Below are positions 1-64,000 of a stretch of 64,000 nucleotides of DNA, in pieces (within the stretch, counting starts at the first letter, position 1; every line of letters starts with the position of its first letter). The position numbers were made by a program, and so were the translations under genes. The notes below the pieces were generated by a model. That model worked only from the letters and a program-made list of their open reading frames with translations. It did no database searches and was not told where the DNA came from. Location of the stretch: positions 24,931 through 88,930 of IMG/VR virus record IMGVR_UViG_3300011116_001123; one strand, given 5' to 3'. The DNA comes from a virus.

Positions 1-18
1 TATTTTAAATTTGATTGA

Positions 19-570
19 TTATGGAGTCGGATAATCCACTTTCGGAACAGGTAGATTTCCTGCGCCGGTAGTACAGAAAGTTTGTTTCAATTCTTTGGTT
101 AAGGAAGGTGCGAAAACACTAACGTAAAAATTTGAAAGAATTATACCCAACTTGTCAGAACTACAATTGAAATATGCTTTAGATCCAAATCTATCGAGAT
201 CGAAAACCACATCATTATTTCCAGTAACGTCAGAGTATGCTTTTTGAATTTTGAAAGTTCCATATAAATTACCAATCTCATCAGGTTTGTTTTTTCCGCT
301 AATTACAGAATATGTGTTGAATTGTTTACCCACATATTTTTCCAAAAGATCTGGATTATTGAACGGATTTGTTGTCGTGTCTCCACTAGTAGTCCCACTA
401 GTTGGGTTTGGAAGAGTTGGATTTGACATTGGTGGAGTAGTCTTGGTTTTCACACCAGGATTTTCACCAGTTTGTACAACAGTGGTTTGAGTTTGTTCAC
501 TCATCAGTCGTTTCTCCAATCTTTGGTTGGCTTCTTGAATATGTCTGATTTTACTATAACTTCTATTCAT
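19..570 (-). CDS. Tagged putative virion protein, 183 aa
   Basis: Function not recognised. The first 25 residues are a charged helix ending in RLMSEQ, matching the hydrophobic-x-E-Q ends of other proteins in this window, so I infer a capsid-targeting propeptide. Residues 26-75 are Pro/Thr/Ser/Asn-rich, low-complexity and probably disordered; the remainder looks like a small beta-rich domain with two cysteines. The start is supported by an RTATTTAT motif 15 nt upstream. Its 3' end lies at the window edge so its terminator is not visible. Confidence 0.7.
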   Translation of the reverse strand: MNRSYSKIRHIQEANQRLEKRLMSEQTQTTVVQTGENPGVKTKTTPPMSNPTLPNPTSGTTSGDTTTNPFNNPDLLEKYVGKQFNTYSVISGKNKPDEIGNLYGTFKIQKAYSDVTGNNDVVFDLDRFGSKAYFNCSSDKLGIILSNFYVSVFAPSLTKELKQTFCTTGAGNLPVPKVDYPTP

Positions 571-585
571 AATTTTACATTTCCA

Positions 586-592
586 ATAAATA
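586..592 (-). promoter_or_regulatory. RTATTTAT late-type promoter motif (long spacer)
   Basis: TATTTAT on the minus strand, 15 nt before the ATG of the 183-aa tagged protein. It lies just beyond the terminator hairpin of the preceding gene. A promoter role is inferred from recurrence before many genes. Confidence 0.5.
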
Positions 593-604
593 TCATTGGG
601 GAAT

Positions 605-631
605 AAAAAACCCCACCTTTATGTGGTGGGG
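605..631 (-). terminator. Rho-independent terminator
   Basis: CCCCACC and GGTGGGG form a 7-bp stem with a 7-nt loop, followed by a T-run on the minus strand. It ends the gene at 655-1062. Confidence 0.8.
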
Positions 632-654
632 TTAATTTATTAAAGTTATTTATT

Positions 655-1062
655 TTATGCTTGAGGTTGTTGAGGTGCTTGAGCCTTTGCAATCGCATTT
701 GCCAAAGCATCAAGTGGTCCCAATACATTGGAAATTGCCGGTAAATATGGTTTGAACGAATTTGTATTTTGATATTGAGCAATAGCCTTTTTAATAGTAT
801 CAGGAAGATTACCAAGTTGTCTTCTGATTTTCAAAATATCATAAATTGCATTTATTTCATTTTGTTGAGCCTGATAAGTCTCTCTGTTCGTGGTTCTCAA
901 ATCTTTTCTTGCATCTCTTCTTGCGTCCTTTGCATCTCGAACCCCTGCTCTAGCAGCATCAAGTCCTTGTTGTGCCGCCAGTTGTTGACTAGTTTGTTCT
1001 TGTATTGCCCTTTTAACTAATTTTGCTAAATCAGCTTCGGTCATTCTTATAATTTTTCCCAT
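655..1062 (-). CDS. Tagged basic Ala/Arg-rich internal-head-like protein, 135 aa
   Basis: The N-terminus carries the RMTEADL-type tag and ends AIQEQ at residue 23, a predicted cleavage site (hydrophobic-x-E, then Q). The mature part is Ala-, Gln- and Arg-rich, with an arginine/aspartate helical stretch (residues 40-65) and an Ala/Gln/Pro tail. This composition resembles DNA-associated internal head proteins of T4-like phages, but that is an analogy, not a recognised homology. It has its own RTATTTAT motif (17 nt upstream) and its own terminator, so it is probably monocistronic. Confidence 0.75.
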   Translation of the reverse strand: MGKIIRMTEADLAKLVKRAIQEQTSQQLAAQQGLDAARAGVRDAKDARRDARKDLRTTNRETYQAQQNEINAIYDILKIRRQLGNLPDTIKKAIAQYQNTNSFKPYLPAISNVLGPLDALANAIAKAQAPQQPQA

Positions 1063-1079
1063 GTTGTGTTTAGTTTAAT

Positions 1080-1086
1080 ATAAATA
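1080..1086 (-). promoter_or_regulatory. RTATTTAT late-type promoter motif (long spacer)
   Basis: GTATTTAT on the minus strand, 17 nt before the ATG of the 135-aa tagged protein. Confidence 0.5.
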
Positions 1087-1161
1087 CTCATTACATAAAA
1101 AAAAATCCTCATTTTATGGGATACAGATAAAAAAAAGATTATTTTTGAAAAAAAAATCGAT

Positions 1162-1683
1162 ATGCTAAAATTCCCAATTTTTTTATTGATACCTTTCATT
1201 TTTGGGTTTCAAACACCAAATAATAATGATACACCCATCATTATTCACTTTGAACAGATTCTAAACGAATATCGGGATTCAAATGGGTTAAATCCAGTCA
1301 AAATTGACCACTCAATGAAAGAATTTACTGATTTACGTAGCAAAAGTTTAGTAAGCGATTATAGTCACAATGGGTTCAATAAAAACTTGCGATCATACAT
1401 TACAAATTTTACTGTGGGTGGTGAAAACATTGCAATGTTAATAAACGCTCCTAACGATAATAAGCCATATTGGTCTTCAGATATTGAAGAGGTTGGTAAA
1501 ATTCTCAACAAAATGTCCATGGGAACATCAACGAATTATGACGTGGCAATGTATTGTTTTTCGCTATGGAAGAATTCGAAATCTCATAATGAATTACTTC
1601 TTAACAATAAAGTAAAAAGGTTCTACCTTTCTTATGAAAAAAGTAAAACCTTTTATTATTTCTGTTTTATTGGATTAGATTAG
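1162..1683 (+). CDS. Secreted CAP/SCP-like domain protein, 173 aa
   Basis: Residues 1-16 form a hydrophobic signal peptide (LKFPIFLLIPFIFGF). The rest resembles the CAP/SCP1 fold: 'ILNEYRDSNGLNPV' matches the usual first helix, 'DYSHNGFNKNL' supplies the conserved SHxGF-like histidine, 'VGGENIAM' matches the GENI element, and 'SKSHNELLLNN' matches the SxxHxxxLL element. CAP proteins are extracellular with varied roles; the role in a phage is unknown. It is the only plus-strand gene in the first 15 kb and lacks the RTATTTAT motif, so it may be a recent acquisition. It overlaps the stop of the convergent downstream gene by 4 nt. Confidence 0.75.
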   Translation: MLKFPIFLLIPFIFGFQTPNNNDTPIIIHFEQILNEYRDSNGLNPVKIDHSMKEFTDLRSKSLVSDYSHNGFNKNLRSYITNFTVGGENIAMLINAPNDNKPYWSSDIEEVGKILNKMSMGTSTNYDVAMYCFSLWKNSKSHNELLLNNKVKRFYLSYEKSKTFYYFCFIGLD

Positions 1684-2987
1684 TAGTAATGACAAGGAAG
1701 AACTCCTTTTCTAACGAACAATCCTTTCAAGGAAATATCTGGTAAGGTAATTTGTGGAAGTCTAATTTTAACTTTTAATCTTTTTCTACCCGTGGCACTG
1801 AATCTAACCATAAAATCAGTTTGAGAAATCGGTACAAGTTCTTCTGGAATTGGTTCGGTTGGTACGGGTTCAGATTGAGGTGGTGTTGTTCCTTTAACTG
1901 CAAAATCAAAAGTTAAATCTACTCTTTGATACTTCTTCAATTCATCTTTGTTTTGCCCATTGTATTCAGGTCCACTAGTTCCAGTACCATCAAGGGTCAG
2001 TGTTTGATTTCCACTCTTAACTGAGATTTGTTTTCCTGCATTAGTTCCTTGACTATCGATCTCAATACCCTCAGGATTAATTACTCCATTCCTTTGTTTA
2101 AGTCCCTCAACAATATAGTCATATACCACTTTTGCTCTTGCATCAGAAAGTTCTTTGAATGTTGGAATTTTTCCTGGAAAAGTTTTTTTACTCACACCAT
2201 TTGGAATTGTTGAACTCGATGACGTAATTTTCAATTTATTTACCCATACATCGGCAGGTTTTCTTCCTTCTTTCACAAGTTCTTCACTCATTTTTTTTAT
2301 TCCCTCATCAATACCACCAAAAATATTGTCATTAATATATTGAATGAATTCAGGAGTCATAACCGCCTCATTGAATTCGAATTGCATTGGTTGTTGAATT
2401 GTTGGTGGAGTGAACATTGTGTATCCTTGTTCCATTACTGGTTCACTCACTTTTCCTTCTTGAGGTGGTGTTATTTCCTCTTTGATTGTCACACTATCAT
2501 CAACAATAATATTTTTATCTTTGATAGTAGAACGTTTTGACCCCAATAATCCAGAATAATCATATCGTTGATCGAAAACTCCATCCCCATACTCTACTTT
2601 TGGTTTCCCGAGTATATTTTTTCCAGCGAATCGATCACGTGGCCCCGTGTATTTTGAAACCACAAATAAAAAAAACTTAGGGTTTTCAACTCTCATTTTT
2701 TCGAATACTCCGAGAGATGTTTCGTCCATAAGTCCTTTCATTTGGTCTAGTTCTTGCTTGAAGGCTTCACTATTAGCCGCCAACTCCCTTGAATAAGAAT
2801 CCAAATCTTTCCCACTTAAATATTTTTCGATATTTGGGTCACGAGATGACAATATTATATCAAGACTTTTCATTTGTTTGACGGAGATTTGTTCCGACAT
2901 CAAGTAAAGATTCTTTGTTGCTGATTCGTGAAGAGACAAAATTCTTTTTCTTTCTTCGTCCGATATTTGCCACGTTTGCTTTATCAT
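1680..2987 (-). CDS. Tagged virion protein with OmpA-like C-terminal region, 435 aa
   Basis: The tag reads ISDEERKRILSLHES and ends in LYLMSEQ (residues ~27-33), a predicted propeptide cleavage site. Residues ~255-365 look like a peptidoglycan-binding OmpA-type domain: 'LSDARAKVVYDYIVEGL' corresponds to the S-x-x-RA-x-x-V helix and 'ELKKYQRVDLTFDF' to the final NxxRRVxI-like strand, though the Asn/Arg pair is degenerate. Proline-rich linkers (residues ~165-195 and 365-385) flank it. A loose AATTTAT element sits 5 nt upstream. A virion location is inferred; a peptidoglycan anchor would suit an entry-related role. Confidence 0.65.
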   Translation of the reverse strand: MIKQTWQISDEERKRILSLHESATKNLYLMSEQISVKQMKSLDIILSSRDPNIEKYLSGKDLDSYSRELAANSEAFKQELDQMKGLMDETSLGVFEKMRVENPKFFLFVVSKYTGPRDRFAGKNILGKPKVEYGDGVFDQRYDYSGLLGSKRSTIKDKNIIVDDSVTIKEEITPPQEGKVSEPVMEQGYTMFTPPTIQQPMQFEFNEAVMTPEFIQYINDNIFGGIDEGIKKMSEELVKEGRKPADVWVNKLKITSSSSTIPNGVSKKTFPGKIPTFKELSDARAKVVYDYIVEGLKQRNGVINPEGIEIDSQGTNAGKQISVKSGNQTLTLDGTGTSGPEYNGQNKDELKKYQRVDLTFDFAVKGTTPPQSEPVPTEPIPEELVPISQTDFMVRFSATGRKRLKVKIRLPQITLPDISLKGLFVRKGVLPCHYY

Positions 2988-2997
2988 ATTATATAAA

Positions 2998-4017
2998 TTA
3001 ATTTAAAAATACTTGAGATTCGAAGTTTCTACGTTTCGATAAACCAGGATAATATTGACCTGTCTGTGCTCCGGTGGTTGGACCTTGTGCGATGTAAGCT
3101 GCTGCAGCTTCCATATCTCCATCTACGATTGCATTTTTTATATTTTTCCCGTAATCCCTAGCAGTGAAAACATACGGACCAGCATTATAACTGAAACTTA
3201 ATAACGCGGCTTTTTGAGAGTCATTTAATTTTTCCCAGTTCAAGGGTCCAAGTTGGCTGGCAACGATTGGAGCGAAAGTATTTTTTAATTGATAGTCCAA
3301 AGTTTCTTCAGCTTCCTCAAGCGTCCAAGTGGTTTTGGGTGTCACATCGACCAACTTACCACCGACTAATTTTTTGGATGTTCCATACCCACCTCTATAT
3401 GTACCTTCATCATCTGAAGCTGTGTCACTGAACGTTTCAAATTTTCTGATGAGTTGCTTTGTCATTTCCAACCAATCACCCGATAAAGAAATATTGATAT
3501 TTCCGACTAACGGGTCTATTAATTTTTCTAAATCTTCAGAGTCGATATTTTTTTCTTTAAGAAGTTCAATCATCTTAAGTAACATTTCTTCTGAGGCTTT
3601 TGTCGGACCTACTTCTGATGATTCCTCAGATGAAGTTGAACTATCATCTTTTTCGACATGGTCATTAGTAAATTCTTCAACAGCTTCGGCAGTTTCAGGT
3701 CCAAACAACCCATCGACACCATGAATTGGTAAATCATATCCAAGAATAATCAAACCAACCTGCATTGATTCAACTTCTTTTTTGAAATTGTAACTACCTC
3801 GTTCTTGTTGAGATATTCCACCATCCTGAGCGGCAGTTTCCAATGTATCGAAAAATTCATCCACATCGACTCCAATTAAATCAGCTTTGGTTGGATCATC
3901 ATCTTTTTTGTAGCCAACGTCTTTCAAAAATCGGTCAATAAATTCTTGTTCAACAATTTGACTACCATACATCATGGAATGCATTCTGTGCAATTCCTCA
4001 GTCAATGATTTTTTCAT
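2998..4017 (-). CDS. Tagged peptidoglycan-binding lysozyme (GH24-like), 339 aa
   Basis: Three parts are visible: an N-terminal tag ending QIVEQ (residue 24); a PG_binding_1-like module at about 80-125 with the typical 'GLFGPETAEAVEEF' ending; and a T4-lysozyme-like GH24 domain from about 185, with 'RKFETF' supplying the likely catalytic Glu, 'YRGGYGTS' matching the GYGT loop and 'DSQKAALLSFSYNAGPYVF' matching the family's conserved helix. GH24 enzymes cut the MurNAc-GlcNAc bond. Tag plus cell-wall module suggests a virion-carried muralytic enzyme for DNA entry rather than the main endolysin. Preceded by an RTATTTAT motif at 4 nt. Confidence 0.8.
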   Translation of the reverse strand: MKKSLTEELHRMHSMMYGSQIVEQEFIDRFLKDVGYKKDDDPTKADLIGVDVDEFFDTLETAAQDGGISQQERGSYNFKKEVESMQVGLIILGYDLPIHGVDGLFGPETAEAVEEFTNDHVEKDDSSTSSEESSEVGPTKASEEMLLKMIELLKEKNIDSEDLEKLIDPLVGNINISLSGDWLEMTKQLIRKFETFSDTASDDEGTYRGGYGTSKKLVGGKLVDVTPKTTWTLEEAEETLDYQLKNTFAPIVASQLGPLNWEKLNDSQKAALLSFSYNAGPYVFTARDYGKNIKNAIVDGDMEAAAAYIAQGPTTGAQTGQYYPGLSKRRNFESQVFLN

Positions 4018-4021
4018 ATCA

Positions 4022-4028
4022 ATAAATA
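4022..4028 (-). promoter_or_regulatory. RTATTTAT late-type promoter motif (short spacer)
   Basis: ATATTTAT on the minus strand, 4 nt before the ATG of the tagged lysozyme. Confidence 0.55.
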
Positions 4029-4058
4029 TACAAACTTGGAAAAAGGGTTGGTATTATC

Positions 4059-4310
4059 TTACTGAAGAAATCTTCTCCTACCCATTCTACCACGACCAAT
4101 CAATCTCATTCGTTCCCAATCATTCCGATCAAAAACAACTACCACGTGTTTTCTTCGGACAATGACCTTGGTTGCTTGTGGAAACAAGTCATATTTTTTA
4201 TTTACAACCTTTTCTGAGTCCAACAGATAATTTACATAATCCTTTTCCATAGTTTGAGCATTGACACCCAAACCCAATAGCATCATTACAATAAAAATAA
4301 TTTTTTTCAT
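4059..4310 (-). CDS. Small exported protein, 83 aa
   Basis: The start at 4310 gives a clean signal peptide (KKIIFIVMMLLGLGVNAQ), whose NAQ ending is typical of Bacteroidetes. The mature part (~65 aa) is basic with a C-terminal Arg/Gly run (GRGRMGRRRF). No family recognised. A longer frame extends upstream but would bury the signal peptide. Confidence 0.6.
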   Translation of the reverse strand: MKKIIFIVMMLLGLGVNAQTMEKDYVNYLLDSEKVVNKKYDLFPQATKVIVRRKHVVVVFDRNDWERMRLIGRGRMGRRRFLQ

Positions 4311-4324
4311 ATCAAAAATATAAT

Positions 4325-4353
4325 AAAAAAACCCCACCTATTGAAGGGTGGGG
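4325..4353 (-). terminator. Rho-independent terminator
   Basis: CCCCACC pairs with GGTGGGG around a short loop, followed by a T-run on the minus strand. It ends the gene at 4391-4921. Confidence 0.8.
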
Positions 4354-4390
4354 TTGTAAATTATTCAATTTTTGTTCACTACCTGTTTTC

Positions 4391-4921
4391 TTATTGAAAA
4401 CCACCTTTCTCGTCGTAGTAGCTTAGAATTTGACTAAGTACTGAGATTACTTGAGGTAAATTTTCTCTGTCGTATTGTGTGTATAGTGTTGTATAAGGAG
4501 TTCCGTTTACATCTCTATCATTCTTTCTTTTTGAATTTTTTCCTCTCATAGGAATTGATGCCAGCAATTGTTCGAATTTAATATCTGCAAAAACAGAGAA
4601 ATAGCCACCCTTAAAAACTGTCAAGTATAAACCATCTGCTCCTGGCGTGAACCACGATTCAATTTCATCATTACTACCCGATTCTTCGGCTGGATGTACT
4701 TTGCTTAATTCCGAAACTAATTTTCGATAATTCTTTTCGGTCTCTATTGACGGTGGATTTGAAGGAATGGAAGGCATTTTACGTCTGAAGTCGTCAAGTC
4801 TTCGTAGAGCCATTTTTTTAATTTCTTCTTTGCTTCCTGGAATGATAGCTCCTTGTTCTTTAATTACTCTTCTAACCAATCTAGTCAAATCTGCCTCGGT
4901 TAATCTAATAATTTTTTTCAT
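4391..4921 (-). CDS. Tagged putative virion protein, 176 aa
   Basis: A clear example of the LTEADL tag: lysine-rich start, RLTEADL, then an amphipathic Arg/Val helix ending VIKEQ at residue 23. The cargo (residues 24-176) is a mixed alpha/beta domain with no family I recognise; 'SWFTPGADGLYLTVFKGGYFSVFADIKF' suggests a beta-sheet core. It is flanked by its own motif (17 nt upstream) and terminator, forming a single-gene cassette. Confidence 0.75.
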   Translation of the reverse strand: MKKIIRLTEADLTRLVRRVIKEQGAIIPGSKEEIKKMALRRLDDFRRKMPSIPSNPPSIETEKNYRKLVSELSKVHPAEESGSNDEIESWFTPGADGLYLTVFKGGYFSVFADIKFEQLLASIPMRGKNSKRKNDRDVNGTPYTTLYTQYDRENLPQVISVLSQILSYYDEKGGFQ

Positions 4922-4938
4922 GTAAAAAACGTTTAATA

Positions 4939-4945
4939 ATAAATA
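4939..4945 (-). promoter_or_regulatory. RTATTTAT late-type promoter motif (long spacer)
   Basis: ATATTTAT on the minus strand, 17 nt before the ATG at 4921, just after the terminator of the upstream gene. Confidence 0.5.
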
Positions 4946-4956
4946 TTACACACTTA

Positions 4957-4990
4957 ATAAAAAATAAAGCCCACTTTTACAGTAGGGCTT
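4957..4990 (-). terminator. Rho-independent terminator
   Basis: AGCCC pairs with GGGCT around an inner ACT/AGT pair, with a T-rich tail on the minus strand. It ends the gene at 4994-6223. Confidence 0.7.
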
Positions 4991-4993
4991 GGT

Positions 4994-6223
4994 TTACTTA
5001 TACAGTACAAAATTATTTTTTTTATCTTTCAAATCAATGACTTGAAACTCGGTGGGGGTTATGGGATAGACAAGATAATCGACAGCATCCTTATATTTTT
5101 TCGATTCAAACCTTTTTGCATCTGATTCGGAGGATTTGACTTGAATTGTTACGGCATCCTTACCTCTTCCCATAATCAAGTCCACAAAAAAATTCATATC
5201 AATAAAGTTTCCGTTGCCTCCACGATATAAAACATTGTATCCAAGTTTTTCAAAAGCATTGGCGACATCAGATTCCATTTGGTCTCCCAACTTGGAAAAT
5301 TTAGTGGTATACTTGGTAAAGTTCATTAAATCCTTTTTATCTTCCAAATATTTTTCGAACAAGTCCTTGAAGTTGTCTTTATATTTTAGTAGGATATTTT
5401 TGATTACTTCGGAATCCGAAGCTGTAGATATTGTGTCGAGAATGCTTTTAGCTGCAGTACTTCCATTACTTTTAGCCTTCTCCAAATAAGTTGACAATAA
5501 ATCAGATATGTCAGAATAGTTGGTGTTCAACTTATTAACATAATGCCATTTACCATTCGGATTTAAATTACCTTCATCATCAACGTACACCAATTTTTTT
5601 CTATTTAAGTTTCTTACAAAATAGTCATATTGTTTGTCGTTAATTTTACCATATGAATTTAATATTTTGGCACCTTTGAGATTGTCTTTAATATCATCTT
5701 GTTGAATATCAAATTTGATATCCGATAAAATATCATCAACCACTTTACGAAGGTTCAACCCTTCATTAGATTCCAACCAAGCCCCCAAAGAATTTAATTT
5801 GTTATATACATTACCACCCAACACCTTGGAGATATTCCCACTCAGTTTTTCTTCTTCCTGACGGGAAATGATTTTATCTACAACCTCTCTATTCCTGTTT
5901 TGATATCCAATACATCCAGTTGGGACTTGTAAACCACCAAATTTGGTTATGGTCATGCTTTTGCAGGCATATGAGCTCATATCCAACTCAATAACATCCT
6001 CACCCAATTTGATTTCCAAATATCCCTTATTCCCATACAATTGTGATAAATCATTGGAAGTCAATTTACCTTCTCCTCCATCAATGACAACAGGATTGTT
6101 CACATAGTAATAATTACCCTTTGAACCCAACGAACTACCTTTGATGGTCGCAATATTCACACCAGTCTGAATGACCTCAAGCAAATGATTTAACTGACCT
6201 TCTGAAATGATGAAGTTTCTCAT
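4994..6223 (-). CDS. Tagged protein with C-terminal PD-(D/E)XK nuclease-like domain, 409 aa
   Basis: I chose the ATG at 6223 because it gives the tag 'MRNFIISEGQLNHLLEV' and sits 6 nt after an RTATTTAT motif. The last ~100 residues look like a PD-(D/E)XK endonuclease: Glu ~317 in a helix (QMESDVANAFEKLGY), Asp ~348 (FFVDLIM) and Lys ~363 (TIQVKSS), the E...D...QxK order found in resolvase/restriction-like folds. Residues 30-130 hold a beta-rich region with two cysteines; the middle is helical. A nuclease behind a capsid-targeting tag could be an injected anti-host or anti-competitor enzyme; that role is inference. Confidence 0.65.
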   Translation of the reverse strand: MRNFIISEGQLNHLLEVIQTGVNIATIKGSSLGSKGNYYYVNNPVVIDGGEGKLTSNDLSQLYGNKGYLEIKLGEDVIELDMSSYACKSMTITKFGGLQVPTGCIGYQNRNREVVDKIISRQEEEKLSGNISKVLGGNVYNKLNSLGAWLESNEGLNLRKVVDDILSDIKFDIQQDDIKDNLKGAKILNSYGKINDKQYDYFVRNLNRKKLVYVDDEGNLNPNGKWHYVNKLNTNYSDISDLLSTYLEKAKSNGSTAAKSILDTISTASDSEVIKNILLKYKDNFKDLFEKYLEDKKDLMNFTKYTTKFSKLGDQMESDVANAFEKLGYNVLYRGGNGNFIDMNFFVDLIMGRGKDAVTIQVKSSESDAKRFESKKYKDAVDYLVYPITPTEFQVIDLKDKKNNFVLYK

Positions 6224-6229
6224 ATAACA

Positions 6230-6236
6230 ATAAATA
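6230..6236 (-). promoter_or_regulatory. RTATTTAT late-type promoter motif (short spacer)
   Basis: GTATTTAT on the minus strand, 6 nt before the ATG at 6223. Confidence 0.5.
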
Positions 6237-6244
6237 CTAAGAAT

Positions 6245-6272
6245 TAAAAAACCCACCTTTATGGGATGGGGG
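6245..6272 (-). terminator. Likely rho-independent terminator
   Basis: CCCACC and a G-rich arm form an imperfect hairpin followed by a T-run on the minus strand, just after the stop of the gene at 6280-6972. Confidence 0.6.
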
Positions 6273-6279
6273 AAACTAA

Positions 6280-6972
6280 TCACAATAAGTCAATAATCGG
6301 TTTTGACCACTCTTTCACTAATCGTTTGGAATTTATTTGTAAATTTTTAAAATTTTCTACAGTAAACGGACGACCTGATACTTTGGTCATAAATTCACCT
6401 TCTTTTCCTGGGTGGAACTTCCCCATGTTCTCTTTTACACCCAAACCAGGATAAGAAGAATTGTTTGTTCCGAATAAATAATTGTCTCCGAAATCGAAAA
6501 TGAACACGCTGTCCTGACAAAAGATTTCACCCAACTTGATAATATTTTTAATGAATTTGGGGTCATTATTGGAATTGACAACGAAATATGAATCCTCCTT
6601 TACCTCAATCGCATTTTCTTGCATATAGTTTTCGATATATGTACCCTTAACTTTGGTAACATCATACCCTACAACCAGTAATGAGGATAGTAGTTTTTTG
6701 TTCCGGCCCTTGTTATCGTATATGTTGATTCTTTTATCATCATCTTCGTCATATAAACAATTGGTTAAAGTTTTTCTGAACGCACTAATTACCGCACATT
6801 GATTGTTTTCAATGTATTTGTTTATTCTACTTAATGAAGATTCCACAATTTTATTAGACGAAACATTCGTCTCAATTATTTCTTGAAATAATTCAGGGTT
6901 TATTCGTCGTCTTAATGATACATAATCAGGATCATTCAAAATTTTTCTGTACTTGTCAATTAACTCTCTCAT
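6280..6972 (-). CDS. Hypothetical protein, 230 aa
   Basis: No family recognised. The start is the ATG at 6972, not the GTG just before it; an RTATTTAT motif lies 6 nt upstream. There is no clear tag, although the N-terminus is a charged helix. The C-terminal part contains 'LGVKENMGKFHPGKEGEFMTKVSGRPFTVENF', which looks like a conserved loop. It precedes the tagged nuclease-like gene but has its own terminator. Confidence 0.65.
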   Translation of the reverse strand: MRELIDKYRKILNDPDYVSLRRRINPELFQEIIETNVSSNKIVESSLSRINKYIENNQCAVISAFRKTLTNCLYDEDDDKRINIYDNKGRNKKLLSSLLVVGYDVTKVKGTYIENYMQENAIEVKEDSYFVVNSNNDPKFIKNIIKLGEIFCQDSVFIFDFGDNYLFGTNNSSYPGLGVKENMGKFHPGKEGEFMTKVSGRPFTVENFKNLQINSKRLVKEWSKPIIDLL

Positions 6973-6978
6973 CACTTG

Positions 6979-6985
6979 ATAAATA
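6979..6985 (-). promoter_or_regulatory. RTATTTAT late-type promoter motif (short spacer)
   Basis: ATATTTAT on the minus strand, 6 nt before the ATG at 6972. Confidence 0.5.
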
Positions 6986-7079
6986 TAAGTTATTTTTTCT
7001 ATGATGTAAAAATATGAAAAAAAAAGAAAAACAAAAAATTTATCTTATGGTAATGTGTGAAAAAAGGGTTCGTATAAAC

Positions 7080-8261
7080 TTAAACTTCTAACCAACTGAT
7101 TGGTGGTTTGGAAACCTTTTTACACAGTCCTTTTTCCAATAAAAAATCATTTGTAGGCTGAATTTCAGTTTCGAAAGGCTTCAATGATTTCAAATTTGTT
7201 GAAACTCCATCCAATGTCACTTCTATCGTGATTTCATCACTCAAATATTTTTTATACAAGTAATTGCTCAGTTCGAGTGGACCTTTGGGTAATTCTTTCA
7301 TTTTTCTACTCAAAACCGTATTCCCTCTAATTTCTCCATTCTCTATCGCGTATTGACTCAGGGCATTCCTTACAATACCCTCGAGGAAAATATCGAATTC
7401 ATACAAATAACTTGCACCCCTTTTTGGTGCATAAAATCTCAAACTTCTACTCCCATGTTCAGTCACTATTTTGGTGGGGATTTTTCTATCAAAAACTCCA
7501 TCTTTGATATTGATTTCGACATACATACTGTAAGATTTTGCAAATTGATAAACCTTGAAAGAGTTGGAATTGAACTCTTTTGAAAATTTATATTCCACGG
7601 GGTTCTGAATAATCTTAGGTAATTGGTAAGGAGAGGAGGAACACCAATAATACCCTTCTTCACTTTGATTGGTAATATAATTATAAAGTCCAGCAGACCC
7701 ATATGTGCCGACACCGAGCCTTTCAGATGCTTCCTTCAATACGTCCAAAAAATTGGCACCCCCACAAGCGGTGAAAAATACTTTTGTTCCAGAATGAATT
7801 AAAGGTTTGAAACTATCCAAAAAAGTATTATCGAACATGTATGCACCTTTTTCCTTTTGGGTCATTAATAAGTTACCTCCCTTACCATGAGACCCAATAA
7901 CAAACTCATCAGTTTTAACACCCTTTTTTACAAGACCTTCAACAAAACTAACTGCCGAAGATAAACTTGTGAAAAATCCTGTAACGATTCCCAATTTTTT
8001 CAACAAGGAAAGAGCCATTTCTTCCCAACCATACAAAGGAAAAATTAATCGAACTTTTTTTATCGAAGCCGCAGGTTTATTTTTCAAAGCATCGAAATAC
8101 TTTTCTTTTTCCAAACCCTGAAATCGATTTTTTTCAAATGCACCGTCTTTACCCAAATAGTCAGATGTAGGTTTATCTGATGGGGCAACATTCGGATTGA
8201 ATAATCGTCTTGTTTGTTCTTTTAAAAAATTAAATTGATTTTTGGTTATACGTATTTCCAT
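7080..8261 (-). CDS. Tagged protein with caspase-like (clan CD/CHAT-type) His/Cys domain, 393 aa
   Basis: Begins with the tag 'MEIRITKNQFNFLKEQ'; cleavage is predicted after Glu15. The central region has 'VIGSHGKGG' (His125) followed about 40 residues later by 'KVFFTACGGANF' (Cys166), the strand-HG then strand-AC pattern of caspase-fold CHAT/C80 peptidases and the related DUF4347 fold. The C-terminal half is beta-rich and not recognised. If active it would be a cysteine peptidase packaged in the capsid. Without the tag it could equally be an inactive fold relative, since only the dyad and its surrounding strands support the call. Confidence 0.6.
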   Translation of the reverse strand: MEIRITKNQFNFLKEQTRRLFNPNVAPSDKPTSDYLGKDGAFEKNRFQGLEKEKYFDALKNKPAASIKKVRLIFPLYGWEEMALSLLKKLGIVTGFFTSLSSAVSFVEGLVKKGVKTDEFVIGSHGKGGNLLMTQKEKGAYMFDNTFLDSFKPLIHSGTKVFFTACGGANFLDVLKEASERLGVGTYGSAGLYNYITNQSEEGYYWCSSSPYQLPKIIQNPVEYKFSKEFNSNSFKVYQFAKSYSMYVEINIKDGVFDRKIPTKIVTEHGSRSLRFYAPKRGASYLYEFDIFLEGIVRNALSQYAIENGEIRGNTVLSRKMKELPKGPLELSNYLYKKYLSDEITIEVTLDGVSTNLKSLKPFETEIQPTNDFLLEKGLCKKVSKPPISWLEV

Positions 8262-8266
8262 TATAT

Positions 8267-8273
8267 ATAAATA
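8267..8273 (-). promoter_or_regulatory. RTATTTAT late-type promoter motif (short spacer)
   Basis: GTATTTAT on the minus strand, 5 nt before the ATG at 8261. Confidence 0.55.
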
Positions 8274-8290
8274 CCAAACATCCCAAAAAA

Positions 8291-8333
8291 GGGGATGGGG
8301 ATTAGAACGGATGGTGCGGTATACGAATATCCA
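8291..8333 (-). repeat. Dispersed 3'-end repeat B, copy 1 (shortened)
   Basis: Shares the blocks GGGGATTAGAACGG and GCGGTATACGAATATCC with the fuller copy near 10.5 kb but lacks the central GACCGAAGGGAGAACG block. It lies between the stop of the 53-aa gene and the promoter motif of the next gene and ends in a T-run on the minus strand. Confidence 0.6.
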
Positions 8334-8495
8334 TCATGACATCTTGTTCTTTAATATCTTCATTTCCCTTTCCAAACCTTCAATCTTATATCGAATCATC
8401 CGTTGCAAATCCTCCTCACCATACCTGATGGCAGATGCCAACATCTTATTCAAATTTTCAATTCTATCCTCCAAATCATTAAGTTGCTTTTTCAT
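8334..8495 (-). CDS. Small coiled-coil protein, 53 aa
   Basis: A short frame starting MKKQLNDLEDRIENLNKM, almost entirely charged heptad-like helix (Leu/Ile spacing with Lys/Glu). It fills the gap between its neighbours exactly, with repeat B as its likely 3' end. Function unknown; it could be an oligomerisation or regulatory peptide. Confidence 0.5.
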   Translation of the reverse strand: MKKQLNDLEDRIENLNKMLASAIRYGEEDLQRMIRYKIEGLEREMKILKNKMS

Positions 8496-8504
8496 AAGAC
8501 AAAT

Positions 8505-8536
8505 ATAAAAAAACCCCCACCATAAGTGAGGGTTTC
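8505..8536 (-). terminator. Rho-independent terminator
   Basis: AACCC/GGGTT and CAC/GTG form a bulged stem, with a T-run on the minus strand. It ends the gene at 8540-9127. Confidence 0.65.
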
Positions 8537-8539
8537 AAA

Positions 8540-9127
8540 TTAAATTATTTCCCAATCGATTTCACCATACTGGTCATAATCATCATTCTCATCGTGAGTG
8601 GAACCGTCAATATCTTCCTCAACCTTTCTATAAGCCTCACATGCACTTCTTGCCATAACCGTATGAGTCCATGTCTGAACGCAAGAACGAGACGCCTGAA
8701 TGGTATATTCCGTTTCCTCATTCTCTTCCCATCCTTCTTCATCCTCGCAGTCATCGTCAACAACATTCTTAGTTTTTTCGGGAACCCTTCCAAACTTATC
8801 GATTGATTCCATCAAAGAATTTCTAAATGCAATCAAATCCTTCAGAGAATAAATCTTAAATGAATAACTTGAGCAAGGGGATCCATTCACACCAATCTCA
8901 ACAAATTCCTTTGTTCCATCAAAACCATCCCAATGATAAATGGATAGACCTGAGGCATTATCAAATTCCAAAGTGGAATTATCAACATACATATAATCCA
9001 AATGCCAATCATCAGGATTGGAATCCTTCATATCTTTATACTCCTTCTCCAAATCACGAAGTTGGGTCAACGCTTTGGAATACTTCTTCTCAAAAGATTT
9101 CTTCCACTTATCACTATATTCTGCCAT
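8540..9127 (-). CDS. Acidic hypothetical protein, 195 aa
   Basis: No family recognised. It has a lysine-rich N-terminal helix, a middle domain ('NASGLSIYHWDGFDGTKEFVEIG'), an acidic linker at about residues 130-145 and a C-terminal module 'YTIQASRSCVQTWTHTVMARSACEAYRKVEED' resembling a compact alpha/beta unit. No tag and no RTATTTAT motif, so it may be expressed at a different time from its neighbours. Confidence 0.6.
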   Translation of the reverse strand: MAEYSDKWKKSFEKKYSKALTQLRDLEKEYKDMKDSNPDDWHLDYMYVDNSTLEFDNASGLSIYHWDGFDGTKEFVEIGVNGSPCSSYSFKIYSLKDLIAFRNSLMESIDKFGRVPEKTKNVVDDDCEDEEGWEENEETEYTIQASRSCVQTWTHTVMARSACEAYRKVEEDIDGSTHDENDDYDQYGEIDWEII

Positions 9128-9171
9128 AACAAATTTTTTATAATGATAAGAAAAATTTTTTAATAAAAAAA

Positions 9172-9206
9172 GGGGTTGGGGATTAGAACGACCGAAGGGA
9201 GAACGG
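9172..9206 (-). repeat. Dispersed 3'-end repeat B, copy 2
   Basis: GGGGTTGGGGATTAGAACG followed by ACCGAAGGGAGAACGG. It lies upstream of the 414-aa metallopeptidase stop. The right-hand GTATACGAATATCC block is missing. Confidence 0.6.
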
Positions 9207-9213
9207 AAATATG

Positions 9214-10458
9214 TTACGCGAGATTTTTATCTGTAGTGTTGGGCTTTCCCATAGCGATAGAATTACTGAAATTCAAAAAGTCTGCCAACGTTTTTTTACT
9301 ATATATCCACTGAGATAAGAAAATCCGCAAGTCAGAATCAATATTCGTTTTTCCGTTGACTGAATTAATTATCATCTCTTTTGTAATTTTCTGGTCTGGT
9401 TTCAATTTAAAATAACGTCTAATTTCAGACAAAGTTGACATAACTTCATTTGGGTTTCTGAGGTGAACCTCATCATTTTTGAGTCGCCATAAATAAGTGT
9501 CGGAAATTTTACTTGACGCATTTTCATCAAACCCTTGTGTCATTAGGAATTTTTTCAATCTCTGAAAATTGGTTTCAGGTGTACCACTCGTATCGTCTCC
9601 TAAAAACTTTTTTATTACCCAATCATCAAATTTATTGGATTCATAAGGATGGAATTTATGATAATCATCTAGAATATGTTGAATCTCATGAATCATAAAT
9701 GACAATGCTTCATTTTCACTATAATCATTAGCCACCCTACAATTTATGTTTATAGGCACATCATACCCATTAATAAAAAGGCCTGGTCTTACCCATCCAC
9801 CCGCGATATCATCACTTATAACATATTCGATTGGTATTTGTGATAGTATCTTATTATATTCGGCAAAATGTTTCTCGACCGTGCTTTTATCGTATTTGAA
9901 TGATTTAGCAAACCTATCTTTAGTCGATGGATGGTTCAACCAATTTCTCCACCAATCAGTCGCTTTTTTTAGTAAATCAGAATTATATTTAGATTTACAA
10001 CGATAAAAAATTTCATTTTGTTTTTTTATTTCATCTCCCTCCACCGTGCCTACACGAACAAAAGGTATGTTAATCGATTTAAGAACAGGAGCCTTACCTG
10101 GAATTGTATAAACAAAAGTCAAATTTCCTGTAAAACTTCCTTCTCCTACTGATTGATTAAAATCCAGTGTAATAAAATCTACCTGCTTTGATAGGATTTG
10201 TTTTGAATACTTTTTTTCTCCATCAAAATATTCGAAAATTGGGGAACTTTTTTCAATGTTCACAATTATCGGAGAGATATTATTTTTATTATGAATTGAA
10301 ATTTTTCCAGATTTTTTTGGAAGTATGTAAGCTCCACTTTTAGGGTCCACACCATAAGCAACAATCAAAATATTATTATCAGAAAACAAAACTTTGTCCT
10401 CAGACTGTTCATTTAATACCACCCGATTGTATTGACTCTCTGTAATCAAAATATTCAT
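9214..10458 (-). CDS. Tagged HExxH zinc metallopeptidase-like protein, 414 aa
   Basis: The tag 'MNILITESQYNRVVLNEQ' predicts cleavage after Glu17. Residues 250-271 contain 'SFMIHEIQHILDDYHKFH', an HEIQH zinc-binding helix (His257, Glu258, His261); the third ligand is not identified. Residues 20-140 look like a beta-sandwich region. With its RTATTTAT motif 4 nt upstream it belongs to the tagged set, so I infer a virion-carried protease. Alternatives are a structural protein with a degenerate peptidase fold. Confidence 0.65.
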   Translation of the reverse strand: MNILITESQYNRVVLNEQSEDKVLFSDNNILIVAYGVDPKSGAYILPKKSGKISIHNKNNISPIIVNIEKSSPIFEYFDGEKKYSKQILSKQVDFITLDFNQSVGEGSFTGNLTFVYTIPGKAPVLKSINIPFVRVGTVEGDEIKKQNEIFYRCKSKYNSDLLKKATDWWRNWLNHPSTKDRFAKSFKYDKSTVEKHFAEYNKILSQIPIEYVISDDIAGGWVRPGLFINGYDVPININCRVANDYSENEALSFMIHEIQHILDDYHKFHPYESNKFDDWVIKKFLGDDTSGTPETNFQRLKKFLMTQGFDENASSKISDTYLWRLKNDEVHLRNPNEVMSTLSEIRRYFKLKPDQKITKEMIINSVNGKTNIDSDLRIFLSQWIYSKKTLADFLNFSNSIAMGKPNTTDKNLA

Positions 10459-10462
10459 AACA

Positions 10463-10469
10463 ATAAATA
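10463..10469 (-). promoter_or_regulatory. RTATTTAT late-type promoter motif (short spacer)
   Basis: GTATTTAT on the minus strand, 4 nt before the ATG at 10458. Confidence 0.55.
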
Positions 10470-10487
10470 CACAATATCATGAAAAAA

Positions 10488-10546
10488 GGGGTTGGGGATT
10501 AGAACGACCGAAGGGAGAACGGACGGGGCGGTATACGAATATCCCC
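10488..10546 (-). repeat. Dispersed 3'-end repeat B, copy 3 (fullest copy)
   Basis: Contains all blocks: GGGGATTAGAACG, ACCGAAGGGAGAACGG and GGGCGGTATACGAATATCCCC. GGGGAT at 10494-10499 pairs with ATCCCC at 10541-10546, enclosing an internal CCG/CGG pair. On the minus strand the element ends in CCCC then a T-run. It could be a structured terminator or 3'-UTR RNA. Confidence 0.6.
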
Positions 10547-10602
10547 AAAATTTTTCCAAAAATTTTTTTTAACAAATGGGGTCATAAAAAAATAGGGGGG
10601 TC
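10541..10602. repeat. AT/GC block repeat C, copy 1
   Basis: CCAAAATTTTTCC, then AAAAATTTTTTTT, then a GGGG block and ATAGGGGGG. Related copies occur at 12527-12589 and 12978-13022. Function unknown. Confidence 0.5.
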
Positions 10603-10605
10603 ATG

Positions 10606-10899
10606 TTATAATAAACTTTCAGGGTCAGTGGTCTCAACTCCATCAATTTCTATGTCAGGAAACTTTCTCCTTAAATAATTAAACAACAACTTATTGGTAT
10701 CATCCCCGAACATTGCTTTCAACGAATTCGCTTCCGAACTATTTCCATAGTAAAACCTCTGTTCCCACCAATCCCCAAATATTCTTCCATCCCCAGTTCT
10801 GTACTCACGACTTACCGGACGAAATTTCAAATCATAGGTCGATTCCATGTACTTCTCAAAAATATCATACAATCTACTCTCGTTGATAATGTATCTCAT
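10606..10899 (-). CDS. Tagged small protein (MKYII family), 97 aa
   Basis: Starts 'MRYIINESRLYDIFEKYM', the second tag class in the window: aromatic-Ile-Ile-x-E-x-Arg-Leu. The rest is a small alpha/beta domain ending 'FNYLRRKFPDIEID', comparable to the final helix of the other MKYII proteins. It follows the 105-aa paralogue by 21 nt, probably in one transcript. Function unknown. Confidence 0.65.
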   Translation of the reverse strand: MRYIINESRLYDIFEKYMESTYDLKFRPVSREYRTGDGRIFGDWWEQRFYYGNSSEANSLKAMFGDDTNKLLFNYLRRKFPDIEIDGVETTDPESLL

Positions 10900-10920
10900 A
10901 ACTTATTCCTTGAAGGGGGA

Positions 10921-11238
10921 TTAATAATATATTGAATAATAGGATGCAATAACCCTTTCATCGGGGAATCTCTTCTCAAACCATTTTACAAACATCTCCT
11001 CAGTTTGAGATTGATTCAAATTGAACATGGACATTATTGTAGAAAATAATTCTCGAGCAACTCCCAAGTGTCGTCCAAAATACTGAAATATTATATTATC
11101 ATTTTTATCAAGAAGGTCGAAGTCCTCCTTTTCCCCAAGTTGATGACTTGACTTTGTTCTGATCAGTCTCCCCACCGCCAAAGTAATATACTTATCAATC
11201 AAGCTTACAAGTCTGTCTTCTGAAATAATATAATCCAT
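10921..11238 (-). CDS. Tagged small protein (MKYII family), 105 aa
   Basis: Starts 'MDYIISEDRLVSLIDKYI'. The C-terminus 'MFNLNQSQTEEMFVKWFEKRF' matches the shared pattern MFxLxxxExxxFIKxWFxxxF of paralogues at 13.3, 17.2, 21.4 and 21.7 kb. An RTATTTAT motif lies 5 nt upstream. Likely a small virion or injected protein; function unknown. Confidence 0.7.
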   Translation of the reverse strand: MDYIISEDRLVSLIDKYITLAVGRLIRTKSSHQLGEKEDFDLLDKNDNIIFQYFGRHLGVARELFSTIMSMFNLNQSQTEEMFVKWFEKRFPDERVIASYYSIYY

Positions 11239-11243
11239 AATTA

Positions 11244-11250
11244 ATAAATA
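11244..11250 (-). promoter_or_regulatory. RTATTTAT late-type promoter motif (short spacer)
   Basis: GTATTTAT on the minus strand, 5 nt before the ATG at 11238. Confidence 0.55.
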
Positions 11251-11259
11251 CCCACAAAA

Positions 11260-11288
11260 TAAAAAACCCCTCTATAAGGGAGGGGTTT
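11260..11288 (-). terminator. Rho-independent terminator
   Basis: AACCCCTC pairs with GAGGGGTT around a short loop with a T-run on the minus strand. It ends the gene at 11292-11705. Confidence 0.8.
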
Positions 11289-11291
11289 CAA

Positions 11292-11705
11292 TTATATCTT
11301 CACAGGAGATTTTGCTTTTTTAATTATACATTCTCCAACATCCTTAAGTTTTCCCATAACTGTAAAAATATTATCCCCAGTAGACTTCGACAAGTCGGAG
11401 GTACAAGGTCCATATTTTGTGATATCCAATGGAAGTTGTTTAGTGTCCCCAATTTCTTTAGCAAGATCTTTACAACTTTTAGGTAGTTCCATATTCGGAG
11501 CGTCGAAATGAGTTTTGAAACAATCAACCACCATATCTGACGTGTTTGTTCCAGTGACCTGTTCCTTCACCACTGGCTTTACATCCCCAAGTTTTGAATT
11601 TACCAATTTGGAGAAACTCTCAGTCATTACCTTCATTCCCCCTGTATGTTGCTCACGGATAGAGTTCTTCTCTTGTTCCGATAAATCATTTAATAAGTGT
11701 TTCAT
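11292..11705 (-). CDS. Tagged putative virion protein, 137 aa
   Basis: The ATG at 11705 gives 'MKHLLNDLSEQEKNSIREQ', a tag related to the LS/IS-x-E-E-x-x-x-I form of the OmpA-like protein, with cleavage predicted in SIREQ. A second possible site is VVKEQ near residue 50. The mature part has three cysteines and a Lys-rich helical tail. Function unknown. Its RTATTTAT motif is 15 nt upstream. Confidence 0.7.
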   Translation of the reverse strand: MKHLLNDLSEQEKNSIREQHTGGMKVMTESFSKLVNSKLGDVKPVVKEQVTGTNTSDMVVDCFKTHFDAPNMELPKSCKDLAKEIGDTKQLPLDITKYGPCTSDLSKSTGDNIFTVMGKLKDVGECIIKKAKSPVKI

Positions 11706-11720
11706 AATTTTAAGTTTATT

Positions 11721-11727
11721 ATAAATA
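11721..11727 (-). promoter_or_regulatory. RTATTTAT late-type promoter motif (long spacer)
   Basis: GTATTTAT on the minus strand, 15 nt before the ATG at 11705. Confidence 0.5.
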
Positions 11728-11745
11728 CTCAACACTCCCGAAAAA

Positions 11746-11783
11746 GGGGCTGGGGATTCCTACGACCGAAGGGAGAACGCGGA
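11746..11783 (-). repeat. Dispersed 3'-end repeat B, copy 4
   Basis: GGGGCTGGGGATTCCTACG, then ACCGAAGGGAGAACGCGGATCC. A T-run follows on the minus strand after the CCCC block, placing it as the likely 3' end of the gene at 11802-12485. Confidence 0.6.
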
Positions 11784-11801
11784 TCCGAACAACAATAAAA
11801 A

Positions 11802-12485
11802 TTATTGTATACTCTCCAATAAACAATCCGCTTCCGATCTCCACAATTCACCAATGTAGGCTTTCAAATCCTCAAGACTATCTCCACCCATTTTATTATT
11901 CATACGTAACAAATGGTGCTCAATAGAATACTTTTCAAATGTACACCCATAATTCTCAAAGTTACTTGTTTTGTGAACTGATTTGGAACCATTCATGTGA
12001 CTCAATGTCATATACTGCTGAATTACATCGAAATCAACAATGTAAAACGTGGGTTGAAAGTTATTCACACAATCTATCAAACAAATTATATACCCACCAT
12101 CAATATTTTGGTAGGGACGCAAATTCCTTAACCTGTAATGATTATTCTTTCCCAAAAAAGTAACCTTGATTTCGAAACTCTTTATACGGGAATATTTTGA
12201 CCAATGATTATGAGTATATACGAAAACCTTTCCATCATCCATAAGTAAATTCCCCCTTGAGGCATAAACCCTAATCTCACAGTCCCCACAATTTTCAGAT
12301 TCAGGAACTTCCAACAATCGATCAACCTCTTGAATAATCTTCTTTTCCAAATACTTTCCGTAAGCAGATGGGGAATAACCCAAATAACACTCCAAAATAA
12401 AATCGTTGAAGGGTAAATGATACGGAACATCATTGTTCTTACTATTCTGAAATCTTTCAATCGCCAATTCTAACTTCGTCTTCAT
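11802..12485 (-). CDS. Hypothetical protein, possible PD-(D/E)XK-like fold, 227 aa
   Basis: 'GKYLEKKIIQEVDRLL' could be the Glu-bearing first helix, 'GDCEIRVY' an Asp-bearing strand and 'IKSFEIKVTFLG' an E-x-K strand followed by 'YIICLIDC'. That order fits a restriction-like nuclease core but is only suggestive. There is no tag or promoter motif. Confidence 0.45.
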   Translation of the reverse strand: MKTKLELAIERFQNSKNNDVPYHLPFNDFILECYLGYSPSAYGKYLEKKIIQEVDRLLEVPESENCGDCEIRVYASRGNLLMDDGKVFVYTHNHWSKYSRIKSFEIKVTFLGKNNHYRLRNLRPYQNIDGGYIICLIDCVNNFQPTFYIVDFDVIQQYMTLSHMNGSKSVHKTSNFENYGCTFEKYSIEHHLLRMNNKMGGDSLEDLKAYIGELWRSEADCLLESIQ

Positions 12486-12526
12486 ATATAGAGTTTTTTT
12501 ACAAAGTTAAAACTAATTTGACAATC

Positions 12527-12589
12527 ACCAAAAATTTCCCAAAAATTTTTTTCCTTAAATAGGGGTGATTTTATTTAGGGGGGTTGTGT
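12527..12589. repeat. AT/GC block repeat C, copy 2
   Basis: CCAAAAATTTCCC, then AAAAATTTTTTT, then AATAGGGG and TTTAGGGGGG blocks, aligning along its length with copy 1 near 10.55 kb. Confidence 0.5.
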
Positions 12590-12597
12590 TCTATAAA

Positions 12598-12630
12598 ATA
12601 AAAAACCCCTCGTTAATGGGAGGGGTTCAT
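12598..12630 (-). terminator. Rho-independent terminator overlapping a stop codon
   Basis: AACCCCTC and GAGGGGTT form an 8-bp stem with the stop codon of the gene at 12613-12951 in the loop, so the last codons encode one arm. A T-run follows on the minus strand. Confidence 0.8.
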
Positions 12631-12951
12631 TTTCTTATAATCCAAATAACCTTGTTTTATTTTGTTATTGATTACCTTGTTTTTAACATACTTGAAGAAT
12701 TCCTCCACATCATCAACTTCTCTCTCATTGTCATACTCCAAACTACCCAATGTTTTCCATAAGACTTCTGATTTATAATCTTCGAAATCTTCAGGTTCAA
12801 AACCACCAACATTTATATCAGATATTGCCTCATCCACATAATTGTTAATTATTTCAGACCTTCTTAAATAAAAAGGTTTATCATTTTCATTGATTACCAT
12901 TTTAACAATATTTTCCAAATCTGATTCAGTAAGTCTTACAATCTTTTTCAT
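12613..12951 (-). CDS. Tagged small protein, 112 aa
   Basis: Carries the LTESDL tag: KKIVRLTESDLENIV, ending VINEN. The mature part is acidic and helical ('SDINVGGFEPEDFEDYKSEVLW') with no family recognised. The cassette is complete: RTATTTAT motif 4 nt upstream and a terminator that includes the stop codon. Confidence 0.7.
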   Translation of the reverse strand: MKKIVRLTESDLENIVKMVINENDKPFYLRRSEIINNYVDEAISDINVGGFEPEDFEDYKSEVLWKTLGSLEYDNEREVDDVEEFFKYVKNKVINNKIKQGYLDYKKMNPSH

Positions 12952-12955
12952 ATTA

Positions 12956-12962
12956 ATAAATA
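12956..12962 (-). promoter_or_regulatory. RTATTTAT late-type promoter motif (short spacer)
   Basis: GTATTTAT on the minus strand, 4 nt before the ATG at 12951. Confidence 0.55.
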
Positions 12963-12977
12963 CCCAAAAAGGGTCAT

Positions 12978-13022
12978 TTTTTCCCCAAAAATTTTTTTGC
13001 GTAATATAGGGGATTATCCCCC
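12978..13022. repeat. AT/GC block repeat C, copy 3
   Basis: CCCCAAAAATTTTTTT followed by ATATAGGGG and CCCCCC. It borders the DnaA-box region on its left side. Confidence 0.45.
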
Positions 13023-13150
13023 CTAAACTGACATTCTGACACCCCGTAAGGGGGGATACGGGGGAGGGGGGTCCCCATATGGGGGGGTAGACCCCATGCC
13101 AGAGGGGAGGTCTTAGATATATTTATTTATCCCCCGCCCCCTGTGACTTA

Positions 13151-13182
13151 TCCACAAGTTATTAATGTGGATAACTTGTGGA
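13151..13182. repeat. Perfect 12-bp inverted repeat over DnaA boxes
   Basis: TCCACAAGTTAT at 13151-13162 is the exact reverse complement of ATAACTTGTGGA at 13171-13182, with an 8-nt spacer. Each arm overlaps or adjoins a DnaA box. Confidence 0.85.
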
Positions 13183-13272
13183 CATAAACAGAATAATATA
13201 TTGTGGATAAGTGGTATGACAGATAGTCAATAATAAAAAGTACGTAGGGGTAACCGAAGAATGTTCTGTATA

Positions 13273-13575
13273 TTACTTAAGAAATATAATTAACCGAGAG
13301 GGGTTAAGACCATAGTATGTATATAACCATTCTCTAACTACCTTCTTGATTTCTTTCTCTGACAAGTCAAACATGTCTCTCAATCTCGAGGACACATCTC
13401 CGTAGAACACAACAGAGTCATCCCCTTCATCATACTCAAACACATGTGTATTGTTGATTGGATTAATATACAATACTGAGTTGTCTAATGGTTCCTCAAT
13501 AAGGTCGGGGAACTTATCGTTAACAAACTTAACTGCCAGATCCATTAACCGTGATTCTCTGATGATTACTTTCAT
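13273..13575 (-). CDS. Tagged small protein (MKYII family), 100 aa
   Basis: Starts 'MKVIIRESRLMDLAVKFV'. The end 'MFDLSEKEIKKVVREWLYTYYG' matches the shared C-terminal helix of this family. The centre is an acidic beta hairpin region. Promoter motif 4 nt upstream. The gene lies between DnaA-box groups. Confidence 0.7.
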   Translation of the reverse strand: MKVIIRESRLMDLAVKFVNDKFPDLIEEPLDNSVLYINPINNTHVFEYDEGDDSVVFYGDVSSRLRDMFDLSEKEIKKVVREWLYTYYGLNPSRLIIFLK

Positions 13576-13579
13576 AATA

Positions 13580-13586
13580 ATAAATA
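13580..13586 (-). promoter_or_regulatory. RTATTTAT late-type promoter motif (short spacer)
   Basis: GTATTTAT on the minus strand, 4 nt before the ATG at 13575. Confidence 0.55.
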
Positions 13587-13727
13587 CAATTACTTCTTGG
13601 TTTTGTACGCGCTACTTAACATAATCCAGATTATATAACATGGTTCTATAACTCCCCCAACCTTTTATTGTATTATATGGGGAAAGTTTAGATGGCCCTA
13701 AAAAGTGGTACCATGGTGATAACCATG

Positions 13728-14162
13728 TTAGATTTGCATATAAGGTTGTTCCCCTGGCTTACGATTGATGTGCCATGTCCCCAATTCAATATTACGATTA
13801 CGGAACTTGAACTCATCAGGAAGGGCGGGGTTCTCAGCCACATCTTGGATTGTTCTCCTTATCTCATTACGAACTGTCTTGTATTCATCAAACTCCATAT
13901 CGTTTATAAGGTTGGGGTACGAATAGTCAATGTACTTCCCCGCATCAATCAACTCCTGAATCCATTCCTTTGTCTCATGACCATAAGCCTTAGAAAATTC
14001 ATTGGGGTCGAACTCAAAGTTCAAAAAAATTGTTGTATAGAGATCCAAGTCCTCCTGTCTGACAAACACATCCTTAATCCATGGGAATCTCTTTTTTAAT
14101 GCTCTCTTAATCAACTTGAAAGCATAAACATCATATATATCTTCAGGTGTAGTCTTCCCCAT
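13728..14162 (-). CDS. Hypothetical protein, 144 aa
   Basis: Not recognised. 'AFKLIKRALKKRFPWIKDVFV' near the N-terminus resembles the basic helix of small tagged proteins but the canonical tag is absent. The rest is helical and acidic. An antisense frame of similar length covers it on the plus strand; I prefer the minus frame because an RTATTTAT motif lies 15 nt upstream and it matches its neighbours' direction. Confidence 0.6.
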   Translation of the reverse strand: MGKTTPEDIYDVYAFKLIKRALKKRFPWIKDVFVRQEDLDLYTTIFLNFEFDPNEFSKAYGHETKEWIQELIDAGKYIDYSYPNLINDMEFDEYKTVRNEIRRTIQDVAENPALPDEFKFRNRNIELGTWHINRKPGEQPYMQI

Positions 14163-14175
14163 GGTTTACTGTTTA

Positions 14176-14433
14176 TTATAAATACTCAGCCTTAATCATC
14201 TTTTGACATACCTCCACAATTTCCTTGGGGAATATCTCATAATCAGACACTTCGTATAACTTCTCAATCTTGGCATCAACACATACCCAAGCATCCATGC
14301 CAATAGGTTTCCTGTTAAACCCAATCTTTGCTCTCTCAAAATACAGAGAACCAACCTCTTCATCATTGAAGGAGATAATAAACCTAATTCTCCCCTCCTC
14401 CATTTTGTCCATCGTGTAAATAAAATCTGTCAT
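14176..14433 (-). CDS. Hypothetical protein, 85 aa
   Basis: The start at 14433 is chosen because a motif variant (TACTTAT) lies 4 nt upstream; a longer frame reaches 14478 but would run into the DnaA box. The sequence alternates strands and helices ('RIRFIISFNDEEVGSLYF', 'KEIVEVCQKMIKAEYL'). No family recognised. Confidence 0.55.
   Translation of the reverse strand: MTDFIYTMDKMEEGRIRFIISFNDEEVGSLYFERAKIGFNRKPIGMDAWVCVDAKIEKLYEVSDYEIFPKEIVEVCQKMIKAEYL
14178..14184 (-). promoter_or_regulatory. RTATTTAT late-type promoter motif (long spacer)
   Basis: GTATTTAT on the minus strand, 15 nt before the ATG at 14162. It overlaps the last codons of the upstream 85-aa gene. Confidence 0.45.
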
Positions 14434-15286
14434 GTTGATAAGTATACGTTCGGAACATATAAAAATAAAGTTATCCACATACTGACATTATGTCTGGCGG
14501 GGTCGTCATGTGGAAAACTTTTTCCATTGTGGATAACTTTTATGACCAAAAAACTTGATTTTGTCAAAATGTCAGGGGAGCGTTACATGGGGGATAATCC
14601 CTTTGGGGGGTTTTGGTTCCCCCACACTCTACCACTTTCCCCCACCATTAGTACTGAATTTATGGCTGGTTATAGTGTAATGACCACTTTTTTCCCCCTG
14701 ACGATAGTGAGAAGACCATTTTTTTACTATATATAAATCCTAGCAAAAAAAGGATTACTAAGTGAGACCCCGCGTGAGTGAACGTAGTGAACCTTTAACC
14801 CCCCTTCAACGAACCAATAGGGTATCTTAGATGACCCCTCGTATGGACAATTATAGTCCCCTTCAACGACATATCGTAGATGGTGGGAGATTGTGGGAGT
14901 TATACCTGATGGGGTGTAATTATTTACCGAAGGTATTGTTTTGTACCCCATAGGGTATAGGACTGTAATGTGAAATAATATATGTTAATTCGGATCCCCA
15001 CCGAATAGGTATGTCTTTATTAACATCTCACCTTCACACAATATCACCATGTCATTCGAAGTCCTCTCATTTGGCGGGGGACACTCTATTAGGAGGGGAC
15101 AGTTTGTCCCCATGTATAACTCTCCAAATGTGTGTTAAAAAATGAGATTTGGAAGATTATACAACAAGAGAGAGAATGAGGGACAATCCACGGAACGGTA
15201 GTGTAGTGGATAATGTCTGTCCCGAGATGAACGAACTTGGTGGATAATCATCACAATTATTTAATATGGTGTGAGTTTCTTTATTC
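14434..15286. other. Long non-coding region at the strand switch
   Basis: About 850 bases without a credible gene. It holds two DnaA boxes at its left end, G/C-run blocks, a perfect hairpin GGGGACA-GTT-TGTCCCC at 15095-15111, and a longer bulged hairpin at 15180-15223 (GGGACA/TGTCCC enclosing ATCCAC/GTGGAT). Divergent transcription starts on either side. It resembles a control or origin region; no tRNA or known RNA family is evident. Confidence 0.6.
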
Positions 15287-15293
15287 TATTTAT
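15287..15293 (+). promoter_or_regulatory. TATTTAT late-type promoter motif (short spacer)
   Basis: CTATTTAT, 4 nt before the glycosyltransferase ATG at 15298; the only copy not preceded by a purine. Confidence 0.5.
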
Positions 15294-15297
15294 TGGT

Positions 15298-15996
15298 ATG
15301 ATAAAAGATTTACTAACAATCGTTATACCTTGTAAGAATGAATCGGAGTTAATTGATTTGACTCTGAGTTTATTAAACAAACAAGAAGATATATCAGGTA
15401 CAAAAGTTATTATTGCTGATTCGTCTGATGATTCTACAAGAGACATTATATTATCAGGAGACCATAGTAATTTGAACATTACCATTATTGATGGTGGTTA
15501 TCCGAGCGTGGCAAGAAACAAGGGTGCCATGATGTCCACAACCCCTTATATATTATTCTTGGATGCTGATATATACTTAATTGATAATACCACCATAAGA
15601 GAGTGTATGAGTATTATACAGAAAGAACCATTGGAGTTGTTAACCTGTAAGTTTAGATGTGAAGGAAGATATTCATTTGTATTCCCCATCTTTGAATTCT
15701 TTAGAGATTTATCGATTAGATATTCCCCTTGTGCTATTGGAGGTTTTATGTTATTTGAATTTGAATCCTTTATGAGAGTCGGAGGGTTTAATGATGAAGA
15801 TAAATTTGCTGAAGATTTCCATCTTAGTAGTAAAATCTCGCCTGAATCTTTTAAGGTTATGAATAAAAAGATATATACCACAGATAGAAGATTTCAGAAG
15901 AAGGGATTATTTTATATGGTTCGTGTTGCCATTTTATCCATAATGAATAAAAACAATCCTGCGTTTTTCAAATATGACCACAACTATTGGCTATAA
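15298..15996 (+). CDS. Family 2 glycosyltransferase, 232 aa
   Basis: A GT-A fold transferase: 'LTIVIPCKNESELI' is the first strand of GT2 enzymes, 'VIIADSSDDST' the nucleotide-binding loop, 'GYPSVARNKGAMMSTTPYILFLDADIY' carries the ARNxG and DAD (metal-binding) signatures, and 'GGFNDEDKFAEDFHL' gives the ED acceptor-site motif. It would transfer a sugar from a nucleotide-sugar donor. The start at 15298 gives the canonical N-terminus. It overlaps the next gene by 23 nt, so the two are coupled; together with the SGNH-like genes nearby this suggests modification of a surface glycan, virion glycan or DNA. Confidence 0.85.
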   Translation: MIKDLLTIVIPCKNESELIDLTLSLLNKQEDISGTKVIIADSSDDSTRDIILSGDHSNLNITIIDGGYPSVARNKGAMMSTTPYILFLDADIYLIDNTTIRECMSIIQKEPLELLTCKFRCEGRYSFVFPIFEFFRDLSIRYSPCAIGGFMLFEFESFMRVGGFNDEDKFAEDFHLSSKISPESFKVMNKKIYTTDRRFQKKGLFYMVRVAILSIMNKNNPAFFKYDHNYWL

Positions 15997-16699
15997 GGTC
16001 GTGATAATGTCTGATCTCCACTTGGGAATGAATGATTGTAGACCCAAACGCATTCTTGAATTCCTTGATAGCATCGATACAGACCTCCTGATACTTAATG
16101 GAGATATTATTGATGTGGACGCTCTTCGTCGTGGTAGCAAGTGGAAGGATAAACATATGAAGGTTCTTATTAAGTTATTGGATATGTCCCGCCAAACAGA
16201 GATTATCTATATCAGAGGGAACCACGATAATGATGTGAAGGATCTGTATAATAGCATCCTCGGGAATATTAAATTCATGGACGAATATATGTATTTTGCT
16301 AATGGTAAGAAGTACCTGGTTTTCCACGGTGATAAGATTGATATCACAACAAAATATAAATTGCTCACTCAGATTGGTTCCATCGGTTATGACCTCGCCC
16401 TTCGTCTTAATACTTGGTATAACAAATATAGAGAATTCACAGGAAAACCATATTACAGCATTTCTAAAGTAATTAAGGAGAACTTTAAGAATGCCATTTC
16501 ATTCATTAATGACTTTGAGGTCAACTCATGTGATTATGCAAAAACGCTTAATTGTGATGGTGTCATTACCGGACATATTCATATCCCCTCAGCTAAAATA
16601 ATCAACGGAATGGAATACTACAACTCAGGTGATTGGGTGGAAAACTTCTCCGCCCTTGTCCTTACCCAAGATAATGAATGGAGGTTAATCAATTTATAG
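15974..16699 (+). CDS. LpxH-like metallophosphoesterase, 241 aa
   Basis: All calcineurin-type metal-binding motifs are present: DLHLG, NGDIID, RGNHDND, a histidine in 'LVFHGDKID', and GHIHIP. The arrangement resembles UDP-2,3-diacylglucosamine hydrolase (LpxH) and its relatives common beside glycosyltransferases. Substrate unknown; a pyrophosphate-linked sugar or lipid is a reasonable inference from the overlapping GT2 gene. Local codon use looks less AT-biased than its neighbours. Confidence 0.8.
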   Translation: MTTTIGYKVVIMSDLHLGMNDCRPKRILEFLDSIDTDLLILNGDIIDVDALRRGSKWKDKHMKVLIKLLDMSRQTEIIYIRGNHDNDVKDLYNSILGNIKFMDEYMYFANGKKYLVFHGDKIDITTKYKLLTQIGSIGYDLALRLNTWYNKYREFTGKPYYSISKVIKENFKNAISFINDFEVNSCDYAKTLNCDGVITGHIHIPSAKIINGMEYYNSGDWVENFSALVLTQDNEWRLINL

Positions 16700-16742
16700 C
16701 CGTATCTTGTTAATCTCAATCTTATTCCCTATTTTTATAACC

Positions 16743-17096
16743 ATGAACAAGACCCTGAAACTTAAGAGATTGATGATGTCGTACTTGGACTCCGCTCATC
16801 CTGAGATTTACCTGTTGAAGTTGGATTTCTTGGGTGATATCGTACAGACCTTTGATGAAAGTAAACAAAAAGATTGGTTTGACGACAGGGGATTGAATAG
16901 TAAACCTGATAGTTGGTATATGATGAGAAAGAAAATCATCGACAGACTGGTGTTGATGTTCTCGGTGGAATACTCATACGCTGACAGTGTATTGAATGAT
17001 TGGGTAAACTGTAGACCTAAGTATGTGTATGTCAGGAACTCTACGGACGAGCAAATACTTGTTCGCGTGGAGGAAGAATGTGGTATGACAATCTAA
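16743..17096 (+). CDS. Hypothetical protein, 117 aa
   Basis: The start at 16743 has a motif variant (TTTTTAT) 4 nt upstream. The N-terminus is a basic helix (NKTLKLKRLMMSYLD) without the hydrophobic-x-E end. 'FSVEYSYADSVLNDWVNCRPKYVYVRN' resembles the C-terminal helix-strand of the MKYII family, so it may be a divergent member. Function unknown. Confidence 0.6.
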   Translation: MNKTLKLKRLMMSYLDSAHPEIYLLKLDFLGDIVQTFDESKQKDWFDDRGLNSKPDSWYMMRKKIIDRLVLMFSVEYSYADSVLNDWVNCRPKYVYVRNSTDEQILVRVEEECGMTI

Positions 17097-17147
17097 CTGT
17101 CGTATGCCGGGGTCGATTATCCCCCTACCCCCTTTTTATTTAACTGA

Positions 17148-17154
17148 TATTTAT
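17148..17154 (+). promoter_or_regulatory. RTATTTAT late-type promoter motif (short spacer)
   Basis: ATATTTAT, 4 nt before the ATG at 17159. Confidence 0.55.
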
Positions 17155-17158
17155 AAAC

Positions 17159-17470
17159 ATGAAATATATTATACCTGAAAAAAGAATAGAAAGGTTGGCG
17201 AATAAGTACTTAAGTTCTTTAGGGTTAACAGAAGGAAATTATGATGAGGATGGGTTTGATATAATACAAGGTGTTAATCATATGCTGGCGTACCGTAGTG
17301 AAGAAGAGAAATTATACATGAACATTTACTTAATCAAAGACCTCCGAGACCTTTTTGATTTGACCCAAAGAGAAAGTATGACCTATATCAAAAATTGGTT
17401 TCAGGACGCATATGAAACAGATGTGAAGTCAGTATGGTTGTTGTTTCCTGATGAACCATTCACCTATTAA
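17159..17470 (+). CDS. Tagged small protein (MKYII family), 103 aa
   Basis: Starts 'MKYIIPEKRIERLANKYL'. The C-terminus 'LFDLTQRESMTYIKNWFQDAY' shows the family's MFxLxxxExxxxIKxWF helix. The acidic middle (YDEDGFD) and beta-rich centre match the paralogues at 21.4-22.0 kb. It converges on the SGNH-like gene with an 11-nt overlap. Function unknown. Confidence 0.7.
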   Translation: MKYIIPEKRIERLANKYLSSLGLTEGNYDEDGFDIIQGVNHMLAYRSEEEKLYMNIYLIKDLRDLFDLTQRESMTYIKNWFQDAYETDVKSVWLLFPDEPFTY

Positions 17471-18191
17471 TATGATTATAAAATAAATTGGACATTACCT
17501 GATGTCCACTTACCCCCAAATGAAAATCGAATATTTCTTGGTTGGTTTCTTCTTTTATTCTTTCCCCACCATTTTTCTCGATTAGTTTAATCATATTATC
17601 AATCTCCCACTTCATATAAATCTCATCACCCATAATAATTCTTTGGTTATCTCTATCTTGAATCTCTCTATTATAAAGAACATAGGGATCACAAGACCAA
17701 TAAAACACTTTGAAACCAACCAAATCGGAAATATAATTTATTAATTCCATTCTCTGATTTATGACCTCAGAATATAAGTGAAATGTGTTATCACTCGTTC
17801 TGTTGAAAACAATCTCATTTGATGTTTGTTCGGTTATATCTTCGGTACCATTTAAAACCGAATGGTTTCTTCCAAAGTTTGTGTTAATCCATTTTCTCGT
17901 ATCATGGTTTGCCCACATGAATCTTGAAAGAAATGACCAACCGATGATTACCACATCATTTTTTTGAATTGTTCTGATTTGTTCGATTACTCTATTGAAT
18001 ATCATGTCATTCCCCGCGCCAGGTATCCCATGATTTACAAGATTCAAGTTCATTCTGTTTGATAATAATTCAAACCATGTGCTCGGAAAACTTCCCCCAC
18101 AAAATGTCTTATATCTCCTATACTCATCAGTTTCCTCATGATATGGAGAACTGAAACTACAACCAAATATGTGAAGATTATTAATTACCAT
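17460..18191 (-). CDS. SGNH/GDSL hydrolase-like protein 1, 243 aa
   Basis: 'LHIFGCSFS' near the N-terminus matches SGNH block I, with the catalytic Ser in GCSF; 'NHGIPGAGNDMIFNRV' matches block II/III, including a GxGN that could form the oxyanion hole; 'DFHLGVSGHQVM' near the C-terminus supplies the D-x-H catalytic pair. Such hydrolases remove acyl groups from sugars or lipids. It is the last of three SGNH-like genes in one minus-strand run with a glycosyltransferase-like gene, suggesting joint glycan editing. Confidence 0.7.
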   Translation of the reverse strand: MVINNLHIFGCSFSSPYHEETDEYRRYKTFCGGSFPSTWFELLSNRMNLNLVNHGIPGAGNDMIFNRVIEQIRTIQKNDVVIIGWSFLSRFMWANHDTRKWINTNFGRNHSVLNGTEDITEQTSNEIVFNRTSDNTFHLYSEVINQRMELINYISDLVGFKVFYWSCDPYVLYNREIQDRDNQRIIMGDEIYMKWEIDNMIKLIEKNGGERIKEETNQEIFDFHLGVSGHQVMSNLFYNHINR

Positions 18192-18239
18192 GTATTCTAT
18201 TCATCTGCCGTGTGTAAGCAACCACATGCCAATAAATCT

Positions 18240-19166
18240 TTATATTTTTTCTTCGGATTTATCAACATGTAAATCTTGATTTATGGAGTTTATCACAGCT
18301 CTCGCAATAACCTCATGACAATATTTGGATGGATGGTAATCTGTTAGCGCATTTTCAGGTATGTTCCCTCCAAACCCCTCTTTATCATAAGCGATGGTAA
18401 ACTTTTCTCTACAACTAAGTTGTAAATCACTTATGGTTTTATAAGTTTTACCTTCATGTTCTAATAATATATGTCTTTTCTTGTAAAATTCATCTTCGAA
18501 TAATGAGGGTAAATCATTAACCCAAAATAACACTTTGCTTTTAATACCTTGTGCCTCCAAATGTAAAAGATATTCTTTGATTAAATTTCCAAAATAATTA
18601 GTATGTAATTCAAGATAATCTTCTATGGTATAATTGTTTTCTTCTAACCATGGGAAAAAAATGGTATCGATTCCGTTTTCAACTGGACATTCTGACCCGT
18701 CATCAGCTTTACTAAGAACAACAGACACATCATCATAGTTTGGATTAGGATGTACGAAATAATCTTTTCCTTTGTATACAAACTTGAATCTGGATCTATA
18801 TGGTTGAGTCATTTGAAAAATGACATATTCAATATCATCAAAATAATAATTTTCTTCACTTAACCAAGAAGAACTTTTGATATGTCCATCTGCTGGTTCC
18901 TCGTATTTATCAAATATTTTTTTCAAAAACATGAGACTTGTTACATCACTTCCACCATTTGATGCTTTACACACTTCAAAAGTATTGAAATGGTTTGCGA
19001 CTAACCTTGGAAACCTTATAGTATCTTTATATTTGATTAACGCATCAGTCATTAGACTGTAATCAAATACCCAATCCTCAAATTTAGGAGTATGATTGAG
19101 GCTAGAATAAAAATACAGCCCCTGGCCCCAAGTGAAAGAACATCCCGCAAAAACTAATCCTTTCAT
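18240..19166 (-). CDS. SGNH/GDSL hydrolase-like protein 2, 308 aa
   Basis: Block I reads 'VFAGCSFTWGQG' with the Ser nucleophile, block II 'CKASNGGSDVTS', and the terminal D-x-H is in 'TDYHPSKYCHEV'. It is longer than its neighbours because of a ~60-residue insertion containing 'QMTQPYRSRFKFVYKGKDYF'. It lies 7 nt downstream of the third paralogue, consistent with an operon. Substrate unknown. Confidence 0.7.
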   Translation of the reverse strand: MKGLVFAGCSFTWGQGLYFYSSLNHTPKFEDWVFDYSLMTDALIKYKDTIRFPRLVANHFNTFEVCKASNGGSDVTSLMFLKKIFDKYEEPADGHIKSSSWLSEENYYFDDIEYVIFQMTQPYRSRFKFVYKGKDYFVHPNPNYDDVSVVLSKADDGSECPVENGIDTIFFPWLEENNYTIEDYLELHTNYFGNLIKEYLLHLEAQGIKSKVLFWVNDLPSLFEDEFYKKRHILLEHEGKTYKTISDLQLSCREKFTIAYDKEGFGGNIPENALTDYHPSKYCHEVIARAVINSINQDLHVDKSEEKI

Positions 19167-19173
19167 TGTGTAT

Positions 19174-19935
19174 TTATTTTTTCATTTCACTAAAATCCAC
19201 AAAGTTTTTTCGATTTGGATTTATGATATCGTTTATTTTTTTCGGAATAGTTTTTTCCCAATTCTCACAAATTAAATCCATTTCTTTAACATAATATTTC
19301 CCCATATTTTGTTTAATCCATTCCAAATGTGTTGAAATTGGTGGATGGCCATCTATTTGACCTGCAAGATCTTCAAAATAATAGTGTTCGTTCCTTTTGT
19401 TATGAAATTCTACTAAAGTTTCACCTGAAACCATTTCGTCTAATAATTCCAAACAAACGTCCACTGTTTGACCTACGTTTTGCGGTTTCGCATATTCACG
19501 TGACCCATCGATTTGATTAAAATCGAAAGACTTCATTAGTTGATACTCACATCCTATTGAATCCAATAATTGTTTTGCCGATGAAACTGAAAACCAAGTA
19601 TTGTATAACCCGAATTCCTCGCTCCATTTATTCATAACAAAATCTCCAAACAAACTGTGATTTTTTCCATAAATGCTGCCATTTGTTTCAAAATAAGAAT
19701 TTTGATTAATGTAATCGAATCTGTCTATGGATGAAAACATAATTAAGACTACGTCATCCTTAGTAATTTTATTCACATGATGACATTGATATAAATTACT
19801 AGAAATAAAAAAGTTTCCAGCTCCAGCTTTCCCCCAATTTTGAAATTCTTCAAACTGAGTTCCAATAATGTTTGCCCAAGTTTGCCATTTGTAATTTGTA
19901 AAACTGCAACCAAACGTAAAAAGTCTTTTACTCAT
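19174..19935 (-). CDS. SGNH/GDSL hydrolase-like protein 3, 253 aa
   Basis: Block I is 'LFTFGCSFTNY'; 'NWGKAGAGNFFISSNLY' fits the Gly/Asn oxyanion-hole blocks; 'IDGHPPISTHLEWI' gives the D-x-H pair. The start overlaps the stop of the upstream glycosyltransferase-like gene by 4 nt, indicating translational coupling. Marine phages often carry similar proteins with glycosyltransferases; function there is also unsettled. Confidence 0.7.
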   Translation of the reverse strand: MSKRLFTFGCSFTNYKWQTWANIIGTQFEEFQNWGKAGAGNFFISSNLYQCHHVNKITKDDVVLIMFSSIDRFDYINQNSYFETNGSIYGKNHSLFGDFVMNKWSEEFGLYNTWFSVSSAKQLLDSIGCEYQLMKSFDFNQIDGSREYAKPQNVGQTVDVCLELLDEMVSGETLVEFHNKRNEHYYFEDLAGQIDGHPPISTHLEWIKQNMGKYYVKEMDLICENWEKTIPKKINDIINPNRKNFVDFSEMKK

Positions 19936-21032
19936 ACTGAATACTTTTCATAGAACTTAACCAAAGGGTTAAATTTATCATTTTTTCTAATCCCAAGAGC
20001 AATGTTTTTGTTATATTCCAATTTGTCTTTAATTTTTTCATGTAGTTCGTAATAATTTTGATTCTTCAAATTATTAAGATTGCTAATTATTCCCGATATT
20101 CTATCATTTATATGGTCTTTTGAATCAAAATCATAGTCAAAAATTTCATCATATAATTCAAATCCATACTTTGTAATTTCTTTGTTTTGATTCTTTGCCC
20201 CATAACAAAGAAATGGATGTTTCAACAAAATTGGCCGGAATGTCTTTTCAGTAACAAAAGGAATATACATTGAAGATTCTCCAACCAATGACATAAAACA
20301 ATTTGGTTCTGTAATGATGTCAGTGTATTCATCACTGAATCCAAATTGTTTGATTCGATATCCATCTATATTAATTATTTTTTCTTTCCAATATTTGAAC
20401 TCAAAATGTAAATCTTCATTTACCAATATGTCCGTGACACCACATTCCTCTATTGTTTGATTCCAAGTATTAATACCATTTTCTAATAAATTGTGATTAG
20501 ATAGTTGGTCAATCATCAAACATCTATGGAATCTAGATTTATTATTCAAATTTAAATATAATTTATCAAATTTGTTTTTTATTGATAACGTTTCTACATT
20601 CATTGGCCCATCCAATCCTCTCGGGTGTAAATATAAATCTTTCAACCCATCATATGTGTGTGAAATCAAGTAAGTTGGCCAATACAGAATCTCAAAGTTC
20701 TTAATTGAATTTTCGAATGGTTTATATAATTCAGGGTAATGACACCCGAGTATTAAATAAAACTTACAATCATTTTGTAATAAAATACTCTCTAACTCAA
20801 AAAATTCAGGATTTATTGCGAAATCTTTATCCTCAGTGTAACAACGACTTAACCATTCTACTGTAGTTTCCGTTGGATACAAATAGATTACACACTCTGG
20901 TTTTTTTTCTGATATTAAATTGATAATAGGTCTTAATGTCAAATCGGAATGGTTTATTCCCCTATCAATAGATAAACATTTATCATTTTTATGATTGAAA
21001 ATAAAATATCCCAAATAATCTTTTCCTAACAT
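19932..21032 (-). CDS. Exostosin/GT-like phage protein, 366 aa
   Basis: The segment 'YIPFVTEKTFRPILLKHPFLCYGAKNQN' followed by 'GFELYDEIFDYDFDS' matches a pattern I know from phage proteins usually called glycosyltransferase or exostosin-like, where the Glu-Lys-Thr motif lies in the nucleotide-sugar domain. The C-terminal ~60 residues ('ISNLNNLKNQNYYELHEKIKDKLEYNK') recur in the short gene just upstream. It heads the coupled run with the three SGNH-like genes. Exact donor and acceptor unknown. Confidence 0.6.
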   Translation of the reverse strand: MLGKDYLGYFIFNHKNDKCLSIDRGINHSDLTLRPIINLISEKKPECVIYLYPTETTVEWLSRCYTEDKDFAINPEFFELESILLQNDCKFYLILGCHYPELYKPFENSIKNFEILYWPTYLISHTYDGLKDLYLHPRGLDGPMNVETLSIKNKFDKLYLNLNNKSRFHRCLMIDQLSNHNLLENGINTWNQTIEECGVTDILVNEDLHFEFKYWKEKIINIDGYRIKQFGFSDEYTDIITEPNCFMSLVGESSMYIPFVTEKTFRPILLKHPFLCYGAKNQNKEITKYGFELYDEIFDYDFDSKDHINDRISGIISNLNNLKNQNYYELHEKIKDKLEYNKNIALGIRKNDKFNPLVKFYEKYSV

Positions 21033-21033
21033 A

Positions 21034-21309
21034 TTATTTTATTAATAATTTAACAAAAATGTCCATCATGAAATCGTTATTTTTATTTTTAAATTCCAAA
21101 AAGGATTCTTTCTGTCGTTCAAAAAGGTTTCGAATCTCTGTAGAAATATAAACATCATTTTCTAATATAGAAATAGCGTTATTTTTATTGTGTTTTATTT
21201 TTTCCTCCACTAAATTAAATAGTTCTCGTAGTTCGTGAGATTTTAAATTATTTAGATTTTTGATTATCCCGTCAATTGATTTGCTCGGAACATAAATCTT
21301 AAATTTCAT
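21034..21309 (-). CDS. Short paralogue of the GT-like C-terminal tail, 91 aa
   Basis: The sequence 'GIIKNLNNLKSHELRELFNLVEEKIKHNKNNAISI' clearly resembles the end of the adjacent 366-aa protein. I chose the start at 21309 ('MKFKIYVPSKSID'); a longer frame to 21405 would overlap the divergent promoter. It could be a free-standing helical module or the remnant of a duplicated GT-like gene. Confidence 0.5.
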   Translation of the reverse strand: MKFKIYVPSKSIDGIIKNLNNLKSHELRELFNLVEEKIKHNKNNAISILENDVYISTEIRNLFERQKESFLEFKNKNNDFMMDIFVKLLIK

Positions 21310-21394
21310 TGTTTTTATTTTTATATATAAAGATATAATACTTTTACCGAGTAGAAATATTAAAAAAAAAACAAATCTCATTAAAATTTCCTTA

Positions 21395-21401
21395 TATTTA
21401 T
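21395..21401 (+). promoter_or_regulatory. RTATTTAT late-type promoter motif (short spacer)
   Basis: ATATTTAT, 4 nt before the ATG at 21406; probably drives both tandem MKYII genes. Confidence 0.55.
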
Positions 21402-21405
21402 CCAT

Positions 21406-21699
21406 ATGAAATACATTATCTCCGAGGGTCGACTTGATAACATCATGAAAAAGTATTTGGATTCATTTTTAACCTCCAAACAAATCTTGGATTATGATGA
21501 TAGTTTGGTAATCGCGGATCCGAATGCTGATGATGATAATCCACATTGGACTGAATATATGTTCTATAACTATGACGATGAGGACTTATGGGTGAACAAT
21601 CAATTTATTGAAGAATTCGGCTATTTGTTTAATAAGGATTATGAAGAATCTCTTGCTTTTATAAAAGATTGGTTTAAGAAAGAATTCAACCTGAATTAA
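21406..21699 (+). CDS. Tagged small protein (MKYII family), 97 aa
   Basis: Starts 'MKYIISEGRLDNIMKKYLD' and ends 'YEESLAFIKDWFKKEFNLN'. The tag-coding DNA is nearly identical to that of the next gene, while the bodies have diverged. The centre is highly acidic (DPNADDDN). Function unknown; likely packaged or injected. Confidence 0.7.
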   Translation: MKYIISEGRLDNIMKKYLDSFLTSKQILDYDDSLVIADPNADDDNPHWTEYMFYNYDDEDLWVNNQFIEEFGYLFNKDYEESLAFIKDWFKKEFNLN

Positions 21700-21701
21700 A
21701 A

Positions 21702-21986
21702 ATGAAATATATTATCTCCGAGGGCCGACTTGATGACATAATGAAAAAGTATTTGGATTCTTTCTTATTAAATAAGGATGTAATCGATAATCAAGCGGGT
21801 ATCGCCGTTTATGATGATGAGGAGAATTATTTAGAATACTTCCCAAGAAAAAGAGAACTATTCATATTGGGCGAATTCTTGGATGAGTTCGAGACTATGT
21901 TCGGTCTTACTCGAAATGAAGCAATTAAATTCATTCGGAATTGGTTCGAGAATGAATTCTATGTGAAGGTTCAAATGGCTGGATAA
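21702..21986 (+). CDS. Tagged small protein (MKYII family), 94 aa
   Basis: Tandem paralogue of the preceding gene, starting 2 nt after its stop. The tag is 'MKYIISEGRLDDIMKKYLD' and the C-terminal helix 'MFGLTRNEAIKFIRNWFENEF' is the clearest version of the family pattern. There is no separate promoter motif, so it is likely co-transcribed. Confidence 0.7.
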   Translation: MKYIISEGRLDDIMKKYLDSFLLNKDVIDNQAGIAVYDDEENYLEYFPRKRELFILGEFLDEFETMFGLTRNEAIKFIRNWFENEFYVKVQMAG

Positions 21987-21993
21987 TTTGGTT

Positions 21994-22335
21994 CTATCCC
22001 TTATATTTTGTAGTACTTCGGTAATATAACTTTTCAAACTTATCTAACAATTCCTTATTAGCATAGATTAAATTACGAAGTCCGTCTTCTAATTCATGCA
22101 TTTGCGGAACATGAGTATCAGCATAATCCGTAGGTATTACACTTATAACCCCTGAGTATATCGCTCTATCTAAGTATGTATTGAAATCAGGCATAAATGA
22201 TGGCACGTACCAATCTGCTGCTTGAATGACTGCGGCGATAAGTTCGGGCATTCTTCTTTTAAGATATGGATTTACGGATCCTTCGTTAATCCCCATCACT
22301 TCTTTGATTCTATCAATGTCCTCCTGTAAATTCAT
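21994..22335 (-). CDS. Tagged helical protein (MNLQEDI family), 113 aa
   Basis: The third tag class: 'MNLQEDIDRIKEVMGINEG', with cleavage expected after GINE. The body 'RRMPELIAAVIQAADWYVPSF ... LDRAIYSGVISVIP' is homologous to the bodies of the two similar proteins upstream (about 23.05-24.0 kb). Last gene of a four-gene minus-strand run. Function unknown. Confidence 0.7.
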   Translation of the reverse strand: MNLQEDIDRIKEVMGINEGSVNPYLKRRMPELIAAVIQAADWYVPSFMPDFNTYLDRAIYSGVISVIPTDYADTHVPQMHELEDGLRNLIYANKELLDKFEKLYYRSTTKYKG

Positions 22336-22336
22336 A

Positions 22337-23053
22337 TTAAATCAAACCTTTGTTTACCATCTCTTTAACCACAGTCAATTGTTCAGGACTTGGAGTATCC
22401 AACCATGAAATTGCAGTGTCGAAAACTTCACTCAACTCAGGTGTTAATAATTTTTTTTCTTGTAATATAATTTTAACTTCTATCAACTGTTCTTTCAACT
22501 TTCCGACTTGTTGTACAAGAACTTCGACACCTTGAGTTTTCATAAGTTTTGTTATGAAAATCCAAAAAGACCATTTGAATTCTCGTTTATCAAACAAAAT
22601 TCTGTAGTTAATTATTCCTTTTTGTATTGCCCATCTTTGTATTGAATCGGGGGTCATTCGCAATAGGTTTTTAATCCCCTGCTTGACTCCTACCGATGCA
22701 ATATTTCCTCCAACAGGATAAAGTCCAAATAATGCCGTTACTAAACCTAAAATAATGAATTCTGTTCTTTGAAGTCCTGATGTCATGGCAGCTCTTACAA
22801 AGTAGGATAAAGCATGAATTTCATCTATTACAAATGAAATAAGATTACCAAAACCTGGTACTACATCTATAGCCGCAGAAATAGCATCAACCATAAAATC
22901 TGCTCCCATGGGTTTTTTTGAATCGATTGCTCGCTTAGATTGACCGAAATTTTCAGGTGGTGCAAATTTTGGAGCAAGTGTCTTACCTTTCAATTCAAGA
23001 GACGTTTGCTCCATCACTTCTTTGATTCTATCTATATCTTCTTGTAAGTTCAT
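22337..23053 (-). CDS. Tagged protein with hydrophobic glycine-rich region (MNLQEDI family), 238 aa
   Basis: Same tag, here 'RIKEVMEQ' (cleavage predicted after Glu). The body differs from its neighbours: residues 50-130 contain 'VDAISAAIDVVPGFGNLISFVIDEIHAL' and 'IILGLVTALFGLYPVGGNIASVGVKQGIK', a hydrophobic Gly-rich helical pattern like the pre-toxin or pore-forming regions of secreted effectors, not recognised as a named family. It could insert into membranes. It overlaps the upstream gene by 4 nt. Confidence 0.6.
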   Translation of the reverse strand: MNLQEDIDRIKEVMEQTSLELKGKTLAPKFAPPENFGQSKRAIDSKKPMGADFMVDAISAAIDVVPGFGNLISFVIDEIHALSYFVRAAMTSGLQRTEFIILGLVTALFGLYPVGGNIASVGVKQGIKNLLRMTPDSIQRWAIQKGIINYRILFDKREFKWSFWIFITKLMKTQGVEVLVQQVGKLKEQLIEVKIILQEKKLLTPELSEVFDTAISWLDTPSPEQLTVVKEMVNKGLI

Positions 23054-23394
23054 TCCAAATCAAGTTTACTTATGAAGATTTGTTTTAGTGTCTGAAGTAG
23101 TTCTTTATCTTGAGTAATCGTCTTTAACAATATCTTCTCGATTTCTTCTAATTCTTCATGTGTCAAATCATAATTTTCAATGACATTTCTTATTGAATAA
23201 AATATTGTCCTATCCAAGAAATTCTTAAAATAATTCTCATCGAATTCTCTGTCACTTCTAACAAATATTTCGTTAGCGGTATCAACAACTGCATTAAGAA
23301 ACTCAGGAAGTCTCCTTCTTAAATAAGGATTAAGAAAACCTTCATTAATCCCCATAACCTCCTTAATTCTATCTATGTCTTCTTGTAAATTCAT
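23050..23394 (-). CDS. Tagged helical protein (MNLQEDI family), 114 aa
   Basis: The start at 23394 places the tag 'MNLQEDIDRIKEVMGINEG' at the N-terminus; the upstream extension is spurious. The body 'RRRLPEFLNAVVDTANEIF ... FLDRTIFYSIRNVI' aligns with the 113-aa paralogue and with both halves of the 205-aa paralogue. Function unknown. Confidence 0.65.
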   Translation of the reverse strand: MNLQEDIDRIKEVMGINEGFLNPYLRRRLPEFLNAVVDTANEIFVRSDREFDENYFKNFLDRTIFYSIRNVIENYDLTHEELEEIEKILLKTITQDKELLQTLKQIFISKLDLE

Positions 23395-23398
23395 TTGA

Positions 23399-24016
23399 TT
23401 ATATGTTGGAGATATAGTGATCGTAAATCTCATCGTATATCGAATGTTTCTTTACTAACTCCATTATCATTGGCTCTAACTCTTCACTTATTTTTAACTG
23501 TTCTTCGAATTCTCCACCTATTTCATCGGCAACGAAATCTCTTGTTGCTGAGAATATAACCCTTTCTAAAAAATCATCAAAGTTTTTGAATCTCCGTGGT
23601 GATAACCAGTCATATGAAGCTTCAATATAATCAAGTAAAGCATCCATTCTTCTTTTAACACGTATAATTTCCTTGGACTCATTGATTGATGAATCTTCAC
23701 TTGAATAGTAATGATGTTTAATTTTTTTTAACAACCATTCATCATTTTGTAATATTCGAAGAGCAATTGGGAGTAACTCTTCCATTTCATCATTCTTGAT
23801 AAGAATATTATTATAATCAAAAAACCCATCTATTGCATGCATTAAAACATACTGAAGATATTCTTCAAAACTATCCCCTTCTTCTACTTCTATCCACTCG
23901 AAAGAATGAAGGATGGTATCAATAAATTCCTTTTGTCTTCTCCTGAAGAACATATCACGGCTTTCGTTAATACCCATGACTTCCTTAATCCTATTTATGT
24001 CTTCATGCAAATTCAT
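23399..24016 (-). CDS. Tagged helical protein with internal duplication (MNLQEDI family), 205 aa
   Basis: The tag is 'MNLHEDINRIKEVMGINES'. The body contains the family unit twice: 'RRRQKEFIDTILHSFEWI ... YVLMHAIDGFF' (residues 20-110) and 'KRRMDALLDYIEASYDWL ... RVIFSATRDFV' (residues 120-205), joined by 'SSINESKEI', which resembles a tag end and could be a second cleavage site. First gene of the run, preceded by an RTATTTAT motif at 4 nt. Confidence 0.7.
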   Translation of the reverse strand: MNLHEDINRIKEVMGINESRDMFFRRRQKEFIDTILHSFEWIEVEEGDSFEEYLQYVLMHAIDGFFDYNNILIKNDEMEELLPIALRILQNDEWLLKKIKHHYYSSEDSSINESKEIIRVKRRMDALLDYIEASYDWLSPRRFKNFDDFLERVIFSATRDFVADEIGGEFEEQLKISEELEPMIMELVKKHSIYDEIYDHYISNI

Positions 24017-24020
24017 ATAG

Positions 24021-24027
24021 ATAAATA
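24021..24027 (-). promoter_or_regulatory. RTATTTAT late-type promoter motif (short spacer)
   Basis: ATATTTAT on the minus strand, 4 nt before the ATG at 24016; it follows the terminator of the DoxX-like gene and probably drives the four-gene run. Confidence 0.55.
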
Positions 24028-24035
24028 TATGGGAA

Positions 24036-24066
24036 ATAAAAAACCCCCACCTTTTGGGTGAGGGTC
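24036..24066 (-). terminator. Rho-independent terminator
   Basis: A CACC/GGTG plus CCC/GGG stem with an AAAA loop and a long T-run on the minus strand. It ends the gene at 24071-24409. Confidence 0.75.
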
Positions 24067-24070
24067 TTTA

Positions 24071-24409
24071 TTAAATTACTCTAAGGAAATGTCCCAAGAG
24101 ACCTGCAACTCCAATCATGATTGGAATCGAGGTTTTAGCCCCACCCATAAGTGATAGGTGCATTACTGCCGCCGCACTCATGAAGGACGCGATAAGGATT
24201 GCTCCAAAAATTGATAATCCAGGTACCAACAAAAGAACAACTCCAAGTAATTCTCCTGCACCTGTAAGAACTCTATACTTCTCTAACTTCATGTAAGCAA
24301 AATTACCTACCATTTCTTGTGTTCCGATTAGTTTTTCGATTGCACCTTTTCCTAAAAATAGTGCGGTCGCAACGGACAGTACCCATCCGATAATTGATAA
24401 AATTTCCAT
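24071..24409 (-). CDS. DoxX-like four-helix membrane protein, 112 aa
   Basis: Four hydrophobic helices fill most of the sequence. 'LSVATALFLGKGAIEKLIG', 'YRVLTGAGELLGVVLLL' and 'FMSAAAVMHLSLMGG' match the small DoxX-like family, whose members are linked to quinone/sulfur redox or stress. It sits in the plasma membrane. Phage role unknown; it has its own terminator downstream of the umu operon. Confidence 0.6.
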   Translation of the reverse strand: MEILSIIGWVLSVATALFLGKGAIEKLIGTQEMVGNFAYMKLEKYRVLTGAGELLGVVLLLVPGLSIFGAILIASFMSAAAVMHLSLMGGAKTSIPIMIGVAGLLGHFLRVI

Positions 24410-24452
24410 AGTGTGTTTTTTTATTTAACTTTAATAATTTATTCTGATAATG

Positions 24453-25655
24453 TCAAACAAATACGGAGGGAATATCCTCCCATGATGTTGTGTATTTTTG
24501 TGACATGAAATCCTGTTTCATCTCCCATTTCTTCTCCACGTTTATGGGTGGTTGAATCAATTGGATTGGTTCTGTGAATAACGATATCTGCTCCACCGAT
24601 TCGGGCATAAGATTGTTGAATATAATTCCACACTTCTTGTATGTCCTTGTAGATCTGAACATCCTATTTAATTGAGGATAAACCTGAGACCATATCTCCT
24701 CCACATCTCGAGTTTGTTTTTGGAAAACTATTTGTTTGAATGAATAATGGTCATTACCCTTGTGTTTGTTTCCTGAAATAAAGATGGTTGCTTTGTTCGG
24801 AGATATTCCATTGTCCGTTAACTTCTTAACCCCGCTCGTAATGTAGGAATACATCGCCTCAGCAATTTGGTCAAACGAATCAATATCCTGTCCGAAAGAT
24901 CTGGTGGATGCAATATTTCTCTTTAACTTTGGTACCTTTTGTATTGGGAAACAATACATACCTGTTAATTCCATCTTCGTCTTTAATCCATTCACGTTCA
25001 TCATCTTCTTAATAATCATATCTGATTGCATGATGAACTGACCAACACTGTCGACTCCTATGGCTCTCAGCTTCTTTGACCACTTTCTTCCTATCCCCCA
25101 AACATCTGAGGCGGATATGGTATATAAGATATTTCTAAAGTTTGGTAAGGACCAGTAGGAGCATATCCCGTTATATTGGGATTGTCTCTTGGCGATATGT
25201 GAGGTGAGTTTTGCCAAGGTTTTGTTTGGGCCAATACCAATTGATACAGGAATCCCTGTTAACCTCTTCACCTCGTTCCTAATGAAGTGTAGTCGGTCTT
25301 CCAACTCCTCATCAGGAATGTTGGAGAAGTCCACGAAGGCTTCATCTATGGAATACACCTCCACTTCGGAAGCATACTTCTTGATTGTTGTCATCACTCT
25401 ATCAGACATATCTCCATAAAGATTGTAGTTAGAAGAATACACACAGAACCTGTGTTCATCCATGAAATCTTTTTTCTGAAAGAACGGTTCTCCCATCTTT
25501 ATCCCCAAATCTTTTGCTTCTTGAGAACGAGCAATCACACAACCATCGTTGTTGGAAAGCACAACTGTTGGTCTCCCGATTGAAACAGGATTGAATACCC
25601 TTTCACAAGAGACATAGAAATTGTTACAGTCAACTATACCAATTTTTTTATTCAT
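24453..25655 (-). CDS. umuC: UmuC-like Y-family translesion DNA polymerase, 400 aa
   Basis: The catalytic core is plain: 'GIVDCNNFYVSCERVF' holds the first metal-binding Asp, 'VVLSNNDGCVIARSQEAKDLGI' the nucleotide-binding fingers, and 'EVYSIDEAFVDFS' the paired acidic residues of the palm. 'TGIPVSIGIGPNKTLAKLTSHIAK' and the little-finger domain follow, with length matching UmuC (~420 aa). It would replicate past lesions with its UmuD-like partner. The start codon overlaps the stop of the preceding 41-codon membrane ORF (ATGA). Confidence 0.95.
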   Translation of the reverse strand: MNKKIGIVDCNNFYVSCERVFNPVSIGRPTVVLSNNDGCVIARSQEAKDLGIKMGEPFFQKKDFMDEHRFCVYSSNYNLYGDMSDRVMTTIKKYASEVEVYSIDEAFVDFSNIPDEELEDRLHFIRNEVKRLTGIPVSIGIGPNKTLAKLTSHIAKRQSQYNGICSYWSLPNFRNILYTISASDVWGIGRKWSKKLRAIGVDSVGQFIMQSDMIIKKMMNVNGLKTKMELTGMYCFPIQKVPKLKRNIASTRSFGQDIDSFDQIAEAMYSYITSGVKKLTDNGISPNKATIFISGNKHKGNDHYSFKQIVFQKQTRDVEEIWSQVYPQLNRMFRSTRTYKKCGIIFNNLMPESVEQISLFTEPIQLIQPPINVEKKWEMKQDFMSQKYTTSWEDIPSVFV

Positions 25656-25777
25656 TTTCTCCCAATGAAAAACAACACGATTAATCCGATAATTAGGTAT
25701 CCCATAAAGTTTGGGATATTATTTATTCCCCAAACAACAATAAACCCAACAATTAATATATTGAGAAGTCTTAACAT
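25652..25777 (-). CDS. Small membrane protein between umuD and umuC, 41 aa
   Basis: A short frame, MLRLLNILIVGFIVVWGI..., that is almost entirely two hydrophobic stretches ending in GRK. It begins 3 nt after the umuD stop and ends with an ATGA overlap on umuC, so it is almost certainly translated in the operon. No family recognised. It might tether, regulate or stabilise the UmuDC proteins at the membrane, which is inference. Confidence 0.6.
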   Translation of the reverse strand: MLRLLNILIVGFIVVWGINNIPNFMGYLIIGLIVLFFIGRK

Positions 25778-25780
25778 AAT

Positions 25781-26101
25781 TTATAGTTTGTTTAATATCC
25801 AAGAAACTTTTCCCCACACATTGGATTGACCTTCGAATTTCCGTATCTTGAAACAAGATGTGTCGGCAAGTACTACTAAATCATCCTCCACAGGATCCAC
25901 TGATTTGTCGATGACAAGAATGTTTCCATTCTTAACCCCAAGGGTATCAGGTCCCTTATATCTAAAATAAAATGTGGTATGAATGTTATTAACAATCAAC
26001 TCATTCAGATCCAATCTTTTATCAACATATGATTCAGCAGGAGACGCAAACCCCGTGGTCCGAGATTTAATAAAAAGCATATCTTTATCTATGGTAGCCA
26101 T
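25781..26101 (-). CDS. umuD: UmuD-like protein with substituted catalytic residues, 106 aa
   Basis: 'GFASPAESYVDKRLDLNELI' matches the UmuD region around and after the self-cleavage site (GFPSPA in E. coli). 'VKNGNILVIDKSVDPVEDDLVVLA' is the S24/LexA-fold core. The nucleophile Ser60 (GDSM) aligns with Thr53 (PDTL), and the general-base Lys97 aligns with Arg87. It therefore looks unable to cleave itself. It is also shorter than E. coli UmuD (139 aa). It may act as a constitutive UmuD' substitute. Confidence 0.8.
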   Translation of the reverse strand: MATIDKDMLFIKSRTTGFASPAESYVDKRLDLNELIVNNIHTTFYFRYKGPDTLGVKNGNILVIDKSVDPVEDDLVVLADTSCFKIRKFEGQSNVWGKVSWILNKL

Positions 26102-26141
26102 AATTGAAAGATACGAAAAAATATTAAATAAAAAAACTTAG

Positions 26142-26570
26142 TTATTTCTTTTTCTTAACACAGTTTGGATATCTTTTACCAAACATAGTTTTCATTCCTT
26201 TCTGAGTATAACCTTTCCAACATCTTTCCGTTAGTTCACCTTCGAATAAATCTGTAGTATCCTCATCACAGTTACGAACAAATGCCGAACGCATCCGAGG
26301 TGAAATCTCGAAATAATTATTTACAGTAGTGTAAACTTCATCCATTATATCTCTCGCTAAGTCACGTGTAAGGTGATTATGACTGACTTTGAAAATAACT
26401 GAAACCCAATATCTTGGATAATTTACGTTTTCAGTGGAACCCTCGACTTCAATTTTACAAATGTCTTCAGGATATTTGGAAACTATAGTTCTATCAACAA
26501 GCCTCTGTATTAAACGAGTATAATCAACGTTTCGTTCTTCTCTTAAAATTCTTCGGATAAGATCTCTCAT
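26142..26570 (-). CDS. Tagged protein with Cys-rich KGMK-type C-terminus, 142 aa
   Basis: N-terminus 'MRDLIRRILREE', a short amphipathic helix whose ILRE resembles the tag cleavage end. The C-terminus 'ERCWKGYTQKGMKTMFGKRYPNCVKK' is a motif I have seen at the ends of many marine and gut phage proteins, of unknown function, with two cysteines. The body is helical. Motif 5 nt upstream. Confidence 0.65.
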   Translation of the reverse strand: MRDLIRRILREERNVDYTRLIQRLVDRTIVSKYPEDICKIEVEGSTENVNYPRYWVSVIFKVSHNHLTRDLARDIMDEVYTTVNNYFEISPRMRSAFVRNCDEDTTDLFEGELTERCWKGYTQKGMKTMFGKRYPNCVKKKK

Positions 26571-26575
26571 TGTGT

Positions 26576-26582
26576 ATAAATA
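26576..26582 (-). promoter_or_regulatory. RTATTTAT late-type promoter motif (short spacer)
   Basis: GTATTTAT on the minus strand, 5 nt before the ATG at 26570. Confidence 0.55.
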
Positions 26583-26591
26583 CCTGAGAAA

Positions 26592-26936
26592 TTAAAATAA
26601 CTTTCGTAGAATCTTGAACTTAACCCTATCCATTTTAGTCATCCCATTTCGACTCCATAAGTCTTTGTCAATCAAACTCTCATATTTCCCATACAGATAG
26701 TTTCTTAAGAACAAGAAGTCCCAACGGTCAGTAACGAATCTCTTTACATTAGTTTTGTTTGGAAGTCTGAACGACCATGATAATAATGAACTCTTACGTA
26801 ACTGTTTGGTAATACTGAAGAATGCAAAACCTCCAGCAGAATTCGATCCATCATATTTAGCCGAAAACAACACAAACTTGAAATTAACTCTGTGTAACTT
26901 CCAAGAAACTTTTTCTAATAATTCATTAACTTTCAT
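26592..26936 (-). CDS. Basic hypothetical protein, 114 aa
   Basis: Not recognised. It is strongly basic with a beta-rich middle ('FKFVLFSAKYDGSNSAGGFAFFSI') and a helical Lys/Arg-rich tail ('KMDRVKFKILRKLF'). It shares its upstream region with the divergent 217-aa gene. Confidence 0.55.
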   Translation of the reverse strand: MKVNELLEKVSWKLHRVNFKFVLFSAKYDGSNSAGGFAFFSITKQLRKSSLLSWSFRLPNKTNVKRFVTDRWDFLFLRNYLYGKYESLIDKDLWSRNGMTKMDRVKFKILRKLF

Positions 26937-27007
26937 ACAATTCTATTTACTGATTAAAAATAACAATAATCCTTGAAATAATAAAGTCAGGAAATCAGGT
27001 CAATTTG

Positions 27008-27014
27008 TATTTAT
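27008..27014 (+). promoter_or_regulatory. RTATTTAT late-type promoter motif (short spacer)
   Basis: GTATTTAT, 4 nt before the ATG at 27019. Confidence 0.55.
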
Positions 27015-27018
27015 CAGT

Positions 27019-27672
27019 ATGAGCTACTTAGTCGCAAACATCCCCCCAATAGAAGTTTTAATAGATAAAAAATTCTTGTACGATTTTCAAAAAGATGAAA
27101 CGGGAAAATACTTAGGTGATGGTGAGTGGGAAAAAGGACATTGGGTTAGTGTAAAATCTATTCCCAACCGAGCACTATTGTTTGAGACTTATGTAGACAA
27201 ATTTGGTGCGGTATATGATAAATTACCAATACACGCTTTTCGATGGAGAGAACCTCAACCAACAGATAAAGTGTTCCCATTAGACTTTTTACAACTTTGG
27301 GATTGCTTATCATATAACGTGTCAGTGATTGAAAAACGAGTCTTGAGAGGTGTTAAGACTTTCACCACGATGAAAGACCAAAGTATTGTTGAGGGTGAGT
27401 ATTTGTTCACAATTGATACCGCCCATTCAGATCCTAATGAAATCGACTGTGGATGGAGTGAAACTCCCAATGAACATAAGTGTTACAACATATCGAAGTT
27501 GGAAAATGGACAGATATGTGCACAACCTAATAACAGAACGAGATGGTATCAACCGAGTAGAACTTCGGATATAACACAAATTCCCTACTTCAGATATTCG
27601 ACAAAAATTTGGAAATCAGAGGATTATAGTAAATGGCGTCCTTCAGATGAAAATTGGGATTACACTCCCTAA
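27019..27672 (+). CDS. Hypothetical protein, 217 aa
   Basis: Not recognised. It is Trp/Tyr-rich, with 'HAFRWREPQPTDKVFPLDFLQLWDCLSYNV', a segment that looks like a conserved phage-protein core, and a C-terminal aromatic run ending 'KWRPSDENWDYTP'. Four cysteines are present. No tag or signal peptide. It ends 6 nt before the convergent metallopeptidase/ParB gene. Confidence 0.6.
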   Translation: MSYLVANIPPIEVLIDKKFLYDFQKDETGKYLGDGEWEKGHWVSVKSIPNRALLFETYVDKFGAVYDKLPIHAFRWREPQPTDKVFPLDFLQLWDCLSYNVSVIEKRVLRGVKTFTTMKDQSIVEGEYLFTIDTAHSDPNEIDCGWSETPNEHKCYNISKLENGQICAQPNNRTRWYQPSRTSDITQIPYFRYSTKIWKSEDYSKWRPSDENWDYTP

Positions 27673-27678
27673 AAATAA

Positions 27679-28503
27679 TTAAATCTCACCAATCAAAACC
27701 ATCGGAGTCATTCCTAATGCCGCCGCAGTTGATAACCTTGTATTCCCTGCAACCAAATAATATCTGTCACCAAATTTGAGTATCATTGGTCTATGATAAT
27801 CTCCACCCAATAGTGATTTTGCTAATTTCGTGGGATTGGTTTTGTTAAATTCTTTAGCAATTTTCCTCACCTTATCCATTTCTCCCACCTTAATTTGATT
27901 AGAGTGTGTATTTTCTAATTTACTCCAAACTTCGAAAGGAATTTCAATTTCAACACCATTTCTGAATGCATCTACAACATCATCGACTGATGTTTCGATT
28001 CCCTTTCTTGATAAATCCTCCACCGTTCTTTCAATTTCCTCTATCTCATCATCAATAGGATCTTTTTTTCTACGAAAAGAAACGACTTTTTTCTTACCTT
28101 TTTTTTCTTCATAAAGGGTGTCTTTGAAATCAGGATTTTGTTTGTCAAACTTCTTGATAAAAATACCTGAGAGAACATTACTCATATTCTCCTCAGGTCC
28201 TCCAATGTCTTGTATCTTTTGCTTGTCGTTCAATCCCATCTTTTGATACTGATATTCATGAACCCATTCATGAGATATTGTCCTCAAGATGTCAATTAAC
28301 ATTCTACCTTTAGCCAGGATAAACATTTTACTACCTGGCATTCTTACACCTGTTGTACCTGTAGTGGATTGATTGCTAGTAAGGTTAACCTCCACATCTG
28401 AAGATAGTGGGAGTTGGCTTTGTAGGAATTTAATAAATGAAGAAATAACCTCTAATTGTTCCTGATTAACTTCTGACTTTGGACTTTTGATACAAACTTT
28501 CAT
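27679..28503 (-). CDS. HExxH peptidase-like plus ParB-like fusion, 274 aa
   Basis: Residues 55-90 contain 'RTISHEWVHEYQYQKMG', an HEWVH zinc site (His78, Glu79, His82). Residues ~234-274 read 'RPMILKFGDRYYLVAGNTRLSTAAALGMTPMVLIGEI', which matches the ParB/Srx fold with its G-N-T-R-L-x-A signature. A charged Lys/Glu linker separates them. ParB-like domains act as nucleases or, as now known, CTPases/NTPases. The combination is unusual. Promoter motif at 5 nt. Confidence 0.7.
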   Translation of the reverse strand: MKVCIKSPKSEVNQEQLEVISSFIKFLQSQLPLSSDVEVNLTSNQSTTGTTGVRMPGSKMFILAKGRMLIDILRTISHEWVHEYQYQKMGLNDKQKIQDIGGPEENMSNVLSGIFIKKFDKQNPDFKDTLYEEKKGKKKVVSFRRKKDPIDDEIEEIERTVEDLSRKGIETSVDDVVDAFRNGVEIEIPFEVWSKLENTHSNQIKVGEMDKVRKIAKEFNKTNPTKLAKSLLGGDYHRPMILKFGDRYYLVAGNTRLSTAAALGMTPMVLIGEI

Positions 28504-28508
28504 CAGGT

Positions 28509-28515
28509 ATAAATA
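28509..28515 (-). promoter_or_regulatory. RTATTTAT late-type promoter motif (short spacer)
   Basis: ATATTTAT on the minus strand, 5 nt before the ATG at 28503. Confidence 0.5.
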
Positions 28516-28533
28516 TTATGAAATACGGTTATT

Positions 28534-28671
28534 TTATTGCGATGTCTCTGTTCGTCTTTTACTTTCAATTTTTTTACACTTGTCTGCGACGACTTTTACC
28601 AACTCTCCCATTGGATTATTCGCTAAAAAAAACCTCATTCTTGTGTCCGATTCTAATTTTCTTACTTTCAT
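28534..28671 (-). CDS. Small basic protein, 45 aa
   Basis: A short frame, MKVRKLESDTRMRFFLANNP..., rich in Lys/Arg, filling the gap between neighbours. 'FFLANNPMGELVKVVADKCKKIE' looks like a compact helix. A TATTTAT lies 23 nt upstream (28695-28701), outside the usual spacing classes. Plausible but only moderately supported. Confidence 0.4.
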   Translation of the reverse strand: MKVRKLESDTRMRFFLANNPMGELVKVVADKCKKIESKRRTETSQ

Positions 28672-28719
28672 GTTCTGTTATTATTTACTAATTAATAAAT
28701 AGTTGGATTTCACCAAATA

Positions 28720-28974
28720 TTATTTGGTGTGAGATGTTTTGTCAATTGCTTTGATACACTTTCTCATCGCTTCAAACTGACCCCAAGAAAGTTGTATTTG
28801 TCGTTCCCCCTGAGAATCAAAAATGTGAATATCATATCCTTCACCATTCGACCATTCAGTTACCTCAAGGAAATGACCCTTGTCTTTATTATCAAAGTCC
28901 ATAGAACCAATACAATAGTCTTTTAGTTCCACGAATGTAGATTTTCTATTTGTTACTTTTATTTCTTTTTTCAT
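28720..28974 (-). CDS. Hypothetical protein, 84 aa
   Basis: Alternating strands and a final helix ('LSWGQFEAMRKCIKAIDK') suggest a small alpha/beta fold. No family recognised. It overlaps the upstream gene by 4 nt, indicating an operon with the membrane proteins at 28.97-29.5 kb. Confidence 0.55.
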   Translation of the reverse strand: MKKEIKVTNRKSTFVELKDYCIGSMDFDNKDKGHFLEVTEWSNGEGYDIHIFDSQGERQIQLSWGQFEAMRKCIKAIDKTSHTK

Positions 28975-29339
28975 ATTTGGTTGGTGTCATAAGATTTAGG
29001 TGATGGTAATCCACTATATTCACAATAGAGTTCATCTCGTTTCTTTTGTAAGTCATCTTTTATTTTTTCAGGGAAATAAATACCGTCAGACTCCATGTCA
29101 GCCATGGTTCTATCGATTGTTTTTATTAGAGACTTTTTATCATTTTTTGATAAAGACACATCTTCGAATAAAGACTCCAAAAGATAATATATAGCGTCAC
29201 GACCAAACTTCGATCCTTTTGGATCGTATTTGTATTCTTCTTTCTCCATCTTGGAGAATTCTTTGATAGAGGTAACAATGAATACCACAAAGGCAATCAT
29301 TACAACCACAGACAAAATTACAATTTCAATGTTTTCCAT
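28971..29339 (-). CDS. Single-span membrane protein, 122 aa
   Basis: Residues 5-25 form one transmembrane helix (IEIVILSVVVMIAFVVFIVTS); the rest is a soluble helical, Lys/Asp-rich domain ('SLSKNDKKSLIKTIDRTMADME'). Function unknown. It overlaps genes on both sides. Confidence 0.6.
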   Translation of the reverse strand: MENIEIVILSVVVMIAFVVFIVTSIKEFSKMEKEEYKYDPKGSKFGRDAIYYLLESLFEDVSLSKNDKKSLIKTIDRTMADMESDGIYFPEKIKDDLQKKRDELYCEYSGLPSPKSYDTNQI

Positions 29340-29511
29340 TTCTTTTCTTAAGGTTAAAAATCATTACAAATCCTAAAATAGTGGGACACCACAAGCCAAT
29401 GAAGATGGCCTTGAGTGGCTCATCCAAGAAAACGAAGTAATATTCTGATATTCCAATCAGTGCAATTACAAGTAGAAGCAATACTACTTCTGAGATTTTG
29501 AAGTTTTTCAT
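29326..29511 (-). CDS. Two-span membrane protein, 61 aa
   Basis: Two hydrophobic helices (residues 8-25 and 32-52) with a charged hairpin between. It overlaps the next gene by 14 nt. Small phage membrane proteins of this sort include holins and exclusion proteins, but nothing specific can be said here. Confidence 0.55.
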   Translation of the reverse strand: MKNFKISEVVLLLLVIALIGISEYYFVFLDEPLKAIFIGLWCPTILGFVMIFNLKKRNGKH

Positions 29512-29570
29512 GTTTTTATATTTGAATTCAAAAATAAGAAAAAAACTTCAGATTACAAAATGAGTTTGAC

Positions 29571-29891
29571 TTATGTATTTTTTTTTCTCAGGGAATAAGC
29601 AACTGAAAGAGCTCCGAGAAACATAGAAATATGAACAGGAAACATGGGAAATCCTTGTAGTTCATGTAACATCCAAAAAATATTCATTGAGACCCAACTT
29701 GAAAGTATTAGATTTGTATCTCGTCGATCTTTCTCCGTAATCAATAAAAAAACTGTAAAAAAAATGGTTGGAAACACCATCAGGGTCGCCAACCATTTGA
29801 ATTTTAAACACCAAAATAAATCTTTAATTAACCAACAAGTGAAATGGGATTTTTGTAAAGACCAACCTGACAAAAGGTTTCTTATTCCCAT
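29571..29891 (-). CDS. Multi-span membrane protein, 106 aa
   Basis: Three hydrophobic segments with aromatic residues ('WLATLMVFPTIFFTVFLLI', 'WVSMNIFWMLHEL', 'ISMFLGALSVAYSL'). Not recognised. It overlaps the end of the AdoMet decarboxylase-like gene by 10 nt. Confidence 0.55.
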   Translation of the reverse strand: MGIRNLLSGWSLQKSHFTCWLIKDLFWCLKFKWLATLMVFPTIFFTVFLLITEKDRRDTNLILSSWVSMNIFWMLHELQGFPMFPVHISMFLGALSVAYSLRKKNT

Positions 29892-30277
29892 ACCCCTTCG
29901 GAAAATATCACAGGTTTATTGTTTCTGTCAATCATAATCCATTCCGCTTTTACTAATCCGAATGGTTTAAAACATTCCATCACTTGTTCTAAAGTGAAAG
30001 ACTTACATGAATAGATGTCAAATTGCATCATGGGTAATTCCAAATTGTCCCAAATGTGAATCGAAGCATGTGAGGTTGCCAAAGTCACAGTTCCTGTCAA
30101 TCCCTCATTACCTGGATCCGAGACATAAACACTTGTGGGTCCAGCAACTACTTTCATCCCCACTCTTTCAACTAAATTTATAAACCAATGATTTAATTCC
30201 TCTTCTTTTTTCGGAGGATTAGTTATCCAACCTCTAATTAATAGATGTTGGTGATAGGGAGTAAATTTTTCCATCAA
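29882..30277 (-). CDS. speD: S-adenosylmethionine decarboxylase-like protein, 131 aa
   Basis: 'TLATSHASIHIWDNLELPMMQFDIYSC' matches the AdoMetDC core: the Ser after which the pyruvoyl group forms lies in the E/T-S-H-x-S-I-H segment (Ser69 here, preceded by Thr rather than Glu), with the conserved His and the Cys91 of the catalytic pair. 131 aa suits the small class 1B bacterial enzymes. It would make decarboxylated AdoMet for spermidine synthesis. Phage-borne speD is known from cyanophages. The missing Glu before Ser69 leaves self-processing uncertain. Confidence 0.75.
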   Translation of the reverse strand: MMEKFTPYHQHLLIRGWITNPPKKEEELNHWFINLVERVGMKVVAGPTSVYVSDPGNEGLTGTVTLATSHASIHIWDNLELPMMQFDIYSCKSFTLEQVMECFKPFGLVKAEWIMIDRNNKPVIFSEGVWE

Positions 30278-30325
30278 TAGTATATGTAATTTTTACATAT
30301 ATATCATGATTTTATGAAAAATTAA

Positions 30326-30640
30326 TCAATCACAATTATCAGGATGAGGACAAGCTTGGCCAGCTCCCTCAATGTATCCATATCGAAGATGAATATTAGT
30401 ACTTTTTAGGTATGGAGTTTTCTTTCCACACACAACACAAGTATCATAGTCATCAGAACGATTTATAGAGGTCACCAGTCCATCTTCATTGATTGTGAGA
30501 CCAACGTGTTCATCATCAAATTGAGGACCTTCTAAGTCCCTCTTTGCTTGCCAATATTTGTTGTTGACTAATTTACCCAACTCAAAATAATTTGGAGTTT
30601 CTAAAATTTCTTTTTCGGTTACAATGATTTGAAATGACAT
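30326..30640 (-). CDS. Small protein with two Cys pairs, 104 aa
   Basis: A C-terminal zinc-ribbon-like unit, 'CVVCGKKTPYLKSTNIH' then 'GQACPHPDNC', follows an N-terminal strand/helix domain. The cysteine spacing would bind one zinc. Family not recognised. Confidence 0.55.
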   Translation of the reverse strand: MSFQIIVTEKEILETPNYFELGKLVNNKYWQAKRDLEGPQFDDEHVGLTINEDGLVTSINRSDDYDTCVVCGKKTPYLKSTNIHLRYGYIEGAGQACPHPDNCD

Positions 30641-30691
30641 AATATGTTTTTTATATTCAAAACATAATTAGTCAAAAAGAAAAAATAAATG

Positions 30692-30698
30692 TATTTAT
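30692..30698 (+). promoter_or_regulatory. RTATTTAT late-type promoter motif (short spacer)
   Basis: GTATTTAT, 4 nt before the ATG at 30703; probably drives the two-gene unit ending in the terminator at 31.87 kb. Confidence 0.55.
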
Positions 30699-30702
30699 CA
30701 AT

Positions 30703-31068
30703 ATGGTTAACATAAAAACATTGTCTGAAAAATTAAAATATTTGATTGGTGAAGAATCGAATCGACAATTCGAAATATTGGATTTGGATGTGGATTTTTA
30801 TGACGGAAACAGTGGTTATCAATTATTTGTTAAGTTTGATTACTTTGGGGTAATTGATTCCCAGATGCCAGGTTTTGCCAGAGATATCTCTATAATGATA
30901 GAAAAAATAGAAAACATTATATCCAAAGTTACAATCACACCTGAAAGAAGATTAACTTTGTCTCAGAAAGTTGAGGTGGAATCTTTTATCGATAAAATTG
31001 ATTATAAGTTTGAAGATACACATATTTTTACTATTTCTTTTTTAGTTCATTACCTTGACAAAGATTAA
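30703..31068 (+). CDS. Hypothetical protein, 121 aa
   Basis: No family recognised. Predicted alternation of helix and strand with conserved-looking acidic strands ('EILDLDVDFYDGNSGYQLFVKFDYFGV'). It starts with a Lys-rich helix but lacks the usual tag end. Followed after 3 nt by the DnaJ-type zinc protein, so the two are co-transcribed. Confidence 0.6.
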   Translation: MVNIKTLSEKLKYLIGEESNRQFEILDLDVDFYDGNSGYQLFVKFDYFGVIDSQMPGFARDISIMIEKIENIISKVTITPERRLTLSQKVEVESFIDKIDYKFEDTHIFTISFLVHYLDKD

Positions 31069-31071
31069 ATT

Positions 31072-31866
31072 ATGGACGAAAAAATAAAAAAAACTGCCAC
31101 CAAACTTCAAGGTTTAGTAAAACATTACGATGACCCTGGTGAAGTTTATTACGATGTTAGAAAGATCGCCGAAACTCAAAGTGATTACTTCTATTACTTA
31201 GGTCCTGACAATATAATCAAATTGACATTATACATCTATTCACTCAAGAAAACTGGAGATTTGAAATTAGGTGAAAAAATGATCAACAACTTATCTTTTG
31301 TGCAACTTTTGACAACAGAAAATAAATCAACAATAAAGGAGTGCGAATCGTGTGACGGAATGGGTACAACCCCATGTAAAGTATGTGAAGGTGCTGGTAT
31401 GATAGAATGCCCAAAGTGTGAAGGTAGTGGTGAATTATCTCATGATTTTGTCGAAGATTATTTCGAAGAATGTAATGAATGTAAAGGTAGAGGAGATATA
31501 GTTTGCCCTTCATGTAGGAGGGAGGGAGAAACAGTTTGTGAAACATGTGGAGGAGAAGGAGAGATAGAAAGTGAAGATGAAGTGTCCTATGAGATTTATT
31601 TCATCGCTACTTGGAACAAACAGATTCAAGATCTTTGTGAATTACGCGCTGAGACATTAGAACCCGTAATGTCTTTGATACAATTTCTCAGATCAAGCAA
31701 CGATTATTTACAGTTGACTAGATGGGACGGATCAGCCGAACTTAATATAGATAAAGACCAAATGTACTGTCTTGATTACTCTAACGAACCTGAAATGCAC
31801 CTACAAAAAAACATGCTCATCAGACCACGAAATAGATACATACGAGATTTAGATTACTTAAAATAG
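31072..31866 (+). CDS. DnaJ-type zinc-finger protein without J domain, 264 aa
   Basis: The centre (about residues 87-170) carries repeated CxxCxGxG-like units: CESCDGMG, CKVCEGAG, CPKCEGSG, CNECKGRG, CPSCRREG and CETCGGEG, more than the four of DnaJ. There is no HPD-bearing J domain, so it would not recruit Hsp70 in the usual way. N- and C-terminal helical domains are unrecognised. It may act as a zinc-dependent chaperone or holdase. Confidence 0.75.
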   Translation: MDEKIKKTATKLQGLVKHYDDPGEVYYDVRKIAETQSDYFYYLGPDNIIKLTLYIYSLKKTGDLKLGEKMINNLSFVQLLTTENKSTIKECESCDGMGTTPCKVCEGAGMIECPKCEGSGELSHDFVEDYFEECNECKGRGDIVCPSCRREGETVCETCGGEGEIESEDEVSYEIYFIATWNKQIQDLCELRAETLEPVMSLIQFLRSSNDYLQLTRWDGSAELNIDKDQMYCLDYSNEPEMHLQKNMLIRPRNRYIRDLDYLK

Positions 31867-31892
31867 AAAAAGGAGACCGAAGTCTCCTTTAT
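31867..31892. terminator. Bidirectional rho-independent terminator
   Basis: AAAGGAGAC pairs with GTCTCCTTT around a 4-nt loop (CGAA, read as TTCG on the minus strand), with T-rich tails on both sides. It serves the plus-strand zinc protein and the convergent minus-strand gene at 31932. Confidence 0.85.
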
Positions 31893-31931
31893 AGGGCTGT
31901 ACAGGTTTTGTACAACTTCCACCACCAAGTT

Positions 31932-32231
31932 TTATCGGACTTGGAAACCGTTGTTTCTGAAAATAGAGTTAGCCAATTCCTCTAACTTTTCAGCTCTCAT
32001 AAAACCGATGACATCATCACCAAGTTCAGGAAAGAAATAACGTGTAAGAAAATTTCTATCTTTTGTATCAAAGATTGCAACTTCGAAAGTCTTATCGAAA
32101 TCTCCATACAATCCTTTTCTACCACCGACAATCGACAGTTCATATTTGTTGTTGAATATATTTGTCATTCTACCCCCATCACCAATCGGATGAGGTTTTG
32201 ACCAGCTTTGAATATCTTTGATAGTTATCAT
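31932..32231 (-). CDS. Hypothetical protein, 99 aa
   Basis: Not recognised. A mostly beta domain with 'SWSKPHPIGDGGRMTNIFNNKYELSIVGG' and an alpha C-terminus 'EKLEELANSIFRNNGF'. It overlaps the upstream 93-aa gene by 4 nt, implying coupling. Confidence 0.55.
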   Translation of the reverse strand: MITIKDIQSWSKPHPIGDGGRMTNIFNNKYELSIVGGRKGLYGDFDKTFEVAIFDTKDRNFLTRYFFPELGDDVIGFMRAEKLEELANSIFRNNGFQVR

Positions 32232-32509
32232 TTTGTTACTTCCGCCTCGATTTTAGATTTGTTGATAAGATGCTCCGCTAACGTATAAGTATCCACATTT
32301 GTGGTGATAATAGATTCAACTAAATGTTTGAATGGTATGTGAACAAAGAAATCCACACCATTGAAGAAAGTTAAATCATTCTTCAATTCAATACTTCCCT
32401 GAATCATCTTAAGAAAAAGTTTGAATTGAGTACCGTTCACAAATGTCTCATTCAAAAGAGTTCCGAACTTTTCGTGTTGAATCTTGATGTTGTGGGAGGT
32501 CATGTTCAT
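32228..32509 (-). CDS. Hypothetical protein, 93 aa
   Basis: The start at 32509 is chosen over an upstream-extended frame that would run through the terminator hairpins at 32553-32644. 'FKLFLKMIQGSIELKNDLTFFNGVDFFVHIPFKHLVE' suggests an alpha/beta domain. Function unknown. Confidence 0.55.
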   Translation of the reverse strand: MNMTSHNIKIQHEKFGTLLNETFVNGTQFKLFLKMIQGSIELKNDLTFFNGVDFFVHIPFKHLVESIITTNVDTYTLAEHLINKSKIEAEVTK

Positions 32510-32552
32510 ATCTTCGTCGTTTGTTTTACAAATATAGTAAACTCCCACAATA

Positions 32553-32587
32553 ATAAAAAAAAATCCCCCACTTTTTTTTAGTAGGGG
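32553..32587 (-). terminator. Rho-independent terminator (second of two)
   Basis: CCCCTAC pairs with GTGGGGG around an A-rich loop; a T9 run follows on the minus strand. It backs up the terminator of the ncRNA candidate upstream. Confidence 0.7.
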
Positions 32588-32593
32588 TGAGAG

Positions 32594-32731
32594 AAAAAAA
32601 AAGTCCCACAAACTCCTTCTCTCTCGAACTCTCATTTGTGGGACAAATGTTTCACGAATGTAACAATTCTCTTTTTCAAAATCGAATTGTAGTGAAACTT
32701 TTTGTGGGGGTGTTGAATCTCTCGATTCAGT
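32594..32731 (-). ncRNA. Candidate structured non-coding RNA, about 138 nt
   Basis: This gap has no convincing gene but is rich in base pairing on the minus strand. Hairpin 1: TGAATC-GAGA-GATTCA (32714-32729), a GNRA tetraloop. Hairpin 2: GTTTCAC/GTGAAAC (32692-32698 with 32649-32655) enclosing CAATTC/GAATTG. Hairpin 3: a 10-bp stem GTCCCACAAA/TTTGTGGGAC (32603-32612 with 32635-32644) followed by nine T residues. A TATTTAT motif lies just before hairpin 1. Ends are estimated; no known RNA family recognised. Confidence 0.55.
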
Positions 32732-32734
32732 TAT

Positions 32735-32741
32735 ATAAATA
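32735..32741 (-). promoter_or_regulatory. TATTTAT motif upstream of the ncRNA candidate
   Basis: TATTTAT on the minus strand, a few nt before hairpin 1. No start codon follows at the usual spacing, so the motif here would act on an RNA, which argues that it is a promoter rather than a translation signal. Confidence 0.45.
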
Positions 32742-32761
32742 TAGACAACATTTATAAAAAA

Positions 32762-33172
32762 TCAACTGACAGAAAAATATTTTTTTAATATTGTCCGCAA
32801 ATTCGACTCCAACCCCAATTTTTTTGTTTCTTCGAGAGTGAAATATCCACATTTACTGTGCTCGTGTCCATCTGATGCCGCATCTAAATCAGGTAGTATT
32901 TCATCACCTAATTCAGATATAAACACATAAATAAAGTCATTGTTGGACTCATCATTGTCGATTGTAGGAATTGTTCCAATGAAATCTATATCATTCTCTG
33001 ATAATTCAAAGTCAGTCTCCTCATATAATTCACGAACCGCAGCTTCTCTTGGAGTTTCTCCCCTCTCAATTTTACCTGTGGGAATGAACCATTGATTTGC
33101 ATGAGATTGGTTTTCATTACGTTTACATAATAAAAACTTATCTCTGTATTTTAGTATTACACCTGAGTACAT
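32762..33172 (-). CDS. Nudix hydrolase, 136 aa
   Basis: A complete Nudix box is visible: GKIERGETPREAAVRELYEETDF (G-x5-E-x7-R-E-x2-E-E pattern). 'SHANQWFIPTGKIERGE' precedes it as in MutT-like enzymes, and the size is typical. Substrate not predictable; options include oxidised nucleotides, nucleotide sugars or NAD-related compounds. It is divergent from the DUF192 gene. Confidence 0.9.
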   Translation of the reverse strand: MYSGVILKYRDKFLLCKRNENQSHANQWFIPTGKIERGETPREAAVRELYEETDFELSENDIDFIGTIPTIDNDESNNDFIYVFISELGDEILPDLDAASDGHEHSKCGYFTLEETKKLGLESNLRTILKKYFSVS

Positions 33173-33186
33173 TTTAACTTAATTTG

Positions 33187-33193
33187 TATTTAT
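33187..33193 (+). promoter_or_regulatory. RTATTTAT late-type promoter motif (short spacer)
   Basis: GTATTTAT, 4 nt before the ATG at 33198. Confidence 0.55.
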
Positions 33194-33197
33194 AATT

Positions 33198-33545
33198 ATG
33201 GATGTTTCAATAAATAATCACAGATTCGAAGTTATTACTCTTTTGGACCCACGTTCCCAACAAATTGGAATGATGGGTAAAAGATTTTCCCATATCAAAC
33301 AAGGTATGTTATTTTTGATGGGAGGTAAAGAACAATGTTTTTGGATGAAAAACTGTATTGTACCTTTAGACATTATTATAATAAAAAATAATGTCATTGT
33401 CAACATCCATCATGATTGTCCTCCTTGTCTTCAAGAGGATTGTCCAACTTATTGTGGTAACGGTAATATTGTATTGGAATTACGTGGTGGAGCTTGTCAA
33501 AAGTTGGATATCAAACCTGGAGACACAGTTAATTATCTGCTTTAG
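33198..33545 (+). CDS. DUF192 family protein, 115 aa
   Basis: The family signatures are present: 'RSQQIGMMGKRF' near the start, 'GMLFLM', then 'CFWMKNCIVPLDIIII' (MKNTxIPLDxxF-like), and 'VLELRGGACQKLDIKPGDTV' (the ELxxGxxxxxxIxxGDxV end). A 'CPPCLQEDCPTYC' insert adds five cysteines, possibly binding metal. DUF192 function is unknown. No signal peptide is seen, unlike many bacterial members. Confidence 0.85.
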   Translation: MDVSINNHRFEVITLLDPRSQQIGMMGKRFSHIKQGMLFLMGGKEQCFWMKNCIVPLDIIIIKNNVIVNIHHDCPPCLQEDCPTYCGNGNIVLELRGGACQKLDIKPGDTVNYLL

Positions 33546-34935
33546 ATTGTTCAATTTTTTCTTTTAAAACTTTTTGAAATTGATTTGCAATCATCTTCGT
33601 GAACTTAACCGATGGACTATCTTCCGATTCAGGGTTGTATCTGTAGTTACCTTGAGGTGGTCTTGTACTTCTTCCTAAGTAGTTTAATCCTGATATGTTT
33701 GTGATACACTTATGTCCACCAGAGTTTGATTGAATCAAGTCCCAAGCATTAACACCTATTTTATCCAAAATTTTCATTTCATCTTCAGTCAAACTATTGA
33801 AAGGTTTTTCCATCAAAGATTGGATTTTATCCATAACTTTTTCACCACCATCTATGACCGTTATTTTGTCTCCATACAATGCTTTAAAATCTTTGAAGGT
33901 AAATCCAATACTTTCAGGACCGACACTTGTTTCACTTACCCACTTTATCGTTGATAATGGAACAGTTTTTTGTTTTAACTGTTCTTCCCATTTTCCGAGT
34001 ACTTCTTGAGCAATTTCACCCAAATTCACACCTTTGAGTTGTCTGTCAAGTTTGAATGGATTACATGATGCTTGAACCAAACCCATCGGCCATACCATAA
34101 TTAAAAAATCAGCCTCAGGATTGTTCTTATATGGAGTATATCTATCGTAAGAACCTGGCTTGAACATGCTTCCTCCACCATATTGGAAAATAATATTATC
34201 CGTTACAGTCGGAAATGATTTCATCTTCTCTGTATAATCTTCAGCATTTTTCTGAAGTTCTTCAGCTGAAGGTGCTCCAACCGACTTCATCCAAGATTTA
34301 ATATTATTCAAGATAGACATCAGAGATGGTTGTGAATCCATAACTAACATCTCTAAGAAACCAGGTTTGTTCTTAAAGGCTAATAATAGTTTATTAATTA
34401 CTAATCCCAATAACATCTTATTACCTTGAAGAGAAGTTTCTCTATCTAATCGGAACAAATAATTTACCACATCCTCTGGACTTAAGTTTTGTCTTGCAAA
34501 ATCTGCTGAGTCAACTGTGTTAATTAACAATATATCAGATGATGGGAATAGGTCTCTTGGTGAAACGACCTGTGAAATAGTTGCAACATTAGACCGAGAT
34601 TGTCGAAATGACGTAGATTTTGTATCTTCAGCACCCGCTTGTCTATCATGATGATCCGTATGAATAACAAACATTGGTTTACCATGCGCAAAGTCAACAA
34701 GTACGGGCATTGTATCTCCCATTGCGTCATTCTTTTTTACCGCAAATTCTTTGTCACCATATTGAATTACATGGGCATCGACAACATCGATACCGTTATC
34801 CTCAAGGTATTTTTTCATTGCAATTGCGGTGGTTACACCATCTAAATCCTGATGGAAGTAGATTTCAGCTTTTGGATATCTTTTACTTAATCCTTTTATA
34901 TCCCTAATACCACCCTCTTTTATTATTTTTTTCAT
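33529..34935 (-). CDS. DHH/DHHA1-type phosphoesterase, 468 aa
   Basis: 'AEIYFHQDLDGVTTAIAMKKYL' carries the first metal-binding Asp pair, and 'FVIHTDHHDRQAG' the DHH motif (residues 94-96). Near the C-terminus 'SGGHKCITNISGL' (406-) matches the DHHA1 GGH signature. RecJ-type exonucleases, nanoRNases and cyclic-dinucleotide phosphodiesterases share this architecture. The first residues (KKIIKEGG) resemble a shortened tag. It overlaps the tagged PG-binding gene by 4 nt (ATGA). Degradation of oligonucleotides or cyclic nucleotide signals is a plausible, untested role. Confidence 0.8.
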   Translation of the reverse strand: MKKIIKEGGIRDIKGLSKRYPKAEIYFHQDLDGVTTAIAMKKYLEDNGIDVVDAHVIQYGDKEFAVKKNDAMGDTMPVLVDFAHGKPMFVIHTDHHDRQAGAEDTKSTSFRQSRSNVATISQVVSPRDLFPSSDILLINTVDSADFARQNLSPEDVVNYLFRLDRETSLQGNKMLLGLVINKLLLAFKNKPGFLEMLVMDSQPSLMSILNNIKSWMKSVGAPSAEELQKNAEDYTEKMKSFPTVTDNIIFQYGGGSMFKPGSYDRYTPYKNNPEADFLIMVWPMGLVQASCNPFKLDRQLKGVNLGEIAQEVLGKWEEQLKQKTVPLSTIKWVSETSVGPESIGFTFKDFKALYGDKITVIDGGEKVMDKIQSLMEKPFNSLTEDEMKILDKIGVNAWDLIQSNSGGHKCITNISGLNYLGRSTRPPQGNYRYNPESEDSPSVKFTKMIANQFQKVLKEKIEQSKADN

Positions 34936-35294
34936 TGAAACTGTTTTTTAACCCACTCGAGAAAATTTCCCCAATAATCTTCGTGTACACCATATTCGTT
35001 GGCAACTATGTTTTTCAACATAATTTTGTCTTTCTCAGGCATTTTCGCGTAAGTTTTGTCTCCAAATTGACCATCTGTAGGATATACTCCAATCATTTCT
35101 TGATATTTAGCAATCGCTTTCTCAGTCTCTGAATTTCGTCCAGTTCTACCATCCACTACTAAACCAGCATTCATTCTTTTATTCAGAAAAGCCTGAATTC
35201 TATAAATGTGCTCTCGGTGATACATTTGTTCGTTAATCACTCTTTTAACTACTCTTGTCAAGTCGGACTCCGTCAATTTAATTATTTTTGCCAT
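34932..35294 (-). CDS. Tagged peptidoglycan-binding protein, 120 aa
   Basis: Textbook LTESDL tag (AKIIKLTESDLTRVV, ending VINEQ at residue 23) followed by a PG_binding_1-like domain: 'IYRIQAFLNKRMNAGLVVDGRTGRNSETEKAIAKYQ' and 'TDGQFGDKTYAKM'. The domain binds cell-wall peptide or glycan. Likely carried in the virion. Coupled to the downstream DHH gene and 2 nt after the DUF5856 gene. Confidence 0.75.
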   Translation of the reverse strand: MAKIIKLTESDLTRVVKRVINEQMYHREHIYRIQAFLNKRMNAGLVVDGRTGRNSETEKAIAKYQEMIGVYPTDGQFGDKTYAKMPEKDKIMLKNIVANEYGVHEDYWGNFLEWVKKQFQ

Positions 35295-35296
35295 GA

Positions 35297-35668
35297 TTAG
35301 TACTTAAGGGTTAATAAGTATTTTGATTTGTTTATCGTAGCCAACATTTCATCACGGATGTTCAACAAATCAGTATCATATCTTGTATCCAATCGATCCG
35401 AAAAACTAACCAAAAATTCTGTGATTCCATCCAAAAAATTCTGCATGCTAATTGAAGATATATCTTGGAACATTAACGCAAACTCAGGGTCAAACTTGGG
35501 TCTACCATACTTTCCCATCATTACTTCTGTAAATTCATCGATTAAGTCACCGAGTCCATCATATATTTCTCCGTAAGTTCTGTGTTTTGCATCTCCATAT
35601 GTCTGCCAATGCAAAAACTTCCATTGAAGTTGCATTTGTACCAATTTTTTTATTAGTTCTTCTTTCAT
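35297..35668 (-). CDS. DUF5856-like protein, 123 aa
   Basis: 'MQLQWKFLHWQTYGDAKHRTYGEIYDGLGDLIDEFTEVMMGKYGRP' matches the DUF5856 family, a ferritin/Dps-like helical bundle known from phages and large viruses. Conserved His-Trp-Gln-Thr and the E/D-rich helix are visible; whether it binds metal is unknown. An RTATTTAT motif sits 4 nt upstream, and it likely heads the operon with the tagged PG-binding and DHH genes. Confidence 0.8.
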   Translation of the reverse strand: MKEELIKKLVQMQLQWKFLHWQTYGDAKHRTYGEIYDGLGDLIDEFTEVMMGKYGRPKFDPEFALMFQDISSISMQNFLDGITEFLVSFSDRLDTRYDTDLLNIRDEMLATINKSKYLLTLKY

Positions 35669-35672
35669 GATA

Positions 35673-35679
35673 ATAAATA
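35673..35679 (-). promoter_or_regulatory. RTATTTAT late-type promoter motif (short spacer)
   Basis: GTATTTAT on the minus strand, 4 nt before the ATG at 35668, directly after a terminator. Confidence 0.55.
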
Positions 35680-35689
35680 CCTCATAAAC

Positions 35690-35716
35690 AAAAAAAAGGT
35701 CTTTCGGGACCTTTTA
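35690..35716 (-). terminator. Rho-independent terminator
   Basis: AAAAGGTC pairs with GACCTTTT around a 6-nt loop, with a T-run on the minus strand. It ends the methyltransferase operon. Confidence 0.8.
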
Positions 35717-36577
35717 AGTTTGAGTTTGTGTAAAATCAAATTCTCCTTGTTTTTTACTGTTCACAAAAAACTGAACCCTTTTTCTAACCACTTCACAATA
35801 GTTGGGGCTCAATTCAATTCCAATCCATCTACGGCCAAGAATTTCCGCACTAACCAACGAAGTTCCCGAACCAGCAAAAGGGTCTAAAACTACATCATTC
35901 TTATATGTAAGAATTTTTATTGCTTTCGAAGGAATATCCATCGAGAATGTTGCCTTTGTTTGTTGTTTTGTGTCGGCAAAGTATTCCCATTGACCATAAA
36001 CCAAACTCATAAATTCTTTCTTATCTTCTTCTTTGTATATGGTTTTCCTCTTCGAAGAACCATCTTCTTGTTCAATGTCAATTACTTCGGATTCCCATTG
36101 TGGGTCCCCTTTCAATTTCTTAATTCTATCTTTTTTGTAAGCAAGAATCACACATTCTTTCGGATTATAAATGTACGGACTTGAGGGAGACATCCAAGAA
36201 CCCCAAGCGGTAGTTTTACTTCTATGAGGAGAATTCTCATCCAAGTCCACAAGACCATAAAACTTAAATCCAACTTTTTTCATGATGGACCAAAACTCCG
36301 CCATAAATAAAACTCTACCTCCACGATCTTGAACATTGACTTCATAAGGGATGTTAATCGCAATCCTACCATCATCTTTAAGAACTCTGAACGCCTGAGT
36401 CAACCAATCATCCGTGAACCTCCAATAAGAGTTCATAGATTGATTATCATCGTGAACGTCGTAATCTATCCCCACGTTGTATGGGGGTGAGGTAACAATT
36501 AAATCAATTATTGACTCAGGTAATTTACCCATCTCAACAACACAATCACCATTTATAATCCTATTTGTTTCGAACAT
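35714..36577 (-). CDS. DNA methyltransferase (N4-cytosine/N6-adenine, beta-type order), 287 aa
   Basis: Motif IV '[12 protein letters not shown]' comes first and motif I '[30 protein letters not shown]' near the end, the permuted order of beta-group enzymes. '[24 protein letters not shown]' is the region that often precedes it in phage and restriction-modification enzymes. No partner endonuclease adjoins, so it probably protects phage DNA or alters regulation. It is the last gene of the run beginning near 37.9 kb. Confidence 0.9.
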
Positions 36578-36582
36578 ATTTT

Positions 36583-36816
36583 TTATTTTATAATAACAAC
36601 ATCACCTTCCCAAATTACCTCATTTGCAAAACAACTAACATGATGTTTATCAACTTTAGTTGCTCTTACACTATCCCAAACTTCATCGCGAGTTGTATGA
36701 ACAGGTACTTCAAAAATAACATTTGAACAAAGGTGTTCTATACCATCAACAATTATTCTCCAATAATGGTAATCGTCTTCGCATTGGGTATTCCACCTTA
36801 CTTTTACATCAATCAT
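36583..36816 (-). CDS. Hypothetical protein, 77 aa
   Basis: A small beta-rich protein with '[16 protein letters not shown]' and '[20 protein letters not shown]', a pattern I have seen in other phage small proteins without a known role. The start overlaps the upstream gene by 4 nt (ATGA). Confidence 0.55.
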
Positions 36817-37214
36817 AATTTACCTTCCTTTCTCATTTGTTCTCTGATTTTTGTGGCAGAGATATCCGAAACTTCTTGAGGTGGAATGTGTTCAATAATG
36901 TCATAACCGACTCCTCTACCAAAATTAATAGATTCTATATTAGGGATAATAATAACTTTAACTCTACCCTCCATAATTAAGTCTATAAGTTCTCCAGTGA
37001 TTCTATTCTCAACCTCTTGTGAAGTATAAGGATTTTTATCGTCAGGTTCAATGTCTCTAATACAAATTAGAACATTTTTACCTTCGTCTAATATTTCATT
37101 CACAATCCACCTATGTCCAGCATGAAAGGGTTGAAATCTTCCCACAAACATGGAATATTGTTTACCTCCCGTATTTTTTAATTTTGGATCTCCCTCGACG
37201 TGTACCTTTTTCAT
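36813..37214 (-). CDS. HxGH nucleotidyltransferase (NMNAT/cytidylyltransferase-like), 133 aa
   Basis: 'YSMFVGRFQPFHAGHRWIVNEIL' holds the HxGH (HAGH) nucleotide-binding signature, and 'VSDISATKIREQM' the I-S-x-T-x-I-R motif of NMNAT and related enzymes. It would join a nucleotide to a phosphate-bearing substrate, releasing pyrophosphate. NMN adenylylation for NAD synthesis is the most likely role, but cytidylyl or sulfate transfer cannot be excluded. It overlaps the kinase gene by 4 nt, so they probably share a pathway. Confidence 0.75.
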   Translation of the reverse strand: MKKVHVEGDPKLKNTGGKQYSMFVGRFQPFHAGHRWIVNEILDEGKNVLICIRDIEPDDKNPYTSQEVENRITGELIDLIMEGRVKVIIIPNIESINFGRGVGYDIIEHIPPQEVSDISATKIREQMRKEGKL

Positions 37215-37663
37215 TTTTGTTTTTGATTTGTTTTTATGAACTCCAAAATAATATTTACAGAATCCTCAATTGAGACCTTGGTTGTATCAATATCAATGAA
37301 ATTCTCAGTTGGTTGTTGATATTCTTTAACGAAATAATCTTCTCTACCTCTAACTTCGGTGGTGTGTACATAAACTTCGATAAGTTTATCTCCCATCTTT
37401 GATTTGAACCTATCTCTTTGGTCTTTATATGGAGACACCAAAGAAACAAATACGTGTTTACCTTTATTATGAAGATATTCTGAGATTTGTTGAGCAAGTT
37501 CAATATTCTTTCTCCGTCCAACTTCGGAGTAATCCTTATTATCAAATAAATCCCTCAAATCATCACCATCAATGTGAAATACATCTGACCCCATGTTCAA
37601 CATTATTTGTTTACATAGAGTTGTCTTACCCGATCCAGGTTGTCCCGTTAACCAAACTATCAT
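37211..37663 (-). CDS. APS-kinase-like P-loop kinase, 150 aa
   Basis: The Walker A 'GQPGSGKTTLCKQI' is followed by 'FHIDGDDLRDLFDNKDYSEVGRRKNIE' (the IDGDxxR substrate segment of adenylylsulfate kinases) and 'VFVSLVSPYKDQRDRF', an order specific to CysC-type kinases; it is shorter than cellular CysC (~200 aa). Substrate uncertain; the neighbouring nucleotidyltransferase hints at a paired nucleotide activation step. Confidence 0.75.
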   Translation of the reverse strand: MIVWLTGQPGSGKTTLCKQIMLNMGSDVFHIDGDDLRDLFDNKDYSEVGRRKNIELAQQISEYLHNKGKHVFVSLVSPYKDQRDRFKSKMGDKLIEVYVHTTEVRGREDYFVKEYQQPTENFIDIDTTKVSIEDSVNIILEFIKTNQKQK

Positions 37664-37884
37664 TTTTCTAAATTTTTGATTTTTCTATCTAAATAAAATG
37701 CGGCTTTCTTCAAGTCTTCAAGTTCTTTTGTTTGGTCTTTTTTACCAGCCCTTGCAACGTATTTAACAACGTTGAATAGATACGCATCTTTATCTAAATC
37801 CCACGCCTCACATACTTTGATAACCTCATAGGTATTGTCCTCACCCCCATAATGATTAGGGTGATTTACCATTTCTTTATTCAT
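37660..37884 (-). CDS. DUF3310 protein, 74 aa
   Basis: 'MVNHPNHYGGEDNTYEVIKVCEAW' and 'LFNVVKYVARAGKKDQTKELEDLKKAAFYLDRKI' are diagnostic of DUF3310 (SaV-like), a common small phage family of unknown nucleotide-related role. The start at 37884 fits the family; an upstream-extended frame exists. It overlaps the kinase start by 4 nt. Confidence 0.85.
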   Translation of the reverse strand: MNKEMVNHPNHYGGEDNTYEVIKVCEAWDLDKDAYLFNVVKYVARAGKKDQTKELEDLKKAAFYLDRKIKNLEK

Positions 37885-38000
37885 TGTTTTTACCCCACTT
37901 TTTTCCAATGTATTCATTGTATCTATCATATTTTCTTGGACTGTATAGAATCCAAACAAAATAGATATCAATGAACCATTCTATTTTTTTTAGAATTTTT

Positions 38001-38213
38001 TTAATTTTTTCCAAAATATTGTTCGATGGTTTCAAGTCTTTCATCAGCATCTGCCAACATACGGAGAGCTTCTTCAGCATTCTCATAAAAGTCTTTGGTT
38101 GAATGGTCACCGATACCTACACCTGTATTACCTAACAAGTCCAGGGTTAATAGTGCTTTAGCCTTATCCGCCTCTGCTGAGGTCTTTAACATTTTGATTA
38201 GATTTTTATTCAT
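38001..38213 (-). CDS. Hypothetical protein, 70 aa
   Basis: The start 'MNKNLIKML' is chosen over one 3 codons upstream. The rest is helical with a Gly-rich turn ('LLGNTGVGIGDHS') and an acidic end ('EEALRMLADADERLETIEQYF'). Not recognised. It overlaps the upstream gene. Confidence 0.55.
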   Translation of the reverse strand: MNKNLIKMLKTSAEADKAKALLTLDLLGNTGVGIGDHSTKDFYENAEEALRMLADADERLETIEQYFGKN

Positions 38214-38406
38214 AACTTTCATTTTGATTAATTAAATTTAATATTTGTTCATCGGTTTTTCCTTGAACGTGCATGTTGAAAATAAGAGAACAGGTATCAT
38301 TCTCGAAATACAACATATCACTTTTCCCGTAATATTCTTTCAATCTCCTTTCTTTGAGGGCTGTGACACATTGGTCAAGTTTTACCCATCTCTTGTTAAC
38401 GCTCAT
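38206..38406 (-). CDS. Hypothetical protein, 66 aa
   Basis: Short, basic N-terminus, then 'MLYFENDTCSLIFNMHVQGKTDEQILNLINQ' which suggests a helix-rich DNA- or protein-binding module. Not recognised. Confidence 0.5.
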   Translation of the reverse strand: MSVNKRWVKLDQCVTALKERRLKEYYGKSDMLYFENDTCSLIFNMHVQGKTDEQILNLINQNESYE

Positions 38407-38424
38407 TTTGAAAATATAATAAAG

Positions 38425-39204
38425 TTAGTTCTGAGAGTCAAAGTTATTAATTTTTTCGAAATTAACAACTTGAAAAATATAAGACATAACTTTTCTTTTG
38501 ATAATAGGTACCATCGTTTCCTCGAATGGAAAATTCTGTGAACATTTGATTTCGAATATGGGTAGATTTTTATAAAATTCTGTTTGATTCCATTTTGAAT
38601 TCGAATCAATAATTTCAGTGAGTGTTCGTTCATCCATCCCACCTTCAGATATCAAACTCAAATGTGTCCTGTTTGTAGACTTATCTTTTTTGTCAGCCTT
38701 AATTTCATACTCCCACACGTACATTTTTTCTTCTGACTTTCGATAGAAAAAAATATATCCTGAGCCTGAAACTAAATTGTTTTTGTTTTTTCTCAAATAC
38801 AAATCAATAGATTCGAATGCAATATTCCATATTGATTTGGCGATGTTGAAAGCATCAAATAGTTTTGGGCCTGAAAACTTCAGAGTTTTATCTAATTCAT
38901 TTTCTTCTTGTTCGGTTAATTGTCTTGGTTTCTTTGGGGTCAATTCTTTAACAAGAATTTCATCATCAGGTGATTCGAATTTTTTGTTGGTTAACAAAAG
39001 TGTATTCTCCTTTGAGATTGACTGAATATTTGCAAGATGTAATGACAATTCCACAAAATTTGGGTATAACTCAAACTTATCAAAACTTTCGTCACATTTC
39101 TGTAGATAGTCCAACAAAGTGTATTTGTTGTACTCAAAATCCAATGGTTCTTTGAACATCCATTCTGGATTCAATTTGAATGATATCTTTTTCTTTCTAC
39201 CCAT
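38425..39204 (-). CDS. Hypothetical protein, 259 aa
   Basis: Not recognised. The N-terminus is Lys-rich (GRKKKISFKLNP), residues ~80-115 are acidic with many Glu ('LTEQEENELDKTLKFSG'), and 'LVSGSGYIFFYRKSEEKMYVWEYEI' forms a central beta region. No motif upstream. It may act with the adjacent 281-aa protein. Confidence 0.55.
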   Translation of the reverse strand: MGRKKKISFKLNPEWMFKEPLDFEYNKYTLLDYLQKCDESFDKFELYPNFVELSLHLANIQSISKENTLLLTNKKFESPDDEILVKELTPKKPRQLTEQEENELDKTLKFSGPKLFDAFNIAKSIWNIAFESIDLYLRKNKNNLVSGSGYIFFYRKSEEKMYVWEYEIKADKKDKSTNRTHLSLISEGGMDERTLTEIIDSNSKWNQTEFYKNLPIFEIKCSQNFPFEETMVPIIKRKVMSYIFQVVNFEKINNFDSQN

Positions 39205-39230
39205 AGGGAAATTATAATAGTTATTAACTA

Positions 39231-40076
39231 TTAATCAATTCTCATTATATAAAATAAGTCTCTGTCATCATAAACGTCGTGAGCTTCTCCATCGTAGGTA
39301 GCAAGGTAATGTCCGTAACCGTCCATGTCTATCGCTTCCTGTATCAGACTATCAATATCTATAAATGACTCATAGTGCAAATCTAAATTCTCTATAAACT
39401 CCCAAGGATCGGCTTTGGCTTCTCGTAATTTAGTTTCAATCATATCATCGATTAATTCATCGGGGAATTCTCCTTGAGGATCAGATCTTATTTCCAAAAT
39501 TTCTAAAGTATATTCGTCAATTAATTCTTCAAACTCAGATATTTTAGACGCATAAAAATCTTCATTCCCTTTCTCCATAAAGTTTTGAAGTTGTTTTACA
39601 CCATTTTCTAATCTTTTTTGTTTGTTTGTCAAGATTTCAACTTGTTCTTTTTGTCTAAATGACAACATCCTATCTGCATCATCGAAATACCCTTCAGCGT
39701 AATTATAAACATCATCAGTATAATAATCTTGGGCGTATTCCATGACTCTTTTAATGTCCAAGTGACTTTTAACGAAATCTTTATTGAAGACCGATACCCC
39801 TTCAGAATCTATCATATCTTTGATATATTCTACAGCAGATGCATGTGTGTCATATTCACTACCAATTGCATATTCAGAACCTTCGACACTGAATCTATCT
39901 AAATCGTAGTAATCTCCAACGAAGATGATATCTTCCAATGTTGCATCCTCAGATAAATCTCCATTATCTTTCAACCAACTCAAAAGAAGTTTAGCTCTCA
40001 ATTTTAGTGAGGGGTTATTTTCCATGTATAATTTGGTTCTATCTTCATCAGATTCATTTTGTAGTGAAAAATTCAT
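39231..40076 (-). CDS. Acidic hypothetical protein, 281 aa
   Basis: Very acidic and helical, with repeated Asp/Tyr clusters ('EYAQDYYTDDVYNYAEGYFDDADR') and a coiled-coil-like stretch at ~150-200. A RTATTTAT motif lies 13 nt upstream. No tag. Possibly a DNA mimic or structural protein; neither is shown. Confidence 0.6.
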   Translation of the reverse strand: MNFSLQNESDEDRTKLYMENNPSLKLRAKLLLSWLKDNGDLSEDATLEDIIFVGDYYDLDRFSVEGSEYAIGSEYDTHASAVEYIKDMIDSEGVSVFNKDFVKSHLDIKRVMEYAQDYYTDDVYNYAEGYFDDADRMLSFRQKEQVEILTNKQKRLENGVKQLQNFMEKGNEDFYASKISEFEELIDEYTLEILEIRSDPQGEFPDELIDDMIETKLREAKADPWEFIENLDLHYESFIDIDSLIQEAIDMDGYGHYLATYDGEAHDVYDDRDLFYIMRID

Positions 40077-40089
40077 CAGTTTTTATTTA

Positions 40090-40096
40090 ATAAATA
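40090..40096 (-). promoter_or_regulatory. RTATTTAT late-type promoter motif (long spacer)
   Basis: ATATTTAT on the minus strand, 13 nt before the ATG at 40076. Confidence 0.45.
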
Positions 40097-40126
40097 TCTT
40101 TATGCAATATAATTAAAGTAAGGAAC

Positions 40127-40133
40127 TATTTAT
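40127..40133 (+). promoter_or_regulatory. TATTTAT motif upstream of the 51-aa gene
   Basis: CTATTTAT, 29 nt before the ATG at 40163, which would give a longer leader than usual. Confidence 0.35.
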
Positions 40134-40162
40134 AGACATAAACAAATTAAATTATCATCACT

Positions 40163-40318
40163 ATGGGATGCGGATGCAAAAACAATAATCAAGCACAGCC
40201 TCAAGCTCAACAACAAGCTACAACTCAATTAGCGAAAGAACAACAAAATGAGAGTGTTAAGGCGGCTATCAAAAAAACTGTAGAGAAGTACTACAACGTA
40301 AACAAAACTTCTAACTAA
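40163..40318 (+). CDS. Small Gln-rich virion-like protein MGCGCKNN..., 51 aa
   Basis: Starts MGCGCKNNNQ, a Cys-x-Cys head followed by a Gln-rich stretch and a Lys-rich amphipathic helix ('SVKAAIKKTVEKYYNV'). I have seen similar MGCGCK proteins in marine and gut phages, function unknown. Two cysteines could bind metal or form disulfides. It is followed by a strong terminator. Confidence 0.6.
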   Translation: MGCGCKNNNQAQPQAQQQATTQLAKEQQNESVKAAIKKTVEKYYNVNKTSN

Positions 40319-40339
40319 GTTTTAATGTAGGGATTTATA

Positions 40340-40366
40340 AAAGGGACAATTATTTGTCCCTTTTTT
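40340..40366 (+). terminator. Rho-independent terminator
   Basis: AAAGGGACAA pairs with TTGTCCCTTT around a TTAT loop, ending in a T6 run. The next RTATTTAT motif follows within 2 nt. Confidence 0.9.
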
Positions 40367-40367
40367 G

Positions 40368-40374
40368 TATTTAT
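40368..40374 (+). promoter_or_regulatory. RTATTTAT late-type promoter motif (short spacer)
   Basis: GTATTTAT directly after the terminator's T-run and 4 nt before the ATG at 40379; the clearest terminator-motif-start arrangement in the window. Confidence 0.6.
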
Positions 40375-40378
40375 TAAT

Positions 40379-41374
40379 ATGAATTTTCAAAAGATAATTG
40401 ACGACTTCAATGATGGTGAGTTTGACGCCGAACTTTTTTTCGGTGATTGGAACACATTTTTTACCATTTTGGACAAAAGAGGTTTTATTAACCAAATTGA
40501 TATCGAGAATACAGAGGTACAAAACGCATTGTTGATTTGGCTTCATGGTAGAGACCGTAAAAGGTTCCTCGAATTTGTTGAAGATAAATTGTCAGATATT
40601 ATCGTTGATGAAAATGGTGTAGTTTATTTGGATTTGGATGACAGGTCTGAGTTATCAAATTTTTTCTGTGAAAGTTCCCGTAATGGACTTTCGAAAGGAT
40701 ATGTTGAAGATGTTCTATCTGGAGAAAATGACCTTTACCTTTACGACCGCACGACTAATAGTGTCTATCGGGATGTAATCTACGGACTGAATCCAAAAAA
40801 TATGGAATACTTAAGAAAACGTGTCTTCGAAATCCTTAAGGACCAAAAAATAGAAACTGAGACTATCCAATTAGAAGATATTGCTAAAGAACAAGGTCAT
40901 CCCGAATACGTGACAGTTGATAATCCTACAACAGCACAGACTATCATAGACGATGAAGAGTCAATGAATTACCTTTTGGAAACTCATCTTGAAGAGTTGA
41001 ATGACCAATTAATGTCCATTCACAATGATGCTTATAACCAAGCATATGAAAGTGAACTTTATAAAAGCATTTTCAATGAATTACAAGAGTATATAAACGG
41101 TAATGGTGAATATTATTCAAAACCTCACCGTTTCAAAAAAGATACAATGACTCAACGATTTAGAGTTCCTGTTGCATCAAACTTTGACGAAGTAATTTTA
41201 GACTATTTAATTTCGAACAAAAATCGAGGATCTCGTGGATTATTAGAATATTGGGGTGAGTACATACCATTGGTTCAAGATGAACAAGATTGTTTGAAAG
41301 TATATCCACCAGATTATCCTGACTTTAGAGAGGTCGAGAATAATATTAATGAAATTTTCACAGATTACCTGTAA
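40379..41374 (+). CDS. Hypothetical protein, 331 aa
   Basis: Not recognised. Acidic, mixed alpha/beta; 'IIDDFNDGEFDAELFFGDWNTFF' and 'PVASNFDEVILDYLISNKNRGSRGLLEYWGEYIP' look like conserved segments. No tag. Its isolated promoter suggests single-gene expression. Confidence 0.6.
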   Translation: MNFQKIIDDFNDGEFDAELFFGDWNTFFTILDKRGFINQIDIENTEVQNALLIWLHGRDRKRFLEFVEDKLSDIIVDENGVVYLDLDDRSELSNFFCESSRNGLSKGYVEDVLSGENDLYLYDRTTNSVYRDVIYGLNPKNMEYLRKRVFEILKDQKIETETIQLEDIAKEQGHPEYVTVDNPTTAQTIIDDEESMNYLLETHLEELNDQLMSIHNDAYNQAYESELYKSIFNELQEYINGNGEYYSKPHRFKKDTMTQRFRVPVASNFDEVILDYLISNKNRGSRGLLEYWGEYIPLVQDEQDCLKVYPPDYPDFREVENNINEIFTDYL

Positions 41375-41431
41375 TTATTCTATTCTTTTTGCAAGTAAAA
41401 TTTATTATCATTCAACAAATCAATGAATTAA

Positions 41432-42178
41432 ATGATACTTAAGAAGACCAATAGTAGGGTTTACACAATAAATTTATTTTCGGATTATCTGTTAACAAAA
41501 ATCCCTCACTCAGAGGAATCAATTTTCTCAGTAGCAGATTGTAAAAATTTCATTATCATAAAAGGGAAGACTTCATACAAAGAAATTTTAGACATTAGCT
41601 CAATAACGAAAGAGTTTAATGAAAAGTATGAACCTGAAACACCAATCTCCCATACTATAGATTTGATTGAATATGATTGTAAGTTATCCAAAATAAAAAA
41701 TTTGGAGTTTATTTTACATCGTTCGGATAACTGTTCCTACCATAAAACCCAAATTGAAAAATTTTTATCGAGCGAATCCTCATTCGATTTCAGTTGTTAC
41801 CCATCGGAGTTGTCTGATGAAGAGTTGATTATTACCTCCGAATTCCCTCATGGTTATTCATTGAACCAAGGAAGACTTATTTACTTTTACGGAAAACACA
41901 TTTTTTATAATATTCCGACTAACTATACAAATTCATCCATGATTTTCAATCTATCTTTGGACAAAGATGATGAAAATGATAATATTATCTCAATATTCAA
42001 TATCGATAAAAACTCTGAAGATGAAACCTTAAAATCGGCAATATTAGATGTGTTCGATTTTGATATGTCTTGGTTATCATCTGAAATGAAAAAAGTGGAT
42101 TGGAGTATTGAACTCACAAATCCACTTGAGGAATATTCTTTTATTAAAAAGAAAAATAAGGACTTTATTATTTTCTAA
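41432..42178 (+). CDS. Hypothetical protein, 248 aa
   Basis: Not recognised. Beta-rich with Ser/Tyr runs; C-terminus 'WSIELTNPLEEYSFIKKKNKDFIIF'. It ends 4 nt into the glutaredoxin-like gene on the opposite strand. No RTATTTAT motif. Confidence 0.5.
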   Translation: MILKKTNSRVYTINLFSDYLLTKIPHSEESIFSVADCKNFIIIKGKTSYKEILDISSITKEFNEKYEPETPISHTIDLIEYDCKLSKIKNLEFILHRSDNCSYHKTQIEKFLSSESSFDFSCYPSELSDEELIITSEFPHGYSLNQGRLIYFYGKHIFYNIPTNYTNSSMIFNLSLDKDDENDNIISIFNIDKNSEDETLKSAILDVFDFDMSWLSSEMKKVDWSIELTNPLEEYSFIKKKNKDFIIF

Positions 42179-42474
42179 ATAATCCCGACATTTTTTCGGT
42201 GTTCGTTGATTATTTGAAGTGCTTCGGTCAACTCGTTATAATTTTTTTCAGGTGTGTAAAGAAAGGATTTGTAATCCTTCCCACTACCTTCAATAATCAA
42301 TAATGCTGGAATCATATCATTATCAGTTATTTCACTGAAAATGTCGTACTCATCTTTGTACTCGTCGATATCTCTATCAAAAAATTCAACTCCTTCTTCC
42401 TTCAACATTTTTTTGAAGTCAACACAAAAAGGACATCCTTTCATAGTATAGACAATTACATTCAGATCCTTCAT
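42175..42474 (-). CDS. Glutaredoxin-like protein, 99 aa
   Basis: 'VIVYTMKGCPFCVDFKKMLKEEGVEFFDRDID' gives the thioredoxin-fold start with a CPFC dithiol active site and the following helix; 'DNDMIPALLIIEG' is the cis-Pro (IPAL) strand. It would reduce disulfides or a ribonucleotide reductase; the RNR itself is not in this window. It follows the thioredoxin gene by 5 nt. Confidence 0.85.
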   Translation of the reverse strand: MKDLNVIVYTMKGCPFCVDFKKMLKEEGVEFFDRDIDEYKDEYDIFSEITDNDMIPALLIIEGSGKDYKSFLYTPEKNYNELTEALQIINEHRKNVGII

Positions 42475-42479
42475 GATTA

Positions 42480-42797
42480 TTAATCTAACAATTTAAGAAG
42501 TTGATCAGGTGACATAACTCCTGGTTTTGAAAAAGTTTCCTCACCATTTTCGAATATTTTAATCGTCGGAACTCCCCTCACATTCCATTCTTTCATAAGG
42601 TCCATGTCTTGTTCAATGTCAAATTTATAGACCCCGTATTTCGGTGTTCCTTTTTGCATCAAAGTTTCATTAACTTTTTCAAGGTTCCCCAACATTATTT
42701 TGCACGGTCCACACCAAGTTGCAAATAGGTCAAGGACGAAGTTTTCCTTGTTGTTAATCTTTTGTTTTAGTTCTTCACTTGTTAGTTGTTTTGTCAT
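42480..42797 (-). CDS. Thioredoxin-like protein, 105 aa
   Basis: 'LDLFATWCGPCKIMLGNLEKV' carries the canonical WCGPC active site, and 'WNVRGVPTIKIFENGEE' the cis-Pro loop. Length is typical. It probably keeps a phage reductase or host enzyme reduced. It overlaps the upstream gene by 23 nt and precedes glutaredoxin. Confidence 0.95.
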   Translation of the reverse strand: MTKQLTSEELKQKINNKENFVLDLFATWCGPCKIMLGNLEKVNETLMQKGTPKYGVYKFDIEQDMDLMKEWNVRGVPTIKIFENGEETFSKPGVMSPDQLLKLLD

Positions 42798-43119
42798 TGT
42801 TAAATTGTTTTAATAGTTGTTGTATAAAAATTGTTAGTTCGCTGTGTTGACTTTGATTGTAATACACAATTAAATTCGATTCAACTTCACCTAACAATAA
42901 ATATAAATAAAATCCCTGTTTTGTTTTATAAATTTTTTTATTGAATTTAGGTTTTACATTAATGATACCTGTAGATGCCTCACTCCAAAGGACTTCTAAA
43001 CTTCTATTATCGATGAATTTATAAATAGAATGGTCAGGAAAATCCAATCTTAAACTCGAAAAAACTCCTGAAATTTTTTCATTGTTCTTAATCAATTTTG
43101 GTTTGTTTATCTTATCCAT
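42775..43119 (-). CDS. Hypothetical protein, 114 aa
   Basis: Not recognised. It has a beta-rich centre ('NRSLEVLWSEASTGIINVKPKF') and a C-terminal Gln/Asn-rich helix. It overlaps the PcfJ-like gene start region and the thioredoxin gene, forming a compact operon. Confidence 0.5.
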   Translation of the reverse strand: MDKINKPKLIKNNEKISGVFSSLRLDFPDHSIYKFIDNRSLEVLWSEASTGIINVKPKFNKKIYKTKQGFYLYLLLGEVESNLIVYYNQSQHSELTIFIQQLLKQFNNDKTTNK

Positions 43120-44804
43120 TCGTGAGTCGTTTGTGTCGAGTTATCAATTTTATACGTCCATTGAATTAGACCATCGTCATCCCAATATGAATCAGACTCA
43201 AAGAATGTCCCATTATAACACTTCTTTGTTATTTTTACGGTTTCGAATCTATCATCATTCACGTAATATAACATTTTCAAATCCAATTTCAATAGCCAGT
43301 GTGTCCATTCATCAGATAATTTTCCATTGTACTTACCCAAACTTTGCACCCTTTGACATTTAACCTTATTATCCTCTCGGTATAATTGATATTCAATAGT
43401 CGCCCTTTCCTCAGAATCTCTACCACCTTTTCTGAGTGAAATAATCAAGTTCGATGATTTACCAATATAAGTTTTTACACAATTAGATTGTACAGAACTT
43501 TCTGAGTTATATGATGTTGAATCATCCAATAAAACTGGATAGTAGTCCCCGAATGGTTCTTCCAAATATTCATAAGAATATATAGGATAAATCCTTTCGT
43601 AGTGACCTTTTTTATAGAACGATAATTTATCTGACCAGTCCAAATGTTCATTTCTGAAAAATTGACTGTCCACTTCATCACTCATCCATTTCAAATCAGT
43701 CTCTCCATACAATTTCAATTGGGTGTATATTTCGATGTGATCGATAAAAGTAAAATGGTCTAACAAATCCTCGAAATACACTTTCTTAAATAAATTGAAT
43801 ACTCTTCGTAACTCATCTTTACCGATAACATTTACGAAGTCTGCGTGGATATCTCTGGGTACAACTTTATACTCGGAATTTAGAGTATGTAAAATAAAAT
43901 CATCGTCCTGATTAATCCAATCATCACCAAATAACTTCCTTGCCACAGAATACAAATCCAAATTCAATTCTTTACAACTATGGAGAGCTTTCTTCAATTT
44001 CTTACCATTCAATCCATTATGAATCATGAAGGCATCGACTAATCGATTACCATTTTTTTTGAGTATTTTTCTAATTTTGGGCCCGACAAGTTGAGAGGAG
44101 TACAATCGGAAGTTGTTTGGATACTTGATTCCCTTTTTATCCAAATAAAACTTGAATAACCTTTTATCGAAATTAAAATTAAGTGAGTCCTCTCTCCCGT
44201 CAATTTCCTTCATAAACTTTGACAATGCATCATTTGCAACGCCTGAGCTATTATGTGTATAAGACCATCCCTTATCCCTGATGGTATACATTATAGAGGA
44301 TATCGGCTCCCCCAAAAAATAGTTTTTGTGAAGTTTTTTTCTAACCTTTTTTTTATTCTGATAGTTGTGTAAAAGTCCTGAATATACATCACCTGTTTTA
44401 ACGTTGACTGTTACATAGTCCACACTACGAACGATCTTGAACCATTTGTTCCCCATTTTCCTTTCCCTATACCCATTAAAGACCTTCATAGAGACCTTAT
44501 CTCCATCTCGTTCGACCACAACCATCAAGTAAGATTTCAAGACCCTGGATAAAGGATTTCCGTAGTGTAAAATGAAGTCCTGTTCAACGTTGGAAACATA
44601 GTTTTCTAAAAAGACATCTGAGGTTTTAGATAAACTGACTTGGTCATAAGCAATTCTATAAAATTCTTTTTCCCAAACATCCTCAACTTCATCATCATCG
44701 AAAAAATATTTGTTTCTTGGATGAGGAAAAGAAATGGGAACGGTGTCGTGAAATACAACTGTGGTGTAGGATTCATAATTAACTTTGAAAATTTCTTCTT
44801 TCAT
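43107..44804 (-). CDS. PcfJ-like protein, 565 aa
   Basis: The C-terminal part 'SVQSNCVKTYIGKSSNLIISLRKGGRDSEERATIEY' resembles the conserved core of PcfJ-like proteins (Cys-V-x-x-Y then SLR and a RATIE strand), found on conjugative plasmids and phages, function unknown. The N-terminal ~400 residues are unrecognised and helical. The Cys may be functional. The assignment rests on this one region. Confidence 0.5.
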   Translation of the reverse strand: MKEEIFKVNYESYTTVVFHDTVPISFPHPRNKYFFDDDEVEDVWEKEFYRIAYDQVSLSKTSDVFLENYVSNVEQDFILHYGNPLSRVLKSYLMVVVERDGDKVSMKVFNGYRERKMGNKWFKIVRSVDYVTVNVKTGDVYSGLLHNYQNKKKVRKKLHKNYFLGEPISSIMYTIRDKGWSYTHNSSGVANDALSKFMKEIDGREDSLNFNFDKRLFKFYLDKKGIKYPNNFRLYSSQLVGPKIRKILKKNGNRLVDAFMIHNGLNGKKLKKALHSCKELNLDLYSVARKLFGDDWINQDDDFILHTLNSEYKVVPRDIHADFVNVIGKDELRRVFNLFKKVYFEDLLDHFTFIDHIEIYTQLKLYGETDLKWMSDEVDSQFFRNEHLDWSDKLSFYKKGHYERIYPIYSYEYLEEPFGDYYPVLLDDSTSYNSESSVQSNCVKTYIGKSSNLIISLRKGGRDSEERATIEYQLYREDNKVKCQRVQSLGKYNGKLSDEWTHWLLKLDLKMLYYVNDDRFETVKITKKCYNGTFFESDSYWDDDGLIQWTYKIDNSTQTTHEWIR

Positions 44805-44814
44805 ATTTTAATTA

Positions 44815-44847
44815 TAATAAAAAAAATGGGGGATATAAACCCCCCAC
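44815..44847 (-). terminator. Rho-independent terminator
   Basis: A TGGGGG/CCCCCA stem with a short loop and a T-run on the minus strand. It ends the DUF932 gene. Confidence 0.75.
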
Positions 44848-44851
44848 TTAA

Positions 44852-45601
44852 TTAACAATAAGACTCTGCCAACTCCCAAAGATTAGTATTAATCTTGTTG
44901 ATGGATTGGAAGTTTTTCAATTCTTTCATCGAAGTGAATCTTCCTTTTTCGGATTGGTATCTCAAACCCCCTCGAACAAACTTCTCTTGAATTACGTTGA
45001 ACGTAGTCCAAACTGAACTTCCTGAATCCTCATGTCTGATGGGACGAAGGAAGTCCTCAAATTTGATTTTGGGGATTGACCCACTTTGCCAACGGATTGA
45101 GGTGGCTTTGGTGACAAAGTCAACCACTTTTTCTTCATCCAAGAATGTGGACTCCATCTTACCTACAGACCTTTGGATTACTGGCAGTCTTTCCGCAAAT
45201 TGGTCTGTGATTTGTCTCACTGTTCCCATGTCAAACTTCATGTGTTTAACAGAAATTTTATCCGAAAGGGATGTTGGTACTGTTAAACCATTGGAACAAA
45301 CTAATCGATGAAGACCAGCACTTACTGAGAACGTACTCATTCCGTTGTGGGAATTTCTGATAATCGCCTCTACCAAAGAATCTCCTACTTGTGGAAATTC
45401 CACATTACGTAGTCTCAACTCATGTTGGTCGTAAATCCCTCTACCGTTTTGTTTGGCAGAGTATACTTTCCATCCTTCATTCTCAAAGTTTTCGAGAATA
45501 TCCATTGTCGGTACAAAAGTGTACTTATTCGACATTTTTGGAGATGGAGAGGTGGTGAACACTGAAGGAGCGATTCTCTTGAGGTAGTCTGTCGTTATCA
45601 T
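44852..45601 (-). CDS. DUF932 phage/plasmid-like protein, 249 aa
   Basis: 'GDSLVEAIIRNSHNGMSTFSVSAGLHRLVCSNGLTV' is the hallmark of DUF932 (phage/plasmid-like family), with the Ser-His...R-x-V-C-x-N-G core. The family is widespread in phages and plasmids; its biochemical role is not settled. It forms its own unit with a terminator. Confidence 0.85.
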   Translation of the reverse strand: MITTDYLKRIAPSVFTTSPSPKMSNKYTFVPTMDILENFENEGWKVYSAKQNGRGIYDQHELRLRNVEFPQVGDSLVEAIIRNSHNGMSTFSVSAGLHRLVCSNGLTVPTSLSDKISVKHMKFDMGTVRQITDQFAERLPVIQRSVGKMESTFLDEEKVVDFVTKATSIRWQSGSIPKIKFEDFLRPIRHEDSGSSVWTTFNVIQEKFVRGGLRYQSEKGRFTSMKELKNFQSINKINTNLWELAESYC

Positions 45602-45653
45602 GTCTTATTGATTTAGAATTCAAAGATATGATAAGAAATTTAATTTGCCAAAC

Positions 45654-45935
45654 TCAATTCAAAAAAAGATAACCAAATTTCGTTTTTTGAATAAAATTTT
45701 TCGAGAGTTCTTCAACTACCTGTTTATCAGGTTGATTAATTTTGGAGCAGACATCAATTAATTGAGATTGGGTTAGGCTCACATCCTCACCCTTCTCATA
45801 ATTCTCAATCGCCACTTCTTTGATTTTTATATAGAAGTATTCTTCCTTTTCTTTGGGGACCAAATTCAATAAGTCAGTAGGATTTTCCCTGAAAAACTTA
45901 ATGATGTTATTCATGTATATTTCAACATCAACCAT
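45654..45935 (-). CDS. Hypothetical protein, 93 aa
   Basis: A small helical protein with 'RENPTDLLNLVPKEKEEYFYIKIKEVA' and 'VSLTQSQLIDVCSKI', which looks like a repeat-containing phage family I cannot name. An alternative start seven codons in (MNNIIKFF) is also plausible. Confidence 0.5.
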   Translation of the reverse strand: MVDVEIYMNNIIKFFRENPTDLLNLVPKEKEEYFYIKIKEVAIENYEKGEDVSLTQSQLIDVCSKINQPDKQVVEELSKNFIQKTKFGYLFLN

Positions 45936-45961
45936 ATCGATTAAAATTAATTTGAGAAATA

Positions 45962-47302
45962 TTAATCCTCAGTTTTGTCCATAAATTCCAAATCCCACAT
46001 ATTAGGACCTATTGGGTCACCTTTTTCGAGTATTTTCTTCGGTACTTGTACGTTATCACATCCTTTTAGATTCAAGAACATAAGATTTGGTAAGTCAGCA
46101 ACACACTCAGGTATCGATCTCAATTCAGGATTTCGAGTAATCGCCAAGAAATTCAAATTTTTGAGTTCACATATTGACTCAGGAACTCTCGAGAATGTAA
46201 TGTTATCCGTGAGAATATTTGTTAGATTTTTGAGTTTACCTATATCTTCAGGTAAATCCACATTAATAGGATCTTTACTGTCTCTATTTTGAATTAAAAT
46301 TCTTTCCAAAGATTGAGGTAAACTTTCAACCAAATCTTCTAAACCATACAATGCTATAAACTTACCCACAGTTCCTGAAGTTAAACTTTCAATTTTCAAT
46401 TCTGTACCACCGAGTATCATACCTTTTGCAAACTCAGGTTTGAAGAAAGCTTTTAATTCTTTCATAGGACCATTCAACAAGCCTACTAATTCTTGTTGTC
46501 TGTCGTCCTTGTCCATAAATTGACCAGATGGGAAATGGAATTGATATCTTTCTTTAGGAAGACCAGTCAAAGGGCTAACATCTTTATCATTAGGATTGAA
46601 CACCACATATAAAGGACCATCTTTGATATATCTATCAAACCAGTTTGCTCCAGGAGCTGATGTACACCATCTTGTTTCCTGATTGTTTCCGCCATAAAAA
46701 CACGCGGCTTCCTTACCTACAACTCCCTTGTCCTCAATTTGTATGACTCTCCAGTTCTCACCATCATAAACCATCTTCGCCCCTGGATGGACAGGTGCAG
46801 ATTTTCTTTCAGCCTTTGTGGTTGTTGCTAGTGTTAAATCGAAATCCTTAACAGCATCATAAAGTTGATCTGGTGTCAACTTGTTGATGTCTCTCATTTC
46901 TTTAGGCAAACGTCCCTTGAATCTATCAAACTTTTTAAGGTCATCAGTGACCTTGTAAAGGTCTTCCATGAAAACATCCTTCGCTCGTTTGACATCTTTT
47001 TCATAAGTGTAGTCACCAGGGTTTGTCTCGGTTTTCGGTATCAAATAATGCTTTACTAACCATGGTACATAACTTCCAGCCTTGATTTTACTGAGTTCAT
47101 CAGGAGTAGCAGTTTCGATGTCCACATTATTTAATCTAGTTGTTGGGTCAGCCATGACCAAATCAATAAACTCTTTCTTTGAAAGTTTAGGTCTTAACCT
47201 ATTACCCTCTTTATCCGTACCAGGTTTGGTTAAAGCGTTCATCAAGACTTCGAATCTCGACTGTTCAACTATGATTGACTTTAATAACGAAGTGAATTTC
47301 AT
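45962..47302 (-). CDS. Tagged leucine-rich-repeat protein, 446 aa
   Basis: The tag 'MKFTSLLKSIIVEQ' ends IVEQ (cleavage predicted after Glu). Residues ~60-90 contain 'KAGSYVPWLVKHYL' and ~205-235 'ETRWCTSAPGANWFDRYIKDGPLYVVF', a compact pattern I associate with other phage virion proteins. The C-terminal ~120 residues are 4-5 leucine-rich repeats ('LKNLTNILTDNITFSRVPESICELKNLNFLAI'). LRRs usually bind proteins. Own RTATTTAT motif, 17 nt upstream. Confidence 0.7.
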   Translation of the reverse strand: MKFTSLLKSIIVEQSRFEVLMNALTKPGTDKEGNRLRPKLSKKEFIDLVMADPTTRLNNVDIETATPDELSKIKAGSYVPWLVKHYLIPKTETNPGDYTYEKDVKRAKDVFMEDLYKVTDDLKKFDRFKGRLPKEMRDINKLTPDQLYDAVKDFDLTLATTTKAERKSAPVHPGAKMVYDGENWRVIQIEDKGVVGKEAACFYGGNNQETRWCTSAPGANWFDRYIKDGPLYVVFNPNDKDVSPLTGLPKERYQFHFPSGQFMDKDDRQQELVGLLNGPMKELKAFFKPEFAKGMILGGTELKIESLTSGTVGKFIALYGLEDLVESLPQSLERILIQNRDSKDPINVDLPEDIGKLKNLTNILTDNITFSRVPESICELKNLNFLAITRNPELRSIPECVADLPNLMFLNLKGCDNVQVPKKILEKGDPIGPNMWDLEFMDKTED

Positions 47303-47319
47303 TTAATTTTAATTTATTA

Positions 47320-47326
47320 ATAAATA
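47320..47326 (-). promoter_or_regulatory. RTATTTAT late-type promoter motif (long spacer)
   Basis: ATATTTAT on the minus strand, 17 nt before the ATG at 47302. Confidence 0.5.
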
Positions 47327-47346
47327 TATTGGTATGACAAAAATAA

Positions 47347-48186
47347 TTAATAATTCAATATTAACAGCTCTTCTCCCATATTTTGTTTTGTACCTTTTTT
47401 TGCCGCTGCGGCTTTAGCGAATTCTTTTTTCTCCCACGTAAATTTGTTTTCAGGAAACCAATCGTGTAGTAATTCGAAATCATAGTATGACAAACTGAAC
47501 TTACCTTTTATGTTATTCAACGAAATTGCTAATCTTTCGTGGTCATCCCTGTCAAAATCATGGTTACTATAATAGTTTTCAGTTTTCCAATAAGGTGGGT
47601 CAACATAAAAGTAAGTAGAAGGGGAATCATACTTCTCAATCACGGCTTGAAAGTCTAAATTCTCCACGTCAGTAATTTTAAGAAAATGGTCAACCCAATT
47701 TGGTTTACTCAGTTTGTCCCTGAACGCAAGATATTTCGATCGATACTTACCTTTCAAATCAATAAAATTAGAAGTTTCGGGTTTACTACCACTAAAAACT
47801 TGAGATAATACATAAACGTACTTTGCAGCAGTTAAATAATCACAGGTTCCAACTCTGAACCCTTCACCAAAAATTTCAGACTGAAAGGTGTTAAACTTTT
47901 CTTTGAGTTCGAATGAAGTATCACTTATCCCGACTTGTTGTACCTCTATCTCGTCCATCACCCGTTGAAGTTCTGATGGGTTCTGAACACACTGAAATAG
48001 ATTATAATTTAATGGATTAAAGTCATTGTAAACGACTTTCTTAAGGTTTGAGTACTTCTCCAAGTCCATATTAAAAAAACACCAGAACATACCTGAAAAT
48101 GGTTCTACATATGTTTCCATGTCTGTTGGATAAAATGGTACTATCCACTTACCTATTTTTGATTTACCTCCAATATAACTTATCAT
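47347..48186 (-). CDS. D12-class (Dam-type) N6-adenine methyltransferase, 279 aa
   Basis: 'ISYIGGKSKIGKWIVPFYP' is the N-terminal GGK motif, 'YVEPFSGMFWCFFNM' motif I (AdoMet binding) and 'TYFYVDPPYWKTENYY' the catalytic DPPY motif IV. This is the classical Dam/M.EcoRV alpha order. Length (~279) is typical. It would methylate adenine in a short palindrome, protecting phage DNA. Confidence 0.93.
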   Translation of the reverse strand: MISYIGGKSKIGKWIVPFYPTDMETYVEPFSGMFWCFFNMDLEKYSNLKKVVYNDFNPLNYNLFQCVQNPSELQRVMDEIEVQQVGISDTSFELKEKFNTFQSEIFGEGFRVGTCDYLTAAKYVYVLSQVFSGSKPETSNFIDLKGKYRSKYLAFRDKLSKPNWVDHFLKITDVENLDFQAVIEKYDSPSTYFYVDPPYWKTENYYSNHDFDRDDHERLAISLNNIKGKFSLSYYDFELLHDWFPENKFTWEKKEFAKAAAAKKGTKQNMGEELLILNY

Positions 48187-48221
48187 GACCCAATGATAAT
48201 AAAAAAATCTAACAAAGGCAA

Positions 48222-48395
48222 TTACTTATAACAATTTTTGTATGGTCGACAGGATGCTTTTTGTGTGAACCCCATTTCATCACACGGTGTTGATTGACAA
48301 TAGGATTTACTATATTTACGAGGTTTTTTATATTTTCTTTGTTCCTTCTCGTCAAGGTACATATAAAGAATTCTACGAATTTGTTCACTTAACAT
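48222..48395 (-). CDS. Small Cys-rich protein with FTQKASCRPYKNC motif, 57 aa
   Basis: A frame not long enough for routine calling: MLSEQIRRILYMYLDEKEQR..., then 'CQSTPCDEMGFTQKASCRPYKNCY'. The four-cysteine C-terminus suggests a small metal-binding or disulfide unit and resembles a motif seen at the end of other phage small proteins. It lies in a 219-nt gap upstream of the Dam-like gene. Confidence 0.55.
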   Translation of the reverse strand: MLSEQIRRILYMYLDEKEQRKYKKPRKYSKSYCQSTPCDEMGFTQKASCRPYKNCYK

Positions 48396-48405
48396 ACTTA
48401 TAATT

Positions 48406-48546
48406 ATGTCAGAATGTAAAAAATGTAATCAAAAACCAACAAGTAATACTCAATATCTCACAATTGCCGCTGGTTTCTATCTATTAGGTTCATCAATTTA
48501 CGGAACCGTAAAAATAGTAGAATTGTTAATTGGATTAATTAAGTAG
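48406..48546 (+). CDS. Small Cys/membrane protein, 46 aa
   Basis: Reads MSECKKCNQKPTSN..., a CxxC head followed by one or two membrane segments ('YLTIAAGFYLLGSSIYGTVK', 'IVELLIGLI'). It overlaps the 3' end of dnaJ by 8 nt on the opposite strand. Divergent from the 57-aa gene, sharing an 11-nt spacer. Role unknown. Confidence 0.5.
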   Translation: MSECKKCNQKPTSNTQYLTIAAGFYLLGSSIYGTVKIVELLIGLIK

Positions 48547-49453
48547 TTCTTTCAAACTTTACATTCAATTTCAAATACATATCACCACCGTTGTATCCCT
48601 TACCTCTCAACCTTAATGGTTTAGAAGTATCGAATATTTTTGGTGAGTCTATTCTCAACTCACCATCAGGATGAGGAATATTATATTTTTCCTTTTTCAA
48701 GTCTTCTAAATCCAAAAACAAATTATATATTAAATCATTGTTGAACTTTTCGAAACCATCTTTCGGTACAACCTCGATTTGAATTACCAAATCACCGTAT
48801 TCACCATTTTTGAAATCCCCCGCTCTTTCAATTTTCAAATACTGTCCACTATCAACTCCTTTCGGTATCATGAACCTTAAATCCGCAGCAGTCTGTTTGG
48901 TCCCTCTACCATCACACCCATAACACTTGTGAACTAAAGTATACCCTCTTCCTCCACAAGTTGGACAAGCAGATCTAACTTGTTGAGTCATGAATCCAGT
49001 ACCAAAAGATTTCATAAAGAATCCTTGCCCATTACAAGACACACACTTTTGTTGTTCTCCACCAGCACCACTACATATATTGCAATGAGTATCCTTCATG
49101 TATTGGATAGTCTTCTCCTCACCTCTATATGATTCAATAGGGTTGATTTGTACTCGAACAATCTTATCAGGAGCACTCTTTCGTTTTGGTTGTTGAAATC
49201 CCCCACCAAACATTTGTGAAAACATTTGTTCATAAGCGGTCCCTTGAAAAGGATTATTCCCTCTGTTGTCATACTCCGCTCTCTTATCAGGGTTACCTAA
49301 AGTTTCATATGCCTCTGCGATTTCTTTGAACTTTTCTTCACCTTGAGGATTTCTATCAGGATGATATTGTGCCGCAAGTCTTCTATACGACTTTTTTATT
49401 TCGTCCTGAGAGGCTTTCGCTTCAACTTCTAAAATTTTATAGTAATCTTTCAT
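48539..49453 (-). CDS. dnaJ: DnaJ co-chaperone, 304 aa
   Basis: The J domain (residues 1-60) includes 'YRRLAAQYHPDRNPQGEEKFKEIAEAYETLG' with the HPD motif. A short Gly/Phe region follows, then four CxxCxGxG zinc motifs (CNICSGAG, CVSCNGQG, CPTCGGRG, CYGCDGRG) and a C-terminal peptide-binding domain. All DnaJ parts are present, slightly shorter than E. coli (376 aa). It would recruit host DnaK during infection. Confidence 0.97.
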   Translation of the reverse strand: MKDYYKILEVEAKASQDEIKKSYRRLAAQYHPDRNPQGEEKFKEIAEAYETLGNPDKRAEYDNRGNNPFQGTAYEQMFSQMFGGGFQQPKRKSAPDKIVRVQINPIESYRGEEKTIQYMKDTHCNICSGAGGEQQKCVSCNGQGFFMKSFGTGFMTQQVRSACPTCGGRGYTLVHKCYGCDGRGTKQTAADLRFMIPKGVDSGQYLKIERAGDFKNGEYGDLVIQIEVVPKDGFEKFNNDLIYNLFLDLEDLKKEKYNIPHPDGELRIDSPKIFDTSKPLRLRGKGYNGGDMYLKLNVKFERTT

Positions 49454-49455
49454 AT

Positions 49456-50100
49456 ATGGAGAACTACGTGGTGGTCTTATTCAAGAATAAAAAAAAGAAA
49501 AAAATTATAAAGAAGTTTATAACATTCTCCCGTGCAAAACAATTTTATGACAAATTAATCGAAGAATCAAATCAAGTATTATTCGAAGTTAAGGTCGAAG
49601 GTGGATCTGAATGTAGGTATGAAATTGGAATCGTTGAAATGAGTTCGAAACAATTAATACCAGTTTATATGACTGATGAGTATGGAAGAAATATTAAAGT
49701 TAAATTGGATGAGGATGGTATGACCTTATTCAAAATTAATCCTTACAAAAAAGAAGAAACAATATACGACATCAAGGAACAGAAAAAGATTACAACACAA
49801 ACCTTTCTCAAAAAATATTTGAAAGGTGACGGGTTGAAAATGATATCAGTACTTAATAATAAAATTGTACTTCAAGAAGATGAAAAGATTCATCTCTTCA
49901 CGTTAAAGTCGGAAAGTGAATCTTCAAGATTTGTCGACTGTCTTTCCTCACATTTTTTCAAAATAAAAAGGGGAGATTGTTTATTTGTAAAAGATTATTC
50001 TACCGCACAAAGAAAATCACTGTACGCACTATTAGAATCTGCAGGTATTGATAAAAAAATATTATATCGGAAATTTACGACCCTACCTCAGTCAAAATAA
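49456..50100 (+). CDS. Hypothetical protein, 214 aa
   Basis: The start (MENYVVVLFKNKKKKK) is 2 nt from the dnaJ start on the other strand; an upstream extension would run inside dnaJ. Lys-rich N-terminus, then alternating strands. 'FVKDYSTAQRKSLYALLESAGIDKKIL' closes it. No family recognised. Confidence 0.55.
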   Translation: MENYVVVLFKNKKKKKIIKKFITFSRAKQFYDKLIEESNQVLFEVKVEGGSECRYEIGIVEMSSKQLIPVYMTDEYGRNIKVKLDEDGMTLFKINPYKKEETIYDIKEQKKITTQTFLKKYLKGDGLKMISVLNNKIVLQEDEKIHLFTLKSESESSRFVDCLSSHFFKIKRGDCLFVKDYSTAQRKSLYALLESAGIDKKILYRKFTTLPQSK

Positions 50101-50305
50101 AATGGAATTCTGTACCTGAAATATCGATAGTAAATTGTTTGTGATGTCTGTCTATTTCTCTGAAGTGATTAATAACACTTGTATATTCTCCCTTTGGTAA
50201 CTCAAAAACTATGGTTGCCTTACCACTAAAAATTGTTTGGCATGACTCAGCAATCAATGCCAACTTTTCTAGCTCCCCAAAATTAGTATCTTTATCTTCT
50301 GCCAT
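50075..50305 (-). CDS. Hypothetical protein, 76 aa
   Basis: A small alpha/beta protein with 'TIVFELPKGEYTSVINHFREIDRHHKQFTIDISGTEFHFIL', probably a tight sandwich. It overlaps the convergent 214-aa gene by 26 nt and its 5' end overlaps the next gene. Not recognised. Confidence 0.5.
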   Translation of the reverse strand: MAEDKDTNFGELEKLALIAESCQTIFSGKATIVFELPKGEYTSVINHFREIDRHHKQFTIDISGTEFHFILTEVGS

Positions 50306-50463
50306 AGTGTTAATTTTTTAGGTTCTCGGAACAATTCTTCTTTTTTGATACTTCGGATTTCTTCAATATACTTTCTTTTTGTATTTTCGATTTCTTTTGA
50401 ATCTTTCAACTTTTCACTTTCCAACCATTTCAGTATCGTTTGGTTCCTGTTCGTCTTGCTCAT
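50269..50463 (-). CDS. Hypothetical protein, 64 aa
   Basis: The start at 50463 (MSKTNRNQTI) is preferred. Lys/Glu-rich helix ending in a short hydrophobic tail ('LTLWQKIKILILGS'), possibly a tail-anchored membrane contact. It overlaps the neighbouring gene by 50 nt. Confidence 0.45.
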   Translation of the reverse strand: MSKTNRNQTILKWLESEKLKDSKEIENTKRKYIEEIRSIKKEELFREPKKLTLWQKIKILILGS

Positions 50464-50887
50464 AGTTAGAATCATTTTCATCCTCGTCTAATTCGACATC
50501 TAATTCTGGTGTGTCATCACCATCATCAAAGTCAAAATATAAACTTTGAAGTTTATCTAAATCAGTTTTTTCAAACGTAGATTTCAGTCTTTCAACAGTT
50601 TCTTTAAATAACCTCTCCTTTAACTCTTTTTCTTTGTTCAACTTAATGACCTTAGATATTCTTATCATAGTCTTAGAAACTTCAGAATCATCTATGGAAG
50701 AAACAAATGAAATACCTTTAAAGTTTTGATTCTCAGCCTCGAATCCTACGATTTGACCTTCGTCAACAATACTTTTAGGTAAAGACCATTTTGTAGGAAA
50801 AACCATATCAAAACTTAAGTAAGTTTTTAATTTCCTTATCGAGTGTAAGTACTCAACAAATGGTAATAATTCTTTATAAAAACTCAT
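50414..50887 (-). CDS. Acidic-tailed hypothetical protein, 157 aa
   Basis: The N-terminal two-thirds is a mixed domain ('LKTYLSFDMVFPTKWSLPKSIVDEG'), the last ~40 residues are Asp/Glu-rich, as in DNA-mimic or chaperone-like tails. No family recognised; it overlaps its neighbours by a few nt. Confidence 0.55.
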   Translation of the reverse strand: MSFYKELLPFVEYLHSIRKLKTYLSFDMVFPTKWSLPKSIVDEGQIVGFEAENQNFKGISFVSSIDDSEVSKTMIRISKVIKLNKEKELKERLFKETVERLKSTFEKTDLDKLQSLYFDFDDGDDTPELDVELDEDENDSNYEQDEQEPNDTEMVGK

Positions 50888-51072
50888 GATAGATGTATGT
50901 AGGTGATAATATAACTTATTGATAATCCTAAGATTATAAGTTCCCTGTTAGAATAAACCAAAGGTTTTGGTTCTTTTTCCAACAGGGCTCCTATAAATTT
51001 TAATGCGTGTCTTAGTGACACTAATATTGTAAACACAAATATAAAAAAATATATTGTATTAATATTATGCAT
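50884..51072 (-). CDS. Two-span membrane protein, 62 aa
   Basis: Two hydrophobic helices ('TIYFFIFVFTILVSL', 'LIILGLSISYIITYI'). The start at 51072 overlaps the end of the Hc1-like gene by 8 nt. Function unknown. Confidence 0.5.
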   Translation of the reverse strand: MHNINTIYFFIFVFTILVSLRHALKFIGALLEKEPKPLVYSNRELIILGLSISYIITYIHLS

Positions 51073-51247
51073 TTTTCTCGGTTTTGCTGTGTTCAAGAAC
51101 TTCAGTTCTGAATTGTTGAAGTAATGCTTTTAGTTCTTGTGCAGATTTTCTTGCACGGGTACCCGCACTTTTATTACCTTTATAGAATTTAGCGGCATCA
51201 ACTGACAATAGTTCAGTGAGTTCTTTAATTTGTTCTAATGTTTCCAT
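51065..51247 (-). CDS. Histone H1/Hc1-like protein, 60 aa
   Basis: 'AAKFYKGNKSAGTRARKSAQELKALLQQFRTEVLEHSK' matches the small Bacteroidetes Hc1-like proteins, where GTRARKxxQELKxLxQxxRxxxL is diagnostic. They are thought to bind DNA. In a phage, it may compact genome DNA or interfere with host nucleoid. It is a good indicator of a Bacteroidetes host. Confidence 0.85.
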   Translation of the reverse strand: METLEQIKELTELLSVDAAKFYKGNKSAGTRARKSAQELKALLQQFRTEVLEHSKTEKNA

Positions 51248-51325
51248 TTTGATTTAATTAACGTTTATTGTTTATGTGATAAAAATAACTTTATTTGTCT
51301 CTGTGTAAATAGAGGATGGTTTTTT

Positions 51326-51802
51326 CTACTTAACATTTTTTTCCATCATTTTGTAAATCTCCGTGAGCATATCCAAATCTGATTTACTGAATGGTTTTGA
51401 CATGTTGAATATATCATTCAGAAATATTGGAACTGAGTCTTTGACTTTCTTTTCACTTTGATTGTAAAATGTATCCATATAAAATGATTTCAAATAGTCC
51501 TTATGTTCCCCATTCAGGGTAATGACAATATTTTCTCTCTTGAAATTTTCAATCATTTTTTCCCAACACCAGTCAAAATGAGATTTTTTATCATCTTGAG
51601 ATAAAACTATTTTAGTTTCAATCGCATTACCATTTGAATCACCCATATAGGTGTCGGTAATCACATAGTTCAATGATTTGAATATGTCACCATATAATTC
51701 AATTTTTTCATAAATCATATTGTGCACGTTGAACCAAATGACCACTTCGTCATTGGGGACTGGCTTAGCAATCCAATTAAAAAAATTCTCCATAGAGTTC
51801 AT
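51326..51802 (-). CDS. Hypothetical protein, 158 aa
   Basis: Not recognised. 'FFNWIAKPVPNDEVVIWFNVHNMIYEKIEL' and 'LSQDDKKSHFDWCWEKMIENFKREN' look like conserved phage-protein segments. It forms the end of the late-like block and has no motif directly upstream. Confidence 0.55.
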   Translation of the reverse strand: MNSMENFFNWIAKPVPNDEVVIWFNVHNMIYEKIELYGDIFKSLNYVITDTYMGDSNGNAIETKIVLSQDDKKSHFDWCWEKMIENFKRENIVITLNGEHKDYLKSFYMDTFYNQSEKKVKDSVPIFLNDIFNMSKPFSKSDLDMLTEIYKMMEKNVK

Positions 51803-51841
51803 CTATGGAGAATATAATACAAATCAAATAAATGTGAATTT

Positions 51842-53278
51842 TTATTGTGTTTTTCTGTTGTAACCAATAAGATTTTTCATCTTTTCCATTTCCTCAGAAA
51901 TCACTTTAGCTTTCTTCTCTTCTTTCGATTCGAGTTGATTCATTATTTTCTGTGCCTTTGCAGTAGATCCCTTCTTCAACCCACCTGATTCTTTCTTTTC
52001 TCCAGCAATATCGACAGGTTGTGGTTGTCTTTTATAAGATACATTCATTTGTTCTGCTCCGTACAAGTTTTCGTCGAAATTCTTTTTGAATCTTTCTCCA
52101 ACTTTTTCACTTCTTTTAGAAACATTACCCAAAGCTTTACCATCGGAACCTGTAACAGCATTTCCATTCTTAGAATCTCCTTTAATTTGTTTTTCAATCA
52201 TTTCATCATCAGGTTTGATTTCGTCATAGACTAAGTTAGTCATACCTGGATAAGCAAAAGCTTCAATATATTCTTCAACAGCATCTGATGGATGATATTT
52301 CTTTTCTTTATGGTCTTTTTCCATATCGTAATTACTTTGAGGGAAGTCCTCAGGGTTTTCATCATATCCTTTACCACCTGAAACCATGTCCTTCATGTAA
52401 TCTTTCATTTTTTTAACTACTTCTTTAGCATAGTCATCATTTTCTTTTTTATTGAGACCCAACACTTTATCAGTTTTTTTCAAACCTTCAGGACTCTTGT
52501 TAGAAATATTCGATTTTTCGTCTTTATCTTTTACTGATTGCTCCAACACGATTTGTTCAATTAGGTCAATCAATTCATCCTCAGTCAATTTCAAAGAAGA
52601 TTTTCTATTTTCCTTAACATTATATGTTTTTCCATCAACTTCAAAGGAATCTTTACCAGATTTCTTCGCATCTGCTAATGCTCCACTAAATGCATTTCCT
52701 TCTTCAGTCTCAGCTTCTCCCATGTCTCTTGGAGTCCTAACTCTAAATGGTTTACCGAACCTTTCTTTATACATGTCGAAGAATTTTTTACCCTCTTTAC
52801 CTGGCGCGAATAATCTTTGCTTCCCTCCATACTTAGAATCAAATGAATCGAAATCGTCAAACTCTTCTTCATCATAGTCAAAGTCAAAATCTCCAGTATA
52901 TTGTCTTTCGTCTTCGTCATAAAATCCGTGGTCATCATCGAATGAACCCATCATTTTTGGTTTACGAGTCACATGAAATTTGTCTCTTCCCATCTCCATT
53001 TCTTCATCTTCAGAATCATCTCCATCAAACTCAAAGTAAAACTCATCAACTTCTTTTTTATTCGTTTTATTATCTCTAAGTTTTTTGAAGTCCGCAGCGT
53101 CTAATTTTCCTTTAGGTTTTGCAACATCCAATTTCTTTTGACCTCCGTGTAATTCTTCGTCAATTTCAATTTCAGTCCATTCACCCATTTCTTCAGAAAT
53201 TTGTTTAACTTTATTTTCGATTTCCTCATTTAATATTTTGGAAACTAATTTGTCTATATTATTCTTGAAATCACTCAT
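51842..53278 (-). CDS. Large acidic virion-like protein with internal tag sequences, 478 aa
   Basis: The N-terminus 'NNIDKLVSKILNEEI' resembles a tag with cleavage at ILNE. Residues 228-247 hold a second complete tag-like helix, 'SLKLTEDELIDLIEQIVLEQ'. The rest is Asp/Glu/Lys-rich and low-complexity ('DFDFDYDEEEFDDFDSF'). Acidic, protease-cut, repeat-rich proteins are typical of T4 head core/scaffold. The C-terminus 'EEMEKMKNLIGYN' may be another functional motif. RTATTTAT motif 15 nt upstream. I infer a head core role. Confidence 0.6.
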   Translation of the reverse strand: MSDFKNNIDKLVSKILNEEIENKVKQISEEMGEWTEIEIDEELHGGQKKLDVAKPKGKLDAADFKKLRDNKTNKKEVDEFYFEFDGDDSEDEEMEMGRDKFHVTRKPKMMGSFDDDHGFYDEDERQYTGDFDFDYDEEEFDDFDSFDSKYGGKQRLFAPGKEGKKFFDMYKERFGKPFRVRTPRDMGEAETEEGNAFSGALADAKKSGKDSFEVDGKTYNVKENRKSSLKLTEDELIDLIEQIVLEQSVKDKDEKSNISNKSPEGLKKTDKVLGLNKKENDDYAKEVVKKMKDYMKDMVSGGKGYDENPEDFPQSNYDMEKDHKEKKYHPSDAVEEYIEAFAYPGMTNLVYDEIKPDDEMIEKQIKGDSKNGNAVTGSDGKALGNVSKRSEKVGERFKKNFDENLYGAEQMNVSYKRQPQPVDIAGEKKESGGLKKGSTAKAQKIMNQLESKEEKKAKVISEEMEKMKNLIGYNRKTQ

Positions 53279-53293
53279 TGTTTTATTTTTATA

Positions 53294-53300
53294 ATAAATA
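53294..53300 (-). promoter_or_regulatory. RTATTTAT late-type promoter motif (long spacer)
   Basis: ATATTTAT on the minus strand, 15 nt before the ATG at 53278. Confidence 0.5.
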
Positions 53301-53303
53301 TCT

Positions 53304-54281
53304 TTATTTGTTTCTTTTACTCTTCATTTCGTACTCATGCTCTAAAATAGTTATAATCACAGATTGGTCGATATTCAGTTTATTCGCAACATTCTTTATT
53401 GCGTCTTTGACTGATTCATTTTTACTTAGTTTGAGGGCATTGATGTCCCCTTGATTGCAGTACGGGAATTTGGTACATTTCTTTTTTACTTTAACGAATG
53501 AACCTCCCTTATACTGAGTCTTTCTGCTTGGTCCCCAATCTTTTTTACTGGTAGATTTTGCCCACATAGCTGGTGTCTCATATCCCCCTGAAGAACCTGT
53601 GGTTGTTGCCTCTTTTGCTTCAACCTTTTCCACGTCACTTTCTTTTAATTTGGGAGTCTCACTTCTACTTCTTTCCCAAAACTCATCATCTCCACCGAAC
53701 ACTGGCCCAACATATGCTCCTGATGACCCCGAACCTGTGGCTTCTTTTGGTTCTTCTTTTTTCATTCCCTTCAACTTACACATCTTCAAAAATTCATTAA
53801 CATCAACATCAATATTTTCCTTCTTGAATTGTTTAATCATCTTATGGGCAATCTGTTTTTTATTTTCGACATCTTTGACTTGATTGATGATGTCAACGAT
53901 ACCACGTACCATCTCATTATCGTTCTTACTCAATTTCAGGTCTTTAGATTCTTTTGTCTCCATTCTTTTTAATTTTGTATAATACTCGGGGTCTTCAAAC
54001 AAATGGTCCATAGCAATTTCTTTTGCTTTGGATTTGTTATCAGTATGTTCCATTTCGGTTTTAATCCCTTTACCCAACTCCTTTTCTAAAACACTCAAAT
54101 CAACTTTGTGTTTCTTTGCAATGTCTTGAAGTGTCTTACCGTCCGAGATACCACCTTCTAAATTTTCCTCTGTGAACCCTTGTTTATATTTCATATGGTC
54201 TTGTAATGTCGATGAGTTCAGACTTATCTGCGAAAACGCCTTATCTAAACTATTCTTAAATAAATCTGCTGAACTTTTCAT
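53304..54281 (-). CDS. DUF5661-like virion protein, 325 aa
   Basis: 'ELGKGIKTEMEHTDNKSKAKEIAMDHLFEDPEYYTKLKRME' matches DUF5661, a phage-borne family of unknown function. Two direct repeats, 'EATGSGSSGAYVGPVFG' and 'EATTTGSSGGYETPAMW', lie on either side of an acidic linker, and 'TKFPYCNQGDINALKL' resembles other virion proteins. It is probably structural. Confidence 0.65.
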   Translation of the reverse strand: MKSSADLFKNSLDKAFSQISLNSSTLQDHMKYKQGFTEENLEGGISDGKTLQDIAKKHKVDLSVLEKELGKGIKTEMEHTDNKSKAKEIAMDHLFEDPEYYTKLKRMETKESKDLKLSKNDNEMVRGIVDIINQVKDVENKKQIAHKMIKQFKKENIDVDVNEFLKMCKLKGMKKEEPKEATGSGSSGAYVGPVFGGDDEFWERSRSETPKLKESDVEKVEAKEATTTGSSGGYETPAMWAKSTSKKDWGPSRKTQYKGGSFVKVKKKCTKFPYCNQGDINALKLSKNESVKDAIKNVANKLNIDQSVIITILEHEYEMKSKRNK

Positions 54282-54294
54282 TTAAACTACAATT

Positions 54295-54540
54295 TTAAGC
54301 ATTTTTAAGTCTTGGTTCCCAATAACTTCTGTTCATCCACATGAATTGATAGAATTCTCGGAACATTCTCAAAGTAATATCTTTGACTTCCCCTTCAAGC
54401 TTCCCTCTTTTTATTTCTTTTTGAATTCTGTCCATCAACTGGTCTTCAAATTGTTTGATAGTATTATTATTCATAAAAGATTTTATTTCTTTACGAATCA
54501 TAACTTCTATTTCTTTAGCTTCCGAACTTGTGAGTGCCAT
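54295..54540 (-). CDS. Small helical protein, 81 aa
   Basis: A highly helical, charged protein ('MALTSSEAKEIEVMIRKEIKSFMNN') ending 'FYQFMWMNRSYWEPRLKNA'. The ATG overlaps the stop of the upstream membrane/coiled-coil gene by 1 nt (TAATG), so translation is coupled. Similar proteins are common near late genes of marine phages, function unknown. Confidence 0.55.
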   Translation of the reverse strand: MALTSSEAKEIEVMIRKEIKSFMNNNTIKQFEDQLMDRIQKEIKRGKLEGEVKDITLRMFREFYQFMWMNRSYWEPRLKNA

Positions 54541-54965
54541 TAGTTACCTATTAATAAAACTGTTGTTAATCCCAATCCCACAAAAGTACCCAACTTCCAT
54601 AAAAAAGTCTGAGCTCGTTGTCCCTTCAATTCTTTGTGTAAACTATCCGTTAATTCTTTAGATAGTTTAAGTTGTTCATCCTTTTTTCCAATGATAAACT
54701 GATTGTTTTCATCTTTTTGTGTTAAGATGGTAATGATATTATCTTTCTGTGATTCTCTCTCTTCCACTTTCTGAATCTTGAGTTTCATCAATCCCATCTC
54801 TTCTTTTAATCCATCGTATTTTAATAAATCTTGATAGACCAATCTGGCAACTCTAACACTTAATACTACTTTGGTGGTGTCTGTTGTTTCAGTTTGAATA
54901 ACGGTCTGCGAAAAGCTTTTCAAGCTCAGCATTACCAATAAAACCAACATTAATAACTTTTTCAT
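54540..54965 (-). CDS. Exported coiled-coil protein, possible spanin component, 141 aa
   Basis: Signal peptide 'KKLLMLVLLVMLSLKSFSQ' (Flavobacterial type), a long periplasmic coiled coil (residues 40-115) and a C-terminal hydrophobic helix ('FLWKLGTFVGLGLTTVLLI'). It overlaps the preceding gene by 77 nt. This resembles the overlapping i-spanin/o-spanin arrangement, but there is no lipobox Cys, so the outer-membrane lipoprotein role is not confirmed. Confidence 0.55.
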   Translation of the reverse strand: MKKLLMLVLLVMLSLKSFSQTVIQTETTDTTKVVLSVRVARLVYQDLLKYDGLKEEMGLMKLKIQKVEERESQKDNIITILTQKDENNQFIIGKKDEQLKLSKELTDSLHKELKGQRAQTFLWKLGTFVGLGLTTVLLIGN

Positions 54966-55239
54966 CAGTTTGTTCTTTAACCATGTCTATGTTGTTATCG
55001 ATTTCATGAATTTCTTTAGTAATAGAATTTACTGATTCTTTGATTACTAAAACTTTTTCATCCATCTCTTTGTTGACAGATTGAGCAGAATCAATTTCAA
55101 CTTGAATGTTCTCAATTTTTTGTTTATAGGATTTTACATCTGTTTTTATCCCATTTGTATTCAAAATATTCCATAACGCTAACACCATTACTATTACAAG
55201 TAATATATCATGTCTGTTATTGATTATTTTCTCTCTCAT
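54889..55239 (-). CDS. Inner-membrane coiled-coil protein, possible i-spanin, 116 aa
   Basis: N-terminal membrane anchor (residues 12-28, 'DILLVIVMVLALWNIL') followed by ~75 residues of heptad-like coiled coil. An Rz-type i-spanin has exactly this layout. The next gene starts inside its 3' end, as in many Rz/Rz1 pairs. It sits beside the amidase and other lysis-like genes. Confidence 0.55.
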   Translation of the reverse strand: MREKIINNRHDILLVIVMVLALWNILNTNGIKTDVKSYKQKIENIQVEIDSAQSVNKEMDEKVLVIKESVNSITKEIHEIDNNIDMVKEQTDEKVINVGFIGNAELEKLFADRYSN

Positions 55240-55240
55240 C

Positions 55241-55813
55241 TTAAACTGGTGACTCTGCAGTCTTTTTTCTATTAGCCAAAACTTTACCCCATTTGGATTT
55301 AAATTTCTGGTAAAATTGTTGAAGTTTATTAATTAAGTCCAAGAACTCTTGGTCAACTTTAATCATTTCTCCGTTAATATAAATTCCACTGTCTTCTCCG
55401 ATCGTGAAGATAAAATCGATATCTTCATCGATAAGTTTACCTGACCACTCAACACTATTTTTATATACGTTCAAAGTGTTGAAGTCAACTAAATCAGAAA
55501 CCTCTTCAACGAATTCATCCATAGTCTCTTGGAATGCAACCTTTTCGTCAGTGGTGATGTCCAAATCACTTCTGTCCTTACCATGAAGTTTTAAGATACC
55601 ACCAGAAATTCTATATTTTTGGGATTTGTCTTTCGGAGTTGGTTCTTCGCCAGCCTCAACCTCAGTCTCAGCGGTATCATATTCAACATCTTGAGCAATT
55701 CTGCTCTCAACATCTTTAGCAACGTTTATTTGTCCGTCTTGCTCAAAGAGTAATTTAGACTTCTTTAATAGAGATTTAATCTCGTCGTACCTTTCGTTAT
55801 GCAAATTGCTCAT
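55241..55813 (-). CDS. Putative virion protein, 190 aa
   Basis: A N-terminal helix 'YDEIKSLLKKSKLLFEQDG' ends in LFEQ, resembling tag cleavage sites. An acidic linker (residues 42-60) leads to a beta-rich domain ('WSGKLIDEDIDFIFTIGEDSGIYINGEMIKV') and a helical tail. Not recognised. It overlaps the amidase gene by 17 nt. Confidence 0.55.
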   Translation of the reverse strand: MSNLHNERYDEIKSLLKKSKLLFEQDGQINVAKDVESRIAQDVEYDTAETEVEAGEEPTPKDKSQKYRISGGILKLHGKDRSDLDITTDEKVAFQETMDEFVEEVSDLVDFNTLNVYKNSVEWSGKLIDEDIDFIFTIGEDSGIYINGEMIKVDQEFLDLINKLQQFYQKFKSKWGKVLANRKKTAESPV

Positions 55814-56402
55814 TTTCCAAAAATTTAATAAAGGTTTCGAAGTTGAATGATGGACTTAAGTCTGTGAATATGGAGTCATAGTTACTTCTCGAACAAATAC
55901 CCTCGAAGTTTTCTATACCATCCACTTTCGTGTTATGACCTACACACGTCTTTTCAATCTGAAGAGTATCTGTCAAATACTTACACAACTCAGCAGTCGT
56001 TTGAATTTGCTCAGGAGTGTAAGGTTGCCAAAAATAATAGTCCCTCCATTTTTTTTCGTAAACCTGTTGATTATAAATACTTCCTTTCCAGTTAATATAA
56101 TGATTGGATAATGGTTTCTTTTCCAACCAACCCAAATTCTCCAACATGACAATTATTGAAAGTTTGTTTGTGATGTGGTCATTGAAGAAATTACTGTGTC
56201 CTTCATTGGATAATAATTGTAATACCCTTCCATCTCGAGTCACAACATAGTTTGGTATTTTATCGTATTTGGTATTGTACCTAAACGTAAGGGAAGCCAA
56301 GTATTCCTCGACTTCCCTTGAAGTATGACACAAAATTATTTGCGTCTTTTGTTTGTATTTTCCTGTTGGTTTGAATTTTCCGTATCTTTCAATATTAACC
56401 AT
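55797..56402 (-). CDS. N-acetylmuramoyl-L-alanine amidase (Amidase_2/PGRP-like) endolysin, 201 aa
   Basis: 'QIILCHTS' gives the first zinc His; 'PNYVVTRDGRVLQLLS' and 'LSIIVMLENLGWL' are the typical PGRP/amidase-2 strands (YxVxxDGxIxQxx and the NxxSIxIExEN-like strand). 'CVGHNTKVDGIENFEGICSRSNY' probably supplies the second His. The enzyme cuts the MurNAc-L-Ala bond. With the neighbouring membrane and spanin-like genes it is the best endolysin candidate; it has no signal peptide, so it would need a holin. Confidence 0.8.
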   Translation of the reverse strand: MVNIERYGKFKPTGKYKQKTQIILCHTSREVEEYLASLTFRYNTKYDKIPNYVVTRDGRVLQLLSNEGHSNFFNDHITNKLSIIVMLENLGWLEKKPLSNHYINWKGSIYNQQVYEKKWRDYYFWQPYTPEQIQTTAELCKYLTDTLQIEKTCVGHNTKVDGIENFEGICSRSNYDSIFTDLSPSFNFETFIKFLENEQFA

Positions 56403-57117
56403 GACTTCTTAAATAACTGAGTCTTTTTACTTCGGAATCATTAGATTCTTCGTCTTGAGGAGCTTCTTCAACTTCGTTTACTAAAACTCCAAATTTTTGT
56501 TCATTCAGTTTTCTTAATTCATCTTCCAACTTTTCCAATTCTTCTTTAGTTGGTGTGTATTTTTCTTTATCGACCTCAGCTTCCATCTTTCCAGCTTGAA
56601 TACTTAGTTGGTCAATATCCAAAACTTGAGGTTGTGCAGTAGGTGTCTTTTTCTTTTCCTCTTCTTCAAACTTAACTAACATGTGTAAGAATGAAAGAGA
56701 AATTATCGGTAACATACCTCCAGCGAATAACGCTAAAAATCTTTTATGACCAACAAAATCTCCAGACTCAACACCCAAATAACTAACAAAAGGATCGACT
56801 AAATCAACCCAGTCCTTGAATGATGTTGAGTTAACATCAATATATTGATACGCAAAGAAAATATTTCCAATGAATTGGATAAGCGTCACAATACCAAAAG
56901 GAAAATATACTTTAGATCCCATCTGCGCTGAGATAGCCGCTAATGCAGAAAGTGCCGCAATTTCAATACCTACTGACAAATAAATCGCCCAACTTAGAGG
57001 ATTTGATAATCCATACCAAGAAGTTACGTGAGATATAGATACAAATGCTACGGTTAAGATTGGAACTAAAAAGGACACATAAATTATTGTCCTGAAATTC
57101 TTCTGAACCCAATTCAT
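56395..57117 (-). CDS. Four-span membrane protein, 240 aa
   Basis: Four transmembrane helices in the first 150 residues ('TIIYVSFLVPILTVAFVSI', 'SWAIYLSVGIEIAALSALAAISA', 'FPFGIVTLIQFIGNIFFAYQ', 'FLALFAGGMLPIISLSFLHML'), then a cytoplasmic acidic coiled coil. The location next to the amidase suggests lysis or membrane signalling. Not a recognised holin family. Confidence 0.6.
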   Translation of the reverse strand: MNWVQKNFRTIIYVSFLVPILTVAFVSISHVTSWYGLSNPLSWAIYLSVGIEIAALSALAAISAQMGSKVYFPFGIVTLIQFIGNIFFAYQYIDVNSTSFKDWVDLVDPFVSYLGVESGDFVGHKRFLALFAGGMLPIISLSFLHMLVKFEEEEKKKTPTAQPQVLDIDQLSIQAGKMEAEVDKEKYTPTKEELEKLEDELRKLNEQKFGVLVNEVEEAPQDEESNDSEVKRLSYLRSHG

Positions 57118-57401
57118 TTTCTTTGTGATTTAAGTTTTTTAATCTCCTCTTCGATTTCAGTTTGTCTTCTGACATCGAATAATTTTCTATCGGTAGCTTG
57201 AATCATTCTTTTTTCTGCTTCCAATCCTGAGATTTGTAATTCAATGTTTAGTTCTTGTTTGGTATATGTTGAGTCTTTGATTGCGGTAATCTCTTGTCTT
57301 ACTTTGGTTAACTCTCTTGAATCACCACAAGACTTGAATAGTGTGAGTAGTGTAATCACTAATACGATTATAACAAAGTTGTTTTCAATAAATTTTTTCA
57401 T
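57114..57401 (-). CDS. Single-span coiled-coil protein, 95 aa
   Basis: One N-terminal membrane helix (FVIIVLVITLLTLFKSC) ends with a Cys after a small-residue stretch (LFKSCGDS), a weak lipobox-like site, followed by a coiled coil. It overlaps the 4-span gene by 4 nt. Could be a second spanin- or lipoprotein-like component. Confidence 0.5.
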   Translation of the reverse strand: MKKFIENNFVIIVLVITLLTLFKSCGDSRELTKVRQEITAIKDSTYTKQELNIELQISGLEAEKRMIQATDRKLFDVRRQTEIEEEIKKLKSQRK

Positions 57402-57434
57402 AACAATTTTATTTTGATTTATCCTTAAAATATA

Positions 57435-57460
57435 AAAGGTGTATTAAATAAATACACCCT
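57435..57460 (-). terminator. Rho-independent terminator
   Basis: GGTGTATT pairs with AATACACC around a 5-nt loop, ending in a T-rich stretch on the minus strand. It ends the sigma-factor gene. Confidence 0.7.
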
Positions 57461-57470
57461 TTATTCCAAT

Positions 57471-58268
57471 TTACAGATAGTCAAAAAGAATACCTGTTTC
57501 GTTTCGTAACTTTCTCAGAGCTTTTTCTTTGATTTGTCTCACTCTTTCTTTGGTCAAATCGAAGTCACTTCCGATGTCCTCGAGGGTTCTAGTTGAACCT
57601 GATAACCCGAAATAATCCTCGATGATGACCTTTTCTCTCTCGTCCAAAACATCCAACATATTCAAAAGTTTTTCTTTCAGCGTGTCTTCAGTAGACAAAT
57701 TTTTATCCGCCAAATCAGCATTAGGATTCACCAAAATATCCAACAATGTATCACCCTCTTCATTAAGTGGATTGTCCAAGTTGATTGTATATGGAAGATT
57801 CACCATCTTTTCAGGTAATTCAACGCCAGCCTTTTCAAGTTCCTTCTTAGCTTTATGAAGTTCTTGAACAACGTTAACTGGAAGACGAATGGTTCTTGCG
57901 TTCTCATTAAGAGATTGCAAGATAGATTGTCTAACCCACCATACCGCATATGAAATGAATCTCAATCTTTTAGTCCAATCAAAGTTTTCTATCGCTTTCA
58001 TCAAACCAAGATTACCTTCCGCAATCAAATCACACAAATCCAAACCTTGATTTTGGTATTGCTTTGATACAGTGATAACAAAACGCAAATTACCTTCCAA
58101 CAATTCTTTTTGGATTTCTTTCTTCTCGTCTTCAGTGATAACTCCCGACAACATTCTCTCAGCAAGTTCACGCTCTCTTTCAGGAGTCATGACCTTTATC
58201 TTTCGAATGTCTTTTAAGTAATGACTGATCTCTTCTTGATTAATTGGAATTGAAGATTTTTCTTTCAT
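57471..58268 (-). CDS. RpoD-like (group 1/2) sigma factor, 265 aa
   Basis: Domains in order: region 1.2 ('EISHYLKDIRKIKVMTPEREREL', ~12-35), region 2 ('LLEGNLRFVITVSKQYQNQGLDLCDLIAEGNLGLMKAIENFD ... YAVWWVRQSI', the RpoD core-binding and -10 recognising part), region 3, and region 4 with a helix-turn-helix ('RTLEDIGSDFDLTKERVRQIKEKALRKLR'). Nearly all primary-sigma features remain but no long region 1.1. It is much closer to host RpoD than T4 gp55. It is the prime candidate to read the RTATTTAT motifs. Confidence 0.95.
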   Translation of the reverse strand: MKEKSSIPINQEEISHYLKDIRKIKVMTPERERELAERMLSGVITEDEKKEIQKELLEGNLRFVITVSKQYQNQGLDLCDLIAEGNLGLMKAIENFDWTKRLRFISYAVWWVRQSILQSLNENARTIRLPVNVVQELHKAKKELEKAGVELPEKMVNLPYTINLDNPLNEEGDTLLDILVNPNADLADKNLSTEDTLKEKLLNMLDVLDEREKVIIEDYFGLSGSTRTLEDIGSDFDLTKERVRQIKEKALRKLRNETGILFDYL

Positions 58269-58269
58269 A

Positions 58270-58824
58270 TTAGTTATTGCTGTAGTTTTGAAGTAAAGTT
58301 AATTCGTATTTGGTAAGGGAGTCCATACCCAAGACATTAATCTTATCCAAGATAGTATCTAAAGTTGTTTTGGGGGTTGGACTACTCATCCAATGTGGAA
58401 GCTTAGACTTAATCTCTGAATGAAATTCGTTTGAAAAACTGATATCGATATCATCCTCATCCAAATCATCATACAAATCAGTGTTCTCGATTACACCTTT
58501 CATGTCGATGGAATAGTCATTTTCATGGCCAGGGTTATCCAAATCAAATAAGTGTCCAGACTTTTTGAAAGGGACATGAACTGACACTTTGTCAGAAACT
58601 TCTGTCAAAATTAGTATTTCACTATCAACATGAATGAGACCCGTGATGTATTCAAAGATTTCGTCTTTAGGAACATCTGTCGCGAAATGCATCATTACAA
58701 TTCCTCCTCCGAACTGATACTTCATATTTGGTGAGTCCACCAATGGTGCGACTGCCATTACCAATTGATTACAACTTTCGTCGGTGATGAAATTACCGAT
58801 AACTGTAGCTAAATAGTTTGTCAT
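58270..58824 (-). CDS. Hypothetical protein, 184 aa
   Basis: Not recognised. The N-terminal half looks like a compact alpha/beta fold ('MAVAPLVDSPNMKYQFGGGIVMMHFATDVPKDEIFEYI'), the middle acidic, the end a helix. It lies 1 nt upstream of the sigma gene in the same transcript, so it may act with it. Confidence 0.55.
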   Translation of the reverse strand: MTNYLATVIGNFITDESCNQLVMAVAPLVDSPNMKYQFGGGIVMMHFATDVPKDEIFEYITGLIHVDSEILILTEVSDKVSVHVPFKKSGHLFDLDNPGHENDYSIDMKGVIENTDLYDDLDEDDIDISFSNEFHSEIKSKLPHWMSSPTPKTTLDTILDKINVLGMDSLTKYELTLLQNYSNN

Positions 58825-58839
58825 GTTTTTGATTATTTT

Positions 58840-59340
58840 TTACAAAGATACTGATTTAATATTACTAACAAAATAAACTCGTCCTTTAGTTCCCGAATGT
58901 TGCTCATACCATCTACCATCTTTATCTTTCCAAACATAAGGATTGGTAGGGTCAACATTCCATCTATACTGTGAATAGAAGTCGAAGTCTTTTTTTAATA
59001 GATTGGATTTGTGTGAGTCATGAAACTTTTGGTTACCAAACCAATCAGGATAATCCACCACCTCATCAATGTCTTCCCTGTCCATTGTGTTCTTAAACCC
59101 ACGACTAACCCACTCATCAATACTCGCATTCAAGTACATCTTAAGAAGTGACACATGGTTTCTCCACATAACAGAGCATGGATGGTTAATCCACCCTTTG
59201 TAGGGGGTACCATCCAACTTTGGTCTGCCAGTGATTGCACTAATAATTTGATAGGTTTCAACTCGTTGTTTTCCAAGTCTCTTGTCATCAAGGACTCTGA
59301 GTGATTCGGTTAAATCTGCGTATGGTAGGAATGTTTGCAT
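58840..59340 (-). CDS. Pyrimidine-dimer glycosylase (Pyr_excise-type) protein, 166 aa
   Basis: 'MQTFLPYADLTESLRVLDDKRLGKQRVETYQII' is the characteristic N-terminus of the T4-DenV-related Pyr_excise/MSMEG_6728-type family, with 'HPCSVMWRNHVSLLKMYLN' next. T4 endonuclease V removes UV-induced pyrimidine dimers. It likely serves DNA repair. Activity is not proven; the family also contains proteins of unknown activity. Confidence 0.8.
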   Translation of the reverse strand: MQTFLPYADLTESLRVLDDKRLGKQRVETYQIISAITGRPKLDGTPYKGWINHPCSVMWRNHVSLLKMYLNASIDEWVSRGFKNTMDREDIDEVVDYPDWFGNQKFHDSHKSNLLKKDFDFYSQYRWNVDPTNPYVWKDKDGRWYEQHSGTKGRVYFVSNIKSVSL

Positions 59341-59367
59341 ACCACAAAGATATAAATTAATTTGATA

Positions 59368-59841
59368 TTAGCTCAACATTAAATTCGATAATCCATCTAT
59401 TTTAATTTTACAAGCCAAATAACTCTCGTAATTCAAATATGTTGGATTTTGTTTTGCAACAACTGTAACCTTACTATGTTCATCTTTCGATAACTTAACA
59501 GTAGAGCAATACTTTTTCAAAATTTGGATGAACTTACTCAATTCCATATTCTCATCCCTATCCAACTCAGAAAAGATAAATTTCATTGCCTTACTTCTTT
59601 GAATGAAGTGGTCATCAACCAACTCAGATAACTCCATATTTTTTGCGGACTCAGACATTAATCCAGTCTTGAAAAATTTACAGTTAGTTACATCCCAAAT
59701 CGGATTTCTGTTTCTAACAAAAAACTGTCTTAACTTAGTTTCATCACCTTTAATACTTCTATAACGTATCAGTAATACCTTGAAATCTTCCAAAGTTTCC
59801 TCGATTTTGAATAATTGATTATGATTTAGATCTCCTTTCAT
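59368..59841 (-). CDS. Hypothetical protein, 157 aa
   Basis: The ATG at 59841 is preferred over a GTG two codons upstream. Helical, basic N-terminus ('LLIRYRSIKGDETKLRQFFVRNRNPIW'), then an acidic helix ('MKFIFSELDRDENMELSKF'). Not recognised. Confidence 0.5.
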   Translation of the reverse strand: MKGDLNHNQLFKIEETLEDFKVLLIRYRSIKGDETKLRQFFVRNRNPIWDVTNCKFFKTGLMSESAKNMELSELVDDHFIQRSKAMKFIFSELDRDENMELSKFIQILKKYCSTVKLSKDEHSKVTVVAKQNPTYLNYESYLACKIKIDGLSNLMLS

Positions 59842-59878
59842 AAACACAAAGATAATGGTTTTATTTTATACTGTCAAA

Positions 59879-59907
59879 TTAAAAACCCCACCGTTGAAGG
59901 TGGGGTC
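59879..59907 (-). terminator. Rho-independent terminator
   Basis: CCCCACC pairs with GGTGGGG around GTTGAA, followed by a T-run on the minus strand. It ends the 802-aa methyltransferase gene. Confidence 0.85.
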
Positions 59908-59912
59908 TATTA

Positions 59913-62321
59913 CTACTTCTTCAAGAAACCAAGTTCATACACCAATGGTCTCATTCTATCTTCAAGGTTCTTATACAACTTACGGAACTCTTTGAAATCT
60001 TCTTGAAAATATTCTTTCCAAACTAATTTGAGTTGAGCATATCCTGCGTCCCACGAGTTAAGGTGGTTTTCTTCGTTTGCCATAACTTGACGAAGTTCCA
60101 TAGATTTCTCAACAAGTTCTGTAGCTTTATCCAAAACTAATTTTGCATCAGGAGAAAGTTTACCATAAATTCTTTCTTCACCAAATAGAAGTTTGTGAAC
60201 ATAACGATTGGGAGATGTTCTCGCGTCGTTGTAAAGTTCATCATATCCGTTTTGGTCCGCAAGTTCTTTCATCTTGTCCACCGACATCCAAAAAAACTCA
60301 TTTTTGACATCCCATAACTTTTCTTTATATTCTACCCCCCGAAGTGAAGACTGTTGTGAGGAATTATTGAACAATGAATAAACTAAAGAATCATATTTGA
60401 AAGAAACCCTCTCGAAGTTTTCATTCGGTTCAAAATATTCGTCTTTTTGATTGTACCAAGTGGGATTAATTACTTTCCTCGCAGTGAATGTTGAAATCAC
60501 ATTGAAGAAATTATCGGACTTAATAGGATAAGATCTGTTATTTCCACTCATCATTTTGGTAGACCCAATAAAAACTTCTCTTGTATTGAAATAAGTGTTA
60601 TTTCCTGAATTCAAAAACTCTCCAATCGAGTTCTCTTCACGATAGTTTTCATAATCTTTTATTGAAAATGCTGAAGTAAGGGTCAATGTCTCAATTTTGG
60701 GAGATTTAATTTTCGTTTTAGTCCATTCTTTTAATGAGTGTTTTTTCGAGTGGGGATAAATAACTTTATCATCAATAGATATAATTTCTAAACTTTCATT
60801 CAATTCTAATACTTCGAACAATAATTGATTATCGTTCTTGGTATTTTTCCAAACACTGAACGAAAGGCCCCATTCTGAAACATCATCGAAGTTTTTAGCA
60901 TTCATTATAAAACCTTTTTCAAACTGAAAATTTTGATAAAAATGTTCCCTAAATAAAGAATAATCCGAACCCGACATGAAAAGCATGGGGCTAAACGTAC
61001 ATATATTTATTTTGCAGTTAAAACTTGAAAGTCGATACATGAACTGAGTAAACATATTTTTTTGAGATTTACCCAATTTCACATCAATCATTTCTTTATG
61101 AACCTTAGAAACTTCATTTTTTTTAACTTTTTTTTCTTCAGACTTTATATTTCTCAAATCATTCTCAGTACCATAAGGAGGATTCATTAATACAATAATA
61201 TCTTTACCACTTCCTATCGCGTTTCTCAATCCGATAGGAAGTTTTTCATAATCATCATTCAAGAAATCATATTGAAACTTAACCGCTTCATTATTATATC
61301 CCATCTGATTTGCAGTATCAATATCAGATTGATTCAAAGTTGAAACATAAAGTTCTTTGAACTTGAAGTCACGGGTAAGATTACCTGTTCCCCAAGCTGG
61401 ATCCCATACCACATATTTCTCTTTCCAATCCTCACCGAATACTGACGCGACATACTCATGGGCTTTATCCACCCAAATTGCAGGTGTGAAGAACTCACCT
61501 TGTTTACGACGAGTAGTATCTTCGACAATACGATCAACCACCGCCGCCAACTTATGCTTCTGTGATGGTGTATAAGATGATGAGAAGTGACCGAAAAACG
61601 ATTCAAAAGCATCTCTCGATACAATGGATAGTTCACCAAAAGATTTGGTTACAACGGTCTTTCTTTTAGTTACAGGATGAAGATAGTTGTCATCTTTGTT
61701 TACCAAGATTTGGACGAATAGATTAGCTCTTTCGTTCGTAGTCAATTTGTTTTTACCCAATACTTTCTCATCAAAGTAACGAAATACCTCAGTGATATTT
61801 TTATCAGTAACAAGAACTCTTCGTTGAACATTATCGGTCAAGTCTTTAACTTTTTGAACACATTCCATAAAGTCGTCAGAACTGTAAACAAATGGTCTGA
61901 TTGACTCATCTTTCATCATTGCCAAAACTAATTCAGCAATGTTATGAGCAGAGGAAGGTGCGGTATTCCAATTCAAGTCCATTTCAAGATACTTGATTAC
62001 ATCATTAACGTGTAACGTGAGGCATTCATTTCTATCCCCAATGAAAATTGTGGTAGGTGGAATAATTCCCTTGTCATAAAAACGCTTGATATAAAACACA
62101 GATTGAGCAAGAACCTTCACCAAATCTGACTTATTAGAAAGATTGATGTCATCCTTGTACTCCATGAGAACTCTTACCTTATCAGATTTTGAAACACCAA
62201 ACCCATCACAACCAAAGGGTGACGTGATTTCCATGTCCTTAAATCTTTTAAGGAAGTAGTGACGGTAGGAGTTTTCAACATCCTTCTCATTGTAGGCAAT
62301 ATTCAGATTATTTGTCATCAT
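59913..62321 (-). CDS. Large N6-adenine DNA methyltransferase, 802 aa
   Basis: 'YVVWDPAWGTGNLTRDF' is motif I (AdoMet binding) and 'DIIVLMNPPYGTEND' the NPPY catalytic motif IV of gamma-type adenine methylases. 'RRKQGEFFTPAIWVDKAHEYV' precedes motif I as in type I/IIG enzymes. The first ~280 and last ~350 residues are helical/beta domains that may read DNA. No nuclease motif was spotted, so protection or regulation seems likelier than restriction. Two ATG codons occur in tandem at the start. Confidence 0.88.
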   Translation of the reverse strand: MMTNNLNIAYNEKDVENSYRHYFLKRFKDMEITSPFGCDGFGVSKSDKVRVLMEYKDDINLSNKSDLVKVLAQSVFYIKRFYDKGIIPPTTIFIGDRNECLTLHVNDVIKYLEMDLNWNTAPSSAHNIAELVLAMMKDESIRPFVYSSDDFMECVQKVKDLTDNVQRRVLVTDKNITEVFRYFDEKVLGKNKLTTNERANLFVQILVNKDDNYLHPVTKRKTVVTKSFGELSIVSRDAFESFFGHFSSSYTPSQKHKLAAVVDRIVEDTTRRKQGEFFTPAIWVDKAHEYVASVFGEDWKEKYVVWDPAWGTGNLTRDFKFKELYVSTLNQSDIDTANQMGYNNEAVKFQYDFLNDDYEKLPIGLRNAIGSGKDIIVLMNPPYGTENDLRNIKSEEKKVKKNEVSKVHKEMIDVKLGKSQKNMFTQFMYRLSSFNCKINICTFSPMLFMSGSDYSLFREHFYQNFQFEKGFIMNAKNFDDVSEWGLSFSVWKNTKNDNQLLFEVLELNESLEIISIDDKVIYPHSKKHSLKEWTKTKIKSPKIETLTLTSAFSIKDYENYREENSIGEFLNSGNNTYFNTREVFIGSTKMMSGNNRSYPIKSDNFFNVISTFTARKVINPTWYNQKDEYFEPNENFERVSFKYDSLVYSLFNNSSQQSSLRGVEYKEKLWDVKNEFFWMSVDKMKELADQNGYDELYNDARTSPNRYVHKLLFGEERIYGKLSPDAKLVLDKATELVEKSMELRQVMANEENHLNSWDAGYAQLKLVWKEYFQEDFKEFRKLYKNLEDRMRPLVYELGFLKK

Positions 62322-62354
62322 GAAGCTAATGTAATTATATTTGATTTAGATACC

Positions 62355-62383
62355 AAAAAAAATCTCACAATTATTGTGAGACT
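62355..62383 (-). terminator. Rho-independent terminator containing a stop codon in its loop
   Basis: TCTCACAA pairs with TTGTGAGA around TTA (read as the TAA stop of the gp46-like gene), followed by a T8 run on the minus strand. Confidence 0.85.
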
Positions 62384-64000
62384 TTTGAAATGTTGTCAAT
62401 CTTATTAATCCTGACCGTATTATTTGCCCAGTTGTTGACTAATGGGTTGTGAGTAATAACGAATATCTTTTCAAAATAGTTCTTCATCTTAGAAAAAAAT
62501 TCACCAACCATTTCCAAGTTGTCATTAGATATCTTTCCGAATACCTCATCCCATACGATTATATTCGGTTTTGGTAATGAACATACTTTGGATAATACAG
62601 CTCTTAACGCCATCGCAGCGATCGTTCGTTCATAACCAGATCCTGAGACCATCAGTTTTTCAATATCAGTAGAATTGTCAATCATCATGAACTCCACCTC
62701 ATTCTTGTCATTGATACGAATCTCCAAGTTGAAGTAAGCAGAGTCCTGTAGGAGTCTCTGAAGTTCTGAGTTGATTAACGGCATCATGGTTTTCATAATC
62801 ATTTTGGTGATACCATTCTTACCATAGACTTCGACATAGATTTTGTAAATCTTCTCCCTTTCGAACTCTTCAGCAATTTTCAAGATGAGTTCATTGTTTT
62901 TTTCGATTCTTGATTCAAGAGTTTCAATACGAGTTGAGTTTGTGTTCTGAACCTTCTCATACCCCCTCTTCTCATTAATCAATTCGTCAATACGTAATCC
63001 CGCCTTTAACAACTGAGCGTCAATCTCATTGTTCTTCTTGATTTTGTCTTGGACTTCCTCATACCTTTTGAGTTTATCTTTGACTTGTTCCAATTTAAGT
63101 TGAGTGGATTCCAAAGATAACTCATATTTTTCTTTTATGAGTTTGTTTCTCTCATACTCATCAAAATCTTTTTTGAGTTGTGTGAAGGATTGTTCTTTCT
63201 TTTCGTACCCATCGATTTCTTCTTTGAAGTCTTGAACTAGTCTTTTGAATGAGTCTAGTTGTTTAATCTTTTCATTGGTCAACTTAGCCTCCATCAATTT
63301 GATTCCACAATGTTCGCATTGGATTCCATCACCATATTTTTCAATAAGGTCTTGAATTTCCTCAACTTTGTTCTCACAAGTGACCAGTTCGGCGAATCTA
63401 GATTTGATTATCTCTTTTACGTTATCATGTTTGTCCTCATGATAGAATTCTTTGGGCTCAACAATCTTAACCTCTTTGATAAGTCTAATTGTCTTTTCTT
63501 CAGACTCCTCAAGGTCAGAAATTTCTGATTGTAACTTAATCGGATTCAAAGTAATAAGTTCTTTATCCAAATCAGTAAATTTGGATTTTAACAAATTGTC
63601 TTTATACTCTTGTCCTTTCTGAAGTCTTTTGTCGACATCTGAGATGTTTTTTGACATCTCGATAATCTCATCCTTCATCCGAATAATCTCCTCACCAGAG
63701 GTCTCATTATCCTGTTTAAGAGACTCCGTATTATAGACGTTAGAAATCATCCCCTTCGAGAACTCAGAATAAATTTCTTTTCCTGTTTCTTCTTTTTTCT
63801 TGAGGAATTCTAATCCGAGAAATCTGCTTAATACCTGTCCACGAGCAGTCGGTTTTGCCTCCAACAAATCTTCAAGATTGGATGCGGTTGTAACAATGGT
63901 CATCAAAAAGTCTTCCATACTTCCGATGGATTTCTTCATGAAGTTTTCTGTCTCACGTCTTTGTTCACCGGTAAAGTTTTGAAGTTGACCATCAGCAAGT
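62371..64000 (-). CDS. 46: gp46/SbcC/Rad50-like recombination ATPase, 5'-truncated by window end
   Basis: The reading frame stays open to the window edge, so the N-terminus (Walker A) is missing. Seen here: the 'SIGSMEDFLMTIVTTASNLEDLLEAKP' lobe, a long coiled coil, the zinc-hook CxxC 'GIQCEHCGIKL', more coiled coil, then 'MVSGSGYERTIAAMALRAVL' (ABC signature), 'NIIVWDEVFG' (Walker B) and 'VITHNPL' (H-loop). It is the SMC-like subunit of the gp46/47 (Rad50/Mre11) end-processing nuclease in T4 recombination-dependent replication. The nuclease subunit gp47 is probably outside the window. Confidence 0.92.
   Translation of the reverse strand, partial: LADGQLQNFTGEQRRETENFMKKSIGSMEDFLMTIVTTASNLEDLLEAKPTARGQVLSRFLGLEFLKKKEETGKEIYSEFSKGMISNVYNTESLKQDNETSGEEIIRMKDEIIEMSKNISDVDKRLQKGQEYKDNLLKSKFTDLDKELITLNPIKLQSEISDLEESEEKTIRLIKEVKIVEPKEFYHEDKHDNVKEIIKSRFAELVTCENKVEEIQDLIEKYGDGIQCEHCGIKLMEAKLTNEKIKQLDSFKRLVQDFKEEIDGYEKKEQSFTQLKKDFDEYERNKLIKEKYELSLESTQLKLEQVKDKLKRYEEVQDKIKKNNEIDAQLLKAGLRIDELINEKRGYEKVQNTNSTRIETLESRIEKNNELILKIAEEFEREKIYKIYVEVYGKNGITKMIMKTMMPLINSELQRLLQDSAYFNLEIRINDKNEVEFMMIDNSTDIEKLMVSGSGYERTIAAMALRAVLSKVCSLPKPNIIVWDEVFGKISNDNLEMVGEFFSKMKNYFEKIFVITHNPLVNNWANNTVRINKIDNISKVSQ

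Follow-up and report, generated by a model that had tools for sequence, protein, structure and literature searches.

In the 64,000-nucleotide stretch of viral DNA analyzed here (the window; positions 24,931 to 88,930 of IMG/VR record IMGVR_UViG_3300011116_001123), many predicted proteins share similar N-terminal sequences, which raises the question of what these common beginnings are and what they might be for. The initial annotation had read them as a family of about 23 genes with swappable N-terminal tags resembling T4-style capsid-targeting propeptides, most tags ending in a hydrophobic-x-E motif and set on unrelated cargo.

Tagged genes in the window

All 23 of the listed starts are in-frame ATG codons in the window and carry the tags quoted for them. 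The tags are thus real, but six of the ORFs, encoding MKYIISE-RL proteins of ~100 amino acids, are one paralogous family with homologous bodies (E = 5e-9 to 9e-22 against a profile built from the bodies of other loci) and represent a gene family, not swapped cargo. Three lie on the minus strand (10606-10899, 10921-11238, and 13273-13575) and three on the plus strand (17159-17470, 21406-21699, and 21702-21986); this MKYII-E-RL class has a modular relative, M..[IL]I[ST]E-x-Q[YLF]. Within the window, strongly similar pairs numbered 10 for the N-terminal 26 residues and none for residues 31-56 or 61-86.

The other tagged proteins are all encoded on the minus strand (a slash marks the predicted cut; psi is I, L, V, or M). 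Class A tags open the proteins at 655-1062 (MGKIIRMTEADLAKLVKRAIQE/Q), 4391-4921 (MKKIIRLTEADLTRLVRRVIKE/Q), 12613-12951 (MKKIVRLTESDLENIVKMVINE/N), and 34932-35294 (MAKIIKLTESDLTRVVKRVINE/Q), and class B tags those at 7080-8261 (MEIRITKNQFNFLKE/Q) and 9214-10458 (MNILITESQYNRVVLNE/Q). A class-B-like tag at 4994-6223 (MRNFIISEGQLNHLLE/V) is kept in the orthologue of the near-complete relative G001, and homologues in other loci start with MKYKIKEQ or MKLIKEQ. Class C is found at 21994-22335 and 23050-23394 (both MNLQEDIDRIKEVMGINE/G, with bodies linked via homologues), 22337-23053 (MNLQEDIDRIKEVME/Q), and 23399-24016 (MNLHEDINRIKEVMGINE/S). A class D tag opens 1680-2987 (ISDEERKRILSLHESATKNLYLMSE/Q), and in G001 a tag-D gene (135472-136650) adjoins the major capsid gene. 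A long D-like tag with several psi-x-E sites (VMTES, VVKEQ) opens 11292-11705 (MKHLLNDLSEQEKNSIREQHTGGMKV...); this N-terminus is kept in locus L097, where the body is weakly similar (36%), and in G001 and a second near-complete relative, G002. Tag E at 19-570 (MNRSYSKIRHIQEANQRLEKRLMSE/Q) recurs on other bodies in G001 (232050, 234591) and G002 (213943, 216111), and tag F is found at 26142-26570 (MRDLIRRILRE/E).

The cargo types claimed for these bodies were found in part. A PG_binding_1 plus phage lysozyme protein at 2998-4017 (PF00959, E 8e-11; PF01471, E 5e-6) carries the tag MKKSLTEELHRMHSMMYGSQIVE/Q, which is kept in its G001 orthologue; the class A cargo at 34932-35294 is PG_binding_1-like (PF01471, E 9e-4, below the Pfam cut-off); and the class B cargo at 9214-10458 contains a metallopeptidase-like HExxH motif (HEIQH), for which a single-sequence AlphaFold model was uninformative (pLDDT 43). 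The listed ORFs yielded no nuclease-like cargo. The conserved protein at 45962-47302 has C-terminal LRRs behind tag H (MKFTSLLKSIIVE/Q), in which E13 is invariant in 25 of 25 orthologues. AlphaFold predicts a folded body, with pLDDT below 50 for residues 1-14 and the unfolded part stopping at the predicted cut site; a tag that is conserved yet not folded with its body supports the propeptide reading.

Three further proteins, also on the minus strand, lie outside the initial list. A DHH-domain protein (33529-34935), for which no PDB relative was found by sequence, starts with a seven-residue mini-tag (MKKIIKE/G), and all of its orthologues start with M[KR]xxI[KST]E/[ST]G. An acidic core-like protein (51842-53278) combines an N-terminal segment NIDKLVSKILNE/E with an internal class-A-like segment LKLTEDELIDLIEQIVLE/Q, present in 14/14 and 7/14, respectively, among the homologues listed. 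The N-terminus of a conserved protein at 55241-55813 (NERYDEIKSLLKKSKLLFE/Q) has [LIMF].EQ in 20 distinct N-termini, the search pattern itself having demanded psi-x-E-Q.

Tag exchange across related loci

A profile survey of tags over related phages, in line with a check that had been proposed, found four main classes on many unrelated bodies: HMM searches of ~500 related loci yielded 1,104 non-redundant tagged ORFs (1,407 before redundancy removal), and the same HMMs matched only 9 of 24,595 shuffled N-termini. With no start-codon requirement, the motif cores lay within nine residues of an ATG in 210 of 216 distinct cases for class A, 128 of 134 for C, and 34 of 34 for D; the corresponding 105 of 107 for class B comes from loci retrieved with an ATG-containing pattern. 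Tags are 16-32 residues long and predicted to be helical, mini-tags have 7-13 residues, and a simple pattern count gives ~30 tagged genes per ~320-kb genome. Apparent matches to a tagged sigma factor (HMM score 12-13) were rejected, as they were internal ATGs of an ordinary sigma gene.

The tagged bodies fall into 419 clusters, and 41 of the 134 clusters with multiple members contain more than one tag class. One natural swap joins loci L415 (tag D) and L418 (tag A), whose bodies differ at 8 of ~142 residues (~94% identical) and whose wholly different tags meet the body directly behind (L/I)-x-E. Exchange also reaches proteins of the window. Homologues of the 22337-23053 body are found under tag B, both in G002 (MKYIITESQLKTIMMEQ) and in L161 (MKFIITESQFKMLLEQ), the 23399-24016 protein has an L145 homologue with a B-type start (MKYIITERQLKNL), and the body behind tag F (26142-26570) is found in L198 with a C-type start (MNLQEQISRIHEMM). 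In G002, a homologue of the metallopeptidase-like body (205652-206677; 29% over 276 aa, E 1e-22) stands under tag C, the post-tag stretch PSDYLGK..FEK of 7080-8261 is found again behind tag A (G002, 183520-184704), and an L420 homologue of the DHH-domain protein (53% identical) bears a full tag B (MKIIITESQFRMMIKE/S) with the same junction point. These comparisons support the view that one interchangeable N-terminal tag set serves many unrelated bodies. Gene-family expansion, with like N-termini marking paralogues whose bodies have diverged, holds for the ~100-aa MKYII-E-RL family and partly for the proteins starting at 22335, 23394, and 24016, whose bodies are interlinked via homologues. As a general explanation it is scarcely credible and is refuted by the mixed clusters and the swap pair, given that near-identical bodies under unrelated tags are the opposite of paralogue divergence.

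Since the similarity is located at gene starts, it might instead be caused by a nucleotide-level element such as a translation enhancer or RNA structure. We find this barely conceivable and reject it as a general cause, because synonymous codons are free to vary: all four Thr codons and all six Leu codons occur at invariant residues, where pairwise identity is 0.46 at the third codon position versus 0.79 at the second, and conservation extends for up to ~30 codons in residue-specific patterns. Codons vary in this way when selection acts at the protein level.

Pattern scans matched at least 120 stretches of viral contigs, against 9 matches in 84,980 cellular genomes, just one of the latter a genuine N-terminal tag. 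The class A tag alone gave no tblastn match against 50,697 phage records, and relatives were therefore reached via the capsid protein. An unrelated 484-kb phage has a tag family of its own, which suggests that the strategy may be general. The isolated Flavobacterium phage vB_FspM_immuto also has its own shared N-termini; RM378 and Mel-JY01 encode an S77 protease, and shared N-termini were not found in the parts of these genomes examined, which counts against the capsid-targeting reading.

The predicted cut site and the head genes

Hydrophobic-x-E as the end of the tag is supported, as the boundary falls there in four independent classes: relative entropy is ~2-3 bits per column in most of the tag and drops to 0.0-0.4 from two residues past the Glu in classes A, B, C, and D. 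Psi-x-E occupies the expected place in 170 of 204 class A, 72 of 103 class B, 112 of 125 class C, and 26 of 34 class D members, the remainder having no clear site. The alignment was selected for I/L/V/M/F at position -2, which 380 of 466 members fitted, and in the four classes the residue there is I, L, V, or M. Classes A and D favor Gln just past the predicted cut. Even so, the first Glu (LTE, ITE, LQE) is the most invariant, and the true cut could lie there. Under such an arrangement the tags would still target the head, with the functional cut at the first psi-x-E (LTE/S, ITE/S, LQE/N) or no cut at all, and the second psi-x-E would belong to a recognition helix. In the alignments of classes A, B, and C, conservation of the first Glu is 100% (this residue lies within the search core), DHH-domain proteins carry only the short form M[KR]xxIxE/[ST]G, and the ~100-aa RL family has only the first site. 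We nonetheless regard this arrangement as unlikely, because in all classes conservation runs 8-20 residues beyond the first Glu and ends just past the second, and because both the natural swaps and the DHH pair with long and short tags are joined at the last psi-x-E.

A search for a prohead protease, set beforehand as a test capable of refuting capsid targeting, found gp21-like Peptidase_S77 in 16 of 16 surveyed tag-bearing records larger than 250 kb. S77 is also encoded by the near-complete relatives G001, G002, and G010 and by the tag-bearing phages LR756508.1 and immuto. PF03420 was not found in the 88.9-kb record that contains the window, which is a fragment lacking head genes and hence uninformative on this point; for the window virus, whose head genes lie outside its fragment, we infer the protease from relatives. 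Since large myoviruses commonly encode S77, its co-occurrence with the tags is necessary, not proof. The major capsid protein is T4-type (tblastn linked it to 2,510 phage records, most of them T4-like), and its N-terminus reads QLYE/NQAS.LINE/A in all full-length close-family members. A putative scaffold gene sits between the capsid and protease genes, and its product has NQLVKESLSE/Q followed by a variable acidic stretch in all sequences listed.

The tags might alternatively sort proteins to the tail or baseplate, a replication compartment, or the envelope, their likeness to psi-x-E being incidental. Some cargos are lysozyme or peptidoglycan-binding proteins, which are tail-located in other phages, but an end of the L-S-E-Q type also occurs in the putative scaffold, S77 is present in every large tag-bearing record surveyed, and enzymatic cargos (thioredoxin, DHH, kinase-like) are ill-suited to tail parts; we judge another destination to be very unlikely.

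The shared N-termini are, in our assessment, likely to be cleavable capsid-targeting propeptides that follow a T4-like principle in much expanded form, a reading that draws on sequence comparison. A T4-type myovirus of ~300 kb would place one of several short tags on many unrelated proteins, the prohead core or scaffold would bind the tag as the head assembles, and the gp21-like S77 protease would then cut past the Glu of psi-x-E. Mature cargo would remain in the head with the DNA, and many cargos would probably enter the host by ejection. Such delivery fits the domains seen among the cargos: lysozyme, peptidoglycan-binding, metallopeptidase-like, thioredoxin, ADP-ribosyltransferase-like, and DHH phosphoesterase-like. 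PADLOC returned scattered weak matches for 148 tagged proteins, none above E 9e-5, and we therefore claim no specific anti-defense function. The capsid-targeting reading of the initial annotation is thus supported in part, by swappable tags, the psi-x-E boundary, S77, and the capsid and putative-scaffold sites, though about one quarter of its listed ORFs are an ordinary paralogous family.

These patterns suggest that a lineage of giant Bacteroidota viruses labels many different proteins for head loading, with probable delivery into the next host. As a sequence handle, the tags allow prediction, from the genome alone, of those genes among the hundreds of unknown ones in a huge phage that are likely to encode head-packaged, injected proteins, and they suggest that delivery of a large protein set is routine during infection by abundant aquatic Bacteroidota phages. 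Such sets may include anti-defense enzymes, metallopeptidases, ADP-ribosyltransferases, and wall hydrolases. The tags also form a natural collection of interchangeable packaging signals usable in laboratory study, and the isolated phage vB_FspM_immuto makes the idea testable.

Comparison with known packaging systems

We found no prior description of these tags in the open-access literature searched, where the precedents are T4, phiKZ/SPN3US, and P1. In the polyvalent proteins that phages and conjugative elements encode, ART-PolyVal-like domains are predicted to be coinjected with DNA (PMC5512222, PMC7824862); such domains, below the Pfam cut-off, start directly behind tags B and C in L376 and L355, but polyvalent proteins are long multidomain chains, whereas here the tags are shared by separate small proteins. 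In P1, N-terminal residues of DarB suffice for capsid targeting of an anti-restriction protein or a reporter (PMC9024508), and the Dar system is set apart, by description, in having no multiclass interchangeable tag set. In phiKZ and SPN3US (gp175/gp245, inner-body and ejection proteins), many head propeptides are cut past Glu and head proteins are ejected (PMC9026906, PMC13282480). These giant phages share with our lineage head-protein propeptides with a Glu cut site, predicted in our case, but phiKZ cuts after S/A/G-x-E, whereas our tags, aligned under a selection for I/L/V/M/F at position -2, show I, L, V, or M at that place. The capsid protein of the lineage is plainly of the T4 type.

The closest parallel is T4, where a 10-residue capsid-targeting sequence (CTS) is cleaved at (L/I)-x-E (PMC9026906) and the known cargos are injected, with roles in host takeover or anti-restriction (PMC9026906, PMC12373910). 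As in T4 (IPI, IPII, IPIII, and processed Alt; gp21), a short N-terminal sequence is common to otherwise unrelated proteins, the (L/I)-x-E cut motif recurs, and the lineage has an S77 protease. We tentatively extend the comparison, though we hold the extension to be doubtful: the tag classes may be distinct addresses for separate prohead-core partners, loading numbers, or stages, swaps may set cargo stoichiometry or ejection order, and the whole may be a general programmable protein-delivery code in huge phages, with the T4 CTS as its minimal case. T4 itself carries three internal proteins whose 10-residue tags are near-identical (at least 10 being reported among T-even relatives), whereas the tags described here form at least four sequence-distinct classes, are mostly longer and predicted to be helical, and are likened to those of T4 by layout and motif, not by tag sequence.

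N-terminal tags and their boundary

All 23 window starts to which the initial annotation had assigned capsid-targeting-like tags are ATG codons of real ORFs carrying the tags quoted. About 500 loci were gathered by homology or with degenerate DNA patterns matching the tags, and in their translated frames we sought the motif cores without demanding a start codon. Distinct core matches lay no more than 9 residues from an ATG in 210 of 216 cases for class A, 128 of 134 for class C and 34 of 34 for class D, all unbiased counts, and in 105 of 107 for class B, a count biased by the ATG-containing pattern with which class B loci were fetched. Profile HMMs recovered 1,104 nonredundant tagged ORFs, against nine matches when 24,595 shuffled N-termini were scanned. 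A few of the calls with low scores are false, such as a sigma factor gene, rejected as a tagged ORF with its matches at internal ATGs inside the gene. The within-genome control agrees: similarity is concentrated in residues 2 to 27, with 10 strongly similar pairs in the window and 92 in the large related contig G002, against 0 and 0, and 13 and 12, respectively, in two stretches further along these proteins.

Tags were aligned on the ψ-x-E motif (ψ = I, L, V, or M) closest to the expected position, which artificially raises the ψ and Glu columns and leaves the fall after Glu unaffected. Most tag columns in classes A to D had a relative entropy of ~2 to 3 bits, falling to 0.8 to 2.1 bits at the residue after Glu and to 0.0 to 0.4 bits from two residues past it in all four classes. 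Gln was the commonest residue after Glu in A (41%) and D (58%), with a mixture in B and C, and a portion of every class had no ψ-x-E at the expected position. The first ψ-x-E of the tag (LTE, ITE, LQE) is more invariant than the last, so that, judging from conservation, the predicted cut could be at either Glu. At invariant tag residues all four Thr and all six Leu codons are present, with agreement lowest at third codon positions; therefore, selection acts on the protein.

Tag exchange and cargo

The proposal that interchangeable tags sit on many bodies was borne out across 419 body clusters, with more than one tag class in 41 of the 134 clusters that have two or more members. The clearest exchange is between loci L415 (tag D) and L418 (tag A), whose bodies have eight differences over ~142 residues (counted on the alignment), while their tags differ in class, length and sequence and join just past LNE and INE. 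Similarly, the metallopeptidase-like window protein 9214-10458 has tag B and its G002 homologue tag C (29% over 276 residues), 22337-23053 has tag C and its homologues tag B, and the DHH-domain protein 33529-34935 starts with the seven-residue mini-tag MKKIIKE, where its L420 homologue carries a complete tag B with the junction at the same Glu. The further claim that the bodies are unrelated failed for six of the 23 ORFs, ~100-residue MKYIISE-RL proteins with homologous bodies, which by their sequences form an ordinary gene family. Bodies are also related among 22335, 23394 and 24016, which carry tag C. A second short stretch, PSDYLGK..FEK, directly follows the tag in both window 7080-8261 (-; tag B) and G002 183520-184704 (tag A), which are otherwise unrelated, and is possibly a second module.

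Most cargos lack a known domain. Those identified include lysozyme, PG-binding, LysM, LRR and thioredoxin domains, with DHH as a match below the cut-off; shikimate-kinase/AAA-type ATPase and ART-PolyVal-like domains (the ART matches below the Pfam cut-off) begin directly after tags B and C. A Tae4-type amidase family gave a match among the 148 tagged proteins scanned, and HExxH motifs are numerous. All these cargo features would suit injected proteins, short of proof. In jumbo phages, a counter-defence or takeover role has been proposed for DHH phosphoesterases and ART domains (PMC7824862). Separately, window 17460-19935 (-) holds a run of genes with [FA]GCSF[TS]-like starts, by eye an expanded SGNH/GDSL-hydrolase-like family, and simple N-terminal comparison grouped 13 similar ORFs in the contig G001.

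Lineage and head genes

The window (positions 24931-88930) belongs to a fragmentary IMG/VR record of 88,930 bases, whose other 24.9 kb encodes tagged genes of class D (L042:8795-9313, -) and class B (L042:10485-10766, -). A core-like acidic protein (51842-53278, -) led to 41 related loci, including contigs G001 (326,291 bases), G002 (321,283 bases) and G010 (317,210 bases). The length of this protein is highly variable among relatives and half of its homologues contain an internal class-A-like segment ending VLEQ; it is perhaps itself a processed core protein. The head block of G001 and G002 is T4-type. It encodes an S77 prohead protease, portal-like and terminase-like proteins recognised by eye and by gene position, and a T4-type major capsid protein that matches 2,510 phage records, the best at 42 to 45% identity. 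Close to the protease gene but on the other strand is a ribosomal protein S21 gene (G001:C1:141706-141852, +; G002:C1:108720-108872, +), an arrangement described in Bacteroidetes bS21 phages with genomes of 293 to 331 kb (PMC9723584). Because of this head/S21 context and roughly equal genome size, we take G001 and G002 for the same lineage or a sister lineage.

The prohead protease that such tags would need was found in the larger relatives, with S77 above the Pfam cut-off in 16 of 16 tag-bearing records >250 kb (near-duplicates included) and also in G001, G002 and G010; the four tag-bearing records in the survey without it are all fragments of 198 to 214 kb. In the close family, QLYENQAS.LINEA is present in all full-length capsid N-termini. 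The gene between those for capsid and protease encodes an acidic protein whose position and composition make it a scaffold candidate; the sequences listed for it all retain NQLVKESLSEQ directly before a variable acidic segment. For a tagged LRR protein that is itself conserved, an AlphaFold model built with 28 sequences (mean pLDDT 83) puts exactly residues 1 to 14, MKFTSLLKSIIVEQ, below 50, though they are as conserved as the body, with Glu13 invariant in 25 of 25 orthologues. Conservation without folding onto the rest of the protein, as modelled here, is what would be expected of a propeptide that another partner recognises.

Breadth and comparison with T4

The class A DNA pattern matched at least 120 stretches in viral contigs and nine in 84,980 cellular genomes, one of the nine being a real N-terminal tag; that contig (L513, SYAL01000047.1) is assigned to a Bacteroidota MAG but probably derives from a phage, which hints at the host. 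The unrelated 484-kb phage LR756508.1 has a different, helix-like common N-terminus (M-[KR]-LSE-[RK]-KLR-[RK]-IVKEE...VLxE) in 22 of 57 ORFs of at least 80 residues in one 49-kb stretch, together with S77. Its protease (L426:6481 onward; 156507-158102) is split, with two family matches ~1 kb apart in one 576-aa frame; the insert begins with Cys after an LDHPD motif and looks like an intein, and the S77 N-terminal half in L278 is similarly long. Flavobacterium phage immuto, which has been isolated, encodes S77 and has another two shared N-termini. RM378 and Mel-JY01 also encode S77, and the portions of them that were compared contain no shared N-termini; therefore, the protease alone does not imply a tag system.

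Sequence evidence demonstrates modularity, protein-level conservation, the boundary and protease presence in the lineage. We propose that the tag would bind the prohead core and be cleaved, and that cargo would be packaged in the head, ejected and function as an effector. In T4, the internal proteins bear capsid-targeting sequences (CTS) of 10 residues that gp21 cuts after (L/I)-x-E, foreign proteins fused to a CTS are packaged and delivered, and the CTS has been suggested to allow T4-like phages to take in various proteins (PMC9026906). T4 IP1, IP2 and IP3 share homology limited to the leader, and each blocks different restriction enzymes (PMC12373910). The present system matches the T4 CTS in every feature checkable from sequence, but differs in scale, its several tag classes, tag length and the documented exchange between classes.

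What the first reader, a model, noticed from the sequence alone, without database searches (positions are those of the whole stretch)
32553..32741. Candidate structured non-coding RNA between nudix and hypothetical genes
No credible gene, yet three hairpins in order: a GNRA-tetraloop stem just after a TATTTAT motif, a nested GTTTCAC/GTGAAAC stem with inner CAATTC/GAATTG, and a 10-bp stem with T9. A second terminator follows. It reads as a complete promoter-RNA-terminator unit. It also gives a case where the motif is not near a start codon, supporting a transcriptional role.
Basis: partly seen in the sequence, partly recalled or inferred. Interest (0 to 1): 0.68.

Follow-up and report, generated by a model that had tools for sequence, protein, structure and literature searches.

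The report
Phage hairpin RNA beside lost tRNA
A giant phage of Bacteroidota-type bacteria carries a roughly 137-base RNA of three hairpins that is conserved in dozens of related phages just upstream of a methionine tRNA and the cage-forming GOLLD RNA, and this phage appears to have lost both neighbours while keeping the hairpin RNA.

Summary
On the minus strand (32594-32741) lie a TATTTAT motif, a GAGA-loop hairpin (H1), a nested hairpin (H2), and a long hairpin followed by T9 (H3). The fold is far more stable than shuffles (z -4.3 to -4.8). 49 distinct versions in related phage contigs keep the same order with strong compensatory change: 56 double-changed cells against 15.3 in shuffles and at most 17 in slid controls. 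H1 alone has 13 different stems, and 44 of 49 have a GNRA loop. No Rfam family matches. It is therefore a new structured RNA family; the related phages checked carry one full copy each.

In relatives the RNA precedes a boxA-like motif, tRNA-Met and often the GOLLD nanocage RNA. The window lost tRNA and GOLLD by a deletion between T-tracts and kept the RNA. In 41/49 relatives H2 holds a complete host-type promoter (TTTG-N19-21-TAnnTTTG) in its loop, and in 15/49 H3 does too. In the window both promoters are decayed or absent.

TATTTAT is a phage-wide start signal: TATTTATNNNNATG occurs 13 times in the window against 0.63 expected. Most likely it is the leader and insulator of a tRNA-GOLLD island, left here as a stand-alone RNA. 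Expression and function are untested.

The parts
32735..32741 (-). P1: TATTTAT start motif (within TATATTTATA), phage-specific promoter-like element; predicted transcript start about 32730
   Evidence: present in all 49 family members, 11-15 nt before H1 (7 members found without requiring it); same motif 4 nt before ATG phage-wide
32714..32729 (-). H1: 6-bp hairpin TGAATC-GAGA-GATTCA, GNRA tetraloop
   Evidence: 13 different stems in relatives, 44/49 GNRA; covariation; locus-level shuffle control 4.78 bp against 1.46
32704..32713 (-). conserved unpaired linker ACACCCCCAC (family ACA[CT]CCC)
32649..32698 (-). H2: GTTTCAC/GTGAAAC outer stem with nested CAATTC/GAATTG stem
   Evidence: outer pairs in 32-34 of 34 sequences in the sequence-only alignment; inner GNRA-capped stem covaries in relatives
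32655..32686 (-). decayed promoter P2 inside H2: TTCG-N20-TACATTCG here, where most relatives have TTTG-N20-TAnnTTTG
   Evidence: 41/49 relatives match the consensus against 0.024 expected in shuffles
32603..32644 (-). H3: 10-11 bp GC-rich hairpin GTCCCACAAA/TTTGTGGGAC
   Evidence: RNAfold; pairs in 33-34 of 34 sequences; double changes GTCTCAC/GTGAGAC, GTCCTAC/GTAGGAC
32594..32602 (-). T9 tract after H3 (T6 to T9 across the window's clade), predicted transcript end
32566..32587 (-). second intrinsic-terminator-like hairpin, followed by its own T-run
   Evidence: conserved in relatives, where it closes the tRNA/GOLLD unit
32588..32602 (-). deletion scar: place where relatives carry boxA-like AGTTCTT, tRNA-Met and, in some, GOLLD
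   Evidence: alignment with L004 and L018; tRNA-Met in relatives; GOLLD in L019 and L034
32518..32536 (-). host-type -7 box TATATTTG of the downstream hypothetical gene (next unit, not part of the RNA)

Best explanation
This is a conserved structured RNA of jumbo phages that infect Bacteroidota. It is the 5' leader and insulator of a tRNA-Met/GOLLD RNA island, and here it survives as a stand-alone unit. Proposed working: (1) a phage-specific start signal, TATTTAT, starts the RNA about 4-5 nt downstream, so its 5' end is H1. (2) The RNA folds into hairpins, most with GNRA caps. (3) H3 and its U-run end the transcript, giving about 137 nt. (4) In relatives, the loops of H2, and in some also H3, hold host-sigma promoters whose start lies in the 3' arm. 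Transcripts begun there lack the 5' arm, cannot form that hairpin, and can run on through the boxA-like site into tRNA-Met and GOLLD. The hairpins would thus keep upstream (P1) transcription apart from the tRNA/GOLLD unit. Here tRNA and GOLLD are deleted and P2 is decayed, so only the self-terminating RNA remains. Shown: structure, conservation, order, deletion. Inferred: transcription start and end, promoter activity, the insulating role.
For: Structure. Family of 49 sequences and model search; one full-length copy in each of the related records that carry it, including the 326 kb and 317 kb contigs, with weaker partial H2-like matches near GOLLD. Context: nudix and hypothetical-gene homologs, tRNA-Met, GOLLD. 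Promoter boxes inside H2 in 41/49 and H3 in 15/49; host consensus TTTG/TAnnTTTG from PMC6847099 and PMC7366714. Inverted-repeat bracketing of RNA-type promoters 34% against 6.4% with swapped partners; other promoters 6% against 2.8%. TATTTAT as start signal. Deletion at T-tracts and retention of the RNA in several tRNA-less loci. Host phylum: distant relatives of the neighbouring DHH protein are the 635-642 kb phages predicted to infect Bacteroidetes.
Against: No transcript data. Arms in A3 were chosen by maximising pairing, which favours structure; the shuffle control and the sequence-only alignment only partly answer this. H3 has a large loop (about 22 nt), so it is not a textbook terminator, and the simple scan did not list it. 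One relative group (L095, L096, L150) has no T-run after H3, so termination there is not general. The boxA label rests on resemblance to the E. coli motif only. Palindromes around promoters could also be protein operators.
Confidence: 0.62

Rival explanations
1. A trans-acting phage small RNA with its own function. The H1 loop, the ACAYCCC linker or the GNRA loops contact a protein or another RNA. Its place beside tRNA/GOLLD reflects clustering of RNA genes, not cis control.
For: Kept intact in loci that lost tRNA and GOLLD (window, L018, L010, L015, L063). Single full-length copy per genome. The linker and H1 are almost invariant in the window's clade.
Against: All diverged copies found with the neighbourhood visible lie directly upstream of tRNA/GOLLD, as a cis leader would. 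Promoters inside H2/H3 in relatives are hard to explain for a purely trans-acting RNA.
Confidence: 0.25
2. Not a functional RNA: the inverted repeats are DNA operators or cruciforms around promoters for the tRNA/GOLLD unit, and the window holds their remains.
For: 41/49 relatives have a full host-type promoter between the arms of H2. Inverted repeats bracket RNA-type promoters more often than controls.
Against: H1 contains no promoter, varies in sequence but not in pairing, and has a GNRA loop in 44/49. The promoter spacer itself holds a covarying GNRA hairpin. The stem is kept where the promoter is lost (window, L018, L034). Arms differ within one genome, so no single protein would read them.
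Confidence: 0.1
3. Decaying remnant with no present function, left after loss of tRNA-Met and GOLLD.
For: P2 boxes are mutated in the window (TTCG, TACATTCG), and tRNA and boxA are gone.
Against: Against its close tRNA-bearing relative L004, the differences within the RNA are confined to the H2 loop and the length of an A-run; H1, linker, both H2 arms and H3 are identical, and CAATTC/GAATTG pairs better than in L004. At least four tRNA-less loci retain it.
Confidence: 0.13

Closest known systems
GOLLD RNA (Rfam RF02032)
   Same: A phage-encoded structured RNA in the same island; in relatives GOLLD lies downstream of tRNA-Met and of this RNA. GOLLD near tRNA-Met is already known (PMC12286853).
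   Different: The window has no GOLLD match. The three-hairpin RNA is upstream, separate and unrelated in sequence.
Bacteroidota sigma-ABfr promoters (TTTG / TAnnTTTG)
   Same: Present in the H2 loop of 41/49 relatives and the H3 loop of 15/49.
   Different: Here they sit inside covarying hairpins; the window's copy no longer matches the consensus.
Intrinsic terminators
   Same: H3 is GC-rich and followed by T6-T9 in the window's clade.
   Different: Large loop that in some relatives holds a promoter; no T-run in one group of relatives.
Stable small RNAs next to phage tRNA genes, such as T4 RNA C and RNA D (from memory, not tested)
   Same: Small structured RNA in a phage tRNA locus.
   Different: No sequence comparison was made; different host phylum and layout.

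Membership tests
GOLLD (RF02032) | match above the Rfam gathering score | tested here: not met
   window: no match; whole 88.9 kb record: none
any Rfam 15 family | match above gathering score | tested here: not met
   best weak match trpB motif 23.9 bits against a cut-off of 59, E 0.29; a diverged member (L035) also has no match near any cut-off
new three-hairpin family (model R1) | significant score to sequence and structure model | tested here: met
   window 32594-32741 minus, 138.7 bits, E 7.5e-25; the window sequence (via L086) was among the 34 used to build R1; scores of diverged members are also high
new three-hairpin family (model R1) | compensatory base changes in each stem | tested here: met
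sigma-ABfr promoter (P2 in the window) | TTTG, N19-21, TAnnTTTG | tested here: not met
   TTCG-N20-TACATTCG; met in 41/49 relatives
intrinsic terminator (H3) | GC-rich stem directly followed by a T-run | tested here: met
   10-11 bp stem then T9; large loop, so the simple scan missed it
intrinsic terminator (H3) | measured termination | not testable with these tools
   needs in vitro transcription or Term-seq
phage promoter TATTTAT | strand-specific, fixed distance to starts, enriched genome-wide | tested here: met
   13 against 0.63 in the window; 27, 24 and 23 against 1-2 reversed-pattern controls in 326, 317 and 321 kb relatives

The most novel reading that the evidence does not exclude
A new design of RNA control element: a promoter nested in the loop of a covarying, GNRA-capped hairpin. 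Transcripts from upstream form the hairpin and are stopped or processed there, while transcripts from the nested promoter start in its 3' arm and so are immune. Two such units in tandem would insulate the tRNA-Met/GOLLD nanocage RNA island of jumbo Bacteroidota phages.
Probability: 0.33. Interest if true: 0.78.

Novelty: new variant of a known kind. Interest (0 to 1): 0.6.

Why it matters
It gives a defined, testable 5' unit to the GOLLD islands of jumbo phages, whose cage-forming RNA has no known function, and a natural set of phages that have lost tRNA and GOLLD but kept this RNA. It also exposes promoters placed inside covarying hairpins, and a phage-specific start motif (TATTTAT) that seems to produce near-leaderless messages.

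Tried and rejected
Known family: Rfam at the gathering cut-off and at permissive E-values gave only chance-level matches. Pairing of the CCCCCAC linker with GTGGGGG of the second terminator, predicted for the window, was rejected because relatives have GTAGGGG there. Alternative hairpin CATTTG-TCCCA-CAAATG as an antiterminator was rejected: broken in L014 and absent in L034. Invertible promoter (phase-variation) reading of the H2 repeat was rejected: by inspection the two H2 alleles are not reverse complements of each other. Whether P2 loss follows tRNA loss: no clear link (L010, L015 and L063 lack the tRNA but keep P2). Cultured phage homologs by DNA: none for the window region. The exact GOLLD 16-mer in bacterial genomes gave mostly Actinomycetes and Proteobacteria contigs; not pursued for host inference.

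Full report
What is there. The element lies on the minus strand between the stop of a nudix gene (32762) and the start of a hypothetical gene (32509), both read on the minus strand. Read 5' to 3' it has TATTTAT (32735-32741), hairpin H1 with a GAGA loop (32714-32729), an unpaired ACACCCCCAC linker (32704-32713), nested hairpin H2 (32649-32698), hairpin H3 (32603-32644), T9 (32594-32602), and a second terminator-like hairpin (32566-32587). The predicted 137-nt RNA folds as three separate hairpins; energy z-scores are -4.83 and -4.29. No Rfam family matches.

Family. Searches with the two neighbouring proteins and a 20-base motif found dozens of related viral contigs. A 16-base GOLLD motif brought in diverged ones. 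Across all loci, 49 distinct copies share the order TATTTAT - H1 - ACA[CT]CCC - H2 - H3. A covariance model built from 34 of them (the window's sequence among them) finds further copies and scores the window at 138.7 bits, E 7.5e-25. Each of the related phage records checked that carries a full-length copy has one, including contigs of 326 and 317 kb; weaker partial matches fall on H2-like modules near GOLLD.

Covariation. H1 has 13 different stems with pairing kept, and 44/49 have a GNRA loop. On 24 distinct compressed sequences, 96.9% of cells pair, with 56 double-changed cells against 15.3 +/- 3.2 in shuffles (0/500) and at most 17 in slid controls. Because my script chose the arms by pairing, I also ran a locus-level control: the mean H1 stem is 4.78 bp against 1.46 +/- 0.37 in shuffled loops. 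In the plain sequence alignment, H2 and H3 pairs are formed in 32-34 of 34 sequences. The nested part of H2 also covaries: 12 distinct GAGA-capped stems give 9 double-changed cells against 1.7 in shuffles. GNRA-capped inner stems occur in H2 in 26/49 against 1.1 in shuffles, and in H3 in 44/49 against 2.8.

Context. In relatives the sequence continues after H3 with a boxA-like AGTTCTTT, tRNA-Met(CAT) and in many cases GOLLD, before the same final terminator. GOLLD near tRNA-Met is known, and GOLLD forms a 14-mer RNA cage of unknown function (PMC12286853). The window's 88.9 kb record has neither GOLLD nor a confident tRNA. It is a fragment, but the local junction is direct: aligned to L004, the window lacks everything between the T-run of H3 and the T-rich stretch before the final terminator. 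L018 shows the same kind of loss, L010 and L015 lack the tRNA but keep later hairpins, and in the 326 kb contig an HNH gene lies in its place. The RNA is kept in all of these.

Promoters. Bacteroidota promoters read TTTG / TAnnTTTG (PMC6847099, PMC7366714). In 41/49 family members H2 contains exactly this, with the -7 box running into the 3' arm; shuffles give 0.024. In 15/49 H3 does as well. In the window H2 reads TTCG-N20-TACATTCG, so P2 is probably lost, while the stem is intact. RNA-type promoters in these phages are bracketed by inverted repeats in 34% of cases, against 6.4% when arms are swapped between promoters; other promoters show 6% against 2.8%. The hosts are most likely Bacteroidota: relatives of the neighbouring DHH protein are in 635-642 kb phages whose size class was predicted to infect Bacteroidetes (PMC7162821).

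The TATTTAT motif. TATTTATNNNNATG occurs 13 times in the window against 0.63 expected, and 27, 24 and 23 times in three relatives of 317-326 kb against 1-2 for the reversed pattern; it is not clearly enriched in the distant 635 kb phage. Four bases before ATG is the place of a -10-like box for near-leaderless messages. In all 49 copies of this noncoding RNA the same motif sits 11-15 nt before H1. Seven copies were found without requiring it. That fits a start at or just before H1 and supports a transcriptional rather than a translational role.

Mechanism. Best supported: a leader and insulator RNA of the tRNA-Met/GOLLD island. Transcripts from TATTTAT form H1-H3 and end at H3. Transcripts started at promoters nested in H2/H3 begin inside the 3' arm, lack the 5' arm and can pass on to tRNA and GOLLD. 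In the window only the self-terminating part remains. Structure, conservation, order and deletion are shown; promoter use, ends and insulation are inferred. A trans-acting role remains open, because the RNA outlives its neighbours in several phages.

Verdict. A real, previously uncatalogued structured RNA family (no Rfam match; none found in the papers searched), in a known setting (phage tRNA/GOLLD islands), with an unusual overlap of hairpins and promoters.

Noticed in passing
window, 13 sites such as 4015-4028, 10456-10469, 33187-33200, 40368-40381: TATTTATNNNNATG is a phage-wide start signal (13 against 0.63 expected), shared by 317-326 kb relatives; suggests near-leaderless mRNAs from a phage-specific promoter.
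   Followed up: partly
L035 after 2221, L100, L107, L141, L163: Another apparently structured element, CCCGCTGGTACAACCAGCGCATGACGTGGATAGGTGACCGTGGGG, between the boxA-like motif and tRNA-Met; the gathering-level Rfam scan of L034, which carries a version of it, gave no match there.
   Followed up: no
L012 and L020 after the tRNA, L141 after the tRNA: A further short element closed by GTGAGTTAG...CTAACTCAC with a conserved centre, in place of or before GOLLD.
   Followed up: no
L003 about 5300-6000 (326 kb contig): An HNH endonuclease gene lies between the RNA and the downstream gene, where relatives have tRNA-Met.
   Followed up: no
H2 loop in the window's clade (alignment A1, columns 103-140): Two unrelated H2 loop alleles are found with swapped flanks (for example L055, L088), pointing to recombination inside a 50-nt hairpin; most copies of both alleles keep the promoter consensus.
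   Followed up: partly
L151 about 4007, L096 455, L116 6116, L118 10740 (locus positions on the listed strand): Perfect 8-13 bp inverted repeats with different arms bracket host-type promoters before tRNA and GOLLD.
   Followed up: partly
window 33375-33403, minus strand: A perfect E. coli-type TTGACA-17-TATAAT lies antisense inside the DUF192 gene; probably chance in this AT-rich genome.
   Followed up: no
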